Position numbers and translations under genes: made by a program
Notes under the pieces: generated by a model
The model's input: the letters and a program-made list of their open reading frames with translations, nothing else
Database searches by the model: none
What the model was told of the DNA's origin: nothing
In this document: piece by piece, positions 1 through 64,000 of the stretch
How the letters are laid out: each line of letters opens with the position of its first letter
How positions within the stretch are numbered: the stretch's first letter is position 1
Source: a virus
Strand: one strand, 5' to 3'
DNA length: 64,000 nucleotides
IMG/VR virus record: IMGVR_UViG_3300042893_000684
Span: 1-64,000 of that record

Positions 1-70
1 GGTGGTTAGACTTCACGCCCCCGTGTTGGTATTCATAGACGATTGCGTCTAGTGTTTTTTGAGTGAGCAT
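1..70 (-). CDS. 5' end of a leftward gene, unknown function (partial)
   Basis: Reading leftward, an ATG at position 70 follows a good ribosome site (AAAGGAG at about 78-84, 7 nt before the start). It opens a frame that stays open to the window edge (23 codons, beginning MLTQKTLDAIVYEYQHGG). The visible residues are too few to place in a family. It is divergent from everything to its right, so 71-595 is a two-way control region. A possible leftward -10 (TAGACT, complement of 127-132, preceded by TGC) lies upstream. Confidence 0.6.
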   Translation of the reverse strand, partial: MLTQKTLDAIVYEYQHGGVKSNH

Positions 71-318
71 TTGATTGCTCCTTTCTTTAGCGGATTTCTT
101 TACCGCTTGTTTTTCTTTATATATTTAGTCTAGCAGGGGGGACTGACATTTATGCCCGTTTCTCGGGCGTGTCGGTAAAAAACTTTTGTGAGTCGCATCA
201 CACTCACGCTCAAGGTCGGAAGCCTATGTGCTCACTATCGGGCAAATCGGACATTTTCTATAGTGTGTATCATACAAGTTAAAAATATATTAACATTTTC
301 TCAAATTTCAAAAAGCTA

Positions 319-348
319 TTGACTTTCGAAAATACGTAATGTTATACT
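319..348 (+). promoter_or_regulatory. Promoter TTGACT-N18-TATACT
   Basis: A near-consensus -35 (TTGACT, 319-324) is separated by 18 bp from a -10 (TATACT, 343-348). No start codon follows closely, so the transcript would have a leader of about 240 nt before the first gene at 596. The last two bases of the -10 begin a CTTGGGA repeat, which may be a regulator site. Confidence 0.6.
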
Positions 349-577
349 TGGGAAGGTTTCGGGGGTTACACTAGAGAACTCAATACACCAAGTAATTCTT
401 GGGATTGGATCTTGCAACTCTCCTCTATCTTTCCAAAAAGTTAAAATTTGGGGGGTAGGGGGGGTTTGCTAAAAAATCTAATTCCCAAGTAATCAATAAA
501 AAGAATATATAATATATATAAGCAATATGCAATAGGCAAAAAAATATTTTATTAACATTTAGTAGGATATTAAAAGC

Positions 578-590
578 AGTCGACTAGGAT
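578..590 (+). promoter_or_regulatory. AGTYRACTAGRAT element (copy 1): operator-like site merged with a -10 box
   Basis: The 13-mer AGTCGACTAGGAT ends in a TAnnnT-type -10 (TAGGAT, 585-590). The start codon at 596 follows after 5 nt, which would give a leaderless message. The first eight bases, AGTCGACT, are palindromic. Further copies lie at 947, 2958 and 5976. Confidence 0.5.
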
Positions 591-595
591 ATAAC

Positions 596-751
596 ATGTC
601 ATTAAAGGTATACATTTACGATTTAGCTATTCAGGTAGCAGTCATGGCGGAAACAGAAGAAGAAGCACAAGCAAAAATGGATCAGGGACAAGCATCACAG
701 CTATCTATGGTTAAGACTCTATCTAGCACTACAGATATTATTGTTAATTAA
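596..751 (+). CDS. Small hypothetical protein, 51 aa
   Basis: A 51-residue acidic, probably helical protein that opens MSLKVYIYDLAIQVAVMAET. It has no ribosome site, and the ATG lies 5 nt after the TAGGAT -10 box, as expected for a leaderless mRNA. The middle is rich in Glu, Ala and Gln (about residues 19-36). I do not recognise a family. It is the first gene of the small rightward accessory cluster. The coding call rests on the promoter position and clean spacing with the next gene. Confidence 0.5.
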   Translation: MSLKVYIYDLAIQVAVMAETEEEAQAKMDQGQASQLSMVKTLSSTTDIIVN

Positions 752-769
752 TTTCAAGGGTGGTATAAT
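741..769 (+). promoter_or_regulatory. Promoter TTGTTA-N17-TGGTATAAT, leaderless
   Basis: A -35-like TTGTTA (741-746), a 17-bp spacer and a perfect extended -10, TGGTATAAT (hexamer 764-769). The next ATG is at 776, 6 nt after the hexamer, so transcription should begin at the A of the start codon. The -35 overlaps the stop of the previous small gene. Confidence 0.7.
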
Positions 770-775
770 AAAGAT

Positions 776-943
776 ATGACAAACAACGTTATTGGAACTA
801 ATTTAGGCGACTGTCCTATTTGCGAAGAAAGCAGATGGGGAGTTAAATTAAACTCAGATGGAGTTGCTGCACCTTTTTGCATCGAATGTTCTGGAGACTA
901 TGCTGCAAAGCTAGCCTGGGAACAATCTGTAAACAATATTTAA
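776..943 (+). CDS. Small zinc-ribbon protein, 55 aa
   Basis: A 55-residue protein with two cysteine pairs, CPIC (residues 13-16) and CIEC (35-38), the layout of a small zinc ribbon. The rest is polar, and it ends in an Ala/Trp-containing helix. It probably binds one zinc ion and contacts protein or nucleic acid; the target is unknown. The start is fixed by the -10 box 6 nt upstream, and there is no Shine-Dalgarno sequence. Similar mini zinc proteins follow at 1668, 2857 and, on the other strand, 5115. Confidence 0.65.
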   Translation: MTNNVIGTNLGDCPICEESRWGVKLNSDGVAAPFCIECSGDYAAKLAWEQSVNNI

Positions 944-946
944 TTT

Positions 947-959
947 AGTCAACTAGGAT
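947..959 (+). promoter_or_regulatory. AGTYRACTAGRAT element (copy 2)
   Basis: AGTCAACTAGGAT, identical to copy 1 except at one base. Its TAGGAT hexamer (954-959) lies 4 nt before the ATG at 964. It is most simply read as the promoter, with an overlapping operator, for the three-gene run 964-2407. Confidence 0.5.
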
Positions 960-963
960 ATAT

Positions 964-1668
964 ATGTATTCAGTTGAGACTTATAAACTTCATCCAACCA
1001 ACACTGCAATACTTTCTCCTTTGGGTTTAAAAAGAGATTGGCAGGACGAGACTAATTACGAGCATGTTTACAAATGCTTTCCATTGACTCTTGCAAATAC
1101 AATGGGTTGGGGAATAAGTTATCCAGAAGATTTATCATTTATTTGGGACGGCAGATACACAGGATCTTCAGACTCAGTAAAAATTTTAAAAGGTCAAAAC
1201 TGGTTAACAACAACTAGAGGATATGCAACAGTAAACTTTAGAACTGGGATTAAATTTAAAACTGATCCTGATGTAAGCATGTTAGGTTATCCAGTTCCAA
1301 ATCAGTTCATTGATGGATTTCAATCTTTCACTTCACTTATATCAACTTCTTTCTTTATGGGAGAATGGCAGGTTGCTGGGAGAATAACTACTCCAAACAA
1401 GATCATTACAATTAAGGCTGGAACTCCAATCTCAGCAGTAATGCCAATATCGCTAACACATCTAAATAACTCTGAGATAATTGAAAAGCCAATTGAAAAC
1501 TTAAAAACAAAAGAAATTATGAGCAATGAGTATGCTGCACTGGTTGGAATGACAAATGTAAAAGGTGGAGTTTTGAATTTTTATAGAAATGCTACAGATA
1601 TGCATGGCAATAAAATCGGAGAGCATGAGCTTAAAGCTTTAAAGCTACATTATAGAAAAGGTAAGTAA
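964..1668 (+). CDS. DUF6065-like protein (copy 1), 234 aa
   Basis: The N-terminal part has the pattern I associate with the DUF6065 family (CFPLTLANTMGWGI, then a Trp-Asp-Gly strand). The biochemical role of that family is unknown to me. The C-terminal part carries a Pro-rich strand region in which a conserved 'PNK...I.AGTPI..V.P' motif precedes the end. A second protein of similar build is encoded at 3621. Its stop overlaps the next start (TAATG), so 964, 1668 and 1880 form one translationally coupled unit. An earlier ATG is not available in frame. The coding call is firm; the family is tentative. Confidence 0.7.
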   Translation: MYSVETYKLHPTNTAILSPLGLKRDWQDETNYEHVYKCFPLTLANTMGWGISYPEDLSFIWDGRYTGSSDSVKILKGQNWLTTTRGYATVNFRTGIKFKTDPDVSMLGYPVPNQFIDGFQSFTSLISTSFFMGEWQVAGRITTPNKIITIKAGTPISAVMPISLTHLNNSEIIEKPIENLKTKEIMSNEYAALVGMTNVKGGVLNFYRNATDMHGNKIGEHELKALKLHYRKGK

Positions 1669-1880
1669 TGTCTGTAAAACCGTGGGACTTATTCAATCCT
1701 CAAGAATCAAGAGTGTCTTTAGATGTGCTAGAAGAAAGATTACAGATATGCTCAACATGTCCACAATTTATTAAAGCTACAAAGCAATGTAAAAAGTGTG
1801 GGTGTTTTATGAACTTAAAAGCAAAATTAGAAAATGCTACTTGTCCAATAAACAAATGGCCAGAACTTGAGATCATTTAA
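1668..1880 (+). CDS. Cysteine-rich zinc protein, DUF6171-like, 70 aa
   Basis: A 70-residue protein with six cysteines: C28, C31, C41, C44, C46 and C59. The run CSTCPQF, CKKCGCFMNLKAKL and NATCP is typical of a small family often annotated DUF6171, found in phages and bacteria and likely a zinc-binding module. It overlaps the neighbours on both sides by one base (TAATG). That makes joint expression with the DUF6065-like protein and the oxygenase likely and suggests a shared pathway, which cannot be named from sequence. Confidence 0.75.
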   Translation: MSVKPWDLFNPQESRVSLDVLEERLQICSTCPQFIKATKQCKKCGCFMNLKAKLENATCPINKWPELEII

Positions 1881-2407
1881 TGAAAATAAATAAAATCCAC
1901 GATGGTATCTACGAGATAGAAGAATTTCTTACTCAACTAGAAGTAGATTCAATCCTTAAAACTTTAGATTCTGGAGAATGGCAAGGCTTAGATAGCGGAA
2001 GTCATTGGGAAAAAAGAATTAAAAAAATAAATCCACGACCAGAAGAACTTAATGACATATGCAAAAGAATTTCTAATCTTTTTTTATCCTATGGAGTAAT
2101 AAACAACATTCAAAGTATTCAAAGATTTGAAGTTGGTGGAAGTATGGGTGTTCATATAGATAAAATGCCATATAACAATGTGAGATATGGGATAGTCTGT
2201 TATTTAAACGATAACTACACAGGTGGAGAAGTGTATTATCCAGATTTAGGCATTGAGATAAAACCTAAACTAAGATCTCTTGTTATTCACAAAGGTGATA
2301 TCAGACATGGCGTAAAAGAAGTTTTGTCTGGATCAGATAGATATTTTTTAACTACTTTTGCCCAAGCGGATGATTCTAATGAGGTTGTTCTTAAAAGCTT
2401 TGAATAG
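1880..2407 (+). CDS. 2-oxoglutarate/Fe(II)-dependent oxygenase, 175 aa
   Basis: A prolyl-hydroxylase-like double-stranded beta-helix enzyme. Iron ligands are visible as H92-x-D94 (GVHID) and H143 (RHGV), with R154 placed to bind the 2-oxoglutarate carboxylate. The signature strands CYLNDNYTGGEVYYPD and KPK..SLVIHKGD are typical. Such enzymes hydroxylate protein side chains or other substrates using O2 and 2-oxoglutarate. The length matches stand-alone phage members. It is the last gene of the coupled 964-2407 unit. The substrate is unknown; the collagen-like fibres encoded further right are one possibility. Confidence 0.85.
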   Translation: MKINKIHDGIYEIEEFLTQLEVDSILKTLDSGEWQGLDSGSHWEKRIKKINPRPEELNDICKRISNLFLSYGVINNIQSIQRFEVGGSMGVHIDKMPYNNVRYGIVCYLNDNYTGGEVYYPDLGIEIKPKLRSLVIHKGDIRHGVKEVLSGSDRYFLTTFAQADDSNEVVLKSFE

Positions 2408-2524
2408 TTTTTCTGCTTTGCGTTCAAACTTGCCACCAGGACCTTCAACGTATTCGTTGCCTACAAATGTAGGGCTAAACTGTTGATGGGTAAAATGTCT
2501 TCTAGGTCCTTTTTCTGGGGTCAT
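2348..2524 (-). CDS. Small basic protein on the opposite strand, 58 aa
   Basis: An ATG at 2524 (MTPEKGPRRHFTHQQFSP) opens 58 codons running leftward over the last 60 bp of the oxygenase gene. A TATAAT box (complement of 2531-2536) lies exactly 6 nt upstream, the same spacing as the other leaderless genes here, so I chose this ATG over the one five codons earlier. The product is basic and ends in an amphipathic Lys/Arg-rich helix. No family is recognised. A tail-to-tail overlap with a rightward gene is unusual, so the call is moderate. Confidence 0.5.
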   Translation of the reverse strand: MTPEKGPRRHFTHQQFSPTFVGNEYVEGPGGKFERKAEKLFKAFKNNLIRIIRLGKSS

Positions 2525-2530
2525 AATATA

Positions 2531-2536
2531 ATTATA
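2531..2536 (-). promoter_or_regulatory. Leftward -10 box (TATAAT), leaderless
   Basis: On the minus strand GTGTATAAT is followed after 6 nt by the ATG at 2524. It is back to back with the rightward -10 at 2563-2568, so the 25 bp between them separate two divergent leaderless genes. Confidence 0.55.
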
Positions 2537-2562
2537 CACCTTATGTTATGAAAATAATGTTA

Positions 2563-2568
2563 TATAAT
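2563..2568 (+). promoter_or_regulatory. -10 box TATAAT, leaderless
   Basis: TATAAT at 2563-2568 is followed after exactly 6 nt by the ATG of the HNH gene at 2575, so the expected transcription start is the A of the start codon. A GAGG just before the ATG would not be in such a transcript. Confidence 0.65.
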
Positions 2569-2574
2569 TGAGGT

Positions 2575-2856
2575 ATGTCTCCAGAGAAGATATCGATCAA
2601 GAAACAAAAAGAAGCTCTGGCACGTTATTTAAAAGAAGTAAAAGAAAAGAACCCATGTATGGATTGCAAGGTCTGGTACCCATACTATATGATGGATTTT
2701 GATCACGTCCGTGGACAAAAACATGCAAATGTGGCGGAGCTCATTAATACGTTATCTAAGAAACGAATCGATGAAGAAATAGCCAAATGTGAAGTAGTAT
2801 GTTCTAATTGCCACAGAGCAAGAACATATATGAGAAAAATGCGGAAGGCAGGATAA
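2575..2856 (+). CDS. HNH-type zinc/nuclease-like protein, 93 aa
   Basis: The layout is that of a compact HNH/beta-beta-alpha-metal module: C28-x2-C31, then D43-H44 (DFDHVRG), then C76-x2-C79 followed by H80-R81 (CSNCHRAR). The four cysteines should bind structural zinc, while D-H and the downstream His form the metal-dependent active site. Possible jobs include nicking or cutting DNA during phage replication or packaging, or homing-type invasion; the length (93 aa) fits free-standing phage HNH proteins. The basic N-terminal helix could hold DNA. The next gene starts directly after its stop codon. Confidence 0.75.
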   Translation: MSPEKISIKKQKEALARYLKEVKEKNPCMDCKVWYPYYMMDFDHVRGQKHANVAELINTLSKKRIDEEIAKCEVVCSNCHRARTYMRKMRKAG

Positions 2857-2967
2857 ATGAGATTTTGTAGTTATTGCGATAAGGCATCATATACATCTAA
2901 ACTATTATTAGATGGATCTATGAAGTACTATTGTTTAGAACATGCTATTAATATTACAGTTGACTAG
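2857..2967 (+). CDS. 36-aa zinc-finger-like mini-protein
   Basis: The ATG abuts the stop of the HNH gene. The product begins MRFCSYCDKA and has a second pair C26...H29 (YYCLEHA), giving a CxxC...CxxH set that could bind one zinc. Its stop codon TAG is part of the AGTTGACTAGAAT element that serves the next genes. It is likely translated by coupling to the HNH gene. The function is unknown. Confidence 0.5.
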   Translation: MRFCSYCDKASYTSKLLLDGSMKYYCLEHAINITVD

Positions 2968-2981
2968 AATTATGGTATAAT
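2958..2981 (+). promoter_or_regulatory. AGTYRACTAGRAT element (copy 3) plus TGGTATAAT box
   Basis: AGTTGACTAGAAT (2958-2970) is the reverse-complement variant of the AGTCAACT core. It is followed by an extended -10, TGGTATAAT (hexamer 2976-2981). The ATG at 2988 is 6 nt downstream, giving another leaderless unit. Two -10 candidates in tandem (TAGAAT and TATAAT) could give two start sites. Confidence 0.6.
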
Positions 2982-2987
2982 AATATT

Positions 2988-3131
2988 ATGCATGATCATG
3001 AAAATATAGTATTAACCACAGGTTCAGGAATAACTGAAATGCAACTGATGTGGATTATCATGGGAGCCATGGCCATTCACCATATTTGGATGTGGTGGAA
3101 GATGAAAAAGAAAAATTGTAATTGCAAGTGA
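2988..3131 (+). CDS. Small membrane protein, 47 aa (first of four)
   Basis: MHDHEN is followed by a hydrophobic segment (about residues 19-38, with IIMGAMAIHHIWMWW) and a basic tail KMKKKNCNCK. One membrane helix with the positive tail in the cytoplasm is expected. Histidines at both membrane faces and the terminal CNC could bind metal. It starts 6 nt after a TATAAT box and overlaps the next frame by four bases (GTGA). I do not recognise a family. Candidate roles are a holin-like or superinfection-exclusion peptide. Confidence 0.55.
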   Translation: MHDHENIVLTTGSGITEMQLMWIIMGAMAIHHIWMWWKMKKKNCNCK

Positions 3132-3205
3132 GCTTGATACAAGCAACAGTAATATTTGGACCTATATTGGTTCTATTAATAGCATTTTGGGATGATATAA
3201 AATGA
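3128..3205 (+). CDS. Tiny membrane peptide, 25 aa, GTG start
   Basis: A GTG at 3128 overlaps the previous stop (GTGA) and opens SLIQATVIFGPILVLLIAFW followed by DDIK: one hydrophobic helix with a short charged tail. The downstream stop overlaps the next ATG (ATGA). Overlaps on both sides argue for real, coupled translation rather than chance. No family is recognised. Confidence 0.45.
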   Translation: MSLIQATVIFGPILVLLIAFWDDIK

Positions 3206-3345
3206 AAAAGATCTATGCTTTAATTGCGTTAACTGCGACAGCAGTCTTCTCAGGTCTTGCTATGTCTAAATTTTTAAATTGGGCGGGACAGCAAGAAATC
3301 TTTGATTTTGACCTAAATGAAGATATAGATCATGAAGAGATATAA
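3202..3345 (+). CDS. Small secreted or membrane-anchored protein, 47 aa
   Basis: The ATG overlaps the preceding TGA. MKKIYALIALTATAVFSGLA resembles a signal peptide or N-terminal anchor, followed by a short, strongly acidic tail with FDFDLNEDIDHEE. The acidic part would face the outside of the cell or sit under the wall. It could be a lipid-free export peptide or a spanin/holin partner; nothing decides between these. Confidence 0.5.
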   Translation: MKKIYALIALTATAVFSGLAMSKFLNWAGQQEIFDFDLNEDIDHEEI

Positions 3346-3415
3346 ATTACTTATATTACTTCCATTGGTCCTAATAACTACCTATGTACTGGGTATTGTA
3401 ATACAGATTAAATAG
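3332..3415 (+). CDS. Tiny membrane peptide, 27 aa
   Basis: It overlaps the previous gene by 14 bases in another frame. MKRYKLLILLPLVLITTYVL forms one membrane helix after a basic start. It is the last of four overlapping small membrane genes (2988-3415). There is no separate ribosome site, so it probably depends on coupling. Family unknown. Confidence 0.4.
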   Translation: MKRYKLLILLPLVLITTYVLGIVIQIK

Positions 3416-3608
3416 CTCATCTTTTTTCTCCCGCCCTTTCTGGGGTCTTTGTATCGGAGATACCAAATATGACCCGTTAAGGGCTTAGAGGCCCCGTAGA
3501 GGCCTTATATGACATATTCTACAAATTACTGCACATGAGATATGGCTCTTCTTTCGACGGCGCACTTTTTTCGCACTTTTTGCACTATACAGGTCTAAAT
3601 AAATTTGC
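3416..3608. other. Intergenic region with GC-rich block and GCACTTTTT repeats
   Basis: No gene is seen. Around 3430-3515 there is a GC-rich block with TAAGG...CCTTA arms and a repeated AGAGGCC; it could form a weak stem and may end the upstream transcript. At about 3560-3586 the tetramer GCAC is repeated three times with T-runs between, close to the promoter at 3609. The repeats may be a protein-binding site; the function is unknown. Confidence 0.35.
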
Positions 3609-3614
3609 TATACT
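3609..3614 (+). promoter_or_regulatory. Extended -10 TGCTATACT, leaderless
   Basis: TATACT (3609-3614) preceded by TGC. The ATG at 3621 is exactly 6 nt downstream, and no Shine-Dalgarno sequence is present. Confidence 0.65.
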
Positions 3615-3620
3615 GTTGTA

Positions 3621-4382
3621 ATGAGTAATATTGAATTTATATCTATGATGCCAGGGCTGCAAGAGATACAGCAATGTAAGCCAAAGCCTTCAAAGCAGTT
3701 TGTGCCGCAATGGTTTAAAGATACTCCAAGTATGTTGGGCTTAAATGACATGCCGTATGGCCCAGGATCTGCTCAAGTTGGTACTATTAGCTTTCCTTCC
3801 GCATCTACTGTAAAAATTTGTCCTGCCTTCCCAGACTTCTTTTCTCAAGGCTATGTTCTTCCAATGTGGTGCGATACAGAACTTGCCTTTAATGACGAAA
3901 CACAGGAATTTTTTTGGAAGACCTCTAACGATGCATTTTCTTGGAGTATTCACACTAACAATCAGTTTTTAAAATGGGCAGATGCATCCCTGCATGGAGA
4001 CAAGGCAAAGTTTGTTTTTAAAGCCGAATGCCCTTGGAGAATAATTACTCCTAAAGGCTGGTCTGTTTTACAGCTTCCAATGTTTTATCATTATAATAAA
4101 AACTTTTCAGTTCTTCCTGGCATTATTGATACTGATATCCATCATGAAATTAATCAACAAGTTTTGTATCATGGTGGCACAGATAAAATTACAATTAGTC
4201 GAGGAGACCCTTTTGTCCATTATATTCCTTTTGAAAGAAAGTCAAAGCTAGGACTTGAGATTAGAGAATTGACTGACATAGACAGAAAACGTTTTCAGAA
4301 AAACGAAATGAATATAGCGTCAAAGTTTGTTCCAAATGGCTTGTATAGGCTATTACAAAGAGAACGAGATAAAAAGAAATAA
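3621..4382 (+). CDS. DUF6065-like protein (copy 2), 253 aa
   Basis: It shares its overall build with the protein at 964: an N-terminal strand region, then a core with ITPKGWSVLQLP, FSVLPGIIDTD, a late Gly-x-Pro (RGDPFVHYIPFER) and a helical basic tail. Sequence identity between the two is low, so they are distant paralogues at best. The family occurs in phages next to 2OG-oxygenases, but no activity is known to me. It has its own leaderless promoter and is followed 11 bp later by a bidirectional terminator, so it is monocistronic. Confidence 0.65.
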   Translation: MSNIEFISMMPGLQEIQQCKPKPSKQFVPQWFKDTPSMLGLNDMPYGPGSAQVGTISFPSASTVKICPAFPDFFSQGYVLPMWCDTELAFNDETQEFFWKTSNDAFSWSIHTNNQFLKWADASLHGDKAKFVFKAECPWRIITPKGWSVLQLPMFYHYNKNFSVLPGIIDTDIHHEINQQVLYHGGTDKITISRGDPFVHYIPFERKSKLGLEIRELTDIDRKRFQKNEMNIASKFVPNGLYRLLQRERDKKK

Positions 4383-4393
4383 AAAGAAAAAAT

Positions 4394-4424
4394 CCCATTC
4401 AGAGGCGGATCCGAATGGGCTTTT
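4394..4424. terminator. Bidirectional intrinsic terminator
   Basis: Stem CCCATTC (4394-4400) pairs with GAATGGG (4413-4419) around a 12-nt loop. Rightward it is followed by CTTTTCT. On the other strand the stem is followed by a long T-run (ATTTTTTCTTTTT). It sits between convergent transcripts, ending the gene at 3621 and the leftward operon 5909-4489. Confidence 0.8.
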
Positions 4425-4488
4425 CTAGTATATTGCTATACATTATATAGGGAAGCATTACTGCCGTCACCTACACATCTTAATTGTA

Positions 4489-4788
4489 TTACACGTTATT
4501 TTCTAAGTCAACTGTTTTTTCAACAATTTTTTCAGCAACAGGATATTCAGTAATCCAGCCATAGGGATCCTTATTAGTTTCAGGATTATTGCCTAGATAG
4601 GTTAGGTACTCAGGCAGGTTGGTTATTTCTGCCAAAAGAACCATCAGGTCTACGCATCTAGTATGAGCTTTTTGATGAGCTGTGTGGCATTTATATTTGT
4701 CGTCTACATTAGGACAAACTTTTAATATTTCCATAAGTCGAAAAACAACCTTATGGGCAAAATCCATTTGTTCTTGACTGTAAGACAT
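4489..4788 (-). CDS. Hypothetical protein, 99 aa (leftward operon, last gene)
   Basis: A soluble, mostly helical protein (MSYSQEQMDFAHKVVFRLME). The middle carries C and H residues (KVCPNVDDKYKCHTAHQKAHTRC) that could bind a metal, though no known zinc-finger spacing fits. The start overlaps the previous stop (TAATG), so it is coupled to the 74-aa gene upstream. It precedes the terminator by about 65 bp. Family not recognised. Confidence 0.65.
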   Translation of the reverse strand: MSYSQEQMDFAHKVVFRLMEILKVCPNVDDKYKCHTAHQKAHTRCVDLMVLLAEITNLPEYLTYLGNNPETNKDPYGWITEYPVAEKIVEKTVDLENNV

Positions 4789-5012
4789 TATGCCTTTTCC
4801 CCTGGAGTAAATGCTGGTTCAGGTCCAAGCAGGTATCCCTCTTGGTGGTACTCGATCATTCTTGTTGCCTTTTCAGTATCAAAATGATTTGCAATAAGCG
4901 TCATCATGTCGTATATACGGTGGAGCATAATATAATTAACCATAGGCAAATTATCTTCAATAGTTCCAGCGTCTCTAATTATTGCTCCATCAGGTAGCTT
5001 TGATTCATCCAT
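4788..5012 (-). CDS. Hypothetical protein, 74 aa (leftward operon)
   Basis: MDESKLPDGAIIRDAGTIED, then a helical stretch with a Tyr/Met/His-rich middle (MVNYIMLHRIYDMM) and an acidic-to-polar tail. It overlaps both neighbours by one base (TAATG). It is probably a cytoplasmic helper protein co-expressed with the transglycosylase. No motif is recognised. Confidence 0.65.
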   Translation of the reverse strand: MDESKLPDGAIIRDAGTIEDNLPMVNYIMLHRIYDMMTLIANHFDTEKATRMIEYHQEGYLLGPEPAFTPGEKA

Positions 5013-5134
5013 TATTTGTCTATTCCTCCATCTGTATTAGGGAAAATTACAGGCATCTTCCATTCGTATGTGTTAAATCCAGAAGACTCGTATTGAAGCT
5101 CTTCTTCCGCCGACTCACTTTTTTTGTTGTCCAT
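5012..5134 (-). CDS. Hypothetical acidic protein, 40 aa (leftward operon)
   Basis: An ATG at 5134 opens 40 codons (MDNKKSESAEEELQYESSGF, then a Trp-Lys-Met-Pro strand) and ends in TAA overlapping the next ATG by one base. It overlaps the upstream zinc protein by 20 bp. The tight TAATG junction supports it as a real gene although it is short. No family is recognised. Confidence 0.55.
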   Translation of the reverse strand: MDNKKSESAEEELQYESSGFNTYEWKMPVIFPNTDGGIDK

Positions 5135-5342
5135 TAATAATTCTTTCTACTAAATCTACAAGATTTTTATAGTCGACAATTCCGACTGTTTTCTTGTATG
5201 AGCAAGTTAAGCAATATAAAAATATGTTTTCTTCAACATCTTGATTGGGATAGAGAGAGCCTTGATCCATTGGGCATAAAAGCTCTGGAACAAGGCCCTC
5301 TCTTGAAAGAGAAAGGTACTTAGACACATATTGTATCTTCAT
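5115..5342 (-). CDS. Small zinc-ribbon-like protein, 75 aa (leftward operon)
   Basis: It has C23 (LLCPMD) and a later CLTC pair (residues 44-47), an arrangement that may form a zinc ribbon. The C-terminal helix is acidic then basic (DLVERIINGQQKK). The start is supported by AAGGAAGG about 5 nt upstream. It follows the transglycosylase by 12 bp. The function is unknown. Confidence 0.65.
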   Translation of the reverse strand: MKIQYVSKYLSLSREGLVPELLCPMDQGSLYPNQDVEENIFLYCLTCSYKKTVGIVDYKNLVDLVERIINGQQKK

Positions 5343-5354
5343 GTACCTTCCTTT

Positions 5355-5909
5355 CTAATGTTTGAATTCCGCTAGGAACTCCTTGTGTCTTGTCCCATTT
5401 AGGGAAGACCATGATGACCAATCTGTGCCGCCTTTAGTCATGTAATACGTTATCTCTGCGTTTATTACTGGGTCAAACAATAAAATGTTTGACTTTAGAT
5501 CAAATTTTTCTTTACGATCAATGCCGAGTTCACCCAACATATTAATCTGAAAAATTCCGTAGGAACTGTCTCCAGTTTTCCTGTTACCATTGTAAGCCAT
5601 AGGTCTTGCGTTAGACTCTGCCTTAACAATAGCCCAAGCCGTTTTAAGGGCTTTTCCTTCAAAACCAACAGCTGATAGAAGTTCTTTTAGTTCTTCGTCT
5701 GTTAGCGTCTCAGAAGGCTTGTATACAGTAGTGCTGTACTTCTCTAAGGTTTCTTTCTTTAGTTGTACTGTTGATTTCACAGGTGTTTCTACCTGCAATG
5801 CTTGAGTTGCTGTTGGTCCTGGCTGAACCGTAAATAGAAATAATACTATTACTACTATGTACGACCAACTATTGGCAACTTCGCTCAAGCGTTGTTTTAC
5901 TTTCTCCAT
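5355..5909 (-). CDS. Membrane-anchored lytic transglycosylase-like endolysin, 184 aa
   Basis: A cytoplasmic basic start (MEKVKQRL) precedes one membrane helix (about residues 14-28), a Thr/Lys linker, then a goose-lysozyme/SLT-like domain. Its AWAIVKAESN motif places the catalytic Glu at E98, and SSYGIFQIN is the family's Gly-x-x-Gln strand. It should cut peptidoglycan glycan strands outside the membrane, either at lysis or during entry. I chose the ATG at 5909 because AGGAGG (complement of 5918-5923) is 8 nt upstream; the ATG at 5915 would be only 2 nt away. It is the first gene of the leftward operon. Confidence 0.8.
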   Translation of the reverse strand: MEKVKQRLSEVANSWSYIVVIVLFLFTVQPGPTATQALQVETPVKSTVQLKKETLEKYSTTVYKPSETLTDEELKELLSAVGFEGKALKTAWAIVKAESNARPMAYNGNRKTGDSSYGIFQINMLGELGIDRKEKFDLKSNILLFDPVINAEITYYMTKGGTDWSSWSSLNGTRHKEFLAEFKH

Positions 5910-5942
5910 TGGCATTTCCTCCTTTAGAGATAACGAACTCTA

Positions 5943-5972
5943 AGCATAACATTAATTGCATAACCCTGTCAA
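5943..5972 (-). promoter_or_regulatory. Leftward promoter TTGACA-N18-TATGCT
   Basis: A perfect -35 TTGACA (complement of 5967-5972), an 18-bp spacer and TATGCT (complement of 5943-5948). It drives the operon 5909-4489 with a short leader carrying AAAGGAGG. Confidence 0.7.
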
Positions 5973-5975
5973 GCC

Positions 5976-5988
5976 AGTCAACTAGAAT
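5976..5988 (+). promoter_or_regulatory. AGTYRACTAGRAT element (copy 4)
   Basis: AGTCAACTAGAAT ends in a TAGAAT -10 (5983-5988). It lies 4 bp from the leftward -35 TTGACA, so a factor bound here could affect both directions. A rightward start here would give a leader of about 150 nt for the ribonucleotide reductase gene. Confidence 0.45.
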
Positions 5989-6078
5989 AAATGTAAAGTA
6001 TAAATGTCTAGTTTAGTAATAATATTTTAAATTTAAGCATAAAAAAATATATTTTTGCTTCCCATATGAATAGTTGTT

Positions 6079-6087
6079 TGGTAGAAT
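6079..6087 (+). promoter_or_regulatory. Extended -10 TGGTAGAAT for the reductase gene
   Basis: TGGTAGAAT (hexamer 6082-6087) with no convincing -35. The predicted leader is about 50 nt and includes a small hairpin CCGC-TAG-GCGG just before the GGAG-like ribosome site of the gene at 6143. Confidence 0.5.
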
Positions 6088-6142
6088 AGGATCTTCACAC
6101 TAAATTTAAATTAACCGCTAGGCGGAGAAACAGGTACTATAA

Positions 6143-8077
6143 ATGTCTAAAACTATTGCAAACCCATACGAAAATTTTATTGCGTTATCAAGATATGCAA
6201 GATGGATATCAGAAGATAATCGCCGTGAGACTTGGGGTGAAACAGTAGATAGATATTTTAACTTTATGCTCGGCCATCTAGAAAAAAATCATAATTATAT
6301 TCCAAATGAGAAGCTTGTTGCGGAATTAAAAGAGTTTGTTTTTGAAAGAAATGTAATGCCATCAATGCGTTCTGTTATGACTTCAGGAGCCGCATTGGAA
6401 AGAGATAATGTAGCTGGATATAACTGTGCTTTCTTACCAGTTGATTCCCCACGTTCATTTGATGAGACTATGTATATCCTTATGTGCGGTACAGGTGTAG
6501 GATTCTCTGTTGAGTATAAGTACATCAATAAACTTCCTGCCGTCCCAGAAACTTTAGAGAAATCAACTACAGTTATTACAGTAGAAGACTCAAAGCAGGG
6601 CTGGGCTAAAGCATACCGTGAGCTGCTAGCACTACTTTGGTCTGGACAGATTCCAGCAATTGATGTTTCTAAGGTAAGACCAGCAGGAGCAAGACTTAAG
6701 ACAATGGGTGGAAGATCTTCAGGCCCACAGCCACTTATTAACTTGTTTGATTTTACAATTGCAAAGTTTAAGAATGCTACAGGAAGAAACCTAAAGCCAA
6801 TCGAATGCCACGACATTATGTGCAAGATTGGTGAAGTAGTTGTTGTAGGAGGAGTCCGTCGCTCAGCAATGATTTCTCTTTCTAATATTAATGATATTGA
6901 AATGGCGCAGGCAAAGTCAGGTAACTGGTGGGAAGCAAGCCCACAACGTGCCTTGTCTAATAACTCTGTTGCGTATTCACGCAAGCCAGAGATGGAGCAG
7001 TTTATTGCAGAATGGAAATCGCTATATGATTCAAAATCAGGAGAACGAGGCATATACAATGTGGCCGCAGCTCAAGCCCAAGCAGCCAAGTATGGAAGAA
7101 GAGATCCAGATATACACTATGGAACTAACCCGTGTTCAGAGATTATTCTACGTCCTTACCAGTTTTGTAATCTTTCAGAAGTCGTACTACGTGAAAATGA
7201 TACAAAGAAAGATATTGAACGTAAAGTAGAACTAGCAACTATTCTTGGAACCTGGCAGTCTACTCTTACAGACTTTAAGTATCTACGTAAGATTTGGAAA
7301 GATAACACAGAAGAGGAACGCTTACTAGGAGTTTCTTTGACTGGACAGTTTGGGCATAAGTTTATGTCAGGCAAACAAGATTTGGTTGCACTAGAGTCAT
7401 TCTTGATGACCCTTAGAGAAGCGGCAAGAGCAAAGAATAAAGAAGAGGCTGGGAAAATTGGGATTCCTGAGTCTGCCGCTATTACTTGTGTAAAGCCTTC
7501 TGGAACAGTATCTCAATTGGTCGGGGTATCTTCAGGAATGCATGCTTGGCATTCTCCATACTATATTAGAACTGTTCGTGGTTCAAAGGGAGATCCAATT
7601 TCTACCTTCCTTAAAGAGGTGGGGATTCCAGTAGAAGATGATGTAATGAAGCCAAACGATACATACGTATTTTCATTTCCAGTAAAGGCACCAGAGGGTG
7701 CAATTGTCAGAAATGATCTAACAGCTATTGAGCACCTTAACATTTGGTTGGTTTACCAACGTGCATGGTGTGAGCATAAGCCATCAATTACAGTATCTGT
7801 AAAAGAAGATGAGTGGATGGAAGTTGGGGCATGGGTTTATAAGAATTTTGATGAAGTATCTGGAATTTCATTTCTACCGCATTCAGATCATTCATACAAG
7901 CAGGCGCCATACCAAGAAGTAGATAAAACAGAATATGATGCGCTTGTTGAAAGAATGCCTAAAGATATTCGTTGGGAAGATTTATCTTTTTATGAAACAG
8001 AAGACGGAACTTCTACAAATGCCACACTAGCATGTAGCTCAGATGGAAATTGCGAGCTAGTAGACATTTCTAGTTAA
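6143..8077 (+). CDS. nrdJ: Class II (adenosylcobalamin-dependent) ribonucleotide reductase, 644 aa
   Basis: A monomeric class II reductase that makes deoxynucleotides using coenzyme B12. Landmark residues align with the Lactobacillus leichmannii enzyme: C95 (GYNCAF) for one redox Cys, C331 in NPCSEI for the thiyl radical Cys, and C342 exactly 11 residues later. PSGTVSQLVG lies near 455 and SYKQAPYQ near the C-terminus. The C-terminal shuttle pair is C631 and C637, so CX5C rather than the usual CX4C. It is about 95 residues shorter than the Lactobacillus protein. It should supply DNA precursors without oxygen or iron, and depends on host B12. Promoter and a small hairpin lie upstream. Confidence 0.92.
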   Translation: MSKTIANPYENFIALSRYARWISEDNRRETWGETVDRYFNFMLGHLEKNHNYIPNEKLVAELKEFVFERNVMPSMRSVMTSGAALERDNVAGYNCAFLPVDSPRSFDETMYILMCGTGVGFSVEYKYINKLPAVPETLEKSTTVITVEDSKQGWAKAYRELLALLWSGQIPAIDVSKVRPAGARLKTMGGRSSGPQPLINLFDFTIAKFKNATGRNLKPIECHDIMCKIGEVVVVGGVRRSAMISLSNINDIEMAQAKSGNWWEASPQRALSNNSVAYSRKPEMEQFIAEWKSLYDSKSGERGIYNVAAAQAQAAKYGRRDPDIHYGTNPCSEIILRPYQFCNLSEVVLRENDTKKDIERKVELATILGTWQSTLTDFKYLRKIWKDNTEEERLLGVSLTGQFGHKFMSGKQDLVALESFLMTLREAARAKNKEEAGKIGIPESAAITCVKPSGTVSQLVGVSSGMHAWHSPYYIRTVRGSKGDPISTFLKEVGIPVEDDVMKPNDTYVFSFPVKAPEGAIVRNDLTAIEHLNIWLVYQRAWCEHKPSITVSVKEDEWMEVGAWVYKNFDEVSGISFLPHSDHSYKQAPYQEVDKTEYDALVERMPKDIRWEDLSFYETEDGTSTNATLACSSDGNCELVDISS

Positions 8078-8089
8078 AAGTAGTACAAT
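8061..8089 (+). promoter_or_regulatory. Promoter TAGACA-N17-TACAAT
   Basis: TAGACA (8061-8066) and TACAAT (8084-8089) with an ideal 17-bp spacer. The -35 lies inside the last codons of the reductase gene. Transcription should start near 8096, at the foot of the first leader hairpin. Confidence 0.65.
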
Positions 8090-8093
8090 GTAA

Positions 8094-8140
8094 TTGGGGT
8101 AAAACCCAAATTCCTGGGCACAACGCCCAGAAATAGGAGG
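8094..8140 (+). promoter_or_regulatory. Structured leader: two hairpins and AGGAGG
   Basis: Hairpin 1: TTGGG (8094-8098) pairs with CCCAA (8105-8109). Hairpin 2: CTGGGC (8114-8119) pairs with GCCCAG (8125-8130). The consensus ribosome site AGGAGG (8135-8140) follows, 5 nt before the ATG. GGG of hairpin 2 could also pair with CCC of hairpin 1, allowing an alternative fold. It may stabilise the mRNA or time holin synthesis. Confidence 0.55.
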
Positions 8141-8145
8141 ATCTA

Positions 8146-8370
8146 ATGAAACAAGATCTAAACAATGATGGAAAGGTAACTATGCAAGAGAAAATTCTAG
8201 CAGCGTTGGCAAGCTATGGTCGTCACTTTTTGGGTGCAGCCATTGCTCTTTACATGACTGGTAACACTGACCCAGGAGACTTACTCAAGGGCGGAATCGC
8301 AGCATGTCTGCCAGTTATTTTGAAGGCACTTAATCCAAACGAAAGCTCATTTGGGTTTACAAAGAAGTAA
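8146..8370 (+). CDS. Holin-like small membrane protein, 74 aa
   Basis: A charged start that resembles a calcium-binding loop (DLNNDGKVT, residues 4-12), one or two hydrophobic segments (LGAAIALYM near 29-37 and GGIAACLPVILKAL near 49-62), and a polar tail. Small proteins of this build near phage tail-fibre genes are often annotated as holins, which form membrane holes that release endolysin. The endolysin candidate lies at 5355 on the other strand. It has the strongest ribosome site of the region and its own promoter and terminator, suggesting high, separately timed expression. Confidence 0.6.
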   Translation: MKQDLNNDGKVTMQEKILAALASYGRHFLGAAIALYMTGNTDPGDLLKGGIAACLPVILKALNPNESSFGFTKK

Positions 8371-8392
8371 AAATTTAATATAGATTAGGAGT

Positions 8393-8425
8393 GCCCTTAT
8401 GGTAAAATATCCATAAGGGCTTTTC
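8393..8425 (+). terminator. Strong intrinsic terminator with a -10-like loop
   Basis: A perfect 10-bp stem, GCCCTTATGG (8393-8402) with CCATAAGGGC (8411-8420), and an 8-nt loop, then TTTTC. It ends the holin transcript. The end of the left arm and the loop read TGGTAAAAT, an extended -10-like box for the fibre operon that starts at 8441. Confidence 0.85.
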
Positions 8426-8440
8426 TAATTAGGGGTAACC

Positions 8441-8788
8441 GTGGCAGCGCAAAAAAACTTTGAAGTTGATCAAAATACTACTTTTTCATTTGTTATTGAC
8501 TATACCGATAACAATGACTTGCCCATAAACCTTTCTGGAGCTACCGCAAAAATGCAGGTTAGAGATACAAAGGGCGGATCTAAATTATCATTTACTTTGA
8601 CTTCACCAGCTGGCGGAATTACAATTAACGGACCACTTGGCAGAGTTACATGCACAATGACACCTGCTCAAACAAGCAAACTATTTCACCCAAAATCTTC
8701 CTACGACATAATGATTACAGATAGCAATAATACAAAAACAAAACTTGTTGAGGGCTTTTTAACTCTAAGTAGATCGGTAACCATCTAA
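8441..8788 (+). CDS. Virion structural protein, beta-rich, 115 aa
   Basis: GTG start with AGGGG 4 nt upstream. The sequence is a string of beta strands (FEVDQNTTFSFVIDYTD, ATAKMQVRDTKGG, GRVTCTMTP, SYDIMITDS) resembling the short N-terminal domains of baseplate or fibre proteins in aquatic phages. Gly/Thr-rich turns and no signal or membrane segment fit a virion component. It is the first gene of the 31-kb adhesin region, and its stop overlaps the next start (TAATG). Confidence 0.6.
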   Translation: MAAQKNFEVDQNTTFSFVIDYTDNNDLPINLSGATAKMQVRDTKGGSKLSFTLTSPAGGITINGPLGRVTCTMTPAQTSKLFHPKSSYDIMITDSNNTKTKLVEGFLTLSRSVTI

Positions 8789-9240
8789 TGGCAGAAAATA
8801 TTGTAAAGATTACGGAACAGATAAACAAGGTTGTTCTTTCATCTCCAGGCCCTCAAGGACCTAGAGGAAAATCTATACTTAGTGGACCATCTGCCCCACT
8901 AGACAGCGTTGGAATTGAAGGAGACTTTTACTTCAATACAACAACAAATGAATTTTACGGACCAAAGCTATCAATCACCACTTGGAGCGGGGCCAACAAG
9001 ATTGATCTTGCTACCAAAGACGATATCGCTTTTGTTTACTCCTGGGAAATGTCTCAGGTTCAAGGCCCAGTAGATGGGGTATATTCTGTGGTAATAAATC
9101 ATAATTTAGGATTTGGTCCCAATGTAACCGTAATATCTAGCGCAGGCGACGTATTGGAAACAGGAATAGATTATAATAGTCTTAATAGATTAACACTGAC
9201 GATGGCCCAACCATTTTCAGGGACAGCGCATCTGTCGTAA
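8788..9240 (+). CDS. Short tail-fibre-like protein with collagen motif, 150 aa
   Basis: The N-terminal part has a short collagen-like stretch (GPQGPRG), then a 'GDFYFNTTTNEFYGP' strand unit. The C-terminal 55 residues begin VINHNLGFGPNVTVI and match the C-terminal module of the next protein (VVTHNLGSDDVTVQV), so this is a shared fold used at fibre tips. It probably forms a trimeric adhesin or an attachment piece. It is coupled to the gene before it. Confidence 0.65.
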   Translation: MAENIVKITEQINKVVLSSPGPQGPRGKSILSGPSAPLDSVGIEGDFYFNTTTNEFYGPKLSITTWSGANKIDLATKDDIAFVYSWEMSQVQGPVDGVYSVVINHNLGFGPNVTVISSAGDVLETGIDYNSLNRLTLTMAQPFSGTAHLS

Positions 9241-9252
9241 AGGAGAAAGAAA

Positions 9253-10659
9253 ATGGCAAAAAAATTCTTAGTTAGTTTAGATCTCAATAAAAATGAGTTA
9301 CTAAATGCTAGAATCCAAAACTTAGGTGCTGCTCCATCCAACCCAGTATCTGGACAGATTTACTATGACACATCTAATAATACAATGTATTATTACAATG
9401 GACTCACATCACCAAATGGCCCATGGATGCCGATGTCTGGATCCACAGAGGTTATTCAAGATGTAATTGGCTCTTCGGTAGTAGCTGGAACAGCGTTAAC
9501 AGCAACATATGACGACACAGCGGGCACAACAACATTAAAGCTTAATGATACAGCTGTAACACCTGGATCATACGGATCAGCAACAGCAATTCCTACATTT
9601 ACAGTAGATGCACAAGGACGCTTAACTGCAGCAGGAACAGCAAACGTAGCAACAAACCTTTCGATAGCTGGAGACACTGGAACAGATACAGTTAATCTTT
9701 TAACTGATACATTAACAGTTGCAGGCGGAGAAGGAATTGACGTAGCTGTAACAAATAACACAATTACGGTATCAGCAGAAGACGCAACCTCAACAAATAA
9801 GGGTGTTGCAAGTTTTGATTCAACAGACTTTACGGTAGCGTCAGGCGCAGTAACATTAAACGCTGAGCGTGTACAAGACATTGTCGGAGGAATGGTTGAC
9901 TCTAATACAGAGTCTGGAATTTCAGTAACATATGACGATGTAAATGGAAAATTAGACTTTAACGTAGCAGATCCTACAATTACTCTTTCAGGAGATGTAA
10001 CTGGTACAGGAACAATAACAAATCTTGGTGATGTAACAATCACAACTACAGTTGCACCAAACTCTGTAGCTTTAGGTTCAGATACAACAGGCGACTATGT
10101 AGCAAACATTCAGGGAACAGCTAATGAAGTAACAGTAAGCCCTACATCAGGTGAAGGCACAACAGTAACAATCGGTCTTCCAGATAATGTAACAATTACT
10201 AATGATTTAAATGTTGGCGGAGACCTAAACGTAACAGGAACAATTAACTCAGTAAATACTACTCAAGTAAATATTGTTGATAATAAGATTAATTTAAATA
10301 CCGACTTTATTGGAATTCCTTTAGCAGATGCTGGAATTCGTGTAGAGCGTGGAGATGGTGCAGATGTTGAAATTCTGTGGAATGAAACAAGCGACAACTG
10401 GACACTCACAAATAATGGTACAAACTACCATGCAATTGCTCGCAAGTATGCAGTAGATCTTGCAAATCCAGATACATTAACAGCTTTAGTTGTTACACAT
10501 AATTTGGGATCAGATGACGTTACTGTTCAAGTTTTTGAAACATCAGGATCTAAGGCTCTTGTTGAAACAGATGTTGAGCGTACATCATCAAATACAGTTA
10601 CATTAAAATTTGCATCAGCCCCTGCAAGTGGAGCATACAGAGTCGTAATTACTGGTTAA
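9253..10659 (+). CDS. Tail-fibre protein, 468 aa
   Basis: It opens MAKKFLVSLDLNKNELLNARI, a start often seen in phage fibre proteins that pack onto the tail. The body is repeated beta units with TATYDD and TYDD turns (near residues 80-95 and 220-235) and Asp/Thr/Gly-rich strands. The C-terminal module THNLGSDDVTVQVFETSG is shared with the 150-aa neighbour. A GGAG ribosome site lies before the ATG. Expected to form a trimeric fibre shaft. Confidence 0.75.
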   Translation: MAKKFLVSLDLNKNELLNARIQNLGAAPSNPVSGQIYYDTSNNTMYYYNGLTSPNGPWMPMSGSTEVIQDVIGSSVVAGTALTATYDDTAGTTTLKLNDTAVTPGSYGSATAIPTFTVDAQGRLTAAGTANVATNLSIAGDTGTDTVNLLTDTLTVAGGEGIDVAVTNNTITVSAEDATSTNKGVASFDSTDFTVASGAVTLNAERVQDIVGGMVDSNTESGISVTYDDVNGKLDFNVADPTITLSGDVTGTGTITNLGDVTITTTVAPNSVALGSDTTGDYVANIQGTANEVTVSPTSGEGTTVTIGLPDNVTITNDLNVGGDLNVTGTINSVNTTQVNIVDNKINLNTDFIGIPLADAGIRVERGDGADVEILWNETSDNWTLTNNGTNYHAIARKYAVDLANPDTLTALVVTHNLGSDDVTVQVFETSGSKALVETDVERTSSNTVTLKFASAPASGAYRVVITG

Positions 10660-10670
10660 GGAGACACTGA

Positions 10671-10970
10671 ATGTCAGTTAAAAGATTAGTTCCATTAAAT
10701 ACAACAGAATTATCTTCTGACCCGTCAGTAGCAAGAGCTGGAGATATTTATTTTAACAGTTCTGCTCAGGAACTTCGTGTATACACAGGAACAGAGTGGA
10801 AGCCAATCGGTGGAAGCACAGAAACTGGCTTGCTTATTCATGAGCACACATATGATGGAGAAATTTATTCGGTTCAAGCAGTTACAACTGCCGCAACTTT
10901 TGTAGATGGCGGAACACCACAGCTAAGTGGTCAAACAGAGCTTAACATAGTCGACGGAGGAGCACCATAA
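10671..10970 (+). CDS. Small fibre-associated protein, 99 aa
   Basis: It contains the strand unit 'AGDIYFNSSAQELRVYTGTEW' also found in other fibres here, followed by a Thr/Gly-rich tail. GGAG site 9 nt upstream; the stop overlaps the next start. It may be an adaptor or cap for the larger fibres. Family not recognised beyond the shared unit. Confidence 0.6.
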   Translation: MSVKRLVPLNTTELSSDPSVARAGDIYFNSSAQELRVYTGTEWKPIGGSTETGLLIHEHTYDGEIYSVQAVTTAATFVDGGTPQLSGQTELNIVDGGAP

Positions 10971-12070
10971 TGGCAGTTAGTATAAGAATTAGAAGAGGTA
11001 CTACAGCTCAATGGAATGCATCTACAAATGTTCTTGCAGCTGGAGAAATTGCATTAGATACAACTCTAGGTAAAATAAAAGTTGGAAATGGATCTTCTTT
11101 GTGGGGAGCTCTTCCATTTTTTAGTATAGCCCCTTCAGAACTCTTAAGTTTAACTCAAGCAAATATTGCCGATACAGTATTGGACGGAACTGGCTTAGAT
11201 AAATCTTTTGACTCAGTTGCTGGAAAGCTAACATTATCTGTAGATAGCACTATTGCAAATAAAACATATGTAGATACAGCTGTTTCTTCTTTAAGCGGAA
11301 CTGCTGCACAGACATACATTCCACTAAGTCAATATGGAAACGCAGACGGAGTTGCCACTCTTGATGAAAATGGCAAAATCCCAGATTCTGAAATTCCAGC
11401 CACAATTACAAGAGACACAGAGCTGTCTTCAGCAATTTCTACAGAAGTAACAAATAGAAATACAGCAATTTCAACTGCAATATCTAATCTTGTAGATTCA
11501 GCCCCTGGAACCCTAGATACATTAAATGAGATTGCAGCAGCATTTGCAGACGATCCTAATTTTGCTACAAGCATAACAACAACAATAGGAAACAAGCTAG
11601 ACTCTTCCCTAGCAGCAACAACATATGCCCCTATAGCATCACCAACTTTTACAGGAACTGTAGGTGGTGTTACAAAAGCCCACGTTGGTCTTGGAAATGT
11701 CGATAATACTTCAGATGCAAATAAGCCAATCTCAACTTTAACTCAAACAGCTTTAGATACTAAAATAAATGAAATTATTGAATTTAATTCACAAAGTGGA
11801 AATTATACCTTGCAATCTACAGACACAGGTAAGCTTGTAGAAATGTCAGGCGGCGGAACCTTGACAATACCTTCTGACGCAGTGTATAATTTTCCAATAG
11901 GCACATCAATAGAAATTTTACAAACAGGAACCTCACAGGTTACTATAGCTGGAACAGGATTTACACCAAATTCTACACCAGGTCTCAAGCTTAGAACACA
12001 GTGGTCAAGCGCATCGGTATTAAAGAGAGGTAGTAACAGCTGGGTCGTATTGGGTGACCTAGCAGTATAA
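10970..12070 (+). CDS. Tail-fibre protein with Mtd-N-like domain, 366 aa
   Basis: The first 50 residues (IRIRRGTTAQWNA, AAGEIALDTTLGKIKVGNG) match the N-terminal domain of the phage major tropism determinant and many receptor-binding proteins. Then come coiled or trimeric units, including SAPGTLDTLNEIAAAFADDP, a fibre module also present in the gene at 16079. The C-terminal part is a beta tip with IPSDAVYNFPIGTSIEI. The Mtd-like start does not imply a diversity-generating element, since no reverse transcriptase is seen. Confidence 0.75.
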   Translation: MAVSIRIRRGTTAQWNASTNVLAAGEIALDTTLGKIKVGNGSSLWGALPFFSIAPSELLSLTQANIADTVLDGTGLDKSFDSVAGKLTLSVDSTIANKTYVDTAVSSLSGTAAQTYIPLSQYGNADGVATLDENGKIPDSEIPATITRDTELSSAISTEVTNRNTAISTAISNLVDSAPGTLDTLNEIAAAFADDPNFATSITTTIGNKLDSSLAATTYAPIASPTFTGTVGGVTKAHVGLGNVDNTSDANKPISTLTQTALDTKINEIIEFNSQSGNYTLQSTDTGKLVEMSGGGTLTIPSDAVYNFPIGTSIEILQTGTSQVTIAGTGFTPNSTPGLKLRTQWSSASVLKRGSNSWVVLGDLAV

Positions 12071-12071
12071 T
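12066..12071 (+). promoter_or_regulatory. -10 box TATAAT overlapping the previous stop, leaderless
   Basis: TATAAT at 12066-12071 covers the stop codon of the fibre gene. The next ATG, at 12077, is 5 nt downstream with no ribosome site between. Confidence 0.5.
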
Positions 12072-12076
12072 AAAAA

Positions 12077-13201
12077 ATGCTTAGAAGATTTTTTGGCCGA
12101 TTTGGCAGAAGAAAAGTTAGCGTTCCGTCACTAGTTAATTTAAGTAAGGCTCAAGCTGAATCTGCACTTGCTGCAAAAGGTTTAAATTATAATCAAACAT
12201 CAACTGCTACATCAACATCTGCATTAAATTTAACTGTATTGTCTCAAGGAACTCCAGCAGATACTATTGTGCCAATTGGTACATCAATTGATTTTAATTA
12301 TTATAATTATGTTGCCCCACCTTCATTTGGTCCTTCTTTTGTTCCTAGCCCACCACAGAATTCATCTGTATCTAGCTCAAGTTGGAATGGATCTACAGTA
12401 ACAATCAATGGAACATTTAATACTTTTCCTACAAACATTGCTGTAAACGGAAGCAACATTGGAAGCTGGACCCCAAGTTCAAACCAAATAACATTTTCTT
12501 TAAGCGGATCAGGAAGCAGAACTATTCAGATCTATAACGGAAGAGTTCCACTTATTCCAGAGTTTAGTATTTCATATAATCCAAATCCAGGATTTAATCC
12601 AGGTCCAGTGTTTAATCCAGGTCCAATATTTAATCCAAATCCAATATTTAATCCAGGTCCACAATTTACTCCAGCACCACCTATCTTTTGGTCTACTCCA
12701 TTATTTTTTGGACCTCCTTCTTTTAAAAGTGTTGGTGTTTCAACATTAGTAAGAACTCCAAATGGCCTTGTTAAAGCAGACGATTTACAAGTAGGAGACA
12801 TTCTATTATCAGCAGATATAGAAGGTTTTATAAATTCTCCACAGGAAAACTCAACTCAGATTGCACTCGCATGGTCAGATACAAATCCAAATATAAATAT
12901 TACAGAGACTACAATCGTTTCTATAAATAAAAAAATGTCAGATGGCGCAGTAGTTATTAACAGTGATATTTTTTCAAACTACCACTATATTCTAATTAAA
13001 AGAGACGGTGTTGCAAAGTTTGTATCTTCAGTAGATGTTTTAAATACAGACCTTGTATACTCTTATGCTGATCAGACGTGGGAAGAAATAACAACCCTAG
13101 AATCTGTTCCAATTGTTCATGAGGTTGTTTCCATTAACTGTGAGCCATACGATATGTTCTTTACAGAAAAGATATTAACCCATGACTCAACAGCAATTTA
13201 A
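12077..13201 (+). CDS. Virion protein with PASTA-like and C-terminal Hint domains, 374 aa
   Basis: The N-terminal part has a PASTA-like motif (VPSLVNLSKAQAESALAAKGL, residues 16-36), which in other proteins binds peptidoglycan. Then come a beta domain and an Asn-Pro-Gly repeat (about 168-198: NPGF, NPGP, NPNP). Residues 218-374 look like a Hint (hedgehog/intein) domain: VSTLVRTPNG with ADDLQVGD, H303 in NYHYIL, and a C-terminal THDS (368-371). The usual first Cys is Ser218 and the terminal Asn is Asp370. Self-cleavage is therefore possible but changed in chemistry. It ends four residues after HD. Confidence 0.65.
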   Translation: MLRRFFGRFGRRKVSVPSLVNLSKAQAESALAAKGLNYNQTSTATSTSALNLTVLSQGTPADTIVPIGTSIDFNYYNYVAPPSFGPSFVPSPPQNSSVSSSSWNGSTVTINGTFNTFPTNIAVNGSNIGSWTPSSNQITFSLSGSGSRTIQIYNGRVPLIPEFSISYNPNPGFNPGPVFNPGPIFNPNPIFNPGPQFTPAPPIFWSTPLFFGPPSFKSVGVSTLVRTPNGLVKADDLQVGDILLSADIEGFINSPQENSTQIALAWSDTNPNINITETTIVSINKKMSDGAVVINSDIFSNYHYILIKRDGVAKFVSSVDVLNTDLVYSYADQTWEEITTLESVPIVHEVVSINCEPYDMFFTEKILTHDSTAI

Positions 13202-13724
13202 TGTTATTGGCTTTGACTCTGTAGATAATAAATCTATCCCAATTTTTTCAAAATTCCCCGACGAGTTTAACGGAGCCTGGGCTCATATAACACCAATTAA
13301 TAATGGGAAAATAAGTTATCTTTCTACATTTTATTTTAACGACCAACACCCTTCTGGGACGGTAATAGTTTCTGATTTTATTTTAAACTCTTATCCAGAT
13401 ATGTATAATACTTTTTATTTAGACGGCTTGGCAGAAAAAGTCTACGTTTCACCAAAATTAAGACGGAACGGCTTTGTTGGTATATCAGCACTGCTACTAA
13501 GAAGAATTTTTTACTCTTATTTAAAAGGATTTATAGTTGACGGAAGTAAAGATAGAGCCCCATTTATAGAAAAAGCTTATATAAAAACAAAAAATATTTT
13601 AAATGAAAGAATAGAAGCAAACGTACCAGAATCTGCTGTTTCAGTATATAATACTGAGCCAGAAAGAGATGCAGTTTATCCGCATATTTGGTATAATCAA
13701 AGAATAGGAGGAGTAAATGAGTAA
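13182..13724 (+). CDS. Possible GNAT-like acetyltransferase, 180 aa
   Basis: It starts in another frame inside the last 20 bp of the Hint gene. The core 'EKVYVSPKLRRNGFVGISALLLRR' resembles the acetyl-CoA binding motif A of GNAT acyltransferases (V-x-P-x-x-R-x-x-G). Before it lies a strand pair typical of the fold, and afterwards a basic helix. It is the first of five non-structural-looking genes (13182-16027) inside the fibre region. The assignment is tentative; the substrate is unknown and could be a virion protein or sugar. Confidence 0.4.
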   Translation: MTQQQFNVIGFDSVDNKSIPIFSKFPDEFNGAWAHITPINNGKISYLSTFYFNDQHPSGTVIVSDFILNSYPDMYNTFYLDGLAEKVYVSPKLRRNGFVGISALLLRRIFYSYLKGFIVDGSKDRAPFIEKAYIKTKNILNERIEANVPESAVSVYNTEPERDAVYPHIWYNQRIGGVNE

Positions 13725-14241
13725 TTTATTAAATAGAATTTTTGACGCTTGTATTTATTCAAGCCAATTTAATGAAAGAGAAGATCTGCTTGCAATTTTA
13801 AATAATCCAAATGAGGTTGTATGGGAAGAAAGAATTGGCTCGTATATGGAAGGCATAAAAACGTCACTGGACATTAATAACTTTGCTGTGCTAAATAGAC
13901 ATTTACAGTCTTCAAACGTAACAAATTTAATGGAGTTTGCAAAAGAAAAAAATATTAATTATAAATGGCTACACGAAAATGATTTTATAAAAATAGGCAA
14001 GGATGCTGAATATTTACAAAGCTTTACTAATGAGTTTACAAAAGACACTGTAAGTGTAATATATGTATTAAAAAACACTAACATGTCTGGATCTATTAGC
14101 TTTAAAGATAAAGAAACTACAATTCATCCAGAAGAGGGGTCTTGTATAATTCTTTCATCATCGCCCGAATATAAATACGTTGTAACAAATTCCGAAGACA
14201 ACGATTTTATCCTAGCAATAGCCTATAATGAAAAAGTTTGA
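13717..14241 (+). CDS. Degenerate oxygenase-fold (DSBH) protein, 174 aa
   Basis: The last 60 residues follow the strand order of 2OG-oxygenases (SVIYVLKNTNMSGSISF, then IHPEEGSCIILSSSPEYKY), but no His-x-Asp pair and no late His or Arg are present, so iron binding is unlikely. The N-terminal half is helical. GGAGGAG lies just upstream. The next gene overlaps it by 14 bp. It may be a non-catalytic partner of the intact oxygenase that follows. Placement in the fold is inferred from pattern only. Confidence 0.5.
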   Translation: MSNLLNRIFDACIYSSQFNEREDLLAILNNPNEVVWEERIGSYMEGIKTSLDINNFAVLNRHLQSSNVTNLMEFAKEKNINYKWLHENDFIKIGKDAEYLQSFTNEFTKDTVSVIYVLKNTNMSGSISFKDKETTIHPEEGSCIILSSSPEYKYVVTNSEDNDFILAIAYNEKV

Positions 14242-14779
14242 TCCTAAAGTAGTATCTAATGTATTTGAAGAACCATTTTTTGAATACATTAAGAATTATT
14301 TTGAAAATCATCCACAATTAAGAAGCATACCTTACGACTATTATGGAAGCAAAAGAATGGACTCTTTTGACGACTCCGTAATTCTTGAATGTTTAAATAA
14401 GCTTACAGACTTTGCAAGACATCATTTTGGTAAGCCAGACATTCTTCCAACGTATGCAGTTTTTTCAGAATATTCTAGCGGAGCGGCGCAGCTAGATGAA
14501 CACCTAGATATTGGCCCATGTACATACACAGTAGATCTAGGTCTATATCAAAAAACTCCATGGGGGCTATTTATAGAAGGAAATGAATACAGCTTTGATG
14601 AAAATGAAGCAGTATTATTTTTAGCAAATGATCAAAAGCATTGGAAGGGCCCTTTCCCAGATCCAGAGTTTAACAAGGTTGGAATCATGCTACTTCACTG
14701 GGTAGATCCAGACCACCCATGGCTAAAGATTCCAAGAGAGGCTCAGAGGGTTCTAAGAAAAAGAGTTTCTGTAGTATGA
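14228..14779 (+). CDS. 2OG/Fe(II) oxygenase-like protein, 183 aa
   Basis: Possible iron ligands are H92-x-D94 (DEHLDIG) and H138 (QKHWKG), with K150 (or a residue near it) as the 2-oxoglutarate anchor. The strands TYTVDLGLYQKTPWGLFIEG and NEAVLFLAND fit a double-stranded beta-helix. It is divergent from the canonical enzymes at 1880 and 15368, but the key positions are kept. It is probably coupled to the preceding gene by overlap, and the next gene starts within its stop (ATGA). Confidence 0.6.
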   Translation: MKKFDPKVVSNVFEEPFFEYIKNYFENHPQLRSIPYDYYGSKRMDSFDDSVILECLNKLTDFARHHFGKPDILPTYAVFSEYSSGAAQLDEHLDIGPCTYTVDLGLYQKTPWGLFIEGNEYSFDENEAVLFLANDQKHWKGPFPDPEFNKVGIMLLHWVDPDHPWLKIPREAQRVLRKRVSVV

Positions 14780-15357
14780 TTAAGCAAAATAAAAATCAAA
14801 ATGTTTTGTATAGGCTTAATAGAGAGATTAAAATTACTTTAGGAAATTTTGATCACAAAGGGATTTATGAAAAAATAAATAAAGAATTTAATAAAAAAAA
14901 TATTGTCTACAGGTTCCCAGAAGAAACAAAAATAGAAGTTCCCATATACTCTGATAATAATAAAAATGTTTTTTTTATTTATGATGAAAAAATACATGGC
15001 CTTCTTATATATCTAGTGTCTTTAATTAAAATAGCATGCAAAGAGCATGATCTTGATTTTGATAAAAATAAGTATTTTTTATCTTCAAGCCTGATAGAGG
15101 GGATAGATACTTCTTGTTGGTATGATACAGGCGGGATGTCTAAACCAGCACTTTTTGGAATAATGTCACTTGATACAGAATTAAAAGAAATAGAGATATC
15201 GGGGGTATTGAAAAAGATTTCCCCAGGTGATATAATAATATCAGAAGCAGGCAATAAGATAAAGTACTCTAGTCAAATAAAAGGAATACTTTTTAACATA
15301 GCCCCACTATCGATGATAGAAAAACAGTACCCGCATACGTGGATACCAATACTATAA
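14776..15357 (+). CDS. Possible degenerate DSBH protein, 193 aa
   Basis: I place the start at 14776 (MIKQNKNQ), where ATGA overlaps the previous stop; the longer frame from 14719 would run 61 bp inside the upstream gene. The last 50 residues (ISGVLKKISPGDIIISEAG, then IKGILFNIAPL) repeat the terminal strand pattern of oxygenase-fold proteins, without His ligands. The N-terminal half is Lys/Asn/Ile-rich and helical. It may be a partner of the intact enzymes on either side. Assignment is weak. Confidence 0.5.
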   Translation: MIKQNKNQNVLYRLNREIKITLGNFDHKGIYEKINKEFNKKNIVYRFPEETKIEVPIYSDNNKNVFFIYDEKIHGLLIYLVSLIKIACKEHDLDFDKNKYFLSSSLIEGIDTSCWYDTGGMSKPALFGIMSLDTELKEIEISGVLKKISPGDIIISEAGNKIKYSSQIKGILFNIAPLSMIEKQYPHTWIPIL

Positions 15358-15367
15358 AAGGATAAAG

Positions 15368-16027
15368 ATGATAATCGAAAACCCAGCAAAAGGTATTTAT
15401 ATATATAGAAATGCTTTACCAGAATCTATGGGAATCCCACAAAAAATAGAAAACGCTCTGGGCGATGGTAAAAGCGTATTCTTTAAATGGTCAGAAGCGC
15501 TTGTAGGAGACTTCCAAAAAATAAAAGACTATAGGGATTGTGTTGACTTTAAAGTAAGAAGAGATGCGCTAAAAGCTGGTGATCCAAAAGCAGATGAAGT
15601 AGCTGCTATTCATGATCAAATAACAGAAAAATTAAACGAATGTCTAGATCATTACGTTGAGACTTTTAGAATGAATCCCCTAGGCTACATGGAAGCTATT
15701 AACTTTGTAAAATACGGGCCAGGCCAGCATTTTCAAGTTCATCCAGATAGTGGCCCAACCTATCATTGTGACGTTTCTACAGTAATGTACTTGAATGATG
15801 ACTATGAGGGTGGAGAACTAATGTTCCCTCATTTTGAATACACATACAAGCCAGAGTACGGAGACATTGTTCTATTCCCGTCTAACTTTCTTTATTCCCA
15901 TGCAGCTTTGCCAGTAAAATCGGGGACAAAGTATTCTGCGGTAACGATGTTTTCATACAATGACAGAACCCATAAAGACCATATCAATCCTTCAGGCAAA
16001 CTTCAGGGAAGATCAAGGTTTTTATAG
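15368..16027 (+). CDS. 2OG/Fe(II) oxygenase, prolyl-hydroxylase-like, 219 aa
   Basis: A canonical P4H/PKHD-type enzyme. Iron ligands are H125-x-D127 (FQVHPDSG) and H178 (YSHAAL), with K188 ten residues later as the 2OG carboxylate anchor. Hallmark strands are VMYLNDDYEGGELMFP and KPEYGDIVLFPS. It should use O2, Fe(II) and 2-oxoglutarate to hydroxylate a residue, most likely on a protein. It is last in the 13182-16027 run and lies next to large fibre genes, so a virion fibre is a plausible substrate. AAGGAT serves as ribosome site. Confidence 0.88.
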   Translation: MIIENPAKGIYIYRNALPESMGIPQKIENALGDGKSVFFKWSEALVGDFQKIKDYRDCVDFKVRRDALKAGDPKADEVAAIHDQITEKLNECLDHYVETFRMNPLGYMEAINFVKYGPGQHFQVHPDSGPTYHCDVSTVMYLNDDYEGGELMFPHFEYTYKPEYGDIVLFPSNFLYSHAALPVKSGTKYSAVTMFSYNDRTHKDHINPSGKLQGRSRFL

Positions 16028-16052
16028 CCCATACCTTTAGATGCTTATGATG

Positions 16053-16058
16053 TATAAT
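16053..16058 (+). promoter_or_regulatory. -10 box TATAAT before the 641-aa fibre gene
   Basis: TATAAT at 16053-16058 lies in the only gap after the oxygenase cluster. The gene at 16079 has its own ribosome site (AAGAGGTG, about 8 nt upstream), so this transcript has a short leader. Confidence 0.5.
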
Positions 16059-16078
16059 TGTGTAAGAGGTGAACACTA

Positions 16079-18004
16079 ATGGCAACTACATTTCCAGCAT
16101 CAAAAGACCAACTAATTAATCCACAACCTACAGACTCAACGTCTCTAGTATCTCACGCCTCCCAACATGCAAATGCAAACGATGCCATAGAAGCTCTTGA
16201 GAATAAAGTTGGTGTTGATAACTCAACCGACCCATCTTCTCTTGACTATAAGGTTAGACAGCTAGAAATAAATTTTCAAGACCCAAACGAAATTAAAGAC
16301 CTAGCAGCTGCCTCAATATTGGGCGGTACTCACACTGGAATTACTGTGTCTTATAATGACACTACAAATATTTTAAGCTTGACGGCAACCTACGATGACG
16401 ATGAAGTAGTAACTGCAGTAGCTCAAGCACTCACAGCTGGAAATGGTATTTCAAAAACATTTAACGATACAACAAATGTAATTACTATTCAGGTTGATAC
16501 ATCTGTTATAGCTGACAGATCCTATGTAGATACAGCAATATCTAACCTTATAGATGCAGCACCAGGAGTGCTAAATACATTAAATGAAATTGCTGCAGCG
16601 ATAGGCGACGATGCAAATTTTGCAACAACGATAACAACAGCCCTTGCAACTAAACTTAATATAACTACTGCAGCAAGCACCTACCTAGCACTAGCAAACA
16701 CAACAGAAGTTGTTCAAGATGTTGTTGCAGGAATGGTCTCAGGAAACGTTTACTCTACAGGACTAGGTATTACATATGATGATCCAACAGGAAAATTAAA
16801 TTTTGAAATAACCACTAAAGATCTTCCAGGGTTTACTGAAGCCGCACAAGACTCAGTTTCTAGCCTATTCGCACACGCTGGCCATACAAATGTAACCGCT
16901 ACATATGACGATGTTGCAAATCGGATTAATTTGGCAGTAACCGCTCAGTTAACTCAAGAGCAGGCTCAAGACTATATTGCTCCTTTATTTACGCATGGAT
17001 TAAATCCTAATATTACAGCAACATATGACGATGATACAAATAAGCTTATTTTAGAAACTATTATTCCGCCATCAAAAGCCATTATGTCTGCTTCTGCTCC
17101 AGCATCACCAGCAGACGGAGCTTTCTGGTTTGATACTGATGAATACAGAAGCGGCAGCACTAGATCATTAAAAGTTTGGAATGCCCTATCTTCAACTTGG
17201 GAGTACGTATCAACAGATCTTTCTTTATCAACAACAAACACCTGGACATCTAAAAATACATTTACCAATGGTGTAATTGTTGGACTAGAGTTCCCTCCAC
17301 AAAATCCAGTACACGGACAAATTTATTACAACCTTCCTTTAGACAAACTAAAGGTGTGGACTGGTTTACTTTGGGATGATATTCAGGTTGGAGGAGGTGG
17401 AGGAGGACTTTCTCTTACACCTACAGACAACACCGCAGCTCCATCTGTTTTCTTTGTTGGACTAGTTGCACCCCCAGCAGGAGCAACACAAACTGGAGAT
17501 TTGTGGATTGATGTTGATGATATTGATACTCCTTTTAATCAATTTTATACAGGCGGTGTTGCTCCAGATCCAGAACAATATGAATTCTGGGTAGACAATG
17601 TTGAACCAATTCAAGAATTAATTTATAGCGCAGACGAACCAGGGACACCTTCATACCCAGGAGAGCTTTGGATAGATACAGATGAATTTGATGGTGCAAT
17701 TGTAGAGTTTGGAGCAACGGCTCCTAATCCAAATAACGTACAGCTATGGGTAGATATAAATGAAAACGAAAGCCCAAGCTATTATGATCAATTAACTTTT
17801 ACAAATTATGCAACAGTTGCAAACTTTCCACAAAATGCACCAAATGGTTTTGTTGCCTCAGACGCTTCAACTGGACTGGCGTACGTAAGAAGCCAAGGAC
17901 AGTGGCTAGCAATAGTAACCGCATCTAATATAAATAATATTATTTCTTCAAATTCAACAGTGTTTGAAGATTTAAAAGCTTTAGCTTGGATGGGCTTTGA
18001 ATAG
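16079..18004 (+). CDS. Large tail-fibre protein, 641 aa
   Basis: The N-terminus is a helical fibre start (LVSHASQHANANDAIEALE), then repeated beta units with TATYDD turns (three near residues 100-325) and the trimer module SNLIDAAPGVLNTLNEIAAA shared with the gene at 10970. The second half has several 'GxxWxDxDE' strand units (for example ADGAFWFDTDEY, GDLWIDVDD, GELWIDTDEF). Repeated units point to growth by internal duplication. Expected to form a trimeric shaft with a receptor-binding end. Confidence 0.75.
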   Translation: MATTFPASKDQLINPQPTDSTSLVSHASQHANANDAIEALENKVGVDNSTDPSSLDYKVRQLEINFQDPNEIKDLAAASILGGTHTGITVSYNDTTNILSLTATYDDDEVVTAVAQALTAGNGISKTFNDTTNVITIQVDTSVIADRSYVDTAISNLIDAAPGVLNTLNEIAAAIGDDANFATTITTALATKLNITTAASTYLALANTTEVVQDVVAGMVSGNVYSTGLGITYDDPTGKLNFEITTKDLPGFTEAAQDSVSSLFAHAGHTNVTATYDDVANRINLAVTAQLTQEQAQDYIAPLFTHGLNPNITATYDDDTNKLILETIIPPSKAIMSASAPASPADGAFWFDTDEYRSGSTRSLKVWNALSSTWEYVSTDLSLSTTNTWTSKNTFTNGVIVGLEFPPQNPVHGQIYYNLPLDKLKVWTGLLWDDIQVGGGGGGLSLTPTDNTAAPSVFFVGLVAPPAGATQTGDLWIDVDDIDTPFNQFYTGGVAPDPEQYEFWVDNVEPIQELIYSADEPGTPSYPGELWIDTDEFDGAIVEFGATAPNPNNVQLWVDINENESPSYYDQLTFTNYATVANFPQNAPNGFVASDASTGLAYVRSQGQWLAIVTASNINNIISSNSTVFEDLKALAWMGFE

Positions 18005-18013
18005 CCATTCTGG

Positions 18014-18019
18014 TATAAT
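18014..18019 (+). promoter_or_regulatory. Extended -10 TGGTATAAT
   Basis: TATAAT at 18014-18019 preceded by TGG. A 5' leader of about 15 nt carries AGGAGGG for the gene at 18041. Confidence 0.6.
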
Positions 18020-18040
18020 TTAGGATAGGAGGGTCATAAA

Positions 18041-18661
18041 ATGTCACTAAAAAGATGGAACGGTACCTCATGGGTCACCGTCGCTGGTTCAAGACCAGGA
18101 CCCCAAGGTGCAACAGGACCTACAGGTTCTGCGGCAACTATTTCTGTAGGAACAGTTACAACTGTTGCAGCAGGAACAGCAGCATCAATTGTAAATGGTG
18201 GAACATCATCAGCTGCAATATTTAATTTTCAAATTCCAGCAGGACCAACTGGCGCAGCAGGTGCTGCAGGATCACAAGGTGTGGCGGGACAAAGAGGTTC
18301 TTATACATTTACAGGAATCGCTAATCCAACAGGATCAAACCCAGCAAGCAAGCTAGGATTAGACACATATTTAAATACAACAACTGGAGATTATTTTCAA
18401 TATAACTCTTCAAACACTACATGGGTTCTTCAAGGAAACTTAAAGGGACCAGTAGGAGCAGCAGGCGCACAAGGTATTACAGGACCCCAAGGTGCAACAG
18501 GACCAGCGGGAGAAACAGCAGTACAAAATGTAATAACAGAGCTAGACAGTTGGAAAGCAGACCAGATACTCAATCTTGGTGTATACTATCCAAAGTACGA
18601 GTTCTTAACAAATATGACCCAGCAAAATGCAACACTTTTAGCAACAAGCATGATATTCTAG
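18041..18661 (+). CDS. Collagen-like fibre protein, 206 aa
   Basis: Short Gly-x-y runs (GPQGATGPTG near 21-30, AGPTGAAGAAGSQG near 66-82, GPVGAAGAQGITGPQG near 146-165) alternate with a 60-residue globular unit carrying YLNTTTGDYFQYNSSNTTW. The start WNGTSWVTVAG is a common fibre opening. The C-terminus is helical. Probably a trimeric triple-helix fibre; the ribosome site is strong and it has its own promoter. Confidence 0.75.
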   Translation: MSLKRWNGTSWVTVAGSRPGPQGATGPTGSAATISVGTVTTVAAGTAASIVNGGTSSAAIFNFQIPAGPTGAAGAAGSQGVAGQRGSYTFTGIANPTGSNPASKLGLDTYLNTTTGDYFQYNSSNTTWVLQGNLKGPVGAAGAQGITGPQGATGPAGETAVQNVITELDSWKADQILNLGVYYPKYEFLTNMTQQNATLLATSMIF

Positions 18662-18673
18662 GAGAAAACAACT

Positions 18674-21600
18674 ATGGCAAGAAAAATTTTAAGTTTAACA
18701 GATATTGATTTTGTACCAGGCACAGGAACATTAACTATTCCTAAGCTAATTCGCAGAGAAAAATTACTGTTAATTACAAATACAACAGCTAACAAGATTG
18801 TTTACAATTTTGCTGATCCTGCCCTAGGATTATATAGTCACTCATTTTCTACTCCTGCTTCAGACCCATATCATGATGCTGCTCACGGAAAAACAATATT
18901 AGTATTAAAGTACAACACATCTACAATGTTGCCTACAGATGATTGGCAAATTGTTTATGATACAGAAAATGAAGCATTTGAGCCAGCAGACTATTTGGTA
19001 GATGCGGTAGGAAAGCTTCGTACAGCAAACCCAGTATCCCTTATTGATACTGACTTTGAGTATGGTATTCAGAACTCTAAGTGGGAAACACTTACAATGA
19101 TTCAAAACTATCCAGGATTCTTTGGAAGATCCACTGGTGGAAACGCAATTGATATACAGCTAATTCAAGGAAATGGAGTTGCTCCATTATCTACAATAAC
19201 TGTTACATGTAATTCACCACACGGATTAAGCTCAGGAGATGTTATATCAGTTCAAGAAACAACTTCAGATAATGCGGATGGAACATTCCTATGCTTCCCA
19301 ACTGGAGCAACAACATTTACATATACAGCAAAAGGTGTTGTAAATGGTCCTATTCAAGATGGAACACTGACATCAATTTACGGCGGAGGAATTTTTGATA
19401 ACGCACATATTATGGGCGGAGTTGTAGGACAGCTTGGAACATTTTCTGCAGTATCAGATCAGGCTACACCTTCAAGAATTACAGTAGTTTCACCAAAGCC
19501 ACACGGACTTCTTCCAGGAACACCAATTCTTGTTACACAAAAAGAAGGAAGCAACTTCTTTGGAAGCTTCTTTATTGACACTGTAGACACACCAAACTCA
19601 ATGTCATTTATGGCAAATGGACAAATTAATAATCCAATTAACACACTTGATCAAGGATTTTATGCAAAGCCTGAAGGATATGTAAACCATAGACCACATG
19701 ACGGTGGAGTTATTATGTCTACAGGAAACAATGTGTGCGGTACACAAACAATGCGTCAAACACGTAGATACTTTAGATACCAGTCTGGTAAGTCAATTCA
19801 GTTCTCAACAGGAACAAAGTTTACACCTACATTCCAGGTAGAATATTTAGCATCTGCAGGACTAGTTCCAGGATCACAAGACATCACTGTAACTACACTT
19901 AATTCTCATAACTTACAGCCAGGAGCATACGTTAAAATTGAAGGAACAGAAACTTCTGGTTCCTATAATCCATTTAACGGAATTCATCTTGTAACATCAA
20001 TTATTGATGCTACAACATTTAAATACAATGTTGTATTTACACAAACATTATCAGCAATTGATCAAATCCCAGGCGGAGTAAATGTATTTTGTACAGCTTA
20101 TATTTGGAAGGGTGCATCAACAAGAGCTGGCCTTTATTCAGAACAAGATGGATTCTTTTTTGAATATGATGGACAAGGTATATTTGCTTGTCGTCAATGG
20201 TCAACACAGGTACTTAGAGGAAATGTTTCTGTAACTAAGTTTAACTCAACAGTAACAGGAAGCGGAACAATCTTTAGAAAGCAATTAGTTTCAGGAGATA
20301 AAATTGTAATCCGTGGACAGTCTTACAGAGTTCTTCAAATTGCTTCAGATTCTTCTTTGACAATTGCTCCCGCCTATCGTGGAGCAAGCCAAACAAGCGT
20401 TAAGGTTCGCAAGACTCAAATTATTAAAATTAAGCAGTCGGAGTGGAACCTAGACAAGTTTGATGGAAGCGGTCCATCAGGACACGTATTTGATCCATCA
20501 AAAATGCAAATGACATATATTGACTACTCCTGGTACGGAGCAGGAACAATTAGATATGGATTTAGAGGCCAAGGCGGAAAAATTACCTGGTGTCATGAAA
20601 TTTCTAATAACAATAATAACCTTGCCGCATATCAAAGATCTGGTAACCTACCAGCTAGATATGAAGCAATTAACGAACCAACAAAGTTTTCAAAGCTAGT
20701 TGCAGGAGGAACGGCAGTAAGAGGATCCAATCTTCTTCCACAAGACACAGTAATGTATATTGATAATGTAGACTACTGGCCAGCAAGTGGATTTATTAGA
20801 ATTCAAGATGAAAATTATTGTGAAATTGCACGATATACATCAATTGGTGCATACAATAATACTGCAAAGGGATACGCTATGAATCTTATTCGTAGACAGC
20901 CTTATGTTACATATTATGCAGGATCAGCTTATAGCCTTAATGGAACTTATATCGCAGCAACTTTTAGACCAGACTCAACTATTCCTGGAGGATCAGGATC
21001 TGCACAAGTTTCAGTTCAAGTTATTTCTCAAGAATGTGCTCCAGTTATGAGCCACTGGGGATCTTCAGTAATTATGGATGGAGGCTTTGATGATGATGCT
21101 TCCTTTATCTTTACAGCTGGTATGCAGCGCTACTTACAGGTCGGTGGTTCTGGATCCGTTTCAGCAACTATTGTTTCTAGAGTAAGAACATCAGGAGTTG
21201 CAACAATTACAACTTCAGCTCCCCACTCATTACTTGCTGGTTACAACGCAGTAGTTTCAGGTGTAAATGATGTATCTGTAATTACATACAAGCAGCTAAC
21301 CAATAACCAAGCAAGCCTTACAACATCTGTTGCCCACAGACACAGAGTTGGACAGACAGTAGTGGTCACTGGAGTTGATAACGTATTTAATGGTACATGG
21401 ACAATTACTGGAGTTACATCTACAACATTCTTGTTTGCTAGATCTTCCAGCAATATTCCATTCCAGGCAGTGTCATCATTTACTAGCCCAACCGCTGTAA
21501 CTTCAAGCTATTACAATGGAACGTTTTTAGTAAATAACGTTACTTCAAATACAATTTCATATGCTGTTGCACAGCCAGATGAAACTTCATCTGCGGTTAA

Positions 21601-22180
21601 CCCAAATGGAGCTGTAACACAGACGTTTGGAGCAACACAGCAGGCACGTCCTCTAATTTCACTTAGAGTTGCGCCATCTGCCGATAACGGTACTGGACGT
21701 AACTTTGGACTTCGTGAATTGTCAAACAACATGCAGTTAAAGTTATACAGCGTTAACATTCTTGCACAAGGACAGTTCCTTGTTGAAGGAATTCTAAATG
21801 CACAATCTCTAAACGGTGTAAATATTCCAAATGCATGGGCAACCGATAGGGTGGGATCAGGATCCCTTGCACAAATTATTTATCACGACGGAACTGGAGT
21901 CCCTGGATCACCAGTTCTTTCTCCTACCAATACAGTTTCTGGAGGAGACCGTGTATTTGCTTTCTACACAGATAACGGCGGAGGTACAAACTACTCTGTA
22001 ACACGTATCGATCTTACAAAGGCAAGAGACCTAGGAAACTCTATTCTAAATGGAGACGGTAGCGTTGCTACACCAGGTTTCCCAAATGCCCCAGACATCC
22101 TTACAATTGTTGCTACAAATCTTGGTTCTTCAGCGGCCAACATTTCAGCAGTTCTTGCATGGACGGAAGCGCAGGCCTAA
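18674..22180 (+). CDS. Very large virion protein with HGL-type beta repeats, 1168 aa
   Basis: Several repeats of about 60-70 residues follow the pattern 'pHgL..Gd.v.v.......G.f.v....T.F.y': NSPHGLSSGDVISV, PKPHGLLPGTPILV, NSHNLQPGAYVKI, SAPHSLLAGYNAVV and AHRHRVGQTVVVTG. Around residue 345 lies HDGGVIMSTGNNVCG and TRRYFRYQSGKSIQFSTG, a stretch I associate with large structural proteins of aquatic phages. Probably part of a baseplate or large side fibre. It has a GGAG site and no promoter of its own. Confidence 0.7.
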   Translation: MARKILSLTDIDFVPGTGTLTIPKLIRREKLLLITNTTANKIVYNFADPALGLYSHSFSTPASDPYHDAAHGKTILVLKYNTSTMLPTDDWQIVYDTENEAFEPADYLVDAVGKLRTANPVSLIDTDFEYGIQNSKWETLTMIQNYPGFFGRSTGGNAIDIQLIQGNGVAPLSTITVTCNSPHGLSSGDVISVQETTSDNADGTFLCFPTGATTFTYTAKGVVNGPIQDGTLTSIYGGGIFDNAHIMGGVVGQLGTFSAVSDQATPSRITVVSPKPHGLLPGTPILVTQKEGSNFFGSFFIDTVDTPNSMSFMANGQINNPINTLDQGFYAKPEGYVNHRPHDGGVIMSTGNNVCGTQTMRQTRRYFRYQSGKSIQFSTGTKFTPTFQVEYLASAGLVPGSQDITVTTLNSHNLQPGAYVKIEGTETSGSYNPFNGIHLVTSIIDATTFKYNVVFTQTLSAIDQIPGGVNVFCTAYIWKGASTRAGLYSEQDGFFFEYDGQGIFACRQWSTQVLRGNVSVTKFNSTVTGSGTIFRKQLVSGDKIVIRGQSYRVLQIASDSSLTIAPAYRGASQTSVKVRKTQIIKIKQSEWNLDKFDGSGPSGHVFDPSKMQMTYIDYSWYGAGTIRYGFRGQGGKITWCHEISNNNNNLAAYQRSGNLPARYEAINEPTKFSKLVAGGTAVRGSNLLPQDTVMYIDNVDYWPASGFIRIQDENYCEIARYTSIGAYNNTAKGYAMNLIRRQPYVTYYAGSAYSLNGTYIAATFRPDSTIPGGSGSAQVSVQVISQECAPVMSHWGSSVIMDGGFDDDASFIFTAGMQRYLQVGGSGSVSATIVSRVRTSGVATITTSAPHSLLAGYNAVVSGVNDVSVITYKQLTNNQASLTTSVAHRHRVGQTVVVTGVDNVFNGTWTITGVTSTTFLFARSSSNIPFQAVSSFTSPTAVTSSYYNGTFLVNNVTSNTISYAVAQPDETSSAVNPNGAVTQTFGATQQARPLISLRVAPSADNGTGRNFGLRELSNNMQLKLYSVNILAQGQFLVEGILNAQSLNGVNIPNAWATDRVGSGSLAQIIYHDGTGVPGSPVLSPTNTVSGGDRVFAFYTDNGGGTNYSVTRIDLTKARDLGNSILNGDGSVATPGFPNAPDILTIVATNLGSSAANISAVLAWTEAQA

Positions 22181-22183
22181 AAA

Positions 22184-22852
22184 ATGCCAGATTACTCAAC
22201 ATTAACATCACAGATTAATCAGTTTAAAACAGCAGCAACTGCTTTAATGACTAATGCTAATGATCCGTTAAATGCAAATGAGCTGCAGCTTGTCGGAGCG
22301 GCATTAAATCAGATGGGCAACACCCTAGGTGTTGCAGATATTAACAATGCTACTACAGACGCAATAGCAGTAATTAATACCGCAAAAGATTCAGCCATAA
22401 CAGCCTTTAATACTGGCACAAATGGAACAAGATTAACAGATGCAGAAGCAGACATCGTAGATCTACAAGGAAGAACAACAAATATTGAAGGATTTGTTAA
22501 TACAAATTCAGTTCAATATACAACACTTCAATCTACAGTATCTGCTCTTCAGACATCTTTATCTACAGTACCTCTTTCATGGCGGATCGCTACAACAAAT
22601 ACCACAGCGTTAAATAATGAAAGAATATTTGTAAATCAAGGTGGAATAACAGTAACTCTTCCTTTCGGCCCAACATTGGGATATACAGTTCAAATTAAAG
22701 ATGCAACAGGCACAGCAGCAACAACAAACTTTACGGTTTCAAGAAACACAGAAAAGATTGAAGGTCTTGCAGAAGATCTTATAGTAAACGTTAACTCAGC
22801 ATCTATGACTTTAGTTTACGTTAATGCAACGAGAGGATGGGTATTAACATAA
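22184..22852 (+). CDS. Fibre protein, MPDY family (long form), 222 aa
   Basis: The N-terminal 50 residues (MPDYSTLTSQINQFKT, then GNTLGVADI) are paralogous to the protein at 24232. The middle is coiled coil (ADIVDLQGRTTNIEG and LQSTVSALQTSL), and the C-terminal beta tip ends YVNATRGWVLT, as in trimeric phage fibre tips. It follows the 1168-aa gene by 3 bp, with no clear ribosome site, so it is likely coupled. The next start overlaps its stop. Confidence 0.65.
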   Translation: MPDYSTLTSQINQFKTAATALMTNANDPLNANELQLVGAALNQMGNTLGVADINNATTDAIAVINTAKDSAITAFNTGTNGTRLTDAEADIVDLQGRTTNIEGFVNTNSVQYTTLQSTVSALQTSLSTVPLSWRIATTNTTALNNERIFVNQGGITVTLPFGPTLGYTVQIKDATGTAATTNFTVSRNTEKIEGLAEDLIVNVNSASMTLVYVNATRGWVLT

Positions 22853-23787
22853 TGGCACTTTTTTCAGCTTTAAACGGTCCAATAACAGGAGTATCTGTAG
22901 CACAATTAGGAATTACTGCAGCATCCCTAGGAATTCAAAGTGGTCTTAGCTCAGTTCTCCCAGAAGTAACAGACGGATCAAGAAGACCATATTCTATTCC
23001 ATCTATCTATTCGGTTAATATGCGTGGAAATGCAATGTTTAACAACTACTCATGGGATAACTCAGACGACTGGACTAACTTTTATACATATCTAACTGGC
23101 ACACAGCCATGGGATGCCGAAAGAGCATTCTGGCATGCATTAGGCGGATATAGAAATATGAACGAAAACAGAAAATCTTATTGGTCAGCTGCTTATAAGC
23201 GCCTAGACTATGCAACAAATAATATGTGCGGAACATCAAACTCACGTATGCACACATGGCCTAGAACTACATGCTACGGTCCATTTGGCTCTCGTGTAAT
23301 GTTTATTCGTAACTTCGGCCCAACAAACCAGACTGTTTCAGTTTGGGGCCTAGTTGGAACCTACTGGTGCAGTGGATACGACGGAGCGGGACTTCAAGTC
23401 GGAAGACCAACCTATTCTTCAGGTAAGAATTACGCAAATGCAAACGGTATGTCATGGACAAACCTTGCAACCCTAACAGGAACTAATACGTCTAACTCAG
23501 GAATGTCTGGCTCATTTACTTTAAATGCTGGAGAATCTTGTGTAGTTCTATTGTGTAACACATTTACATATTGGACAGATACTGGTAATCAGTACCACTG
23601 GAATGAGAACAATGCGTTCTATAACCTGCAAAGCACATTTACAGGATCAAACAACTTTATTCAGCCTGACATTAGATTGACACAGGCAGCATTAATGTAT
23701 AACGAAGTAAATAATGGTAACTACACATCAACAATTGATTCCCATAAAATTTGGAATTATGCTGCAACAGTATATGGAGATAGATAA
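22852..23787 (+). CDS. Putative receptor-binding virion protein, 311 aa
   Basis: I start at 22852, where TAATG overlaps the previous stop. The earlier in-frame ATG lies inside the upstream gene. The product is rich in Trp, Tyr, Asn and Gly (for example YNNEVNN-like turns and repeated WxNxxxY strands), and has Cys residues spread through the middle. It resembles carbohydrate-binding or fibre-tip proteins by composition only. It is paired with a tail-assembly chaperone next door, which suits an adhesin. No family is recognised. Confidence 0.6.
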   Translation: MALFSALNGPITGVSVAQLGITAASLGIQSGLSSVLPEVTDGSRRPYSIPSIYSVNMRGNAMFNNYSWDNSDDWTNFYTYLTGTQPWDAERAFWHALGGYRNMNENRKSYWSAAYKRLDYATNNMCGTSNSRMHTWPRTTCYGPFGSRVMFIRNFGPTNQTVSVWGLVGTYWCSGYDGAGLQVGRPTYSSGKNYANANGMSWTNLATLTGTNTSNSGMSGSFTLNAGESCVVLLCNTFTYWTDTGNQYHWNENNAFYNLQSTFTGSNNFIQPDIRLTQAALMYNEVNNGNYTSTIDSHKIWNYAATVYGDR

Positions 23788-24194
23788 TGGACGAATTTAA
23801 AAAATATGCAAGATTTAGCCCTCAATATGATATTCAAGTTGAGACTAGAACATGGCATGAGTTTCCAACTGATAACACAGAAGATGGTTCAGAGTGGTTT
23901 GAGGTAGATGAGACATTTACTGGAGAAAGACATTTAGTTTATAATAACGGATCGCCTAGATTAATGACAGACGAAGAGCATGCCGATTGGCAGGCGGGAA
24001 TTAATTTAAGCGGAGCACTGCAAGTTGCTAGAACCAAAAGAGGCAACCTATTAAAATTATCAGACTGGGTGGAAACATCTAATTTGTCTGATGAGAAGAA
24101 AGAAGAGTGGAGAGTCTATAGACAAGCCCTCAGAGATCTTCCAGAAACCGTAACAGACTATAATATTGTGTATCCTACGGAGCCCACTTTATAA
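23787..24194 (+). CDS. Tail-fibre assembly chaperone-like protein, 135 aa
   Basis: The C-terminal half (RGNLLKLSDWVE, EEWRVYRQALRDLPE) matches the pattern of phage tail assembly chaperones: a Leu-x-x-Ser/Thr-Asp-Trp, then Tyr-Arg-x-x-Leu-Arg-Asp. Such proteins help fold or attach the adhesin encoded just upstream. The start overlaps the previous stop by one base. A paralogue (AWVKYREKL) is encoded at 27841. Confidence 0.75.
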   Translation: MDEFKKYARFSPQYDIQVETRTWHEFPTDNTEDGSEWFEVDETFTGERHLVYNNGSPRLMTDEEHADWQAGINLSGALQVARTKRGNLLKLSDWVETSNLSDEKKEEWRVYRQALRDLPETVTDYNIVYPTEPTL

Positions 24195-24205
24195 TGTCAT
24201 TATGC

Positions 24206-24211
24206 TATACT
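24206..24211 (+). promoter_or_regulatory. Extended -10 TGCTATACT
   Basis: TATACT at 24206-24211 preceded by TGC, in the gap after the chaperone gene. A short leader with AGAGGTGAT leads to the ATG at 24232. Confidence 0.55.
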
Positions 24212-24231
24212 ATACAAAGAGGTGATCAATA

Positions 24232-24564
24232 ATGCCAGATTATGCAAGTTTAACGGCTCAAGTAGATCTATTTAAGACTAAGGTAGCAGCCCTTAGTGGA
24301 TCAAACCTGGGCGCACAAGAATTGGTTTATTTAGCAAAAGCTATTGAATCAATGGGAAATCTTTTGGGAGTCAACGACGTATTGGCAGCTACAAATACAA
24401 AACTTAATGACATCTCTAATGCTGTAACTGGTGCTGTAACAACAGTGTCAGCTGCAGGAAGTACACAGGTAGCCGCAGTGGCTGCAGCAGGAGCAACACA
24501 GGTAGCGGCTGTTGCAAATGAATTAAATAACTTTACAATATATCAGAATATGGGAGTAATATAA
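24232..24564 (+). CDS. Fibre protein, MPDY family (short form), 110 aa
   Basis: MPDYASLTAQVDLFKTKVAA and NLLGVNDVL repeat the N-terminal domain of the 222-aa protein at 22184. The C-terminal part is Ala/Thr/Val-rich and helical (AAAGATQVAAVA). It lacks the coiled-coil tip of its paralogue, so it may be a shorter adaptor. It has its own promoter and ribosome site and begins the second adhesin cassette. Confidence 0.65.
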   Translation: MPDYASLTAQVDLFKTKVAALSGSNLGAQELVYLAKAIESMGNLLGVNDVLAATNTKLNDISNAVTGAVTTVSAAGSTQVAAVAAAGATQVAAVANELNNFTIYQNMGVI

Positions 24565-24565
24565 A

Positions 24566-24886
24566 ATGCCAACAACAGTTAGCTTACCAGCACGTTTTTA
24601 TGCAGGAACACTTACAAATGCCGAAGTAGGAGTTTGGACAGTTCCAGCAGCAGAAACAGATGTAATTACATCAATTACAGTACAAAACATCACACTTGCT
24701 GCTCAAACATTTGATGTTAAGATGGCAGGAACATTCTTGGCTTACCAGCTAAGTCTTCCACCACAGACATTTATGACTTTGGACATTAAGCAAGTTCTTA
24801 ATACAGCTGAAAGTATTCTAGTTAAAGCTTCAAATAACAACGCAGTGACGATGTTTATTTCAGGCGTAAAAATAACATCATCATAA
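24566..24886 (+). CDS. Small beta-rich virion protein, 106 aa
   Basis: An all-beta protein (WTVPAAETDVITSITVQNIT, LPPQTFMTLDIKQVL). Its strand order matches the N-terminal domain of the 797-aa collagen fibre at 29016 ([21 protein letters not shown]), so this domain is used both alone and fused. It probably joins fibres to the tail. It starts 1 nt after the previous stop. Confidence 0.65.
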   Translation: MPTTVSLPARFYAGTLTNAEVGVWTVPAAETDVITSITVQNITLAAQTFDVKMAGTFLAYQLSLPPQTFMTLDIKQVLNTAESILVKASNNNAVTMFISGVKITSS

Positions 24887-24903
24887 TTTAAAGGAGTAAT
24901 AAA

Positions 24904-25899
24904 ATGTCACAAGTTTCCAACACCACGTCATCAATTTATTTACCAGGCCTAACCACAACAATTAATGCTGCTGTAACACAGGGTCTACAGACTGGTATTA
25001 CCGCTCAAGCAATTGCTGCAGGTGGAGTAAGCTCAATGTACATGCCTCTTGAAACAAGAATTTATTCTTCTTCAAACTGGACACGTCCAGCAAACACAGG
25101 ACCAGTTATTAAACTTGTTCTTGTCGGTGGTGGAGGTTCAGGTGGATCTGGGCACTCTTGGTCACACAATGGATCTGGTGGAGGCGGAGCAGGACAACTT
25201 ATTGAAAGATGGTTAGACATTTCTTCAGTTCCAGTCGGAGGAACTATTCCAATTACTATTGGAAACGGTGGTCCAGCAGTTTCTGGAAACTCAAACGGAA
25301 ACAATGGAGCAAACTCTTCATTTGGTGTAAATGGAAATGCGTACTACTGTATTGCATACGGCGGAGGCGGCGGAGGCTATCCTTACGGTTCTGGTAACAA
25401 TGGAAACTCTGGAAGCATGGGCCAAGGAATGGGCAATCAAAATGGCGGAGGCTCAGGCGGAGGCGGCGGAGCAGGCGGAAACTGGCAATATGGCGCAGCA
25501 GGCGGAGGCGGCGGATCATCATCTGCAGGACAAAATGGCAAGAATACAACACAGACAAACGGAACTGGTAGTTCTGGATATGCTGGAGGATTTGGTTTTG
25601 GACCAGGAGCATCTGGAGGTGGAGTAGGATCAAACCACAGCTGGACATCATGGATTGGCGTTGGCGGAAAAGGTGGCGATGGACAATATGGAATTGCAGG
25701 CGGAGGCGGCGGAGGCGGCGGAGCAGGCGGAGGCGGATCCTGTGGAGGCGGAGCTGGAGGCTCACAAACAGTAGACAACTCTGGTGGTCAAGGTAGAGAC
25801 GGAACTGGCTCAGGAGGCGGCGGAAATAACCATCAATCAGGAGTTGGCGCTAAAGGAGGTGCTGGCGTAGCTATTATTACATACTACGTTAAGGCATAA
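24904..25899 (+). CDS. Glycine-rich adhesin (copy 1), 331 aa
   Basis: After an N-terminal helical unit (IYLPGLTTTINAAVTQGL) and a beta strand unit (NWTRPANTGPVIKLVLVG), the last 240 residues are mostly glycine runs broken by aromatic and polar residues (GGGGSGGS, GGGGAGG, GGSG). Such glycine-rich domains form packed polyglycine-II helices in phage receptor-binding tips such as the T-even gp38 adhesins. Copy 2 is at 26425. Two chaperone-like genes follow. DNA repeats of GGCGGA make this a recombination-prone part. Confidence 0.8.
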   Translation: MSQVSNTTSSIYLPGLTTTINAAVTQGLQTGITAQAIAAGGVSSMYMPLETRIYSSSNWTRPANTGPVIKLVLVGGGGSGGSGHSWSHNGSGGGGAGQLIERWLDISSVPVGGTIPITIGNGGPAVSGNSNGNNGANSSFGVNGNAYYCIAYGGGGGGYPYGSGNNGNSGSMGQGMGNQNGGGSGGGGGAGGNWQYGAAGGGGGSSSAGQNGKNTTQTNGTGSSGYAGGFGFGPGASGGGVGSNHSWTSWIGVGGKGGDGQYGIAGGGGGGGGAGGGGSCGGGAGGSQTVDNSGGQGRDGTGSGGGGNNHQSGVGAKGGAGVAIITYYVKA

Positions 25900-25901
25900 C
25901 T

Positions 25902-26180
25902 ATGAGAGACTATATATTTATTAATGAAGATGGAACAGTACATAACATATTGAACCTAGAAGGACCTGAAGCAATTGAAGCAAATGAAGACCTAAAAGAT
26001 CTTTTACACTTTGATTACACAGACTGGGCTTACGACGATAAGCCAGCACCAGGCTGGACATACAATAAAGATACAGAGGTCTGGACTAAGCCAGTACCAC
26101 CTATTTCAAATGTTGTTGTAGAGCACCTTGTTCCTCTTACAGAACCAGTAGCAGATACACTAGCGGGAGGTCAAGAATAA
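25902..26180 (+). CDS. Fibre-partner protein, chaperone-like (92 aa)
   Basis: A short acidic protein with FINEDGTVHNILNLEG, then DYTDWAYDDKPAPGWTYNK. It shares the 'N.V.N...-D-TD..-P.PG' pattern with the next gene (81 aa), indicating two related small proteins. Such proteins commonly sit next to tail-fibre genes and are thought to help assembly. It follows the adhesin stop by 2 nt. Confidence 0.6.
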   Translation: MRDYIFINEDGTVHNILNLEGPEAIEANEDLKDLLHFDYTDWAYDDKPAPGWTYNKDTEVWTKPVPPISNVVVEHLVPLTEPVADTLAGGQE

Positions 26181-26425
26181 TGTCAAGAGTATGGGCACTA
26201 TTAGTAGATAACGTTATAGGAAATGTAATTCTTGCAGAAGAAGATTTTATTGAATCTCATCCAGATTTTTCAGGATTAGATCGGATTGACATTACAGACT
26301 ATAACCCACAACCAGGAATTATGTGGGTATTAGAAGACAATAAGTTTAAGGCACCAGAATCAGTAAGACCAAAACCAGAGCATGAAGTAGAACATAGCGC
26401 TCACGAAATTGAGGTAATATCATAA
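26180..26425 (+). CDS. Fibre-partner protein, chaperone-like (81 aa)
   Basis: VWALLVDNVIGNVILAEE, then RIDITDYNPQPGIMWVLE: the pattern of short phage proteins encoded beside fibres. The start overlaps the previous stop (TAATG), and its stop overlaps the second glycine-rich adhesin. The tail is acidic and His/Glu-rich. Probably acts with either neighbouring adhesin. Confidence 0.6.
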   Translation: MSRVWALLVDNVIGNVILAEEDFIESHPDFSGLDRIDITDYNPQPGIMWVLEDNKFKAPESVRPKPEHEVEHSAHEIEVIS

Positions 26426-27360
26426 TGGCAACATATGGAACAATTAATCAGATATACGTACCAGGACTTGATGCTCAAATTTTAGCTTCAACAACAGCTC
26501 TTTCAACATCTATTGCAATTCCGTTAATTGCAGCAAATCTTTCAGGTTTTTATAACGCATATGAAGTTACAATTTTAAGTGGTGGAACATGGGTACGGCC
26601 CGCAAATAGCGCACCAAATATTGAAGTAACATTAGTAGGAGGCGGCGGAGGCGGCGGATGTTCAAATGGTTCAACAAACCACGGTGGAGGGGGAGCAGGG
26701 CAACTTCTAAAAAGAATGCTTGATGTTTCTTCAATTCCTACAGGAACTGGAATCTCAGTTGGTATTGCAAATGGTGGAACATGTAATGCACAAGGTGGAA
26801 ACTCAACATTTGGAACTTCGGGACAACCATTCTATATGGTTGCATACGGCGGAGGCTCAACTCAAGGTGATGGACAATCTGGCAACTGCGGTCCAGGAGC
26901 AAATAACATTACAGGAATTGGCTCAGGCGGAGGCGGACAAGGCAACTGGCAGAACTCATGGGGAGGCGGCGGAGGCGGCGGAGGCGCAGGCGGAGCAGGA
27001 GAATACCCACATGTTGAAAAGCCTAACTCAGGAGGATATTCTGGATATTTTGGCGGATCAAGAAACTCTTCAGAAGGATCTTCAGGTGGAGGACCAGGAT
27101 GGGCAAACTCAAACGATTCTGATAGACGTTCAGCAGGTGGACGTGGAGGCCCAGGCCTTTACGGACTTGCAGGCGGCGGAGGCGGTTCTGCTAGAGGTAC
27201 TGGAGGCGGAGGATCTGCTGGCGGAGGAAATGGTTACGGAGATTATATAGGAACACAAAGAGCTGACGCAATGCCAAACTCTGGTTCAGGCGGCGGAGGC
27301 GGCGGAGGAAACACAGGCGGTTCAGGAATCTGTAAAATTACCTATTGGGTAAAAGCTTAA
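26425..27360 (+). CDS. Glycine-rich adhesin (copy 2), 311 aa
   Basis: The N-terminal parts (QIYVPGLDAQILASTTAL and GTWVRPANSAPNIEVTLVG) align with copy 1 at 24904. The glycine-rich C-terminal domain has different spacer residues (for example NSWGGGGGGGG, SEGSSGGGPGW, and RGTGGGGSAGG). Conserved base and diverged tip fit adhesins with different receptor specificity. Runs are coded by GGCGGA repeats. Confidence 0.8.
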   Translation: MATYGTINQIYVPGLDAQILASTTALSTSIAIPLIAANLSGFYNAYEVTILSGGTWVRPANSAPNIEVTLVGGGGGGGCSNGSTNHGGGGAGQLLKRMLDVSSIPTGTGISVGIANGGTCNAQGGNSTFGTSGQPFYMVAYGGGSTQGDGQSGNCGPGANNITGIGSGGGGQGNWQNSWGGGGGGGGAGGAGEYPHVEKPNSGGYSGYFGGSRNSSEGSSGGGPGWANSNDSDRRSAGGRGGPGLYGLAGGGGGSARGTGGGGSAGGGNGYGDYIGTQRADAMPNSGSGGGGGGGNTGGSGICKITYWVKA

Positions 27361-27384
27361 TTAAAGAAATAAAAGGAGAATAAA

Positions 27385-27822
27385 ATGCCAGTATCAATGA
27401 GCCCACAAGCTGTTACACCATCTTTGTGGACATACACATACCTTCAGGCCCCAATCAATGGCCAAGGTTTTACATACTTTAATATTCCAGTCGAGTTTCA
27501 AGACAAAGGAACAGTGAACGCTGGAGGAACAGTAGCATGTAACCTATCAGAAGCTGGCGTATTCAAAGTAATAGCAAACGGAAACTTAACAGTTTCATTT
27601 AATAACTATCCAACAACAGCAAAAGGTGCCTTCTGGCAACTAGAGATTAAAGCTGGCGGATCATACACAATTACATGGCCAGGAAATATTAAGTGGGACG
27701 GTGGCGGAGCAGCAAACATTGCACCACTACTATCAACAAATACAACACTATTGAATTTCTACACTAGAGACGGTGGAACAACTGTTTTTGGTGGTTATGC
27801 ATTTGCTGACCTATTCGTTTAA
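27385..27822 (+). CDS. Beta-rich fibre tip protein, 145 aa
   Basis: A mostly beta protein (IPVEFQDKGTVNAGG, SYTITWPGNIKWDGG, TLLNFYTRDGGTTVFGG). Its terminal strands are like those that close trimeric fibres. A strong GGAG site lies upstream. It is followed by another chaperone-like gene and so forms the third adhesin/chaperone pair. Family not recognised. Confidence 0.6.
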   Translation: MPVSMSPQAVTPSLWTYTYLQAPINGQGFTYFNIPVEFQDKGTVNAGGTVACNLSEAGVFKVIANGNLTVSFNNYPTTAKGAFWQLEIKAGGSYTITWPGNIKWDGGGAANIAPLLSTNTTLLNFYTRDGGTTVFGGYAFADLFV

Positions 27823-27840
27823 AAAATAAAAGGGGATTAC

Positions 27841-28284
27841 ATGTACGCAGTAGTTGAGAACAATCAAATTAAGAGTATTGGTGATATAACCATACTTTTC
27901 CCAAACACATCGTTTCCTTCAACTGAAGAGTACGGTGATTTCCTAACAGATAATAACTTGTACCCAGTAACTACTAGCCTAGAATACAATTCAAATACAG
28001 AGAAACTAGTTCCATGCGAACCATATCTACAGTCTGGCAAAGTTTACAATGTAAGAGTAGAGTCAATTTCTGCAGAAGATCAAAAAGATATATTGTTAGC
28101 TCATATTGATTTTGAACTAATTTCTACAGAAGGACTTGAAACAAAGTCAGACTTATCTGCAAAAGACAAGCAAGCATGGGTAAAGTATAGAGAAAAACTT
28201 AACTTGCTAAAAGAAAATTCAAATATATCAGAAATTACATGGCCTGAAAAGCCTGTAGTATATGGTGGGACAGAGGAAAACTAA
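27841..28284 (+). CDS. Tail-fibre assembly chaperone-like protein, 147 aa
   Basis: It opens MYAVVENNQIKSIGDI, and its C-terminal half (SAKDKQAWVKYREKLNLL, ending in a WPEKP motif) parallels the chaperone at 23787 (EKKEEWRVYRQALRDLP). Likely a chaperone for the adjacent fibre tip. The GGGG ribosome site lies 6 nt before the ATG. Confidence 0.65.
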   Translation: MYAVVENNQIKSIGDITILFPNTSFPSTEEYGDFLTDNNLYPVTTSLEYNSNTEKLVPCEPYLQSGKVYNVRVESISAEDQKDILLAHIDFELISTEGLETKSDLSAKDKQAWVKYREKLNLLKENSNISEITWPEKPVVYGGTEEN

Positions 28285-29001
28285 TTGCTACCTAATCAGC
28301 GTTCAAACTTTCGTAGAGCTAGATTTACAACATTAGGCTTAAGACTTCATTTAGATGCCTCACTTCCAGCTACAGTAATTAGAGATGGCTCTAACTTTGT
28401 TTCAGCATGGAACGACAAGTCAGGCGCAAGTCGACATATGGTTCAGGCAACCCAAGCAAATAAGCCACTATTTCAAGCAACAGGTTTAGGTGGACTAGGT
28501 GCACTTCAGTTTGATGGTACAGATGATTTCATGACATTCTCAGATCAAACCTTAGCGTATATTGCAGGAAGATCTTTTACAATTTTTTATGTTGCTTCAA
28601 AGCCAGCAAACAATAATACATACATCATTGGCGGAACAGCTACAGGAACAAGAACAAATCTCTTTGCTGGAAACCTAACTGCAAATACTCACAGAGTTGG
28701 TTTTTACAATGATGAGCAAGGCTCTATTGTAACAGCAGCAGCAGCGGGAACAACAGAAATTTACACAATTGTTTATGATTCATCAAATAACCAAAGAACC
28801 GTTAGAAGAAATAGAGTTGAGGTTTCTCGTGCAGTATCTGGAGGATCCCTATCTTCAATGACAGGGCAGTCATTGGGAAGATATATTTCATCTTATGGAA
28901 ACTTTAAAATTGGAGAATTTTTAATTTACGATAGAGCTTTGCAGTTTGCAGAACAAGAAACTGTTGAAAAAGATCTAATATCTAAGTGGTCTATAGTCTA
29001 A
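28285..29001 (+). CDS. LamG/concanavalin-like lectin-type virion protein, 238 aa
   Basis: TTG start directly after the previous stop (TAATTG). The sequence follows the lectin-like fold: LHLDASLPATVI, WNDKSGAS, LQFDGTDDFM, SFTIFYVASKP, IYTIVYDSSNN and KIGEFLIYDRAL. These domains bind sugars on virion surfaces or cells. A basic N-terminus (RSNFRRARF) may attach it. It may bind host wall polysaccharide. Confidence 0.75.
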   Translation: MLPNQRSNFRRARFTTLGLRLHLDASLPATVIRDGSNFVSAWNDKSGASRHMVQATQANKPLFQATGLGGLGALQFDGTDDFMTFSDQTLAYIAGRSFTIFYVASKPANNNTYIIGGTATGTRTNLFAGNLTANTHRVGFYNDEQGSIVTAAAAGTTEIYTIVYDSSNNQRTVRRNRVEVSRAVSGGSLSSMTGQSLGRYISSYGNFKIGEFLIYDRALQFAEQETVEKDLISKWSIV

Positions 29002-29015
29002 GGGGGATTTAAAGT

Positions 29016-31409
29016 ATGTCATACGCTCCTATTAGATTTGCAGGACCTTCATTAATTCCAGCATCTCCAGCTAAAATATATACAGCTGTATCAACTATAA
29101 TTATCAAAGAGTTTACTGTAACAAACTTCAGCGGATCAACCTTGCCATTTAGCATTTTCTTGTTAGGAGAAAATGGTGATCAGGTTATCAACCTTTACAA
29201 CATTAACAGGTCAAGCTTAGACCCATACACTCTTTACGGAAATGTAAACGTCCCAAACAATACAACATTAAAGCTTGAGCACTCATTAATTTTAAATGCT
29301 GGAGAATCAATTGCAGCAGTTACTACAACACCAAACTGCTACTCATTAACTATATCTGGCGTAGATCTTTCTGGCACACTTTCAGGAGGAGGCTCAGGCG
29401 GCGGTACAACTGGTGCTTCTGGTGCAGGATATTCTGACGTAGTTTCTATAACAACAAACGCAGTTACTACTGGAGCAAAAGTATTTTTTGTAAATAATAG
29501 TGGCGCATATACAGCAGGTCAACGTGTTCGTGTAATTAATCCACTTGCTCTAACTACATATGTAGAAGGAACTATTACTCAGGTTGTAAAAAATGTAAGC
29601 ATAACAGTATCAGTAGACAGAACAAATGGAACAGGTACATACTCTGATTGGGTTTTTGCAGTAGCTGGACTACCAGGATTAAGTGGTACTTCTGGTTCAA
29701 ATGGTTTACCAGGTCCAACAGGCCCAACAGGAATAACAGGTCCAACAGGTCCAACAGGATCAAGAGGGGCGGATGGAACAAGCATACAGATTCAAGGAGT
29801 TGTTCAGACAGTAGGAGATTTACCACCTATACAATCATCAATTCTAGGGGCTGCCTATATAGTATTTGCAACACAAGAAATTTATATATATAACGGTGTT
29901 GCATGGCAAAATGGAGGATCTTATAGAGGCTTTACAGGAAACACAGGAGCAACAGGTGCAAGAGGCGCAACAGGCGCTACTGGGGCAACAGGAACAGCTG
30001 GAAGATCAATTAATATTAAAGGAACAAAAGCAGATGTTGCTTCACTGCCAACTCTTGCAAGCGGAAGCAACACATCTGGCGATGCTTGGATTGTACTAAC
30101 AGATTTACATTTATATGTTTGGGATGGCTCAGTTTGGATTGATGCAGGACAGTTCCAGGGACCTACAGGTGCAACTGGACCAGCTACTATTTCAGTAGGA
30201 ACAACATCATCAACAGGCCCAACTGGAACCCCATCAGTAACAAATTCAGGAACCAATACAGTTGGAGTTTTTGACTTTGTTTTACAACAAGGCCCAACAG
30301 GAGTAACAGGACCTACAGGCGCAACACCTACAGTTGCAGTTGGAACAGTTACAACCACAGGTCCAACAGGAAATTCTTTAGTTACAAATTCGGGATCATT
30401 AGGTTCTGCAGTACTTGATTTTACTTTAAAGCAGGGTCCAACAGGCGCCACGGGACCAGCAGGACCAACTACAATATCTTTAGGAACGGTAACTTCAACA
30501 GGGCCTACTGGTGTTGTTTCTGTAACAAATTCAGGAACTACAACAGATCTTATTTTAAACTTTACTTTAGCTCAAGGAAATACAGGAGCCACAGGCCCAA
30601 CAGGTGCAACAGGCGCTAACAGCACAGTAGCAGGCCCAACAGGCCCAACAGGGTCCACAGGACCAACAGGTGCAACAGGAATAGCTGGAGCAGACGGAAC
30701 AGGAGTTTCAATTCTTGGGTCTTACTCCACATTTGCACAGTTGCAAGCAGCACAACCATCTGGACAAACAGGAGATGCGTATTTAGTTGCTGGAGAGCTT
30801 TATGTTTGGACAGGCTCAGCTTGGACAAATGTTGGAAGCATTCAAGGCCCAACAGGCCCAACTGGCACAGCAGGCGCAACAGGAGCAACAGGAGTTGGAG
30901 TAACTGGCCCAACAGGTGCAACTGGGGCAAATGGATCAAGCATTCAAGGCCCAACAGGCCCAACAGGCACAACAGGCCCAACAGGTGCCACAGGAGCCAC
31001 AGGCGCAACTGGCGCTGGCATTACTGGAGCCACAGGCCCAACAGGCGCAGACGGACCAGCGGGAGGTCCAACTGGCCCAACAGGTCCAGCTGGGTTAAGT
31101 ATTGTAGATAATTTCCAAGTTACAAATAGCGGATCTGGAGCTTATTCAATTGATGGGCTTGATAATAGAGCACTGACATTAGTAAGAGGTCAAACATATT
31201 TCTTTACAGTCAATGCCTCTGGACATCCTTTTTGGATTAAAACAGCACAGACAACTGGAACTACAAACCAATACAACACTGGAGTTACAAATAACGGAGA
31301 TGATGTAGGTGGAATTACATTTACTGTTGACGCAACAGCACCTAATACGCTATACTATATTTGTCAATTCCATTCTCCTATGACAGGTGTAATCAACGTA
31401 ATTGGCTAA
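29016..31409 (+). CDS. Collagen-like fibre with cupredoxin-like C-terminal domain, 797 aa
   Basis: N-terminal attachment domain (about 1-120, shared with the gene at 24566). It is followed by Gly-x-y segments ([10 protein letters not shown] types, mainly 228-250 and 430-680) separated by three 50-residue units of the form 'I.G....L......Gday.v...lyvw.G..W...G'. The last 100 residues are a cupredoxin-like fold: H737 (SGHPFW), C783 and H786 (YICQFH), and M789, with H-to-C spacing close to plastocyanin. All four type-1 copper ligands are present. Expected to be a trimeric triple-helix fibre with three tip domains. Confidence 0.8.
30580..31095 (+). repeat. Gly-x-y coding repeats (in 797-aa fibre)
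   Basis: Near-identical 9-18 bp units based on GGC/GGT-CCA-ACA and GGC/GGT-GCA-ACA, broken by one globular unit. The same DNA words recur in the genes at 32500 and 34625, which makes exchange between the three genes likely. Confidence 0.8.
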
Positions 31410-31426
31410 ATAAAAGTCGGAGACTA

Positions 31427-32497
31427 ATGAAAATAGCAGTATATACAATTGCTTTAAATGAAGAGCAGTTCGTTAACCGTTGGTATGAATCTGCAAAAGA
31501 TGCTGACTATTTATTAATTGCAGATACAGGATCTACAGACAAAACGGTAGAGATAGCTAAATCACTTGGTATTAACGTGCATACTATTTCTATAAATCCA
31601 TGGCGATTTGATGATGCTCGTAATGCAGCTCTTGCCCTACTTCCCTCCGATATTGATTATTGTATATCTTTAGATATGGACGAAATACTCTCAGAAGGCT
31701 GGAGAAAAGAATTAGAGTCATTAGAAGGCTCTAATGTAACTAGACCGATACATACACTTGCTACTCATATAGATGAAGCGGGACAATCAGGAACAGAGTT
31801 TGACGCATTAAGAATGCATTCAAGACACGGACATAGATGGAAGTTTCCAATTCATGAATCTGTTTCGTTTTACGGAATAGAAGAAGTAAGAAAAAAGATT
31901 GATGTAAAAATATCTCATTTTCCAGACAATAATAAATCTAGAGGACAGTACCTTGCTCTTTTAGAAATGGCTGCAAAAGAAGATCCCTTAAGTGATAGAT
32001 GTGCACATTATTATGCTCGTGAGTTGTTTTTCTATGCTAGATATAAAGAGTCGGCAGCTGAATTTAAAAGACACCTATCTTTAGAGTCCGCCCATTGGAA
32101 GCCAGAAAGATGTGAATCTCTTAGGTACATTGCTAAATGTGAACCAGATAATAAAGAGTATTGGCTTAGAAAAGCTATTGAGGAATGCCCAGAAAGAAGA
32201 GAGCCTTTTGTAGACCTAGCTCAACATTTTTATGAATTAGGAGATTGGTACAGAGTAAAAGAATATTCACAACTTGCTTTAAATATAAAAGAAAAGTATT
32301 TAGGATATTTTTGTGAGTCAGAAGCATGGGGATGGAAGCCCCATGACCTACTAGCCCTTGCAAACTATAATCTAGGAGACTTTGAAGAGGCTTCAAAGCA
32401 TGGAGAAATAGCTGTTTCTTTGTGTGAAGATCAAAGACTGCATGACAATCTTGCGTTTTATCATGATGCTCAGAATCTTAAAAGTGGTATAATTTAA
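31427..32497 (+). CDS. GT2-family glycosyltransferase with TPR-like C-terminal region, 356 aa
   Basis: I start at 31427, with CGGAG about 6 nt upstream; the frame is open earlier but inside the fibre gene. The N-terminal 100 residues are a GT-A fold: [20 protein letters not shown] (nucleotide-sugar site, 31-40), FDDARNAAL, and the DMD metal motif (83-85). Residues about 180-350 are helical repeats with TPR character. The build fits enzymes that glycosylate proteins such as SunS or fibre modifiers. It lies exactly between two collagen-like fibre genes, so those fibres are the natural candidate substrate. Confidence 0.82.
32488..32493 (+). promoter_or_regulatory. Extended -10 TGGTATAAT inside the glycosyltransferase 3' end
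   Basis: TATAAT (32488-32493), preceded by TGG, is made from the last codons (Gly-Ile-Ile) of the glycosyltransferase gene. The fibre ATG at 32500 is exactly 6 nt downstream, so the 619-aa fibre can be made from a separate leaderless mRNA. Confidence 0.7.
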
Positions 32498-32499
32498 AA

Positions 32500-34359
32500 A
32501 TGCCTAGTAATTTAACTCCTAAGAATTTCAGATATCCAACACTGGATATGTCTCCTGACATTCCTAGAGACTTAGGTTATCTTGCACAAGACATTGATGA
32601 TTACTTAACAGCAAACCCAGGAGCTACAGGACCTACTGGTCCTACAGGAGCAACAGGTGCTACAGGGTCGACTGGTGCTAACAGCACAGTTGCAGGACCA
32701 ACAGGTGCCACAGGTGCAACAGGTCCTACTGGATCTACAGGTGCCAACAGCACAGTTGCAGGCCCTACAGGCCCAACAGGTGCCACAGGGCCAACTGGTG
32801 CTAACAGTACAGTCGCTGGTCCAACAGGATCAACAGGCGCAACTGGCTCTACGGGCCCAACAGGTGCCACAGGTGCCACAGGTGCAACTGGTCAAGCTGG
32901 AACTGGAATTGACATTCTAGGAACTTTTTCTTCTTTAGCTTTATTACAATCAACTCATCCAACAGGAAATCCTGGAGATGGCTACATGGTGCAAGGCAAT
33001 TTGCATGTATGGGATAGTGTAAATAGCGAATGGGATAATGCAGGACCAATTTCTGGACCAACAGGTGCCACAGGTGCAACAGGACCAACAGGTTCTACAG
33101 GTGCAACAGGCGCAGATAGCACAGTAGCAGGACCAACAGGTGCAACAGGCGCAACAGGTTCTACAGGTGCAACAGGCGCATCTGGCGCTAACAGCACAGT
33201 AGCAGGACCTACAGGCGCAACAGGAGCAACAGGCGCAACAGGCGCAACGGGCTCCACTGGTTCCCAAGCAACATTTTCTTTAACTTCTTCTACTCCCCCA
33301 CTTGATCCAATCCAAGGACAAGCGTGGTTTAATACTGAAAATGGTAAAAGTTATACTTACTACGATTCGTTCTGGATAGAAACTGGTTCTTCTTTATCTG
33401 GACCAACAGGAGCAACAGGCTCTACAGGTGTAACAGGACCAACAGGTGCCACAGGAACTCAAGGAGTTGCCGTAAACTTAAAGCCTTCAGTAGCAACAGT
33501 ACCTTCTTTACCGTCTACTGGCAATACTTTAAATGATGGAAGAATTGTTGAATCAGATGGAGATCTTTACATTTGGGACGGATCCTCATGGAGTTCAGTC
33601 GGACAAATAGTAGGACCTACAGGAGCAACAGGCGCAACAGGCGCAACAGGTTCTACAGGCGCAACAGGCGCAACTGGTGCAACAGGTTCTACAGGCGCAA
33701 CAGGCGCAGATAGTACAGTAGCGGGCCCAACAGGCCCAACTGGCGCTAACAGCACAGTTCCAGGACCTACAGGCGCAACAGGCGCAACTGGTGCTAACAG
33801 CACAGTAGCAGGTCCAACAGGCGCTACAGGACCAACAGGTGCAACAGGCGCAACAGGCGCAGATAGCACAGTAGCAGGACCAACAGGAGCAACAGGCGCA
33901 ACAGGCGCCACTGGTTTACCAGGAGCAAGCGGTGGAAAAATAGTTCAAGTTGTTAGTGCTACAACATCAAATACTACATCTTCAACAGGTGGAGCAGGAT
34001 ATGTAGATGTTAGCGGATTATCTGTAACAATTACCCCAACACTTTCAACAAGTAAAATTCTTGTAATGACATCATTTTTAATTTTAGGTACTGGTCCATC
34101 ATATCAATCTGGTTTGGTTCAACTTGTAAAAAATTCTACATCATTAACTTCAGCAGTACTAGGTACTTATTATCCAAATGGTGGGGGAGTTAATACTGGA
34201 AACTATGCTCAATATTCAATTCAGTATATAGATTCTCCAGCAACTACAAGTGCAACAACTTATAAAATTCAGATTAACAACGTCCTTAGCGCAAATAACT
34301 GGGGTGCTAATCCAAGTGGAAATCCAATTCAAATTATAGCAATGGAGATACTAGCATGA
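32500..34359 (+). CDS. Collagen-like fibre protein, 619 aa
   Basis: A short N-terminal anchor ([17 protein letters not shown]) is followed by long Gly-x-y stretches of [10 protein letters not shown] and GSTGATG type. Every 25-40 residues these carry an interruption, [11 protein letters not shown] or [11 protein letters not shown]. Two globular units (near residues 145 and 325) follow the pattern seen in the 797-aa fibre. The C-terminal 130 residues are a beta tip. The Thr-rich Gly-Pro-Thr pattern resembles BclA of Bacillus, whose threonines carry O-glycans. Expected trimeric fibre. Confidence 0.8.
32620..33940 (+). repeat. Gly-x-y coding repeats (in 619-aa fibre)
   Basis: Two blocks (about 32620-33265 and 33390-33940) of tandem ACAGGCGCAACAGGC-type DNA, with the interruption coding for Asn/Asp-Ser-Thr-Val at near-regular spacing. 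The repeats are imperfect and differ in third-base choice. Confidence 0.85.
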
Positions 34360-34616
34360 AAAACTTTAACGCAATACTTTATTTGTATCCAGATGCTGTA
34401 TTTAGTATGGTAAATGATGACATATCTATGATAACTTGGGTAGGTCAAGAATATCCAGTTCCAACTGCAAAGCAGTTAAGCGATGCAATTAAAGCAATAG
34501 AAGATAAAGAAGCACAAGATATTTTAGATAAAGAAGAAGCAAAAAATTCAGCTCTTAGTAAGTTGCAGGCGTTAGGCTTAACAGAAGCCGAAGCTAAAGC
34601 GATTGCGGGAGTATAG
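34356..34616 (+). CDS. Small helical fibre-associated protein, 86 aa
   Basis: [18 protein letters not shown], then a '[14 protein letters not shown]' linker and a charged coiled-coil-like helix ending [17 protein letters not shown]. The last part resembles short helix-hairpin ends of tail proteins. The start overlaps the previous stop (ATGA). Possibly a chaperone or tail-attachment piece for the collagen fibres. Confidence 0.65.
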
Positions 34617-34624
34617 GAGATATT

Positions 34625-35353
34625 ATGCCAATAGACTTTCCAAATAGCCCCTCATTAAATCAATTATTTACAAGTAGCCAGAACACTTGGATATGGGATG
34701 GCACAGCATGGACTCTACAAAGACTTACTACAGGTGCTACTGGTGCCACAGGTGCAACAGGAGCCACTGGCGCAACAGGCGCCGACAGCACAATTGTTGG
34801 CCCAACAGGTGCAACAGGATCAACAGGCGCTACAGGTGCCACTGGCGCAACTGGCGCTAACAGCACAGTCGCAGGACCAACAGGCGCTACGGGCGCTACA
34901 GGTGCCACTGGCGCAACAGGCGCCGACAGCACAGTCCCAGGACCTACAGGCGCAACAGGCGCAACTGGCGCTAACAGCACAGTAGTAGGTCCAACAGGCG
35001 CTACGGGCGCTACAGGTGCCACTGGCGCAACAGGCGCCGACAGCACAGTCCCAGGACCTACAGGTCCCACAGGGGAAACTTTTCCTTCACAAACTGGTAA
35101 CTCTGGAAAATTCTTAAGTACAAATGGTACTTCGACTTTATGGAATACGGTTGCACAATATTCTTTACCAGCGCAGTCTGGAAACTCTGGAAAATTTCTA
35201 ACTACAAATGGAACGGCAGAGTCATGGGCAACTGTAGCAACTACAGCATATTCAAACGGAACAAATACTGCAAACTCAAATAAAATATTCTATAACACAA
35301 CTGGAACGCCACCAACTGGCACTGCAGCTGGCGATTTATATATTTTCTACTAG
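34625..35353 (+). CDS. Collagen-like fibre protein, 242 aa
   Basis: A strand unit at the N-terminus ([16 protein letters not shown]), then about 110 residues of [14 protein letters not shown] repeats with [11 protein letters not shown] and [11 protein letters not shown] interruptions. A C-terminal part has two copies of SGNSGKFL and TNGT. The shortest of the three main collagen-like fibres. Good GGAG site. Probably another triple-helix fibre or a tip piece. Confidence 0.75.
34733..35075 (+). repeat. Gly-x-y coding repeats (in 242-aa fibre)
   Basis: Tandem GGCGCAACAGGCGC-type units; the segment from about 34870 to 34950 is nearly repeated at 34985-35065. The same interruption words as in the gene at 32500 suggest recent copying between them. 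Confidence 0.8.
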
Positions 35354-35361
35354 GATAACAT

Positions 35362-37191
35362 ATGACTATAAAAGCATATGATGGAACAACATGGCAAACA
35401 CAAAAATCATTAAAGATTTATAATGGTTCGTCTTGGTCAACCGCAAAGCAAGCTTGGATTTATAATGGGACAAGTTGGCTAATAAACTACCCAGAATTTC
35501 CATCTTCTTCTTCAAATCCATCTATAACAGTATCATCAGGACTCGACGGTAGACTTGGTTGTACATATAGTGCATCTGTAGGCTCATGGAATTCCAATGA
35601 TGCGTATGTTCCAACATCATATACATATCAGTGGACTAGGTCAGGTTCAGACATTTCTGGAGCGACATCTTCTACATATACAACTGTTTCGGCAGATGCA
35701 GAATCAGTGATTGGAGTTAAAGTACGAGCTACTAATCAAAGAGGTAACACAACAACTTCTTCTACTACTGGAACCCAAATGCTCCCACACGTCACATCAT
35801 TAACAGGTTCAAATACAACACAGTCAGTTTCTACACCAACAGTCTCATTTAACCCAAATGGTTTAAGCTACAGCGGATCCTGGAACTCTATATTAAATGC
35901 AACCACATATGAAACTACATCGGGAGGATCTGCAGGGTCACCAAGTGTTAATATTGGAGCACGAACATTTAACGGTACAGGAACTGCAGGTAACGCATCA
36001 TTTTCAGTAAGAGCAGTAAATACAACTAGACGGATTTCTTTGAGTTGGCCTGCAGCTATTGGCGCAGTATCTTATGATCTTTACGTTAACGGTACTTTTT
36101 TTGGAAATGTGGGTAACGTAACAAGTTATGTTTATAATCCTCCTGATGATAGTGCTAGAAACTTTACTATATACCCTAGAACTTCAGGAAATGTTCAAGG
36201 ATACGGATCATCAGTGGCATCTGCTATAGCGGCTGCAGCAACACGAAGCGATTATGGAACTGGCAGCGGAAACCTTGTTCAACCTAACGCAACATCCCCT
36301 ACATTCGCTAGCAGTTCTGCAAGTACTTCAAATTTATCCGTATCTTGGGGCGGAGCAACAAATGCAACAAAGTATAGAGTGTATTGGACTACCGCATCTT
36401 CAATTTCTTTAGACCCCGCTGTGTCCTATGATTCACCAGAATGGACAGGAACTGCTGCAAGCTATAGTATTTCAGGTAGCGAAGGAAGCACATACTATTT
36501 TTATATATCTGCTTCAGGTGACAACAATGTTTGGACACCATATGGATCATACAAAACATCAGCTACAATTGCATATACTGCTCCAGGCGCACCTAGCCCA
36601 TCTACAAGCGGAATAACTTCAAGTTCATTTACAATTTCATGGTCGGCAGTATCTGGAGCAGCTTTTTATTCTGTAAAAGTTGGAACATCTTCTGGCGGAA
36701 CAAATATAGTTAATACAACAACAACTAATACCTCATATTCTGTATCAAGTTTATCTTCAAGCACAACATACTATGTAACAATTGCTGCAAATAAAACAGG
36801 ATATGGCTATGGAGGTGACGGAACTGCATCGGCAACTACAACAGCAGCCCCCCCTTCAGTTGGTGTGCCAACTGTTCAGTTTGAAAGAACTGGAAGTCAA
36901 ATAAAATGGGGTATTGATAACCCATCATTTAGCGGTGCGTTCACACCATTTGGAATTGAGTGGGAAGTTAGAACAGCCCAAGGAGGCGGAACTGCAATTG
37001 CTAACAGTACAATAAACTATACAACATCTATGACAAGGGGTCCAGTAAATGGATATAACTGGAATTATTGGGTTAGATCAACAACAGATTTACCATACAG
37101 CGCCAACGCAAGATATCTGAGATGTAGACTTTATGGGCAAAATGACAATACTTTTGCAATATTTGACGGCCCTTGGTCCAGTTGGATATAA
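35362..37191 (+). CDS. Ig/fibronectin-III-containing virion protein, 609 aa
   Basis: The N-terminus has three 'YDGTTW'/'YNGSSW'/'YNGTSW' units. Then come an Ig-like domain (YTYQWTRSGSDISGATSSTY) and at least two fibronectin-III-like domains (ATKYRVYWTT; FYSVKVGTSS...SLSSSTTYYVTI). The C-terminal 120 residues form a further beta domain rich in Trp. Such domains are common on tail and fibre surfaces and help adhesion. The stop overlaps the next start. Confidence 0.75.
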   Translation: MTIKAYDGTTWQTQKSLKIYNGSSWSTAKQAWIYNGTSWLINYPEFPSSSSNPSITVSSGLDGRLGCTYSASVGSWNSNDAYVPTSYTYQWTRSGSDISGATSSTYTTVSADAESVIGVKVRATNQRGNTTTSSTTGTQMLPHVTSLTGSNTTQSVSTPTVSFNPNGLSYSGSWNSILNATTYETTSGGSAGSPSVNIGARTFNGTGTAGNASFSVRAVNTTRRISLSWPAAIGAVSYDLYVNGTFFGNVGNVTSYVYNPPDDSARNFTIYPRTSGNVQGYGSSVASAIAAAATRSDYGTGSGNLVQPNATSPTFASSSASTSNLSVSWGGATNATKYRVYWTTASSISLDPAVSYDSPEWTGTAASYSISGSEGSTYYFYISASGDNNVWTPYGSYKTSATIAYTAPGAPSPSTSGITSSSFTISWSAVSGAAFYSVKVGTSSGGTNIVNTTTTNTSYSVSSLSSSTTYYVTIAANKTGYGYGGDGTASATTTAAPPSVGVPTVQFERTGSQIKWGIDNPSFSGAFTPFGIEWEVRTAQGGGTAIANSTINYTTSMTRGPVNGYNWNYWVRSTTDLPYSANARYLRCRLYGQNDNTFAIFDGPWSSWI

Positions 37192-37406
37192 TGAAGGTTT
37201 ATGATATGATAACAAAAGAAGAAAAAGTTTTTATTTTAAATCAGTATATAAAAGAACTTAATTGTAACAAATATACTAGCACAAATAAAATTACTCCTGA
37301 CTTAACTCAGGAGGAGCTTGCTGAAATAAACCTCAGCATAGAGTCAATAGATCAAAAGATTCAAGCCATTGAATCCGAAAAAACAAAAATAGAAGAAGGA
37401 GAATAA
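37191..37406 (+). CDS. Small coiled-coil protein, 71 aa
   Basis: I start at 37191, where TAATG overlaps the previous stop (MKVYDMITKEEKVF). A later in-frame ATG at 37206 has AAGG 8 nt upstream and may be used instead. The protein is acidic and helical with a heptad-like C-terminal half (LSIESIDQKIQAIESEK). Probably a fibre-base or chaperone coiled coil, paired with the next gene. Confidence 0.55.
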   Translation: MKVYDMITKEEKVFILNQYIKELNCNKYTSTNKITPDLTQEELAEINLSIESIDQKIQAIESEKTKIEEGE

Positions 37407-37407
37407 A

Positions 37408-37605
37408 ATGCCAACATACACAGTTCTAACAAATGACGAGAAAGCAGCAATTGCTAAAGCAGAAATTAGAAGCCTAGAGTATCAGATGTATACACTTGAA
37501 GTAAGACTTATCGCTGAAAATGCAAAGTCTGATCCAGACGATACAACTGTTGCAACTTTAAATACACTTATTGCTGAAAAGCAAACACAAATAGCAGCAC
37601 TTTAA
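37408..37605 (+). CDS. Small coiled-coil protein, 65 aa
   Basis: Similar in size and nature to its neighbour: helical, with LEYQMYTLEVRLIAENA and a terminal LNTLIAEKQTQIAAL. A GGAG site lies 6 nt upstream and a 1-nt gap separates it from the previous stop. The pair may form a coiled-coil partner of the LamG protein that follows. Family unknown. Confidence 0.55.
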   Translation: MPTYTVLTNDEKAAIAKAEIRSLEYQMYTLEVRLIAENAKSDPDDTTVATLNTLIAEKQTQIAAL

Positions 37606-37623
37606 TTTAAAAAGGAGGATGGA

Positions 37624-39423
37624 ATGTCATACAAAAATACAGTCTTAAACGACTTTCCAAACTCATTTTATTTATTAGATGAAGTAGAGTCTGGGCAAAT
37701 AGCAGACTACACCGAGCTATTATCACAGTTTGCTACATATCAAGATTTAAAAGATAGCGGATTAGTTTATGCACAATTAGGTGGAATCTCTGTTTACGAC
37801 TACTCTGGAAGCTTAAATAATGGATCTGCTTCTTCGACATCTTTAAGGCAAATAATGCCCTTGGTGGCGGGAGGAATAAGAGGAACAGAAATGTTGCCAC
37901 TTACTGAAATTACCTATAGCCCAAAAGGAATAGCAAACAAAAATTATAAAGATAATACTTTTTCAATAGAGGCCTGGGTTTTGCTTCCAGCATATAATGC
38001 TACTGCAACAGTTGTGGGAGACACGGCTACAGACACTGGAATATTCTATGAAAATGGTAATATTATATTTCAAGTAGGTGCCAATAAGGCAGAACATACA
38101 GTATCTAATTCTGAAGCAATTCATGTAGTAGGTATATTCCAAAGCAATCTTTTGTCTTTGTATGTCAACGGTATTTTGGTTGACACCACATCTGTAGATA
38201 ATTATAAATTTTTAAATGACATTGCAACATTTAAAAGTGGTCCTTCTACAGGAAAATTTGTAATAGACTCAGTAGGATTTTATAGGTATGCCTTATCACC
38301 TTCTCAGATTTTAAGTCATTACAATGAGGGTACAAAGGAAGTTAATGTATCTCAAATAGCGTCTATAGATGGCGGTTACCTTTTTAGCATGAACACAGAA
38401 TCTATGCAGCGCAAATTTTCATATACATATCCTGTATCAAAATTATGGAGCGAGCTAAATATTAATGGCCAGTATTTATCAAGTGATCAGTCTTCTGTAT
38501 ATATTCCAGAGGCAGTTGGGGCCAAGTCTTTTTCTTTCACAGATCATTTTATTGTACCAAATTACCTAGGGATTACTAGCTCACAGATACACTGGGAAAA
38601 TGACGTAAAAGGAATTTTAGTAGAGGCAAGCATAGACAACATAACATGGAGAACTTGCACAAATGGATCGCCATTGCCATACTTTAATAAAAACGATAAT
38701 CAAATTTCAGATATTATTTATCTAAGGGTAACTTTATCATCTGACGATGCCACCAGATATCTACCGATTTTAAAATCCCTAGACATTGCTTTTTACGGTT
38801 CAAAGAATTTCTACAGCGACAATTCTGGATATTATATATCTTCGAATTATGACTATTCTTTGCCAAAGACAAATAGCAAGACGTTGTCATATAATAAAAA
38901 CAATGGTCTTACTATGTATGACGGACACGGATTTTCTTTAAATAACGTCCCAGCAATTTCAACAGTAGAAGTTATATTTACCCCTCAGTACGACGACAAT
39001 GTTTTAGTGAGCGGATTAGCCAGTCGGTACGAGTGGAATAATGCGGGGGTCATAACAAAAGCAGGAATATCCTCAATCTATGTAAATGGTATAAATAGGA
39101 CATCCGCAGTAAACGTATGGGACTTCATGGCTGTAAATACGCCTCACCATATAATCATTGAATTTACATCGGCAGACAGCAACCTTAAGTTTAATCAAAA
39201 TCAAAATGACTCCAAGTCTGGATCTGGGCATATGTATAACAATCTTGCCGTATATGAAAATGCATTACCGCTATCTTCTAAGCTTAATCACTACTTGCTA
39301 TATACGGGAAATATCGTAAATCAAATAAATGACACCGCTTTTGGAATTGAAGAGTCCGCCCTAGGTGAAGATTTGACCCCGTTCTTTATAACTGTGGTAG
39401 AGCCAGAGTCAGTTAGCCTATAA
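37624..39423 (+). CDS. LamG-domain virion protein, 599 aa
   Basis: An N-terminal lead is followed by a LamG/concanavalin domain (FSIEAWVLLPAYN, GIFYENGNIIFQVG, HVVGIFQSNLLSLYVNG, IDSVGFYRYALSPSQILSHYN, about residues 115-235). A second similar lectin-like region lies near residues 420-575 (YDGHGFSLNNVPAIS, VEVIFTPQYDD, NLAVYENALP). Two sugar-binding-like domains suggest a role in host recognition. The start has a strong AGGAGG. It is the last gene of the 31-kb adhesin region. Confidence 0.75.
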   Translation: MSYKNTVLNDFPNSFYLLDEVESGQIADYTELLSQFATYQDLKDSGLVYAQLGGISVYDYSGSLNNGSASSTSLRQIMPLVAGGIRGTEMLPLTEITYSPKGIANKNYKDNTFSIEAWVLLPAYNATATVVGDTATDTGIFYENGNIIFQVGANKAEHTVSNSEAIHVVGIFQSNLLSLYVNGILVDTTSVDNYKFLNDIATFKSGPSTGKFVIDSVGFYRYALSPSQILSHYNEGTKEVNVSQIASIDGGYLFSMNTESMQRKFSYTYPVSKLWSELNINGQYLSSDQSSVYIPEAVGAKSFSFTDHFIVPNYLGITSSQIHWENDVKGILVEASIDNITWRTCTNGSPLPYFNKNDNQISDIIYLRVTLSSDDATRYLPILKSLDIAFYGSKNFYSDNSGYYISSNYDYSLPKTNSKTLSYNKNNGLTMYDGHGFSLNNVPAISTVEVIFTPQYDDNVLVSGLASRYEWNNAGVITKAGISSIYVNGINRTSAVNVWDFMAVNTPHHIIIEFTSADSNLKFNQNQNDSKSGSGHMYNNLAVYENALPLSSKLNHYLLYTGNIVNQINDTAFGIEESALGEDLTPFFITVVEPESVSL

Positions 39424-39448
39424 TTTTGTCCACCTCTTGTGCAAACTC

Positions 39449-39477
39449 TAGACTTTAGCACAGAATAATGGTATGAT
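39449..39477 (+). promoter_or_regulatory. Promoter TAGACT-N17-TGGTATGAT
   Basis: TAGACT (39449-39454), a 17-bp spacer and an extended -10 TATGAT (39472-39477). It starts the head module. The nearest ATGs are 39480 (2 nt) and 39486 (8 nt). The second fits a leaderless start better. Confidence 0.65.
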
Positions 39478-39485
39478 TTATGTCT

Positions 39486-39827
39486 ATGGATATTAATAAA
39501 GCTAAATATAACATTAATGAAGAAGAATCGATTCTAGGCATATACGTATGGGAGATGCCTGACGGTAGATGGATTGGAGACGACGATGGGAACTTTCTTT
39601 CAGTCACGTCCAAAAAAGGAAATAGATCCAACATCGATGCTTTGGCTAGAGAAGTTCGCTCATTTGGCATATATGAGGGCGGGCCTAAATTTCTTTCAGC
39701 AAGAAGAAAGATTGACGACGAAGAATTCCAGCATCAAAAGCAAAGACTTGACTGGGGACTAGTTCCTGATCCATATGATATCGGAAACTATAAAGACGAA
39801 ATGAAAAAAATAGGTGGTTTAAGATGA
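39486..39827 (+). CDS. Hypothetical head-module protein, 113 aa
   Basis: I prefer the ATG at 39486 (MDINKAKYNINEEES); the frame also has an ATG at 39480. The protein is acidic then basic, with a beta-like IYVWEMPDGRWIGDDDGNFLS unit and a charged helical tail. It is coupled to the portal gene by overlap (ATGA). Possibly involved in packaging or portal assembly, but no family is recognised. Confidence 0.6.
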   Translation: MDINKAKYNINEEESILGIYVWEMPDGRWIGDDDGNFLSVTSKKGNRSNIDALAREVRSFGIYEGGPKFLSARRKIDDEEFQHQKQRLDWGLVPDPYDIGNYKDEMKKIGGLR

Positions 39828-41407
39828 CAGTAGAATTTCTCGGTGAAGATAATTCAGAAAACATTATCGACATATCAAATACAGCGGATTGGTTTTCTTT
39901 TAAAAAGGATGAAAAAAACAACGACCCGTTTGCAATAGGCCTAGAAGACATCAAAAAGCTTAGAGGTCTCGGGTCATCATTTAAGCGTAGAATTAATAGA
40001 GAGTTTTCTAAATCATTCTCAGGCATTGAAGATACTGGAACACAACAAAACCTATTGGCACAAGCAATTAGCGGATACGCTATGTTTGATCTTATTGAGC
40101 CTCCATACAACCAAGAGTATCTTTCAAAGATTTATGAAATTTCAACATATAACTATGCAGCAATTAATGCAAAGGTTGCCAATATTGTTGGCCTAGGTTA
40201 TGACTTTATTGAAACAAAGAAAACAAATGATGCCTTTGATTCAATAACAGATGACAAACAGCTTGAGAGGGCACGTAGAAAGCTAAATAAGCTTCGTCAA
40301 GATCTACACGCTTGGCTAGATACAACGAATACTGAAGATACATTTACACAAACATTAATTAAGGTTTACACAGATCTTGAAGCAACAGGAAACGGTTACC
40401 TTGAAATAGGAAGAACAACAGGCGGAGACATTGGGTACATTGGGCATATCCCAGCAAAGACAATGCGTGTTCGCAGACTTAGAGATGGCTTCATTCAGCT
40501 GCTGTATGGCAAGGCTGTATTCTTTAATAACTTCGGCGAGAATGAAACAGAGAACCCAATCGCTGGTCAAGAAGATCGCCCAAATGAAATTATTCATTTT
40601 AAGAAGTACACACCAATGAATAACTATTATGGAATTCCAGACATCATTGCAGCACAGGTAGCCCTTGCTGGAAATGAATTATCTGGCCGTTACAATCTAG
40701 ACTACTTTGAAAACAAAGCGGTCCCAAGATATATTATTACAGTTAAGGGAGCAAAGCTTTCTCCAGAGTCAGAAAGAAAATTGCTTGAATTTTTCCAAGT
40801 TGGATTAAAGGGAAAGAATCACAGATCCCTATATGTTCCACTTCCAGCAGATAGCCCAGACTCAAAAGTTGAATTTAAAATGGAGCCTATTGAAGCGGGT
40901 AATCAAGAAGGATCATTTGAGAAATATCGTAAATCAAATAGAGACGAAATTCTACTTGCCCACCGTGTTCCAATTAATAAAATAGGAACTCCAGAGGGGG
41001 TTAATTTAGCGGTAGCCAGAGATGCTGATAAGACATTTAAAGAGCAGGTTTGCCGACCAGCTCAAATGACCCTGGAGAAAAAAATTAATGCAATATTTGA
41101 TGAAAAAACAGATGCCTTGACTTTAAAGTTTAATGAATTAACTTTAACTGATGAAGACACTCAATCTCAAATAGATGAAAGATATTTAAGAATGCAGGTA
41201 ATTACTCCAAATGAAGTTAGAATTAGAAAAGGAATGATACCTGTTGAAGGCGGAGATAAAATGGTTGAATTAAAGCCCCAAGAGGCTGCTGATCAAAAAG
41301 CAACCGCTGGGAAAACCAGGGCCCGAGATTCCGAAAGATCCGCATCCTCCTCAGATAAAGTGGGAGAAGGCCGAAATGCCAAAGGCGAAGGAAGACGGGT
41401 CGACTAA
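39824..41407 (+). CDS. Portal protein, 527 aa
   Basis: The length and build match HK97/PBSX-like portals: a helical wing region (AINAKVANIVGLGYDFIET), a clip-proximal segment (GNGYLEIGRTTGGDIGY), and the crown helices (QEGSFEKYRKSNRDEILLAHRVPINKIG) followed by an acidic C-terminal tail. The portal forms the 12-fold ring through which DNA enters the head. The C-terminal 40 residues are a disordered basic and polar stretch, maybe a tunnel plug or contact with the protease. Confidence 0.85.
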   Translation: MTVEFLGEDNSENIIDISNTADWFSFKKDEKNNDPFAIGLEDIKKLRGLGSSFKRRINREFSKSFSGIEDTGTQQNLLAQAISGYAMFDLIEPPYNQEYLSKIYEISTYNYAAINAKVANIVGLGYDFIETKKTNDAFDSITDDKQLERARRKLNKLRQDLHAWLDTTNTEDTFTQTLIKVYTDLEATGNGYLEIGRTTGGDIGYIGHIPAKTMRVRRLRDGFIQLLYGKAVFFNNFGENETENPIAGQEDRPNEIIHFKKYTPMNNYYGIPDIIAAQVALAGNELSGRYNLDYFENKAVPRYIITVKGAKLSPESERKLLEFFQVGLKGKNHRSLYVPLPADSPDSKVEFKMEPIEAGNQEGSFEKYRKSNRDEILLAHRVPINKIGTPEGVNLAVARDADKTFKEQVCRPAQMTLEKKINAIFDEKTDALTLKFNELTLTDEDTQSQIDERYLRMQVITPNEVRIRKGMIPVEGGDKMVELKPQEAADQKATAGKTRARDSERSASSSDKVGEGRNAKGEGRRVD

Positions 41408-41447
41408 GTCCACTCAACTGTTATTTGCTTTATAGTCTATAACACTA

Positions 41448-41453
41448 TAAAAT
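41448..41453 (+). promoter_or_regulatory. -10 box TAAAAT, leaderless
   Basis: TAAAAT at 41448-41453 lies 7 nt before the ATG at 41461, and no ribosome site is visible. It would give a separate leaderless mRNA for the protease and capsid genes. Confidence 0.45.
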
Positions 41454-41460
41454 TAAGCAT

Positions 41461-42813
41461 ATGAACATTGAAAAGTCTTTATGGACCAGTAACGGCAACG
41501 TTATTAATTTGTCGGTTCCTTTTACTAAAGTTAACCGTGAAAAGAGAACCGTATCTGGATTCGCAACCCTAGACAATGTTGATCAGACTGGTGATGTTGT
41601 AACAGCAGAATCAAGTCTCAAGGCATTCGAAAATTTCCGTGGGAATATTCGTGAAATGCACGGATCAAATGCGGTAGGAAAGATGGTTTCATTTAAGCCA
41701 GAAACTTTTTATGATCCAAAGTCAAAAGAGTTCTTCAACGGAGTGTATGTAGATGCATACATCTCAAAGGGCGCACAAGACACCTGGGAGAAAGTTCTAG
41801 ACGGAACTCTATCTGGATTCTCAATCGGCGGAAAGATTCTTGAGTCAGACAATGAAGTTAACAAGGCAAACGGTAAGACCGTAAGATTTATTAAGAACTA
41901 TGAACTAATTGAACTTTCTATTGTTGATTCACCAGCAAATGAACTTTGTAACATTCTTTCTATTCAGAAAGTAAATGGACAATACATTGCTAAGGGAATT
42001 GCAGTAGGTGTAGTAACTGAAAACATATTTTACTGTGCAGACAGTGATTCTGTTTTTATCTCAACAGATAAAACATACGACTCTCCAGTATCTGGAAAGC
42101 CAGCAGAATTAATAGGATGGGTTGAAAGCTCAGACGTTAATAAAGCAAAAGAGATAGATAAGATTCTTGATGCATATAAGCATTCAAGATTTACGTTGCC
42201 TGAAACACAAACAATTGCAAAACAGGCAAACGCAGAAGGAGGTAATGAAATGTCAGATAATACAGAAAACGTAGTTGTCGAAGATGTTGCAGTAGAGGCA
42301 CCAGCCGAAGCAGTAGCAGAAGAAGCAGCCGTTGAAGATACAGCAGTAGTTGCAGATGATGCAGCTCCAGCTGAAGCTCCTGCAGAAGCAGTAGCAGAAG
42401 ACGTTCCTGCCGAGACTCTGGAAAAAGCAGCCGAAGTATCAGAAGATAAGGTTGATGAACCTGATTTTGCGAAGATGTTAGGCGATCTAAAAGGCTTTTT
42501 CTCAGAAACTCTAAACAAGGCATCTGAAGCAAATGCAGCACAAGTAACAACAATCCAAACGACTGTTGAAGCTTTCAGCAAGAGCGTAGATGCTAGAATT
42601 TCAGAGTTGGCAGAACAACACACAGCACTTTCAAGCGCTGTAAATAACATCAAGAGCACGATTGATGGTGTACAAAAGCGTGTCGACGCAGTAGAATCAG
42701 AGACTGCATTTAAGAAGTCTTCAGATCTTGGCCGATCAGAAGAAGCAACAACAATCAAAAAATCTAAATGGAACGGTTCTTTCCTCGGTTCCGTAAACGA
42801 AATATTCAACTAA
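41461..42813 (+). CDS. Prohead protease fused to scaffold, 450 aa
   Basis: Residues 1-170 are an HK97-type prohead protease: H67 (REMHGSN), S121 in LSGFSIGG, and a third motif ELSIVDSPAN (151-160). Residues 264-450 are an Ala/Glu/Val-rich stretch followed by coiled coil (LSSAVNNIKSTIDGVQKRV), typical of scaffold. An in-frame ATG at 42250 has a consensus ribosome site, so the scaffold is probably also made separately. The protease digests the scaffold and matures the capsid after assembly. Confidence 0.85.
   Translation: MNIEKSLWTSNGNVINLSVPFTKVNREKRTVSGFATLDNVDQTGDVVTAESSLKAFENFRGNIREMHGSNAVGKMVSFKPETFYDPKSKEFFNGVYVDAYISKGAQDTWEKVLDGTLSGFSIGGKILESDNEVNKANGKTVRFIKNYELIELSIVDSPANELCNILSIQKVNGQYIAKGIAVGVVTENIFYCADSDSVFISTDKTYDSPVSGKPAELIGWVESSDVNKAKEIDKILDAYKHSRFTLPETQTIAKQANAEGGNEMSDNTENVVVEDVAVEAPAEAVAEEAAVEDTAVVADDAAPAEAPAEAVAEDVPAETLEKAAEVSEDKVDEPDFAKMLGDLKGFFSETLNKASEANAAQVTTIQTTVEAFSKSVDARISELAEQHTALSSAVNNIKSTIDGVQKRVDAVESETAFKKSSDLGRSEEATTIKKSKWNGSFLGSVNEIFN
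42250..42813 (+). CDS. Nested scaffold protein from internal start, 187 aa (predicted)
   Basis: AAGGAGG (42236-42242) lies 7 nt before an in-frame ATG at 42250 inside the protease gene. The product would begin MSDNTENVVVEDV and contain the whole Ala/Glu-rich and coiled-coil scaffold part. This arrangement parallels lambda C/Nu3. It would give excess scaffold over protease. The site is more perfect than most real starts in the window, so it is unlikely to be accidental. Confidence 0.7.
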   Translation: MSDNTENVVVEDVAVEAPAEAVAEEAAVEDTAVVADDAAPAEAPAEAVAEDVPAETLEKAAEVSEDKVDEPDFAKMLGDLKGFFSETLNKASEANAAQVTTIQTTVEAFSKSVDARISELAEQHTALSSAVNNIKSTIDGVQKRVDAVESETAFKKSSDLGRSEEATTIKKSKWNGSFLGSVNEIFN

Positions 42814-42826
42814 GGTAGGTATAAAA

Positions 42827-43876
42827 ATGAGCAATGAAACATTAGAAAAGGCCGTAGCAGCTGGTACTCAGGTATCAACAGGATTCGGTTCAGCAACTGG
42901 TGGAACAGGAGTACACGTAGCGTCTGAAAATGGCAACGGTGGACTACTCAACCCAGAGCAGTCTGCTCGCTTCCTTGATTATATGTTCGACGCAACCGTT
43001 ATCGGTAAGGTCGCACGTACAGTTCGTATGAAGTCAGACACAGCCGAGATTGACCGTATGTCCGTTGGTGAGAAGCTTATGAAGCTTGCAACCGAGGCAG
43101 ACAACACTGGTGTAAATGCACCAGTAACTTTCTCAAAAATCTCTTTAACAACAAAGAAACTCCGCATGGACTGGGAGCTTTCAACAGAGTCTCTAGAAGA
43201 TAACATCGAAGGTGCAGATCTAGAAGATCACATTGCACGTTTGATGGCAACACAAGCAGGAAATGACATCGAAGATGTTATTCTTAACGGTGACACACTT
43301 CTAACAGCAGACGGTCTTTACAAGTCATTCGATGGCGTTGTAAAGAAGGCAAAGGCATCAGGCCGTGTCGTAGACGCAGCAGGAGCCGCAGTATCACGTG
43401 AAGTATTCAACAAGGCACTTAAGGCTATGCCACGTAAGTACAAGCAACGTCGTGGAGACCTTCGCTTCCTTGCTGGATCAAACTTGATTCAGGATTTCCT
43501 ATATGCTAACAGCATTGGAACAAACCAAACAATTCCACAAGATATCGCTTCAAGCGTTATCCGTGGTGGAGTTGCACCACTAGGTGGACCAGCAGGATAC
43601 GTGGCACCATTCGCATTCGGTATTCCGATTGTTGAAGTTCCACTTCTTAATGAAACACAGACTGGTACATACGCAACACCAACAGGTTCACACGGAGATA
43701 TCCACTTGACATTCCCAAATAACGTAGTTATTGGTATCAAGCGTGACGTAACCGTTTACCGCTTCTTCCAGCCACGTAAGGACACAATCGAGTACACAAT
43801 GTATACTCGTGTTGGAGTTCAAATCGAGCAGGCAGACGCTTGGGTAGTTGTAAAGAACGTTAAGGTTGCTTCTTAA
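42827..43876 (+). CDS. Major capsid protein (HK97 fold), 349 aa
   Basis: The length and organisation match HK97-fold capsids: N-terminal arm (GLLNPEQSARFLDYMFDA), a long helix and spine region, E-loop-like segment (LRMDWELSTESLEDN), DDVILNGDT strands and a C-terminal A-domain (RFFQPRKDTIEYTMYTRVGVQIE). Arg is coded mainly by CGT/CGC, unlike most neighbouring genes that use AGA, as expected for a highly expressed gene. No N-terminal delta domain is seen because scaffold is fused to the protease. A strong terminator follows. Confidence 0.88.
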   Translation: MSNETLEKAVAAGTQVSTGFGSATGGTGVHVASENGNGGLLNPEQSARFLDYMFDATVIGKVARTVRMKSDTAEIDRMSVGEKLMKLATEADNTGVNAPVTFSKISLTTKKLRMDWELSTESLEDNIEGADLEDHIARLMATQAGNDIEDVILNGDTLLTADGLYKSFDGVVKKAKASGRVVDAAGAAVSREVFNKALKAMPRKYKQRRGDLRFLAGSNLIQDFLYANSIGTNQTIPQDIASSVIRGGVAPLGGPAGYVAPFAFGIPIVEVPLLNETQTGTYATPTGSHGDIHLTFPNNVVIGIKRDVTVYRFFQPRKDTIEYTMYTRVGVQIEQADAWVVVKNVKVAS

Positions 43877-43902
43877 TTAATTTAAGATAAAACCCTCGAA
43901 AG

Positions 43903-43928
43903 GCCCCTAATTAATTTTAGGGGCTTTT
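43903..43928 (+). terminator. Intrinsic terminator after the capsid gene
   Basis: GCCCCTAA (43903-43910) pairs with TTAGGGGC (43917-43924), with a 6-nt loop, then TTTTC. It separates the capsid from the connector genes and would help raise capsid output relative to what follows. Confidence 0.85.
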
Positions 43929-43947
43929 CATTTTAATTTATCAATGC

Positions 43948-43953
43948 TATAAT
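43948..43953 (+). promoter_or_regulatory. Extended -10 TGCTATAAT
   Basis: TATAAT (43948-43953) with TGC before it, just after the capsid terminator. The leader of about 20 nt carries AAAGGAG for the gene at 43979. Confidence 0.65.
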
Positions 43954-43978
43954 TGAAGAACCTAACAAAGGAGATAAT

Positions 43979-44386
43979 ATGTCATTTGAGACATTGAAGG
44001 TCGCAGAACTCAGAAAAATTGCAGAGGACTTTGCAGTTGATACTGATGGAATTAAGAGTAAGGCAGATATCGTTGCCGCCCTTGCAGAAGAGGGAGTTAC
44101 ATGGTCTGTCTATCAAAAAACTATTAAAGATATCGAAGACGCAACAGATGAATTTAACGAAGACGCAGAAGAGATTCTTCCTAGATTTAGCCTAGATGCT
44201 CAGCCAGAAGATACGGTTCTAGTTCGAATGACTAGAGAAAACTTCAGATACGATATCATTGGATTTACATTTACAAAAGAGCACCCTTTTATTGCAATGA
44301 CAGAAGAAAATGCTCAAGAAATTTTTGATAAGGAGGAGGGCTTTAGATTAGCAACTCCAAAGGAAGTTCAGGAGTATTACAACTAA
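43979..44386 (+). CDS. Rho-N/SAP-like head-module protein, 135 aa
   Basis: The first 40 residues (LKVAELRKIAEDFAVDTDG, KADIVAALAEEGV) match the small Rho N-terminal/SAP helix-extended-helix domain that occurs in many phage head-tail proteins. The rest is acidic with a beta segment (DTVLVRMTRENFRYDIIGF). It precedes the connector, so a role at the head-tail joint or in DNA gating is likely. Strong ribosome site. Confidence 0.7.
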   Translation: MSFETLKVAELRKIAEDFAVDTDGIKSKADIVAALAEEGVTWSVYQKTIKDIEDATDEFNEDAEEILPRFSLDAQPEDTVLVRMTRENFRYDIIGFTFTKEHPFIAMTEENAQEIFDKEEGFRLATPKEVQEYYN

Positions 44387-44400
44387 TCTAAGCTTATAAA

Positions 44401-45387
44401 ATGGCAGAGATATATGTAAACAGCAATTCACCGATCAGAACAAAGATCTACTGGGAGGGTGAATTAGCATCCCCTACGGGTAACGTAACGGCAAAGGTTT
44501 ATGACATTACTCAAAACCCTGCTAACGTTATATCTTCTACCAATTTATTACTTACTCTAACAGGAACAGCCGTTGAAACAGATGTCGGCACATATCAAGT
44601 TGTGCTACCGTTTTCCTATTCTGCATATCCCAGAAAGCTAAAGCTCGTCTGGGAATACGCAGTAGCTGGATCAACAGTGGGAACTCATACAACTTATGTG
44701 AATGTTGTAACCCCATACGTTTCTATCAATGAGCAAATAGATGAATTAAACTTTGGGTCGGATCCAAGTGATCCTAACTACAAGACATACTCAGACCTCC
44801 AGATGGCTGAGAGATATGCAAGAAAATTAATTGAAGAATACACTCAGCAAGAATTCTACCTGTATCCAGACACAAAGATTATATACGGAGACGAATCAGA
44901 TACTCTACCCCTATCATCTAAAATAAATCGGATATACCAGATTTATTCTAACGATATACTTCTTGTAGATAACCTTGCTACACCAAAGGTAAACAACTGG
45001 CTATATGACCCAATTGTTTCAGAAACAGGTTTTGGAATAAGAGTTAATAGAGTAAACCTATTAGACAATTCAGTATATGTTGCAAATGGTTTAGTTCCTC
45101 CAACAATTAATGATACATATAATGGAGTCTTTTCTAAGAACGTTAAGTATAAGATCGTTGGCGAATTTGGATGGGATTTAGTTCCCGCTCAAGTGCAGAT
45201 GGCAACAGTTGAACTAATGAAAGACTATTTCTCAAAGGACAAAGTCTGGAGAAATAAGTACATTAAATCCATTAAGACATTTGACTGGAGTTTTGAATAT
45301 AACAGCTCAGCATCAAAAGGAACTGGCAATCTATATGCAGATCAATTGCTTGCTCCACATGTTATATCTCAAATGGTCCTTATCTAA
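44401..45387 (+). CDS. Head-tail connector protein, 328 aa
   Basis: The N-terminal 110 residues form an Ig-like beta domain (RTKIYWEGELASPTG, YQVVLPFSYSAYPRK). The C-terminal part has helices typical of gp6/gp15-type adaptors (LQMAERYARKLIEEYTQQEFY, ATVELMKDYFSKDKVW). The long N-terminal domain is an add-on compared with compact connectors. No ribosome site is visible. The stop overlaps the next start. Confidence 0.7.
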   Translation: MAEIYVNSNSPIRTKIYWEGELASPTGNVTAKVYDITQNPANVISSTNLLLTLTGTAVETDVGTYQVVLPFSYSAYPRKLKLVWEYAVAGSTVGTHTTYVNVVTPYVSINEQIDELNFGSDPSDPNYKTYSDLQMAERYARKLIEEYTQQEFYLYPDTKIIYGDESDTLPLSSKINRIYQIYSNDILLVDNLATPKVNNWLYDPIVSETGFGIRVNRVNLLDNSVYVANGLVPPTINDTYNGVFSKNVKYKIVGEFGWDLVPAQVQMATVELMKDYFSKDKVWRNKYIKSIKTFDWSFEYNSSASKGTGNLYADQLLAPHVISQMVLI

Positions 45388-45815
45388 TGTATGATCTTGT
45401 CGACTCCGTTCTTCCAATGCTTATTGATGTATATAGGCAATTTGAAACACAGGACCCAGCGACGGGATCTTTAAAGAAAGACTGGCAATTTAATAGAACA
45501 GTTGCATGCAGCGCAAAAGGAACTATTAGTAATTCTACAGCCAGCAGATCTGGAGACAAGCAGACCTTTTCAAACAAATATGTTAATGAGCAGATGATTC
45601 AAATAAGAACTACATCCAAATTAGTATTTAACGAAAAGGTTACAAACATTAGAAATTTAGACGGAACTGTTATTTGGGAAGAGATTAACTTTCCAAGCAA
45701 CACGCCAACAGTATTTGAAGTAATGGGAGTTACTCCAATTACAGAGCCGATGGGCGGAATTATTGGTTACAATACAACCGTTAAAAGATCGGAGAATCAG
45801 GTAATTGGACAGTAG
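45387..45815 (+). CDS. Head closure-like protein, 142 aa
   Basis: A compact mainly beta protein (LIDVYRQFETQDPATGSLKKDW, MIQIRTTSKLVFNEKVTN) positioned where gp16/gpFII-type head-closure or stopper proteins lie. The build (N-terminal beta, 'Q-x-x-D' loop and a long C-terminal strand) fits. It overlaps the next gene by 11 bp. Confidence 0.65.
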   Translation: MYDLVDSVLPMLIDVYRQFETQDPATGSLKKDWQFNRTVACSAKGTISNSTASRSGDKQTFSNKYVNEQMIQIRTTSKLVFNEKVTNIRNLDGTVIWEEINFPSNTPTVFEVMGVTPITEPMGGIIGYNTTVKRSENQVIGQ

Positions 45816-46593
45816 CGTAGCATTATTACAAACAGCCAGCGGTCTTGAAAGATTGATGGCAGGATCAGTTCCAGGAGTAATAAAAGATAGCACCGTGGCT
45901 CAAGTATCTGCATTTTTGTATTATGAAGCAGCTGTTATTGCCAAGCTAACAACAAATGCTGAATTTAAAAATTTATTTAAAACAACCATATTTAATCAAA
46001 TAGAAAAAGATTTTGGTCAGTACGTTGATGCCCAAGCAAGAGTAAAGCCTAAAAGCCTTCACCATGTATACGAGTGGAATAAAACTGGCAACCCAACAGC
46101 AAGGCTTTTCAACCTATATCTAATAGATTCTGAAGGCCTTTCATTTAGAGTAGGCCGTGATTTTAAACTATCTAAATCAACAGTACCGTCTAAAAATAAA
46201 AAACAAAAGAATAGATATGTATTTGCTAATAAAGCTTCCGTAATGGAAGAAGGAATGCCCATAGTAATTCGACCAAGATCCGCAGAACGCCTAGTATTTG
46301 AATTAGATGGTGCAACAGTCTTTATGCCCAAAGGCACCTCAGTTACAGTCAAGAGGCCAGGAGGCAAGGCTGCAACAAATCAATTTGCACTCACATACGG
46401 AAGATTCTTTGGAGGTCAACCAGTAAACTCCTCAATAAAGTCTTCAGGGTTTCAAAGAATATTTAATGCTAAGATTGCAAGAGCATTGAGTGTACCAACT
46501 AATATTAAAAAGGTGCAGTATAGCTTCAGTGCTGGTAAAATAAGAGTGCAGGCAGATGCAGCATTAAGCTCATCATTTGGAGGGTCACTATGA
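45805..46593 (+). CDS. Neck/tail-joining protein, 262 aa (TTG start)
   Basis: The longest start, TTG at 45805, has GGAG about 10 nt upstream; a later ATG at about codon 18 is the alternative. The product has a helical N-terminal part and a beta core with KPKSLHHVYEW, LYLIDSEGLSFRVG and TVFMPKGTSVTVKRPGG. Its position between closure and terminator proteins suggests an HK97 gp10-like neck protein. The stop overlaps the next ATG. Confidence 0.6.
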   Translation: MDSSVALLQTASGLERLMAGSVPGVIKDSTVAQVSAFLYYEAAVIAKLTTNAEFKNLFKTTIFNQIEKDFGQYVDAQARVKPKSLHHVYEWNKTGNPTARLFNLYLIDSEGLSFRVGRDFKLSKSTVPSKNKKQKNRYVFANKASVMEEGMPIVIRPRSAERLVFELDGATVFMPKGTSVTVKRPGGKAATNQFALTYGRFFGGQPVNSSIKSSGFQRIFNAKIARALSVPTNIKKVQYSFSAGKIRVQADAALSSSFGGSL

Positions 46594-47099
46594 CAGTAGA
46601 TTATAAAATAGACGCAATGTTTGAGCTTCGCAAGTTCTTGTGGACCCAATTAAAACTTACTGGACTATTTGATCCAGACGACTACTACTCAGATAATCTA
46701 GGATCTGAGATAGTACCTATTATTCCAGTTCAGCAATTACCAGAAATGGATCAATTCCTAAACGGTAAAAAGCATATCGTATATGACAAGATCGGAATGT
46801 CCTATGAAGAGAACTGGCTGATATGCTGCGAAAAGGTTTTGTTTACCATATACTCAACAGATATAACAGAGATATATGAGATAAGAAACCTAATGACTGA
46901 CCTGTTTAGAAGAATGGACGAATCTGCAAAAGATGTCAATTCTTTAAAGACCACCAACAAATTAATTTTCCACAGCATTCATATTACAGAAACTTCTCCA
47001 ATTGACCCATCCCTTGAACTTCAGGGCTTTTTGTCATCAGACGTAATACTAGAGGTCAAGTACTCCAGAGTCACCGACGGACTAGGTAGATTTGCCTAG
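46590..47099 (+). CDS. Tail terminator-like protein, 169 aa
   Basis: Directly before the major tail protein, as expected for tail terminator or completion proteins. It has MFELRKFLWTQLKLTGLF, then a beta/helix pattern (LICCEKVLFTIYSTDITEI, LMTDLFRRMDES). GGAGGG precedes the ATG. Assignment depends mainly on position. Confidence 0.6.
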   Translation: MTVDYKIDAMFELRKFLWTQLKLTGLFDPDDYYSDNLGSEIVPIIPVQQLPEMDQFLNGKKHIVYDKIGMSYEENWLICCEKVLFTIYSTDITEIYEIRNLMTDLFRRMDESAKDVNSLKTTNKLIFHSIHITETSPIDPSLELQGFLSSDVILEVKYSRVTDGLGRFA

Positions 47100-47212
47100 T
47101 TGCTTTTAAAGGGTTAATCCAGTAAAATTGGACATAAGAGGAAATGAGCCTAGCCAGCTTGATTTAAAGTAAGTCAATATATATATATTTATTTAACAGG
47201 AGGTTTTACAAC

Positions 47213-47950
47213 ATGGCACAAAATATTGGTAATGCTAGAAATATTCTTGTCGGTGCGTCTCCACTGTTTCTTTCAGTAACAGACATCACCAGCCCAGATT
47301 ATGTAGTTTCTGCACCAGCAGGAACACTAAACGCATTTGCAGCAAACAAGAATAAGACAGTCCCAGCATTTAAAACAGGAGAGTCTTACACAGATTCTTT
47401 GAACAAGGTTGATGTTACAACAGCAGCAACTGGTGCGGTATCACCAGCCCTTGACACAAAGGGTGCATTTTACCGTAACGTAGGTTACACAAATAACGGT
47501 CTTCAGGTTACATACAACCCATCATACGGTTCAGTAACAGTAGATCAGCTTCTTGATACAGCAAAGCTTTTCAAGGAGTCAATGGAAGTTATGATCGCAA
47601 CAGAAATGGCAGAAGGTACTCTTGAGAACGTTCTTGCCGTATTTGGTCAGAAGTCAGATACACTTACAGATTCTGGTAAGAAGCTAGGTATCGCAGGTGG
47701 AGCTCTTGGTGAAGCACCAACAGAGCGTCAGCTAATTGCAGTTGGTCAAGCACCAACTTCAACAACAGATACTGCAACTGAGCGTGTATATTATGCACGT
47801 CGTGTTCTTTCTGTACAACAGTCACAGTTCTCTTTGGCTCGTAACGCAGCATCAACATTCCCAGTAACATTCCGTTTGCTACCATCAGGTGATTCATCAC
47901 ACGTAGGTCAGGAATATGGTTTCATCGTAGACCGTGTTCTATCAGTGTAA
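47213..47950 (+). CDS. Major tail (tube) protein, 245 aa
   Basis: Beta-rich throughout (GYTNNGLQVTYNPSYGSVTVDQL, VYYARRVLSVQQSQFSLARNA, STFPVTFRLLPSG). It sits between the terminator-like gene and the tail chaperones, which is the standard place for the tube subunit. Codon choice (CGT, GGT) resembles the capsid gene and suggests high expression. The start has AGGAGG; the leader also holds a 7-codon ORF. A strong terminator follows. Confidence 0.82.
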   Translation: MAQNIGNARNILVGASPLFLSVTDITSPDYVVSAPAGTLNAFAANKNKTVPAFKTGESYTDSLNKVDVTTAATGAVSPALDTKGAFYRNVGYTNNGLQVTYNPSYGSVTVDQLLDTAKLFKESMEVMIATEMAEGTLENVLAVFGQKSDTLTDSGKKLGIAGGALGEAPTERQLIAVGQAPTSTTDTATERVYYARRVLSVQQSQFSLARNAASTFPVTFRLLPSGDSSHVGQEYGFIVDRVLSV

Positions 47951-47972
47951 TTAATTTAATTAATTAATAGAG

Positions 47973-47997
47973 CCCCCCAAGAAATTGGGGGGTTTTC
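47973..47997 (+). terminator. Intrinsic terminator after the tail tube gene
   Basis: CCCCCCAA (47973-47980), a GAAA tetraloop, TTGGGGGG (47985-47992), then TTTTC. The very stable GNRA-capped stem ends the tube message. Confidence 0.9.
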
Positions 47998-47999
47998 TA

Positions 48000-48028
48000 T
48001 TGCTCTTGTATTTTGAATATGATACAAT
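48000..48028 (+). promoter_or_regulatory. Promoter TTGCTC-N17-TGATACAAT
   Basis: TTGCTC (48000-48005), a 17-bp spacer and an extended -10 TACAAT (48023-48028). It restarts transcription right after the tube terminator for the tail chaperones and tape measure. Confidence 0.65.
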
Positions 48029-48054
48029 AATTAAGACGATCCTAGGAGGATTAA

Positions 48055-48387
48055 ATGGCAACAACAGTATACGATGTTGAAGAAATTCAACTACAAAATG
48101 GCGCAACAGTTAAGCTCAAGCCTTTAACAATTAAAGAGCTACGTGAGTTTATGAAGGTCATTCAAAGAACACAAGAAGTAACATCAGAAGATGAAACACT
48201 AACAATCCTTATTGAGGCCTGTGGAGTAGCACTAAAAAAGCAGCTTCCAGATCTTGTAGCAGACAAAGACGCATTTGAAGACACACTTGACGTTCCAACC
48301 ATCAATCGCATTCTAGAAGTATGCGGAGGGATTAAGATGGACGACCCAAACCTACTAGCGGCAGCGGTTCTGGCTGGTCAGAACTAG
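48055..48387 (+). CDS. Tail assembly chaperone (G-type), 110 aa
   Basis: An acidic, helical protein (LKPLTIKELREFMKVIQ, LTILIEACGVALKK, FEDTLDVPTINRILEVCGG) in the position and size of the first tail chaperone (lambda gpG type). It coats the tape measure during tail assembly. The stop at 48385-48387 can be bypassed by a -1 frameshift at CCCAAAC (48345-48351), which yields the longer product. Good AGGAGG site. Confidence 0.85.
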   Translation: MATTVYDVEEIQLQNGATVKLKPLTIKELREFMKVIQRTQEVTSEDETLTILIEACGVALKKQLPDLVADKDAFEDTLDVPTINRILEVCGGIKMDDPNLLAAAVLAGQN

Positions 48388-48716
48388 ATCTAGCCGCTTT
48401 AGAGGGGGAAGTATTTCTTCTAGGTAATTGGAAAAATTACGAAGAACTAGAAGATAATCTTTCAATGCCAGAGATGGTCCAGACTTTTAAGTCAATGCAA
48501 AAAACGGAATCAGAAAAAAGGAAATTCCTAGCTTCGATTCAAGGTGTTGATTTAGATGAAAGCAGTAATAATGAGGAGGGATCATCCTTCGAAGATGTCA
48601 GAAGAAGAGCACTTGGTATAACCACATCAGCAGATGATGTTGTTTCATTACAAGGTGGTCTTGCAGCAGAAGCTGGCTTTGGCATTAACGCAGGATTAGG
48701 ATACCGAATAGAGTAA
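48055..48716 (+). CDS. Tail assembly chaperone, frameshift product (GT-type), 220 aa
   Basis: Decoding CCA-AAC then slipping back one base at CCCAAAC continues in the -1 frame: PTSGSGSGWSELDLAALEGE..., ending at 48716. The second half (SELDLAALEGEVFLL, NYEELEDNLSMPEMVQ) is the typical T-domain pattern. The total is 220 residues. A separate start at 48465 lacks a ribosome site, which favours the shift. Frameshifted G/GT pairs are conserved in long-tailed phages. Confidence 0.82.
48345..48351 (+). promoter_or_regulatory. Programmed -1 frameshift site CCCAAAC
   Basis: The heptamer follows the X XXY YYZ rule in the G reading frame (C CCA AAC). It lies 34 nt before the G stop, and the -1 frame is open from here to 48716. 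Exactly this arrangement is known from tail chaperone genes. Confidence 0.85.
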
Positions 48717-48725
48717 CATATACAT

Positions 48726-51700
48726 ATGGCAGATAATTTAATCACCACCAATATTACCGCCAACGCAGACTTCACGAGTTTAAGAACTCAGCTTGCTGCG
48801 GTTACTGCCCAACTCGTAAAATTACAAGAAACAACGGCGGGAACTAACGCCAAACTAGCAAATCAAATTGCTGTAATGAATAAGTCCTTCGCAGAAACTA
48901 TGCGATCAACGGGACAGTTTTCATCACACTTTGTATCGCTTACATCAGACGTAGAAAAATTTGGTAGGAACCTAGATAGAGGAAGACTTAAACTAGGGGA
49001 ATACTACAACGCCTGGAGTGGGCATACAAAGAAAACAAGCAGCCTGATTAGAGACCTGGCCAAGCAGCAGGTAATGCTAGAGAATGCAATCATTCAGCCT
49101 ATCGGCAAAAACGCACAAGGCCTAATGCAATACAATGTTATGGTTGCAAAGGGCCTTGATGAAATAAAGAACAAGACGGCAATTGCAAGACAAGAGCTAT
49201 CTATCATGAATAAGGTAATGCTCGATGGATCTAATCAGCTTATCAATTGGGGTAAGAACACCCAGTGGGCTGGCCGTCAGTTAACAGTAGGACTAACAGT
49301 TCCTCTTGCAGCATTTGGAATGGCTGCACAAAAAGCATTTAGAGAAGCAGATCAAGAGCTTGTAAGACTTACAAAGGTTTACGGCGGACTAAGTGCAACA
49401 TCATCTTCAGAGCTAGCAAAAGTAAGAAAAGATGTTTCCGAAACAGCAAGAGAAATTGCTGGAGCATACGGAATTGCATACAAAGAAACTATTGCATTAG
49501 CAGCTGACCTTGCTGCAACAGGACAAGAAGGCGGAAACCTTCTAGAAGCTACAAGACAGACAAGCAGACTTTCAATCCTTGGTGAAGTAGACAGACAAGA
49601 AGCAATGAAGGCAACTCTTGCTATTCAAAATGCATTTAAATCAAGTACAGATGAATTAACTCAATCTATTGACTTTCTTAACGCTGTTGAAAACCAGACA
49701 TCCACTTCTCTACAAGATTTAGTTGAAGCAATCCCTAAAGCAGGCCCTGTTGTAAAGTCTTTAGGTGGAGATGTAAAAGATTTAGCATTGTATTTAACTG
49801 CAATGAAAGAAGGCGGAGTAAACGCATCAGAAGGTGCTAACGCAATTAAGTCAGCAATGGCATCTCTTATCAACCCAACAAAGGTTGCAAAGGAAATGTT
49901 TTTTGGCTTTGGTATAGATATAGATAAGATTGTAACATCTAATGCGGGAAATTTAACTGAAACAATTACAGACCTTCAAGCAGCTTTAGACAGACTAGAT
50001 CCACTAAGCAAGTCAAGAGCAATTGAACAGTTGTTTGGTAAGTTCCAGTATGCAAGAATGTCAGCCCTATTTGAAAACCTAGGTAAAGAAGGATCTCAAA
50101 CTCTTCAGGTAATGGATTTAATGAAAGCAAGCGCTACAGATCTTGCAAATATCTCTGCTCGAGAATTAACTATGATGACAGAGTCCGCTTCAGGACAATT
50201 TAAAAGAGCATGGGCTTCAGTCCAAGCAGACCTTGCTTCAGTAGGAGAACAATTTTTAAGAATTAGCACAAAGGTTTTAAATGTAGTAGATGGGATCATT
50301 AAGTTTTTCCAAGGACTTCCAGGTCCAGTTAAAACATTCCTTAACGCTCTTGGTGGACTAACAGCATTTGCTGGACCACTAATTATGTTAACTGGTGTTA
50401 TGGCCAACTTTATTGGTTATGTTACAAAGGGAATATTCTCTTTAAGACAAATGGCTACAGGAGGACATGGGTTTAAGCTCCTTACTCCAGAAATATTAGC
50501 GGCAGATGCAGCAGCAAAAGGTCTTGCTACATCATTCTATTCAGATACAGAAGCAACAGTTGTATTAACAAATGCAGTAAATACTCTTGCAGCATCATTT
50601 GATAATCTTCAGGTAGCAGCATCTACAGCGCAAGTTGCAGTGCAACCAAGCATCTCAACAGTTGCAGGCGGAGTAATTGCAGCGGGAACTCCAGGCGGAA
50701 CGCCAAGATATGTTGATAAAAATAATCCATTAATTGGAGATTCATACTCAAGAGATATGTCTCACATGATTCCTGCTCAAACACAACAGGCGGGGACAAT
50801 ATTTGGAACAGTTCCAGGAGCAGGACCAGTAAACGTTAGAATTGGTAAAAACCCTCAAGCATATATGAACGCAGATCTTCCAAAGATTCCAGGTGTTACA
50901 TCTGTAAACGGAACATCGACTGGTATAGTTGCTCAAGAGGCAGCAAAGTGGCATGCAATGACAGCGGCAATTGCAATGCAATCAGAAGCAGAACTTAAAG
51001 TATTAAAGGCAGAGGTAAATGCTACAGGAACAATTACATCAAGTCTATCTAATTCTTATCAAGCCTTGCTTCCAGAATTTTCAGAAATTACAAGCATGGC
51101 TGCACAAGAAACTGCTTTAATCGTTAAGCAGCTACAGCAAAGCAAAATAACAGCAGACGAAGCAAGAATAAAAGTAATTCAATTAAATGCAACAGTTGAA
51201 GCAATGCTTGCTGAGACAGCTCAAAAGATTGCAGCTGGACAAGGAAGATCTGTAAACTTAACAACAGTTCCATTAACATCTCAACCTGTAGTAGACCCAG
51301 TAACTGGTAAATCAAATATGAAAGAAATGTTTCATAAGGGTTCTACAAAAACATTAGTAGATAAAATTGCTAGAGCGCTAGGCGGAGTTAGAACTTCAGG
51401 TGCAGGATATAACATTGAAACAACAAAGCCTAAGTTTAATAAAGGCGGAATAGTTCCAGGAACTGGTAACACAGACACCTATCATACAATGGCCGAGCCC
51501 GAATCATTTGTAATTAATAAAGCTGCAACACAAAGAAACATGCCTACAATTAGCAAACTTATTGGTGGCACTCCAACATTTAGAAACACTGGAGGAATGG
51601 TTCCAGTAGTTTTAACTCCTGGAGAAGCAGTAATTCCAGCAAAAATTGCTAAGCGTAATCCAGAACTAATGTTGCAATTAAATGGTGGCCCAGGTAATAC

Positions 51701-54700
51701 AACTGGTATGGGAAGACATCAAGGCGGAGGAGTTCACCCACACCCTCATGCAGGAAAGCCTATGACAGATGCTCAATACAGAAGAGCTCTTAAAATGTAT
51801 TATGAATTTATTAACGATCCAAACTATGAAGCCAATGTTCGTGCAAGATTTATTGCACTAGATGCTTCAGAGTATTTGGGAGTTGCCCCACAGATAGGAA
51901 CTAAAAAAGCTATTGAAATAGCTACTGCTAATTTTGATGCTGCTAAGGACCTTAATGGATCTCCCGAAGACTGGATTAAAACTAGAACAGCACAGCTTGC
52001 TGCTTTTGACGAAAAATATTCTATGGGAGACAAAAGATTAGTAAAAGAAGGAAGAAGCGCAACGGCTTCTGGTTTAACTAGCGATAACTTTTTAAATAGA
52101 AATATGAACAGGGTTTTAAGATCAATGAGCAGAAACCCATTATTTGCAGAAGCTCATGAAGATTTAAAGTCAATACCTAGAGCAACTGGTAAAATACAAG
52201 GCGGCGGAGGAAGATTAGTTGAAACTGCTAGAGGCCACGCATTTAGAAGATCTTTAATAGCACAACTAGGTGGAGTTGGCTCAAGAGGATTTGCAGGATT
52301 TGCTGCTATTATGCCTGCAGCATTTAATACAATTGCTGCACAACTTCAGGGCAAAAATTTTCAACCAGATGTAATTCATTTAAAGAGGGCAAGTGCAATT
52401 GCTGACTTTGAAGAAATGGTAAGAAAATCTGGAGTCCCTGGAAGCGTAGACGATGTAATACAAGCATTACAGTATGATACAAGATTTGTAGCTGCATCAG
52501 ACAAGAAACCACGAGTTGCTCCTCCATCACCAAAACAAAAAACTGCACTCAACATGTTTTTGCAAGCAATCTCTGCAGGAAAAGCTTGGATTCCAATTCG
52601 TGGAAAACTTGCTCTTGCAGGAGCGGTTAAATTAAATAAGGGTGGACAAGTACCAGGAAAGTTTGCACAAAGATTGTTTGGCGGCGGTAAAGCGTTGTTC
52701 TTAGGAATGCCAAGATCTATTAAGCAGGTTGAAGCCCAGAGAGCCGCAAAGGTTGCTATGGAAAAAGCAAGTCAAGCAGTTAAAGACTCTAGATTTAGCA
52801 AGACCCCAGTAACTGATTATGACGCTATGCTAGAGCCAACATCAGGAAGAAGTTTCCCAGTATCTGGAATTGGTGGAGTTTATAGCAAGAACGGGGAAAA
52901 GGTTTTTGTTAAGCCAGTACTAGATGAAAAAGCAGCGCTTGCTGAGATAAGAGCAACTGAAATTGCTCGTGATGTTCACGGACTACAAACACCTAATCAA
53001 AGAGTTGTTGTAATGAGAGACCCAACTGACAGAAGAGGATCTAGAACACTACTAGCTTTAGAGTCTAAGTACAATCCTGCTATAGCAAATCAAGATGGTA
53101 AATTTACAGAAGATCAATACTTTAGACAGTTAGTTGCATCATCATTACGTGGCGACAAAGATTTAGGCAGGGGTAACCTTTCTGGGAACATACTTGCCGA
53201 TGTAGGTCCAGCTGGGGTATTTTCAACAGCCTCTGGACCAAGAGATTATTCTGCAACAATGCCTTCATTTAAACAACAAGCAATGATCAACTTGCTTGGA
53301 GTAAAAGGAAGCAGTACAAAGAAATTCTTTGCTGAAGCAACTTCAGATATTCCAAGAGGTATGACACCTGATCAATACAATGATCGCATGCTGCAAGAAA
53401 TTGAATCTGCTCTCCCAAAGCTAAAACAAACAATAGGTAGATTTGATTTAAACACAGAAGAAAAAGTTATTTACAATGCAATGATCACAAGACTATCTGA
53501 TGCAAGAAGACAAACTTACAGAGATTTGCATGGAGTTCATTCATCAGTAACAATGTCTCCAGAAAAAACAATGACTCCAGCAGCAATTGCCAAAATGCTT
53601 GCAGCAGATGAATTGAAGCGCAGACAAAAGGGTCACTCTGTAAGCCTATCTGATAATGCATTTAAGACACCAGAAAATGGATTCAATATTGGCGGATTAA
53701 TTGGAAACGTTCTTAAGGGTAAAGCAATGCATAGAATTGGTGCAGGATTTGGCCCAACTGGAGCACCTAAGCCAAGTATGTATGAGTCAGCTCCATGGGG
53801 CGTGAACTCTCTATCTATTGAAATGGCCGACAAGCTATTTGCAAACACAGGTTTAAGAAAGCATACTCAAAAATTATTCTATGACAAGTTTGCGGCAGCA
53901 CTAGCAAAAGAAAAACCTTACGGATATGTAAAGATGCCAGATGGTAAATTAAAGAACGGACTCGAGCCAGACGTGCTAGACTCTGTAATAAGATCAGCCG
54001 CTTCAGATCTTGTTGGAGACAGAAACATAATTAAACAACTTTCTCCAATTGATAAAGATATTTTGCGAAACAAATATTTAAATTGGGATTCTAAAAAAGA
54101 TACTCCGCTTACAGAATCTTTAAAGAAAATTATATTTGGTTTAGAAAAAAGAGAAATGGGCGGACCAGTTAACGCAGGTCAACCATACGTTGTGGGAGAA
54201 AAAGGACCAGAGCTATTTGTACCTAGAAATTCAGGAGGCATTGTTCCAAACGGATACATGAAGGGCGGAAACATTGCAATGCTTGGAGCCTCACTAGCAC
54301 CAATGCTAATTGCGAGCAAGATTACTAATCCTTTACTTCAAACAATAATGCAGACGCTTTCATTTATCATACCTCAAATGATGATGACGGCAATGATGCA
54401 GACAAAAGCTGAAGGCGCACAAGGAAGAGTCGGTGGACTTATGTCTAAGATTCCAGCTTCTGCAAAAACTCCTATATTCTCTACAGCAAGAGGGACAAAA
54501 GTTGCTGGTGAAATGTTGGAAGATGGAACATACGCCAAGGGCGGAAGAATGCTCAATAGATACGGCGCAGCTCTTCAGAATTCTGCCAAGAGCGGGAGCG
54601 CAGTAACAAGAACCCTGGGAAGAATTGGAATGGGTCTTACAAGATTAAATGTAGGACTTGCTGTAGCAACAGGAGCTTTTATTCTTATCAATAAAAGAAT

Positions 54701-57032
54701 AAGGGATCACAACGAACATTTAAGAGTTGGGGTAACACAATACGGACTAACAGAAGAAGCTGCCAAAAAGGCGGGACTTAAGTTTACTGATTACAACTCA
54801 AAGCTTGCAGATACTGTTAAAAACATAGAAGCAATACGAGAAAGAAATCAGTTCCTTTATGAAAGCATGCAAGATGCTGGACTTCCTATATCCATGACAA
54901 TTGAAGAGTATAAGAAGCTTAAGAAGGAAGTTAAGGAAGTATATACTGATCAAATTAAATTAATTAATCAGTCTAAAGAAAGTGAACTTCCACAAGTAGC
55001 AATAGACATTAAGACTGCTCTAATGGCTGCTGGGTTATCAGCAGATGAAGCAAGCAAGAAGATATTTACAATGTTTAAGCTTTCTGAAAAGGGAGAAAAG
55101 GCTGGTGCATTTACTGTAGGTAATCGTGCATTTAGAAATATTAAAACAGGACAAGATGCAGCCGAGGCTGCAATAAACACTTATACTACTGCCTCAGATG
55201 GTAAAGAGAAAGCACAGGCAGTAAATACAGGTCTAACTGCTATCGATGCAGGAATCATTGATATGATTGAGCAAAGTAAAAAAGCTGCTAGAGAAGACAA
55301 GAGTGGAAATACAAAAGTATTAACTCAGTATCAAGCCCAAGAAGCAATGCTTCAAAAACTAAATAAGCTAGAATCTTCTAAAGCTGTTCTTACTGCAAAA
55401 ACTAGAGCGGAAATGATTAAGCAGAATCCAGAACTTAAAAAGATTATTAATCCTATGGATACAATAGTTAGCTTATTTGAAAAGATGAATCTTGCAGCAA
55501 AGGGATTTACTGGAGATCTTTCAAAGTTAGGCGCTGAGGCTGTATCTACACTATCAAAAGTTGCAGATTCCATATCAGAAGCAACCGTTGCTGCGAACAA
55601 AGAGGGTCTATTAAAACAACAGTACATAGATTTAAAGAAGCTAACAGATCAACAAAAGGCATTAATGCAAGCGGCCAAAGGACAAACTGCTCAGCAACAA
55701 ATAAACACTAGAGAGCAGCTAAAGGGTTTGCAAAAGCAAATAGATGCTAATAATAAACTTGCAGAGTCAAGACTAAAAGCATTAGATGCAGCAAAGCAAG
55801 AGGGCGATATTGCAAGACAAATTGCAAAAGCACAAGCAGCATACGAAGCAGCTTTAGCAACAGGCAATACTGCTGCAGCACAACAAGCAAGCTTAGATAT
55901 TCAAGGTCTGCAATCAGATCAGCAATACAACTCTCAAAAGAAAGCAATTGAAGATGCTCTTAAGCTAGCCAATGCTCCTCTTGAGGCTAAGATAAAATTA
56001 ATTAATGACGGACAACAAAAGATGTCAGACAATGCATCAATTGCTGCAGAAAAATTGGGCTCATTAAATGCAAGGATTGATAAGCAAAAACAAAAGATTG
56101 ATGATGTTAATCAAGCAATGGTCACCTTAGCACTAAATGCAGCTGCTGCAGGAAAAAGTATAGAGGATTATATTAAGTTTGGAACTGATGAAGACCCAAA
56201 TGCTGGTAGAGAGGCTGCTGCAGGCCTTGTTGGAGCAGTAAGAACAGCAAAGCCTGGAACAGTTCCTGAATTTAAACAACCAACTCATCCAAAGGGTGTT
56301 AAAACTCCAATTGATGTAGGTACCCAAGCCCTGGGAATAATGGGCGGGGTAGAAGGAGCTATTACAAAAGGATTAGCCTCAAAGGGTATTCAAATGGGCA
56401 GCGGAGATATTATTATTAATGGAAAGAAGATGGATGTTGGCCAATCAAATGCTACTGCTAAGATTAGTTCTGTTCCTACAACTTTAGGCGTAACCGCTGG
56501 AGCCTATGCAGGATCTACAATTATTCATCCATCTACACTTATGGCAGCAGGAGCATCTCAAATATCTGATGGCAAACGAGGCTCTACTTGGGTTGGTGTT
56601 GAGTTTGTAGATAAAAATGGTAAAAAGTGGAAGGTAACTTCTGATGCAGGGAGAGCTGGTCTTAACGTTCAAGCAGTAAAAGCTGGTTACGGAACAATGA
56701 AGCTTAATCCAAATGTTCCTACTATTGTCGGAGACCGTGGACCAGAAATGGCATTTGGCGGAATGGTTATTCCTAATATGGCTAAGGTACCATATGCTTC
56801 ACCTAGATACGATATTAAGCAAGCAGCAAAAATGTTTGAACCAATGCGTGATTCAGGGGTAGGACAAGGTGTAATTAATTATACACAACATATTCATGCC
56901 TCTCCAGGAATGAATGAGGATCAATTAATAAGTAAAGCAAAGGTTGCAGCATATGAATTCTTGCAGGCCAATATAAAAACTAATGCTAAAATGAAGGGCA
57001 ACCCAATGAATGTAGGTATTAAAAACACATGA
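48726..57032 (+). CDS. Tape measure protein, 2768 aa
   Basis: Follows the chaperones, as is usual. Residues about 1-520 are helical and match the TP901-type core (NTQWAGRQLTVGLTVPL near 178, ALAADLAATGQEGGNLLE near 258). Hydrophobic segments lie near 537-565, 1849-1885 and 1974-1990. The 'PYVVGEKGPELFVP' type motif occurs near 1820, with relatives near 910-985 and 2665. A region near 1376-1610 resembles a kinase fold (VFVKP, then GDKDLGRGNLSGN). A Gln/Ala-rich coiled coil covers about 2290-2470. At 1.5 A per helical residue the length would predict a tail of about 0.4 micrometre. It sets tail length and enters the cell envelope. Confidence 0.85.
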   Translation: MADNLITTNITANADFTSLRTQLAAVTAQLVKLQETTAGTNAKLANQIAVMNKSFAETMRSTGQFSSHFVSLTSDVEKFGRNLDRGRLKLGEYYNAWSGHTKKTSSLIRDLAKQQVMLENAIIQPIGKNAQGLMQYNVMVAKGLDEIKNKTAIARQELSIMNKVMLDGSNQLINWGKNTQWAGRQLTVGLTVPLAAFGMAAQKAFREADQELVRLTKVYGGLSATSSSELAKVRKDVSETAREIAGAYGIAYKETIALAADLAATGQEGGNLLEATRQTSRLSILGEVDRQEAMKATLAIQNAFKSSTDELTQSIDFLNAVENQTSTSLQDLVEAIPKAGPVVKSLGGDVKDLALYLTAMKEGGVNASEGANAIKSAMASLINPTKVAKEMFFGFGIDIDKIVTSNAGNLTETITDLQAALDRLDPLSKSRAIEQLFGKFQYARMSALFENLGKEGSQTLQVMDLMKASATDLANISARELTMMTESASGQFKRAWASVQADLASVGEQFLRISTKVLNVVDGIIKFFQGLPGPVKTFLNALGGLTAFAGPLIMLTGVMANFIGYVTKGIFSLRQMATGGHGFKLLTPEILAADAAAKGLATSFYSDTEATVVLTNAVNTLAASFDNLQVAASTAQVAVQPSISTVAGGVIAAGTPGGTPRYVDKNNPLIGDSYSRDMSHMIPAQTQQAGTIFGTVPGAGPVNVRIGKNPQAYMNADLPKIPGVTSVNGTSTGIVAQEAAKWHAMTAAIAMQSEAELKVLKAEVNATGTITSSLSNSYQALLPEFSEITSMAAQETALIVKQLQQSKITADEARIKVIQLNATVEAMLAETAQKIAAGQGRSVNLTTVPLTSQPVVDPVTGKSNMKEMFHKGSTKTLVDKIARALGGVRTSGAGYNIETTKPKFNKGGIVPGTGNTDTYHTMAEPESFVINKAATQRNMPTISKLIGGTPTFRNTGGMVPVVLTPGEAVIPAKIAKRNPELMLQLNGGPGNTTGMGRHQGGGVHPHPHAGKPMTDAQYRRALKMYYEFINDPNYEANVRARFIALDASEYLGVAPQIGTKKAIEIATANFDAAKDLNGSPEDWIKTRTAQLAAFDEKYSMGDKRLVKEGRSATASGLTSDNFLNRNMNRVLRSMSRNPLFAEAHEDLKSIPRATGKIQGGGGRLVETARGHAFRRSLIAQLGGVGSRGFAGFAAIMPAAFNTIAAQLQGKNFQPDVIHLKRASAIADFEEMVRKSGVPGSVDDVIQALQYDTRFVAASDKKPRVAPPSPKQKTALNMFLQAISAGKAWIPIRGKLALAGAVKLNKGGQVPGKFAQRLFGGGKALFLGMPRSIKQVEAQRAAKVAMEKASQAVKDSRFSKTPVTDYDAMLEPTSGRSFPVSGIGGVYSKNGEKVFVKPVLDEKAALAEIRATEIARDVHGLQTPNQRVVVMRDPTDRRGSRTLLALESKYNPAIANQDGKFTEDQYFRQLVASSLRGDKDLGRGNLSGNILADVGPAGVFSTASGPRDYSATMPSFKQQAMINLLGVKGSSTKKFFAEATSDIPRGMTPDQYNDRMLQEIESALPKLKQTIGRFDLNTEEKVIYNAMITRLSDARRQTYRDLHGVHSSVTMSPEKTMTPAAIAKMLAADELKRRQKGHSVSLSDNAFKTPENGFNIGGLIGNVLKGKAMHRIGAGFGPTGAPKPSMYESAPWGVNSLSIEMADKLFANTGLRKHTQKLFYDKFAAALAKEKPYGYVKMPDGKLKNGLEPDVLDSVIRSAASDLVGDRNIIKQLSPIDKDILRNKYLNWDSKKDTPLTESLKKIIFGLEKREMGGPVNAGQPYVVGEKGPELFVPRNSGGIVPNGYMKGGNIAMLGASLAPMLIASKITNPLLQTIMQTLSFIIPQMMMTAMMQTKAEGAQGRVGGLMSKIPASAKTPIFSTARGTKVAGEMLEDGTYAKGGRMLNRYGAALQNSAKSGSAVTRTLGRIGMGLTRLNVGLAVATGAFILINKRIRDHNEHLRVGVTQYGLTEEAAKKAGLKFTDYNSKLADTVKNIEAIRERNQFLYESMQDAGLPISMTIEEYKKLKKEVKEVYTDQIKLINQSKESELPQVAIDIKTALMAAGLSADEASKKIFTMFKLSEKGEKAGAFTVGNRAFRNIKTGQDAAEAAINTYTTASDGKEKAQAVNTGLTAIDAGIIDMIEQSKKAAREDKSGNTKVLTQYQAQEAMLQKLNKLESSKAVLTAKTRAEMIKQNPELKKIINPMDTIVSLFEKMNLAAKGFTGDLSKLGAEAVSTLSKVADSISEATVAANKEGLLKQQYIDLKKLTDQQKALMQAAKGQTAQQQINTREQLKGLQKQIDANNKLAESRLKALDAAKQEGDIARQIAKAQAAYEAALATGNTAAAQQASLDIQGLQSDQQYNSQKKAIEDALKLANAPLEAKIKLINDGQQKMSDNASIAAEKLGSLNARIDKQKQKIDDVNQAMVTLALNAAAAGKSIEDYIKFGTDEDPNAGREAAAGLVGAVRTAKPGTVPEFKQPTHPKGVKTPIDVGTQALGIMGGVEGAITKGLASKGIQMGSGDIIINGKKMDVGQSNATAKISSVPTTLGVTAGAYAGSTIIHPSTLMAAGASQISDGKRGSTWVGVEFVDKNGKKWKVTSDAGRAGLNVQAVKAGYGTMKLNPNVPTIVGDRGPEMAFGGMVIPNMAKVPYASPRYDIKQAAKMFEPMRDSGVGQGVINYTQHIHASPGMNEDQLISKAKVAAYEFLQANIKTNAKMKGNPMNVGIKNT

Positions 57033-57496
57033 GCTATCCAATGACACTCCCAGTAGGTTCCCTATTATATTTTGATACAGGAACTGACCTTGTAAACCCA
57101 ACATGGACAAAGGTCTCTGAGCACAACAGATCTAGCGCCTCTCTAGAAATAGATAGAATAGAAAAGACTCAAAGAATGTCTAACGGATCCCTTAGAAAAA
57201 TTTGGATTGCAGATAAGAAACAATTTAGCGCAAGCTGGGGAATGCTGCCAACTGATAATACAATGACAGTAGACGGAGGCATGGGCGCCTCAGAAATTAA
57301 ATCTTTTTATTTAAATAAAGGCAAGGGTGCCTTCAAGGTAAAGATATCATACAACGGAGTAGCGGCTAGAGATGAAATTATTTTAATGTCATTTACCTCA
57401 TGTAATTTTACAGTTATGAAAAGAAACGTTAAGTCTTCTTCAGCTTCCGTCCCACAAGAATTTTGGGACGTCTCTCTCTCCTTAGAAGAGGTATAA
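57029..57496 (+). CDS. Distal tail-like protein, 155 aa
   Basis: A beta-rich protein (GSLLYFDTGTDLVNPTWTKV, SSASLEIDRIEKTQRMS, KIWIADKKQFSASWGML) in the place of the distal tail (Dit) or a tube-like cap protein after the tape measure. The starts and stops overlap on both sides (ATGA and TAATG). The internal pattern also resembles a short tail-tube homologue. Role assigned by position. Confidence 0.65.
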   Translation: MSYPMTLPVGSLLYFDTGTDLVNPTWTKVSEHNRSSASLEIDRIEKTQRMSNGSLRKIWIADKKQFSASWGMLPTDNTMTVDGGMGASEIKSFYLNKGKGAFKVKISYNGVAARDEIILMSFTSCNFTVMKRNVKSSSASVPQEFWDVSLSLEEV

Positions 57497-60400
57497 TGAT
57501 ACAGGTATCAGCAAATACAACGAATGCCTTAAGCAAGGCCGTAAACGTATCTGTAACTAACGGATGTCGTGTTGAGTATAATATGAACGACCTAATATCA
57601 GGAGTGGCTGTAACAGCCCCTGAAGGCGTTATAACAGCAACCCTGACTGCTCCACAGAATCAAGGCGGATATCAATATAAGCCTTTTGAAAAGCTATTTC
57701 CAATAAAAAGCATTATTGATCCAAGACGCCCAAAGGTAGCTGGGATTCAATATATGATTGCAGCAGACCCAAGCCTTAGCACAACACTTGCTGCTAGTGG
57801 GTCAGCAGATGGTAAAACATATGCGGCGGCAAAGGAATTAAATAAAAGACTATATTTTTCTGGAATAAAAACTGCTTATAAATATTGGGTAACCCCAAAG
57901 GCAGCAAGCGGAAGTACCTCTTTAACAAATTGTATATTAACTGTTTCATACCCAGCAGTAAAAACTGCTGCAGCAAATAAAATTGTTCTTAAGTTTGAAA
58001 CATCTCACTCCAAACCTACATCCTGGAACGTAAAACTTTTAAGTCTATCTGGAGTAGAGTCTACAATATATACAGGAACAACTTGCCCAGATAACGGAAT
58101 AGTAAACTTATACTACAACGGATCGGCTTGGGTAGACGTAGAACCTGCAACCGTTTCTACAGGGGTAGACCTAAGCGGGTTGAAGTTACAAGTTAATAGT
58201 ATAAGTACTGCAGGCGGGTACCTAGGAATAATTGAAATATCAGCAAGACTAGTAAAGGATGTAACAGACATTCTTCAATCATTTGATATATCTCAGAACT
58301 CATCAGACTCAATCAATGGCTTAGTCCCAGTTGGAGATGTAACAGCAAACTATTTAAGACTTAGTTTAAATGCATACGATAAGTCCTATGACAATTATGA
58401 TAAGACTAAAGCTTTTAATAAAAACAAATTAAGCCTTTATGAAAACATTACAATTAGACCACACGTTATAGTTGAATCAGAAAAAATTAATCTAGGTGTT
58501 TTTTACCTTGACTCATATGAGGTAGATGAATTTGGAGAAGTTTCTATTAATGCATTAGATGGGGCAAGAGAACTTCAGTATATTAAGCCACCAGATATTG
58601 TAACAAAGGACATGTCCACAGTTGCTATAATCAGAAGACTGTTAGATTCAGTTGGATTTTCCAATTATAAATTTAATCTAGTAGATACCGATACCTCTAT
58701 TGTTGCTCCCTACTACTGGTACACCGATCCTCAAAAGACAGTTTGGCAGCACATACAAGATTTATGTAAGGACACTCAGATGATTGCTGTTTTTGACAAC
58801 AACGATGTTCTGCAATTTTATCCAAGAGGATATATATTTAATACAGCAAAAAACCCAGACGCTTCTTTTAGATATAGCAATACAGCAGATGGAAAGCTAG
58901 CAAACATATCAGGAATATCAATTGAAAATGTTCCATCAGTAAAAGCTATTAAAGTTATGTATAGCCCACAGCTTACATCTAATTATGATGGAGATGCCGA
59001 CAACCTTTATACTTCCCCAGTAGTCACACTTGGATCAGCAGCACTAATGGCTGATTTGCCAAAGGTTGCTACAGCAGAAACAGATGCACCAAAGGGAGTA
59101 ATTAAATTAAGGCCAGTAGAAATTTCAGGAGCCGCACAGCAATTTTATTCCTACACAGGGTATTTAGTTTTAGGAAAAGAAATTATTGAGTATGACGCTA
59201 TTAAGTTTGTTTATGAGCCAGTTTCAGGAAGCCCAGCCGTTGCGTATAAGTGGATAAAGAATGAATCAGACATACAGTCTAACTTAGGTCTTGCTAAGCC
59301 TAACACCTTTAGGCCAACAGGCGAGTATAGAATTAAAGAAAGAAATGTTTTTAATGCAGTAACTGCCGATGCTGATTTAACACATAGCGCAGATATTGAT
59401 TCCCTAAGAATGGAATGGACGGGACAAAAATGGAACTCAGAGACTGGAAACTTTACTCCTGACAATACTGAATCAGCATTTACTTTAAAAGAAGTTGCTA
59501 TTAAAGATGAGAACGGTAAAGACTTAGCAAATCCAAATAATTTATTTAGTGCCATACCTAGGTCAATGATGACAATTTTTGCCCCGCTGGGAACATTAAA
59601 AGATAGTACACAAGATCCAACCATAAAAGAGCCTGTTCCAAACAAGATATATACTCTTGTAACAACAGATACGGCTAAATATCTTAAGGGGGAAAACTTT
59701 TCGATTGGAACAAATATGTATTTCCCATTGTTAAAGAATTCAAAAGGCGAAGCCACGGGAGAGCAAAGAACAATTTCGGGTATAGCATTTTCATTAAACT
59801 CAACTAACAAAAGTGGTTATTTTTTATCAGTAGCAACAACCCAAAACACAAGTGCAGATAAAGGATTTAGAGAACTTTCATTTTACAAAATTGTAGACGG
59901 AAAACTTATTAAGATGACTGACTCACAAAAAGAAGAAGACGGTAGTATCTTGACAGGAATAAGTGGAGGAAGACTATATAGAATAGATATCCGTGCAAAT
60001 TATTCTGTACCTACAGGAGGATCCGCTAAAGTTTTAACTTTAAGAATATCTATTAATAACAAAGAGTTTATTGTGGTAGACCAGTCTCCAATAACAATTA
60101 CAGAAAAAATTGGAATTGCTTCCCTTCAAGGGGTATCAGCATTTGACTATGTTTATGCTTCTGCTATAGATGAATCAGACTTTACTGCTGATAAAAAATA
60201 TAATCCTTACAAAGGATTTATGGGCGGAGAGTCTACAATTATTAAAACATTCGGAGAGTTTATTTTTAATCAAAAGGGACAAACCGAAAGCACCTCGTGG
60301 GTCAGAGAGTTTGGTCCAGTTGCAAGAGAACTTAAAAAGATTACAGCTAGGTATACTACTCCAGGCTTTCCGCTTTACCCAAGCCTAGTAAATAATCCAG

Positions 60401-60894
60401 ATGTAACAATTGCTGGAACCTCAATAGATTCTTTTGGAATGGACATCTATGTAATAAACAACACTGGAACATTTACGGATCTTGCTAATAGCGAAGAGAA
60501 ACAGTTTGTCGTGGTTGGCAACTATATCGTGCCTTCAGATCCATTTGAATATATTGACCCAGCACTTACAGATGAAGAAAAAAAGGAAATTGTAGGCTTT
60601 GACTCCACATGGATTCAGAGGGAGTCAGAAGCAATTGAGCTATCTAAGTTTATGACAAAGCAGTGGTCTAAGCAGCAAAAGGTTGTCACACTAGAAACAT
60701 TTTTTAATCCCCTAATACAAATAGGAGATATTGTGGAAATTTCTTACCCAGATAATGGACTATATTCTTCTGAAAACTCAACAATACCCGCTGGGTTTCA
60801 GGCTAATAAATTTGTTGTTCTGTCTATTGATAGTACCTACGATAAAGATTCTCCGCCTACAACAAACATAGCTTGTAGGTCAATTTATACATGA
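57496..60894 (+). CDS. Tail-tip hub (Tal/gp27-like) protein, 1132 aa
   Basis: I start at 57496 (MIQVSANTTNALS), where TAATG overlaps the previous stop; the longer frame lies inside that gene. The N-terminal part has CRVEYNMNDLISGV typical of hub proteins. Around residues 335-450 the signature GVFYLDSYEVDEFGEVS, INALDGARELQYI, VWQHIQDLCKDTQMIAVFDN is that of the gp27/hub domain. Later regions have lectin-like beta (SGYFLSVATTQ), and TRYTTPGFPLYPS and ETFFNPLIQIGDIVEISYP near the C-terminus. It forms the tail tip and holds the fibres. Confidence 0.78.
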   Translation: MIQVSANTTNALSKAVNVSVTNGCRVEYNMNDLISGVAVTAPEGVITATLTAPQNQGGYQYKPFEKLFPIKSIIDPRRPKVAGIQYMIAADPSLSTTLAASGSADGKTYAAAKELNKRLYFSGIKTAYKYWVTPKAASGSTSLTNCILTVSYPAVKTAAANKIVLKFETSHSKPTSWNVKLLSLSGVESTIYTGTTCPDNGIVNLYYNGSAWVDVEPATVSTGVDLSGLKLQVNSISTAGGYLGIIEISARLVKDVTDILQSFDISQNSSDSINGLVPVGDVTANYLRLSLNAYDKSYDNYDKTKAFNKNKLSLYENITIRPHVIVESEKINLGVFYLDSYEVDEFGEVSINALDGARELQYIKPPDIVTKDMSTVAIIRRLLDSVGFSNYKFNLVDTDTSIVAPYYWYTDPQKTVWQHIQDLCKDTQMIAVFDNNDVLQFYPRGYIFNTAKNPDASFRYSNTADGKLANISGISIENVPSVKAIKVMYSPQLTSNYDGDADNLYTSPVVTLGSAALMADLPKVATAETDAPKGVIKLRPVEISGAAQQFYSYTGYLVLGKEIIEYDAIKFVYEPVSGSPAVAYKWIKNESDIQSNLGLAKPNTFRPTGEYRIKERNVFNAVTADADLTHSADIDSLRMEWTGQKWNSETGNFTPDNTESAFTLKEVAIKDENGKDLANPNNLFSAIPRSMMTIFAPLGTLKDSTQDPTIKEPVPNKIYTLVTTDTAKYLKGENFSIGTNMYFPLLKNSKGEATGEQRTISGIAFSLNSTNKSGYFLSVATTQNTSADKGFRELSFYKIVDGKLIKMTDSQKEEDGSILTGISGGRLYRIDIRANYSVPTGGSAKVLTLRISINNKEFIVVDQSPITITEKIGIASLQGVSAFDYVYASAIDESDFTADKKYNPYKGFMGGESTIIKTFGEFIFNQKGQTESTSWVREFGPVARELKKITARYTTPGFPLYPSLVNNPDVTIAGTSIDSFGMDIYVINNTGTFTDLANSEEKQFVVVGNYIVPSDPFEYIDPALTDEEKKEIVGFDSTWIQRESEAIELSKFMTKQWSKQQKVVTLETFFNPLIQIGDIVEISYPDNGLYSSENSTIPAGFQANKFVVLSIDSTYDKDSPPTTNIACRSIYT

Positions 60895-60901
60895 GAAATG
60901 G

Positions 60902-60907
60902 TAGAAT
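60902..60907 (+). promoter_or_regulatory. Extended -10 TGGTAGAAT, leaderless
   Basis: TAGAAT (60902-60907), with TGG before it, and an ATG at 60914 exactly 6 nt later. It gives a separate message for the last tail-tip genes in the window. Confidence 0.6.
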
Positions 60908-60913
60908 GTAAAT

Positions 60914-61273
60914 ATGAGTAATATTAAAAACCCAGCGTCCTCAACGGCAAAAGTAAAAAAGCTTTTGCTTTTTGAAGGAGACCCTTTAATTAAAACTCTT
61001 AAGCCAGACTATTATGCTATTGTTGGTAAAGACACGCTGACTGGTATTGCAGACCCTACTGGAGAAGACCCAGGAACAGACCCAGAAGATCCTGGCGAAG
61101 AGGATCCAGGTGAACCAGGTGATGGACTAAAGGCACCATCTTTGTCTGATATAACTCTTATAAGCAAGACTATGGTTACAGACAAAAACAAAAATCAATA
61201 TGTTGAGTTTGTATTTAATGTTAAAAATAGCGGCGGAGAAACAGTAGTGGGGGCAGAGGTTTATGGACAATAG
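60914..61273 (+). CDS. Tail-tip associated protein with acidic Pro-Gly linker, 119 aa
   Basis: A basic, hydrophobic N-terminal part (AKVKKLLLFEGDPLIKT) is followed by an acidic linker of DPGTDPEDPGEEDPGEPG type (about residues 53-72), then a beta segment (YVEFVFNVKNSGGETVVG). The next gene overlaps its last 11 bp. It probably links or decorates the tip. Family not recognised. Confidence 0.6.
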   Translation: MSNIKNPASSTAKVKKLLLFEGDPLIKTLKPDYYAIVGKDTLTGIADPTGEDPGTDPEDPGEEDPGEPGDGLKAPSLSDITLISKTMVTDKNKNQYVEFVFNVKNSGGETVVGAEVYGQ

Positions 61274-62219
61274 AATAAGCTTAGTTGGAGAATATATCTT
61301 TTACGAAGACGGCAAAGAGATATGCCGTAATAAAAACCTAATAACTAAATTTGGTAAAAGATATTTAACACAGTATCTGGCTGGCCAATCAAATACAAAT
61401 TTAAAAGATATTGCAATTGGTATAGGTTCCACTGCGGCATCAGTAAATGACACACAACTGGGATTTGAATTTTATAGATCTCCAGTAACAATGAGTAGCA
61501 TTGACATACAAACTAGCTCAGTAACGGGAGTTAGCACATATGGTGTAGTTCACAAGACAACAATACCAGTAGATGTTGTAGGAGTTATTAATGAATTAGG
61601 TCTTTTCCCAACTGTATCTTTGTCAAGCACAGACTACGCAAGTAATTCTATTTCTACTTTTGAAGATAATCAAAGCTGGGTAGATTCAGGTGGGCTGTAC
61701 CCTACTGTATTAACAACACCAACTCCTAAAATTGGAACTTATTATTTGTCTATGAGTGCATCGGCCTCTGGAGTAAAACAATATTTTAACAATTTTAATA
61801 TAGACGTATCTGGATACAGCGCACTAGATAGCCTAACAATTGCATATCGTCAATCTGATTTAAACTTAGATTACGTATTTGTAAGAATGTATGACTCAAA
61901 CAATAACTACTATGAGATTAGATATGCAGGAGACGTATCAACAGGAGACAAGATTAAATCATTAACTTTAAACAATCTTTACAGCAGCGGCTACGGATCT
62001 GGCCTTCCAGATCAGACTTCTATTGTTAAAATTGGAGTAGGCGTAAAAGCAAAATCATCGGGAGCAACAACAGTTTTGTTTGATGGATTAAGAATTAATG
62101 ACGAAGATGCATTTAGAACAGACTACGGTCTTATTAGTAGATCGGTTTTAACTACTCCTATTGTAAAGACCTTTGGAAAACAAATGGTTATTGAATATAG
62201 AATTGGGTTAGATTTTTAA
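61263..62219 (+). CDS. Tail-tip/fibre protein, 318 aa
   Basis: The N-terminus MDNRISLVGEYIFYEDGKEIC, then a 'NLITKFGKRYLTQYLAG' unit typical of minor tail proteins that attach fibres, and a lectin-like middle (GTYYLSMSASASGVKQYF, LTIAYRQSDLNLDYVFVRMYD). The C-terminal part repeats a strand (TPIVKTFGKQMVIEYRIGL). Its stop overlaps the next start. Probably binds sugars or attaches a fibre. Confidence 0.65.
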   Translation: MDNRISLVGEYIFYEDGKEICRNKNLITKFGKRYLTQYLAGQSNTNLKDIAIGIGSTAASVNDTQLGFEFYRSPVTMSSIDIQTSSVTGVSTYGVVHKTTIPVDVVGVINELGLFPTVSLSSTDYASNSISTFEDNQSWVDSGGLYPTVLTTPTPKIGTYYLSMSASASGVKQYFNNFNIDVSGYSALDSLTIAYRQSDLNLDYVFVRMYDSNNNYYEIRYAGDVSTGDKIKSLTLNNLYSSGYGSGLPDQTSIVKIGVGVKAKSSGATTVLFDGLRINDEDAFRTDYGLISRSVLTTPIVKTFGKQMVIEYRIGLDF

Positions 62220-64000
62220 TGGGTGCTTACGATAGAGATGAAGTTGGTTATAGATTACCACCTGATTTAGAAATAACACCTACAGCAGCTGCTGCCTCTG
62301 CTGCCGTAGGTTCAAAAGATTCCTATACAAAAAAAATAAAGATTCCTCTTATAAAAAATAAAGAATATAGATTTTTCTTTACTTACTTGCATGAAGACCC
62401 AGAAACAAAAGAAATAAAAGAAAGCGACAGGTCTCCCGTATGGAAAGAAACTTTTACTATTCCAAATTTAACTAAGGCTGTAAAAAATTTAACATTAACT
62501 CCAGGATCACAATCTTACGGAGTTAAGTTTGATCTTGACCCTTTAAGTGAACAAGAAGATGTCGTTATATTTGAAAGCCTTACCAGTAATTTTGCTACAC
62601 AAACTATTGTTTATACAGGAACATCTACTAACGTTTCAATTCTTACAACAGGGCCAAACGCATTTGCGCCAAGATGGGTGAAGGTTAGATCCAGAGATAA
62701 ATGGGACGACTTAAATATATCAGAAGCCACTGCTGGACCAGTAACACCTTTTAGTGCAGATGTTGATACAACATATACTGTTGAAAACCCAGCTAGTTCT
62801 TCTGCATCCGCTTCTATTGATCCTAAAGATTTAAGCGGATTTAGTCTTGTTTCAACAATTAGCTGGGCGCAATCTACAAATGTTAAAACGGCGGGATATG
62901 CAATAAGATGGTCAACAGATAATCCAGCAACAGTAACAAATCCTTTATGGGAATACGCATCAGTAAGCGGAATAACAACAACCTCTTTTACCGCAACAGG
63001 ATTAATTCCAAACACAACATATTATTATCAAGTTGCATCAACAACACCATACGATGTCGTAAGTTGGACAGGTGCTGCAAGTGGAACATTTATTGCTTCA
63101 GATGCAGATGGAACAGCGGCAGGTGCATTAGCAAGACTTAAATCTTTTATAGCAATAGGCGGGGCATCGCAAGATCTATTTAAAATAGGAACAGGCATAT
63201 CTCAAAGTATTAATTTAAATACAGATCCGCTTGTAAGCCCAACATTAACTGCGGGAACCTATCATGGAATTATATTAAATAAATCAACTACCAACGTAGG
63301 TAATAACTTTTGGCTTACCACTGGTCAGTTTAGAGTTGGAAACCCAACAGAGTTTATGTACTGGAATGGAACAAACCTATATCTAACTGGAAATGTAAAT
63401 GCTACAGGCGGCAAGTTTACAGGTAATGTCCAGCTAGCGATCCCAGCTGGGGCAACTACAAGTGGTACTCTTTTTGCAGGCGCTAATCCAACATCGGGGG
63501 CAAGAGTAAGATTTAGTAGCGAGGGTATATTTGCATATGATGCTACAAGCACGGACAATGCAACGGGTCAAACATTTTCTTTAGTTCAATCAACAGGTAG
63601 ATTAAATGCCAATTTAGGTACAGTTGGCGGATGGACACTTGCAACAACAGGATTCTCATCAAGCAATACTAAAATTGAAAATGATGGAAACATCACGCTA
63701 GGAAATCAAGTAGGATCAATCTATCCAATAGTCAGACTTAGCGCAACCGATGATTTTAGATTGTGGGTTGGAAGCAACAGCTCTTCAACTGCTAAGTTTA
63801 GAGTTTCAAAAGAAGGTATTCTGTATGCTGAAGGAGCAGTAATAGGTCTAGGAGCAGGATCTACAATTGATGGATACGCAACAACAAGCTCTTTAAATAA
63901 TTACACTCTTACAACTACTACGACAGCAATTAATAGCAGGCTGCAAACCGTTGAAGGTGCTTATGTTACCAATACAACACTTAATACTAATATTGCTACA
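62219..64000 (+). CDS. Large tail-tip fibre protein, 594 codons visible (runs off the right edge)
   Basis: An ATG at 62219 overlaps the previous stop (TAATG), and the frame stays open to the window end without a stop. It has an N-terminal lead, beta/fibronectin-like units (SAVTGPVTP-like, then SVSGITTTSFTATGLIPNT), and repeated units such as TNVGNNFWLTTGQFRVGN and YWNGTNLYLTGNVNATG near residues 360-400. These are typical of J-like/central fibre proteins. It would be the central host-recognition protein; its full size is unknown. Confidence 0.7.
   Translation, partial: MGAYDRDEVGYRLPPDLEITPTAAAASAAVGSKDSYTKKIKIPLIKNKEYRFFFTYLHEDPETKEIKESDRSPVWKETFTIPNLTKAVKNLTLTPGSQSYGVKFDLDPLSEQEDVVIFESLTSNFATQTIVYTGTSTNVSILTTGPNAFAPRWVKVRSRDKWDDLNISEATAGPVTPFSADVDTTYTVENPASSSASASIDPKDLSGFSLVSTISWAQSTNVKTAGYAIRWSTDNPATVTNPLWEYASVSGITTTSFTATGLIPNTTYYYQVASTTPYDVVSWTGAASGTFIASDADGTAAGALARLKSFIAIGGASQDLFKIGTGISQSINLNTDPLVSPTLTAGTYHGIILNKSTTNVGNNFWLTTGQFRVGNPTEFMYWNGTNLYLTGNVNATGGKFTGNVQLAIPAGATTSGTLFAGANPTSGARVRFSSEGIFAYDATSTDNATGQTFSLVQSTGRLNANLGTVGGWTLATTGFSSSNTKIENDGNITLGNQVGSIYPIVRLSATDDFRLWVGSNSSSTAKFRVSKEGILYAEGAVIGLGAGSTIDGYATTSSLNNYTLTTTTTAINSRLQTVEGAYVTNTTLNTNIAT

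Follow-up and report, generated by a model that had tools for sequence, protein, structure and literature searches.

Several open reading frames (ORFs) of the virus analysed here begin a constant, very short distance downstream of a -10-like hexamer, which raises the question if their mRNAs are leaderless, and to which extent this start mode is used by the phage. The stretch examined (hereafter the window) is the initial 64-kb segment of a virus record of 104,426 bases and has a GC content of 38%. Genes for tail, portal, head protease, capsid and tape measure lie in it, and DnaB, DnaE, RecA and related genes are located in the record's right part. There are at least about 590 related stretches in IMG/VR, and we compared the record (G000) with seven relatives of 62-109 kb (contigs G001-G007). 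Start codons were called from the sequence, transcription start sites (+1) were deduced from the positions of the -10 and -35 elements, and the spacing d denotes the number of nucleotides between the end of the -10-like box and the ATG.

On direct reading, all seven ATGs that an initial annotation had placed exactly 6 nt behind TATAAT, TATACT or TAGAAT proved exact (Table 1). The extended TGN, said to be present in most units, precedes the box in five of the seven (776, 2988, 3621, 32500 and 60914) and is absent at 2524 (minus strand) and 2575. As to the further units announced with 5, 7 or 8 nt, the boxes at 12077, 41461 and 39486 were recovered (TATAAT-5, TAAAAT-7 and TATGAT-8, respectively), whereas at 596 we found TAGGAT-5 only.

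Table 1. Putative promoter and start-codon units in the window
Positions	Strand	Elements	Start (ATG)	Gene	Assessment
578..598	+	AGTCGACTAGGAT, then ATG	596		
764..778	+	TGG-TATAAT 764-769, 6 nt	776	55-codon ORF	predicted leaderless start
2522..2536	-	TATAAT 2531-2536, 6 nt	2524	58-codon ORF	possible leaderless start
2563..2577	+	TATAAT 2563-2568, 6 nt	2575	HNH endonuclease	predicted leaderless start
2976..2990	+	TGG-TATAAT 2976-2981, 6 nt	2988	47-codon ORF	predicted leaderless start
3609..3623	+	TGC-TATACT 3609-3614, 6 nt	3621	phrog_7084 protein, 253 aa	predicted leaderless start
12066..12079	+	TATAAT 12066-12071, 5 nt	12077		box overlaps stop codon of preceding gene
32488..32502	+	TGG-TATAAT 32488-32493, 6 nt	32500	collagen-like tail fibre gene	
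39449..39488	+	-35-like TAGACT 39449-39454, spacer 17, TGG-TATGAT 39472-39477, 8 nt	39486		
41425..41463	+	-35-like TTGCTT 41425-41430, spacer 17, TAAAAT 41448-41453, 7 nt	41461	head maturation protease	
60902..60916	+	TGG-TAGAAT 60902-60907, 6 nt	60914	119-aa gene	predicted leaderless start

The even spacing had been judged hard to explain by chance, and the controls bear this out. TATAAT-6-ATG occurs 11 times in the 104 kb versus 2.65 +/- 1.55 times in 300 dinucleotide shuffles, none of which reached 11 (maximum 8). When only ORF starts are considered, boxes with up to one mismatch are found at d=6 in 20 of 170 candidate ORFs of the whole 104-kb record compared with 4.0 at other distances (P ~1e-8), and the full TATAAT in 8 ORFs versus 0.45; for the window alone, the numbers are 5 versus 0.26 expected from other distances for TATAAT (Poisson P ~8.5e-6) and 9 versus 2.2 for one-mismatch boxes. 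The broad pattern TG.TANNNT, whose count had been proposed as a check, is in slight excess (11 versus 7.3), a weak effect: the signal resides in TATAAT-like boxes and not in TANNNT generally. All seven relatives likewise have a TATAAT peak at d=6 (5, 3, 7, 9, 8, 5 and 5 cases versus backgrounds below 1). Pooling the record and its relatives, de-duplicated at 70% upstream identity, yielded 50 cases at d=6 versus about 8-9 elsewhere. The peak is seen with ATG and is absent for GTG, TTG, CTG, ATA, ATC and ACG. Cultured Streptomyces phages show it as well (TAnnnT, 27 versus 11 in NootNoot and 16 versus 7.2 in Ankus), whereas the same distance profile revealed no 6-nt peak in the equally AT-rich Vibrio phage Ceto, E. 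coli phage T4 and Bacillus phage SPO1. The peak across the phage and its relatives is thus confirmed as real, although about 4 of the 20 matches in the record are to be expected by chance. Those at 53388, 61752, 69110, 88157 and 89772 look chance-like; 88157 and 89772, both outside the window, are not conserved in the relatives and are attributed to chance.

The elements surrounding the box conform to this picture. A TTGACA-like -35 hexamer lies at a spacer of exactly 17 in 21 of the 50 de-duplicated cases, but at spacers of 13-16 or 18-21 in only 0-2 of them. Because of this -35 position, box, spacer and start codon read as a standard promoter with +1 on the A of the ATG, in independent agreement with the start point originally assigned. 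A pyrimidine precedes the ATG in 76% of the d=6 cases, as it does a +1 purine. The claim that ribosome sites are mostly missing also held: mean anti-Shine-Dalgarno pairing upstream of the leaderless starts is -1.7 kcal/mol, compared with -1.95 for random ATGs and -5.05 for the other genes. An SD-like 4-mer occurs in 4 of 17 such starts, inside or close to the promoter, and AAGGGTGG within the extended -10 of 776 is a possible but badly placed ribosome site. Most leaderless starts thus appear to be devoid of a functional Shine-Dalgarno site. TGG-TATAAT boxes lacking a good -35 (32500, 60914, 101435) are found next to units of the TTGACA-17-TATACT type (79196, 99954, 101812). A division into two exclusive classes, -35 versus extended -10, was rejected, as the two elements co-occur freely across the 50 cases (Fisher P 0.57).

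A spacing of d=6 is kept in diverged orthologs of 2575, 2988, 79196, 86023, 89014, 89586 and 101812. For example, orthologs of 2575 in G002, G003 and G004 retain it despite unrelated flanks, and those of 2988 in G003 (91% identity), G002 (81%) and G005 (79%, with a different flank). The 776 unit is identical in G001. At 3621, a G007 homolog with only 28% identity also has TATACT-6-ATG. The genome encodes three members of PHROG 7084 (964-1668 and 3621-4382 in the window and L083:11065-11766, record position 95065), one with a weak DUF6065 match and two with predicted leaderless starts. The box of the tail-fibre gene is contained in the final codons of the ORF before it, and TGGTATAATTTAAAA-ATG is retained in orthologs at 50-61% protein identity. 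The gene at 60914 is flanked by two tail genes; G001 shares the d=6 spacing, as do the homologous genes G005:73660 and G007:28379, and the syntenic NootNoot gene at 42702 has TATAAT-6-ATG, too. Orthology of the 60914 product with NootNoot gp58 is not detectable (E 0.29), so that synteny and promoter layout alone agree. The weakest of the seven is 2524 on the minus strand, one half of a divergent promoter pair: its ORF overlaps the end of gene 1880-2407, and among the relatives the unit was found only in the near-identical G001.

At two virion genes the box stands slightly farther from the ATG, at a distance that is nonetheless almost invariant. The gene starting at 39486 precedes the portal gene; in 45 unique upstream regions of relatives the spacer is 17 throughout, and the box-to-ATG distance is 8 in 42 and 7 in 3 of them. 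The ATG at 39480 is missing in most relatives, and comparison of the sequences identifies 39486 as the conserved start. For the head maturation protease, distance 7 and spacer 17 hold in 36 of 36 unique upstream regions. At the neighbouring major capsid gene, the Shine-Dalgarno-to-ATG distance drifts between 6 and 11 nt. A rigid box-to-ATG distance is what would be expected if the transcription start fixes the start codon, and judged by their layout 39486 and 41461 may be near-leaderless, with leaders of 0-3 nt. An AT-rich dyad, TTTATAGT...ACTATAAA (41421-41457), overlaps the head-protease promoter, and other relatives have a dyad in a shifted register; it may be an operator or a by-product of conserved promoter elements. 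An RNA hairpin at 41461 was dropped as an option, as the dyad register varies among relatives and many of them fold weakly.

Two units with 5-nt spacing are more doubtful. The box of 12077 is missing in the G003 ortholog (54% identity), leaving a leaderless start there unproven. The start at 596, with TAGGAT-5 as its sole box, is the weakest of all units named. Its orthologs in G002 and G003 keep AGTCGACTAGGAT and have TAGAAT farther upstream, while the distance from TAGGAT to the ATG varies between 4 and 5. An AGGA Shine-Dalgarno site probably directs translation of 596, the short leader being transcribed from a TAGGAT/TAGAAT box about 27 nt upstream. We rejected leaderless starts for both 596 and 964 and prefer an AGGA ribosome site located in a recurrent element, AGTYRACTAGRAT. 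This 13-bp element is present four times (578, 947, 2958 and 5976), always outside called genes and within the first 6 kb, and is also seen in relatives ahead of orthologous genes; both 596 and 964 may have their ribosome site in it. Another candidate, AGTCGACT, was discarded as an enriched operator, as no enrichment was seen.

After removal of the chance-like internal matches, about 16 genes of the record remain at d=6, to which 41461, 90161 and 39486 are added at 7-8 nt. By this estimate, about 16-19 of roughly 120 genes, or roughly one in seven, would be leaderless or nearly so. Most of the remaining genes have strong Shine-Dalgarno sites of the GGAGG/AAGGAG type, some of them with short leaders and a promoter 20-30 nt upstream (13717, 18041, 24232). 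The designation "leaderless-mRNA phage" was therefore overstated; with a leaderless minority and a Shine-Dalgarno-led majority, this is a phage of mixed start modes. The mode possibly switches between orthologs: the structural-region gene 37624 is Shine-Dalgarno-led here, but TATAAT- or TAAAAT-6-ATG precedes the homologous NootNoot gene at 21512 (578 aa) and ORFs of 581-590 aa in G003-G006, where homology is established for the NootNoot gene only and the G003-G006 ORFs were matched by similar length. Conserved predicted leaderless promoters were also seen at two nearby peptidase genes outside the window, one HslV-like (L083:5014-5571, record position 89014) and one of the subtilase family (L083:6161-7120, record position 90161).

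The start mode had also been taken to predict an actinobacterial host, which is well supported by gene content, since the phage encodes a WhiB-family protein (G000:87811-87984, equivalent to L083:3811-3984; PF02467, E 4e-12, above the curated cut-off) and WhiB is a marker for assigning uncultivated freshwater phages to Actinobacteria (PMC6802176). The gene is also present in four relatives, G004-G007. Among cultured phages, those of Streptomyces are the closest; the head protease shares 43-44% identity with those of the Stanwilliamsviridae phages Wakanda and NootNoot. A single scan of bacterial genomes with the phage ribonucleotide reductase (RNR) gave environmental MAG contigs only, none of them actinobacterial; these contigs are most likely viral. 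No direct host link was found. Contig L131, assigned to a 'cyanobacterium' MAG, has an RNR with 79% identity to that of this phage and is likely a misbinned relative. No tRNA genes were found in the 64-kb window. The same record also contains a full-length tryptophan halogenase gene (L083:14118-15632, record 98118-99632; Pfam PF04820, E 1e-105) and an APS-kinase gene at 97114, for which a conservation check among 15 records yielded zero relatives.

We consider it very probable, on the strength of promoter layout and conservation, that plain promoters recognized by the principal sigma factor of the host start transcription on, or 0-3 nt from, the A of the ATG, giving rise to leaderless mRNAs. 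The sigma factor would be host sigma-A, and the ribosome would initiate on the 5'-terminal AUG in a Shine-Dalgarno-independent manner, a mode that is common among Actinobacteria. The leaderless minority would mostly represent the first genes of transcription units; the remaining, Shine-Dalgarno-led genes would be operon-internal or be transcribed with short leaders, their promoters lying about 20-30 nt before the start codon. The simplest objection is that an AT-rich genome often places TATAAT-like strings 6 nt before an ATG. Indeed, the window has only 38% GC and one-mismatch boxes precede about 4 ORF starts at any distance, but a peak that survives shuffling, replicates in seven relatives, is ATG-specific, goes along with a -35 at exactly 17 and is lacking in equally AT-rich T4, Ceto and SPO1 makes coincidence extremely improbable.

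It is unlikely, too, that the promoters are real but give short leaders (about 1-5 nt, or starts farther upstream) served by another short-leader initiation route. This would suit 39486 and 41461, fixed at 8 and 7 nt, as well as 88675 with 8-9 nt in relatives, and the choice of +1 can slide by 1-2 nt. The dominant spacing, however, is exactly 6 and the -35 covers -35 to -30 counted from the A, just where textbooks place it for +1 on that base, and such a leader would be too short to fit a Shine-Dalgarno site. We regard as quite improbable a phage-encoded factor that binds the boxes (e.g. together with the phage WhiB) and defines a dedicated temporal class instead of plain sigma-A promoters. 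Two box styles occur, TGG-TATAAT without a good -35 and TTGACA-17-TATACT, and the phage does encode WhiB; some members of the WhiB family can act through sigma-A. Yet consensus and spacing fit housekeeping promoters, and the free combination of -35 and TG extension leaves no clear second class. Similarly doubtful is a family-wide maintained regulatory class, going beyond a habit inherited from the host, in which key virion genes are locked to promoter-defined starts for Shine-Dalgarno-independent translation during host takeover; it is just as doubtful that the pre-portal gene, the head protease, the tail fibre and the 60914 tail gene form such a set.

With sigma-A promoters and leaderless starts as the preferred reading, promoter and translation-start layout, together with the host type, would be readable from the sequence of an uncultivated phage alone. 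Starts near such boxes need re-annotation, as with 39486 over 39480 and 32500 over a downstream ATG. Leaderless initiation would further no longer be limited to a few predicted promoters of mycobacteriophages: a widespread lineage of freshwater actinophages and the Streptomyces phages related to it would use it as well.

Leaderless genes of Actinobacteria are marked by a TANNNT signal located about 12 bp ahead of the start, TAtaaT in lower-GC genomes, and make up about 19% of genes on average (BMC Genomics 2011, PMC3160421). The phage resembles them in the -10-type signal, with a box that begins 12 nt ahead of the ATG, in the missing ribosome site and in a similar share of leaderless genes; it differs in its low GC content (about 38%), the near-full TATAAT box and the restriction to ATG, with no GTG peak. 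Mycobacteria use GTG as well as ATG for leaderless starts, which is common, not defining. The cI mRNA of phage lambda is leaderless and starts at the AUG (mentioned in PMC3160421 and PMC9031893), but there only one gene is concerned, in a host where Shine-Dalgarno initiation dominates, and not a recurrent start mode as here. A literature search for leaderless transcripts in combination with freshwater Nanopelagicales gave no match. Cluster O mycobacteriophages have predicted leaderless SigA-like promoters (PMC4351075). Like these phages, ours has promoters whose predicted +1 coincides with the first base of the start codon, and in both cases a divergent pair is among them, although there are about 16-19 instead of about three per genome; unlike them, it belongs to an unrelated, uncultivated lineage of freshwater type, and conservation of the spacing was tested across genomes. 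NootNoot (MF347636, Stanwilliamsviridae) shares a homologous portal-protease-capsid block, RNR, a DnaE-type polymerase, WhiB and the 6-nt peak; in the pairwise comparison the protease, the portal-side gene, the capsid block and tail genes matched. Its genome, however, has 50% GC, 131 kb and many tRNAs, whereas no tRNA gene was found in our window. Leaderless genes of this kind have thus been described before for actinobacteria and the phages infecting them, and the present phage is a strong, conserved case.
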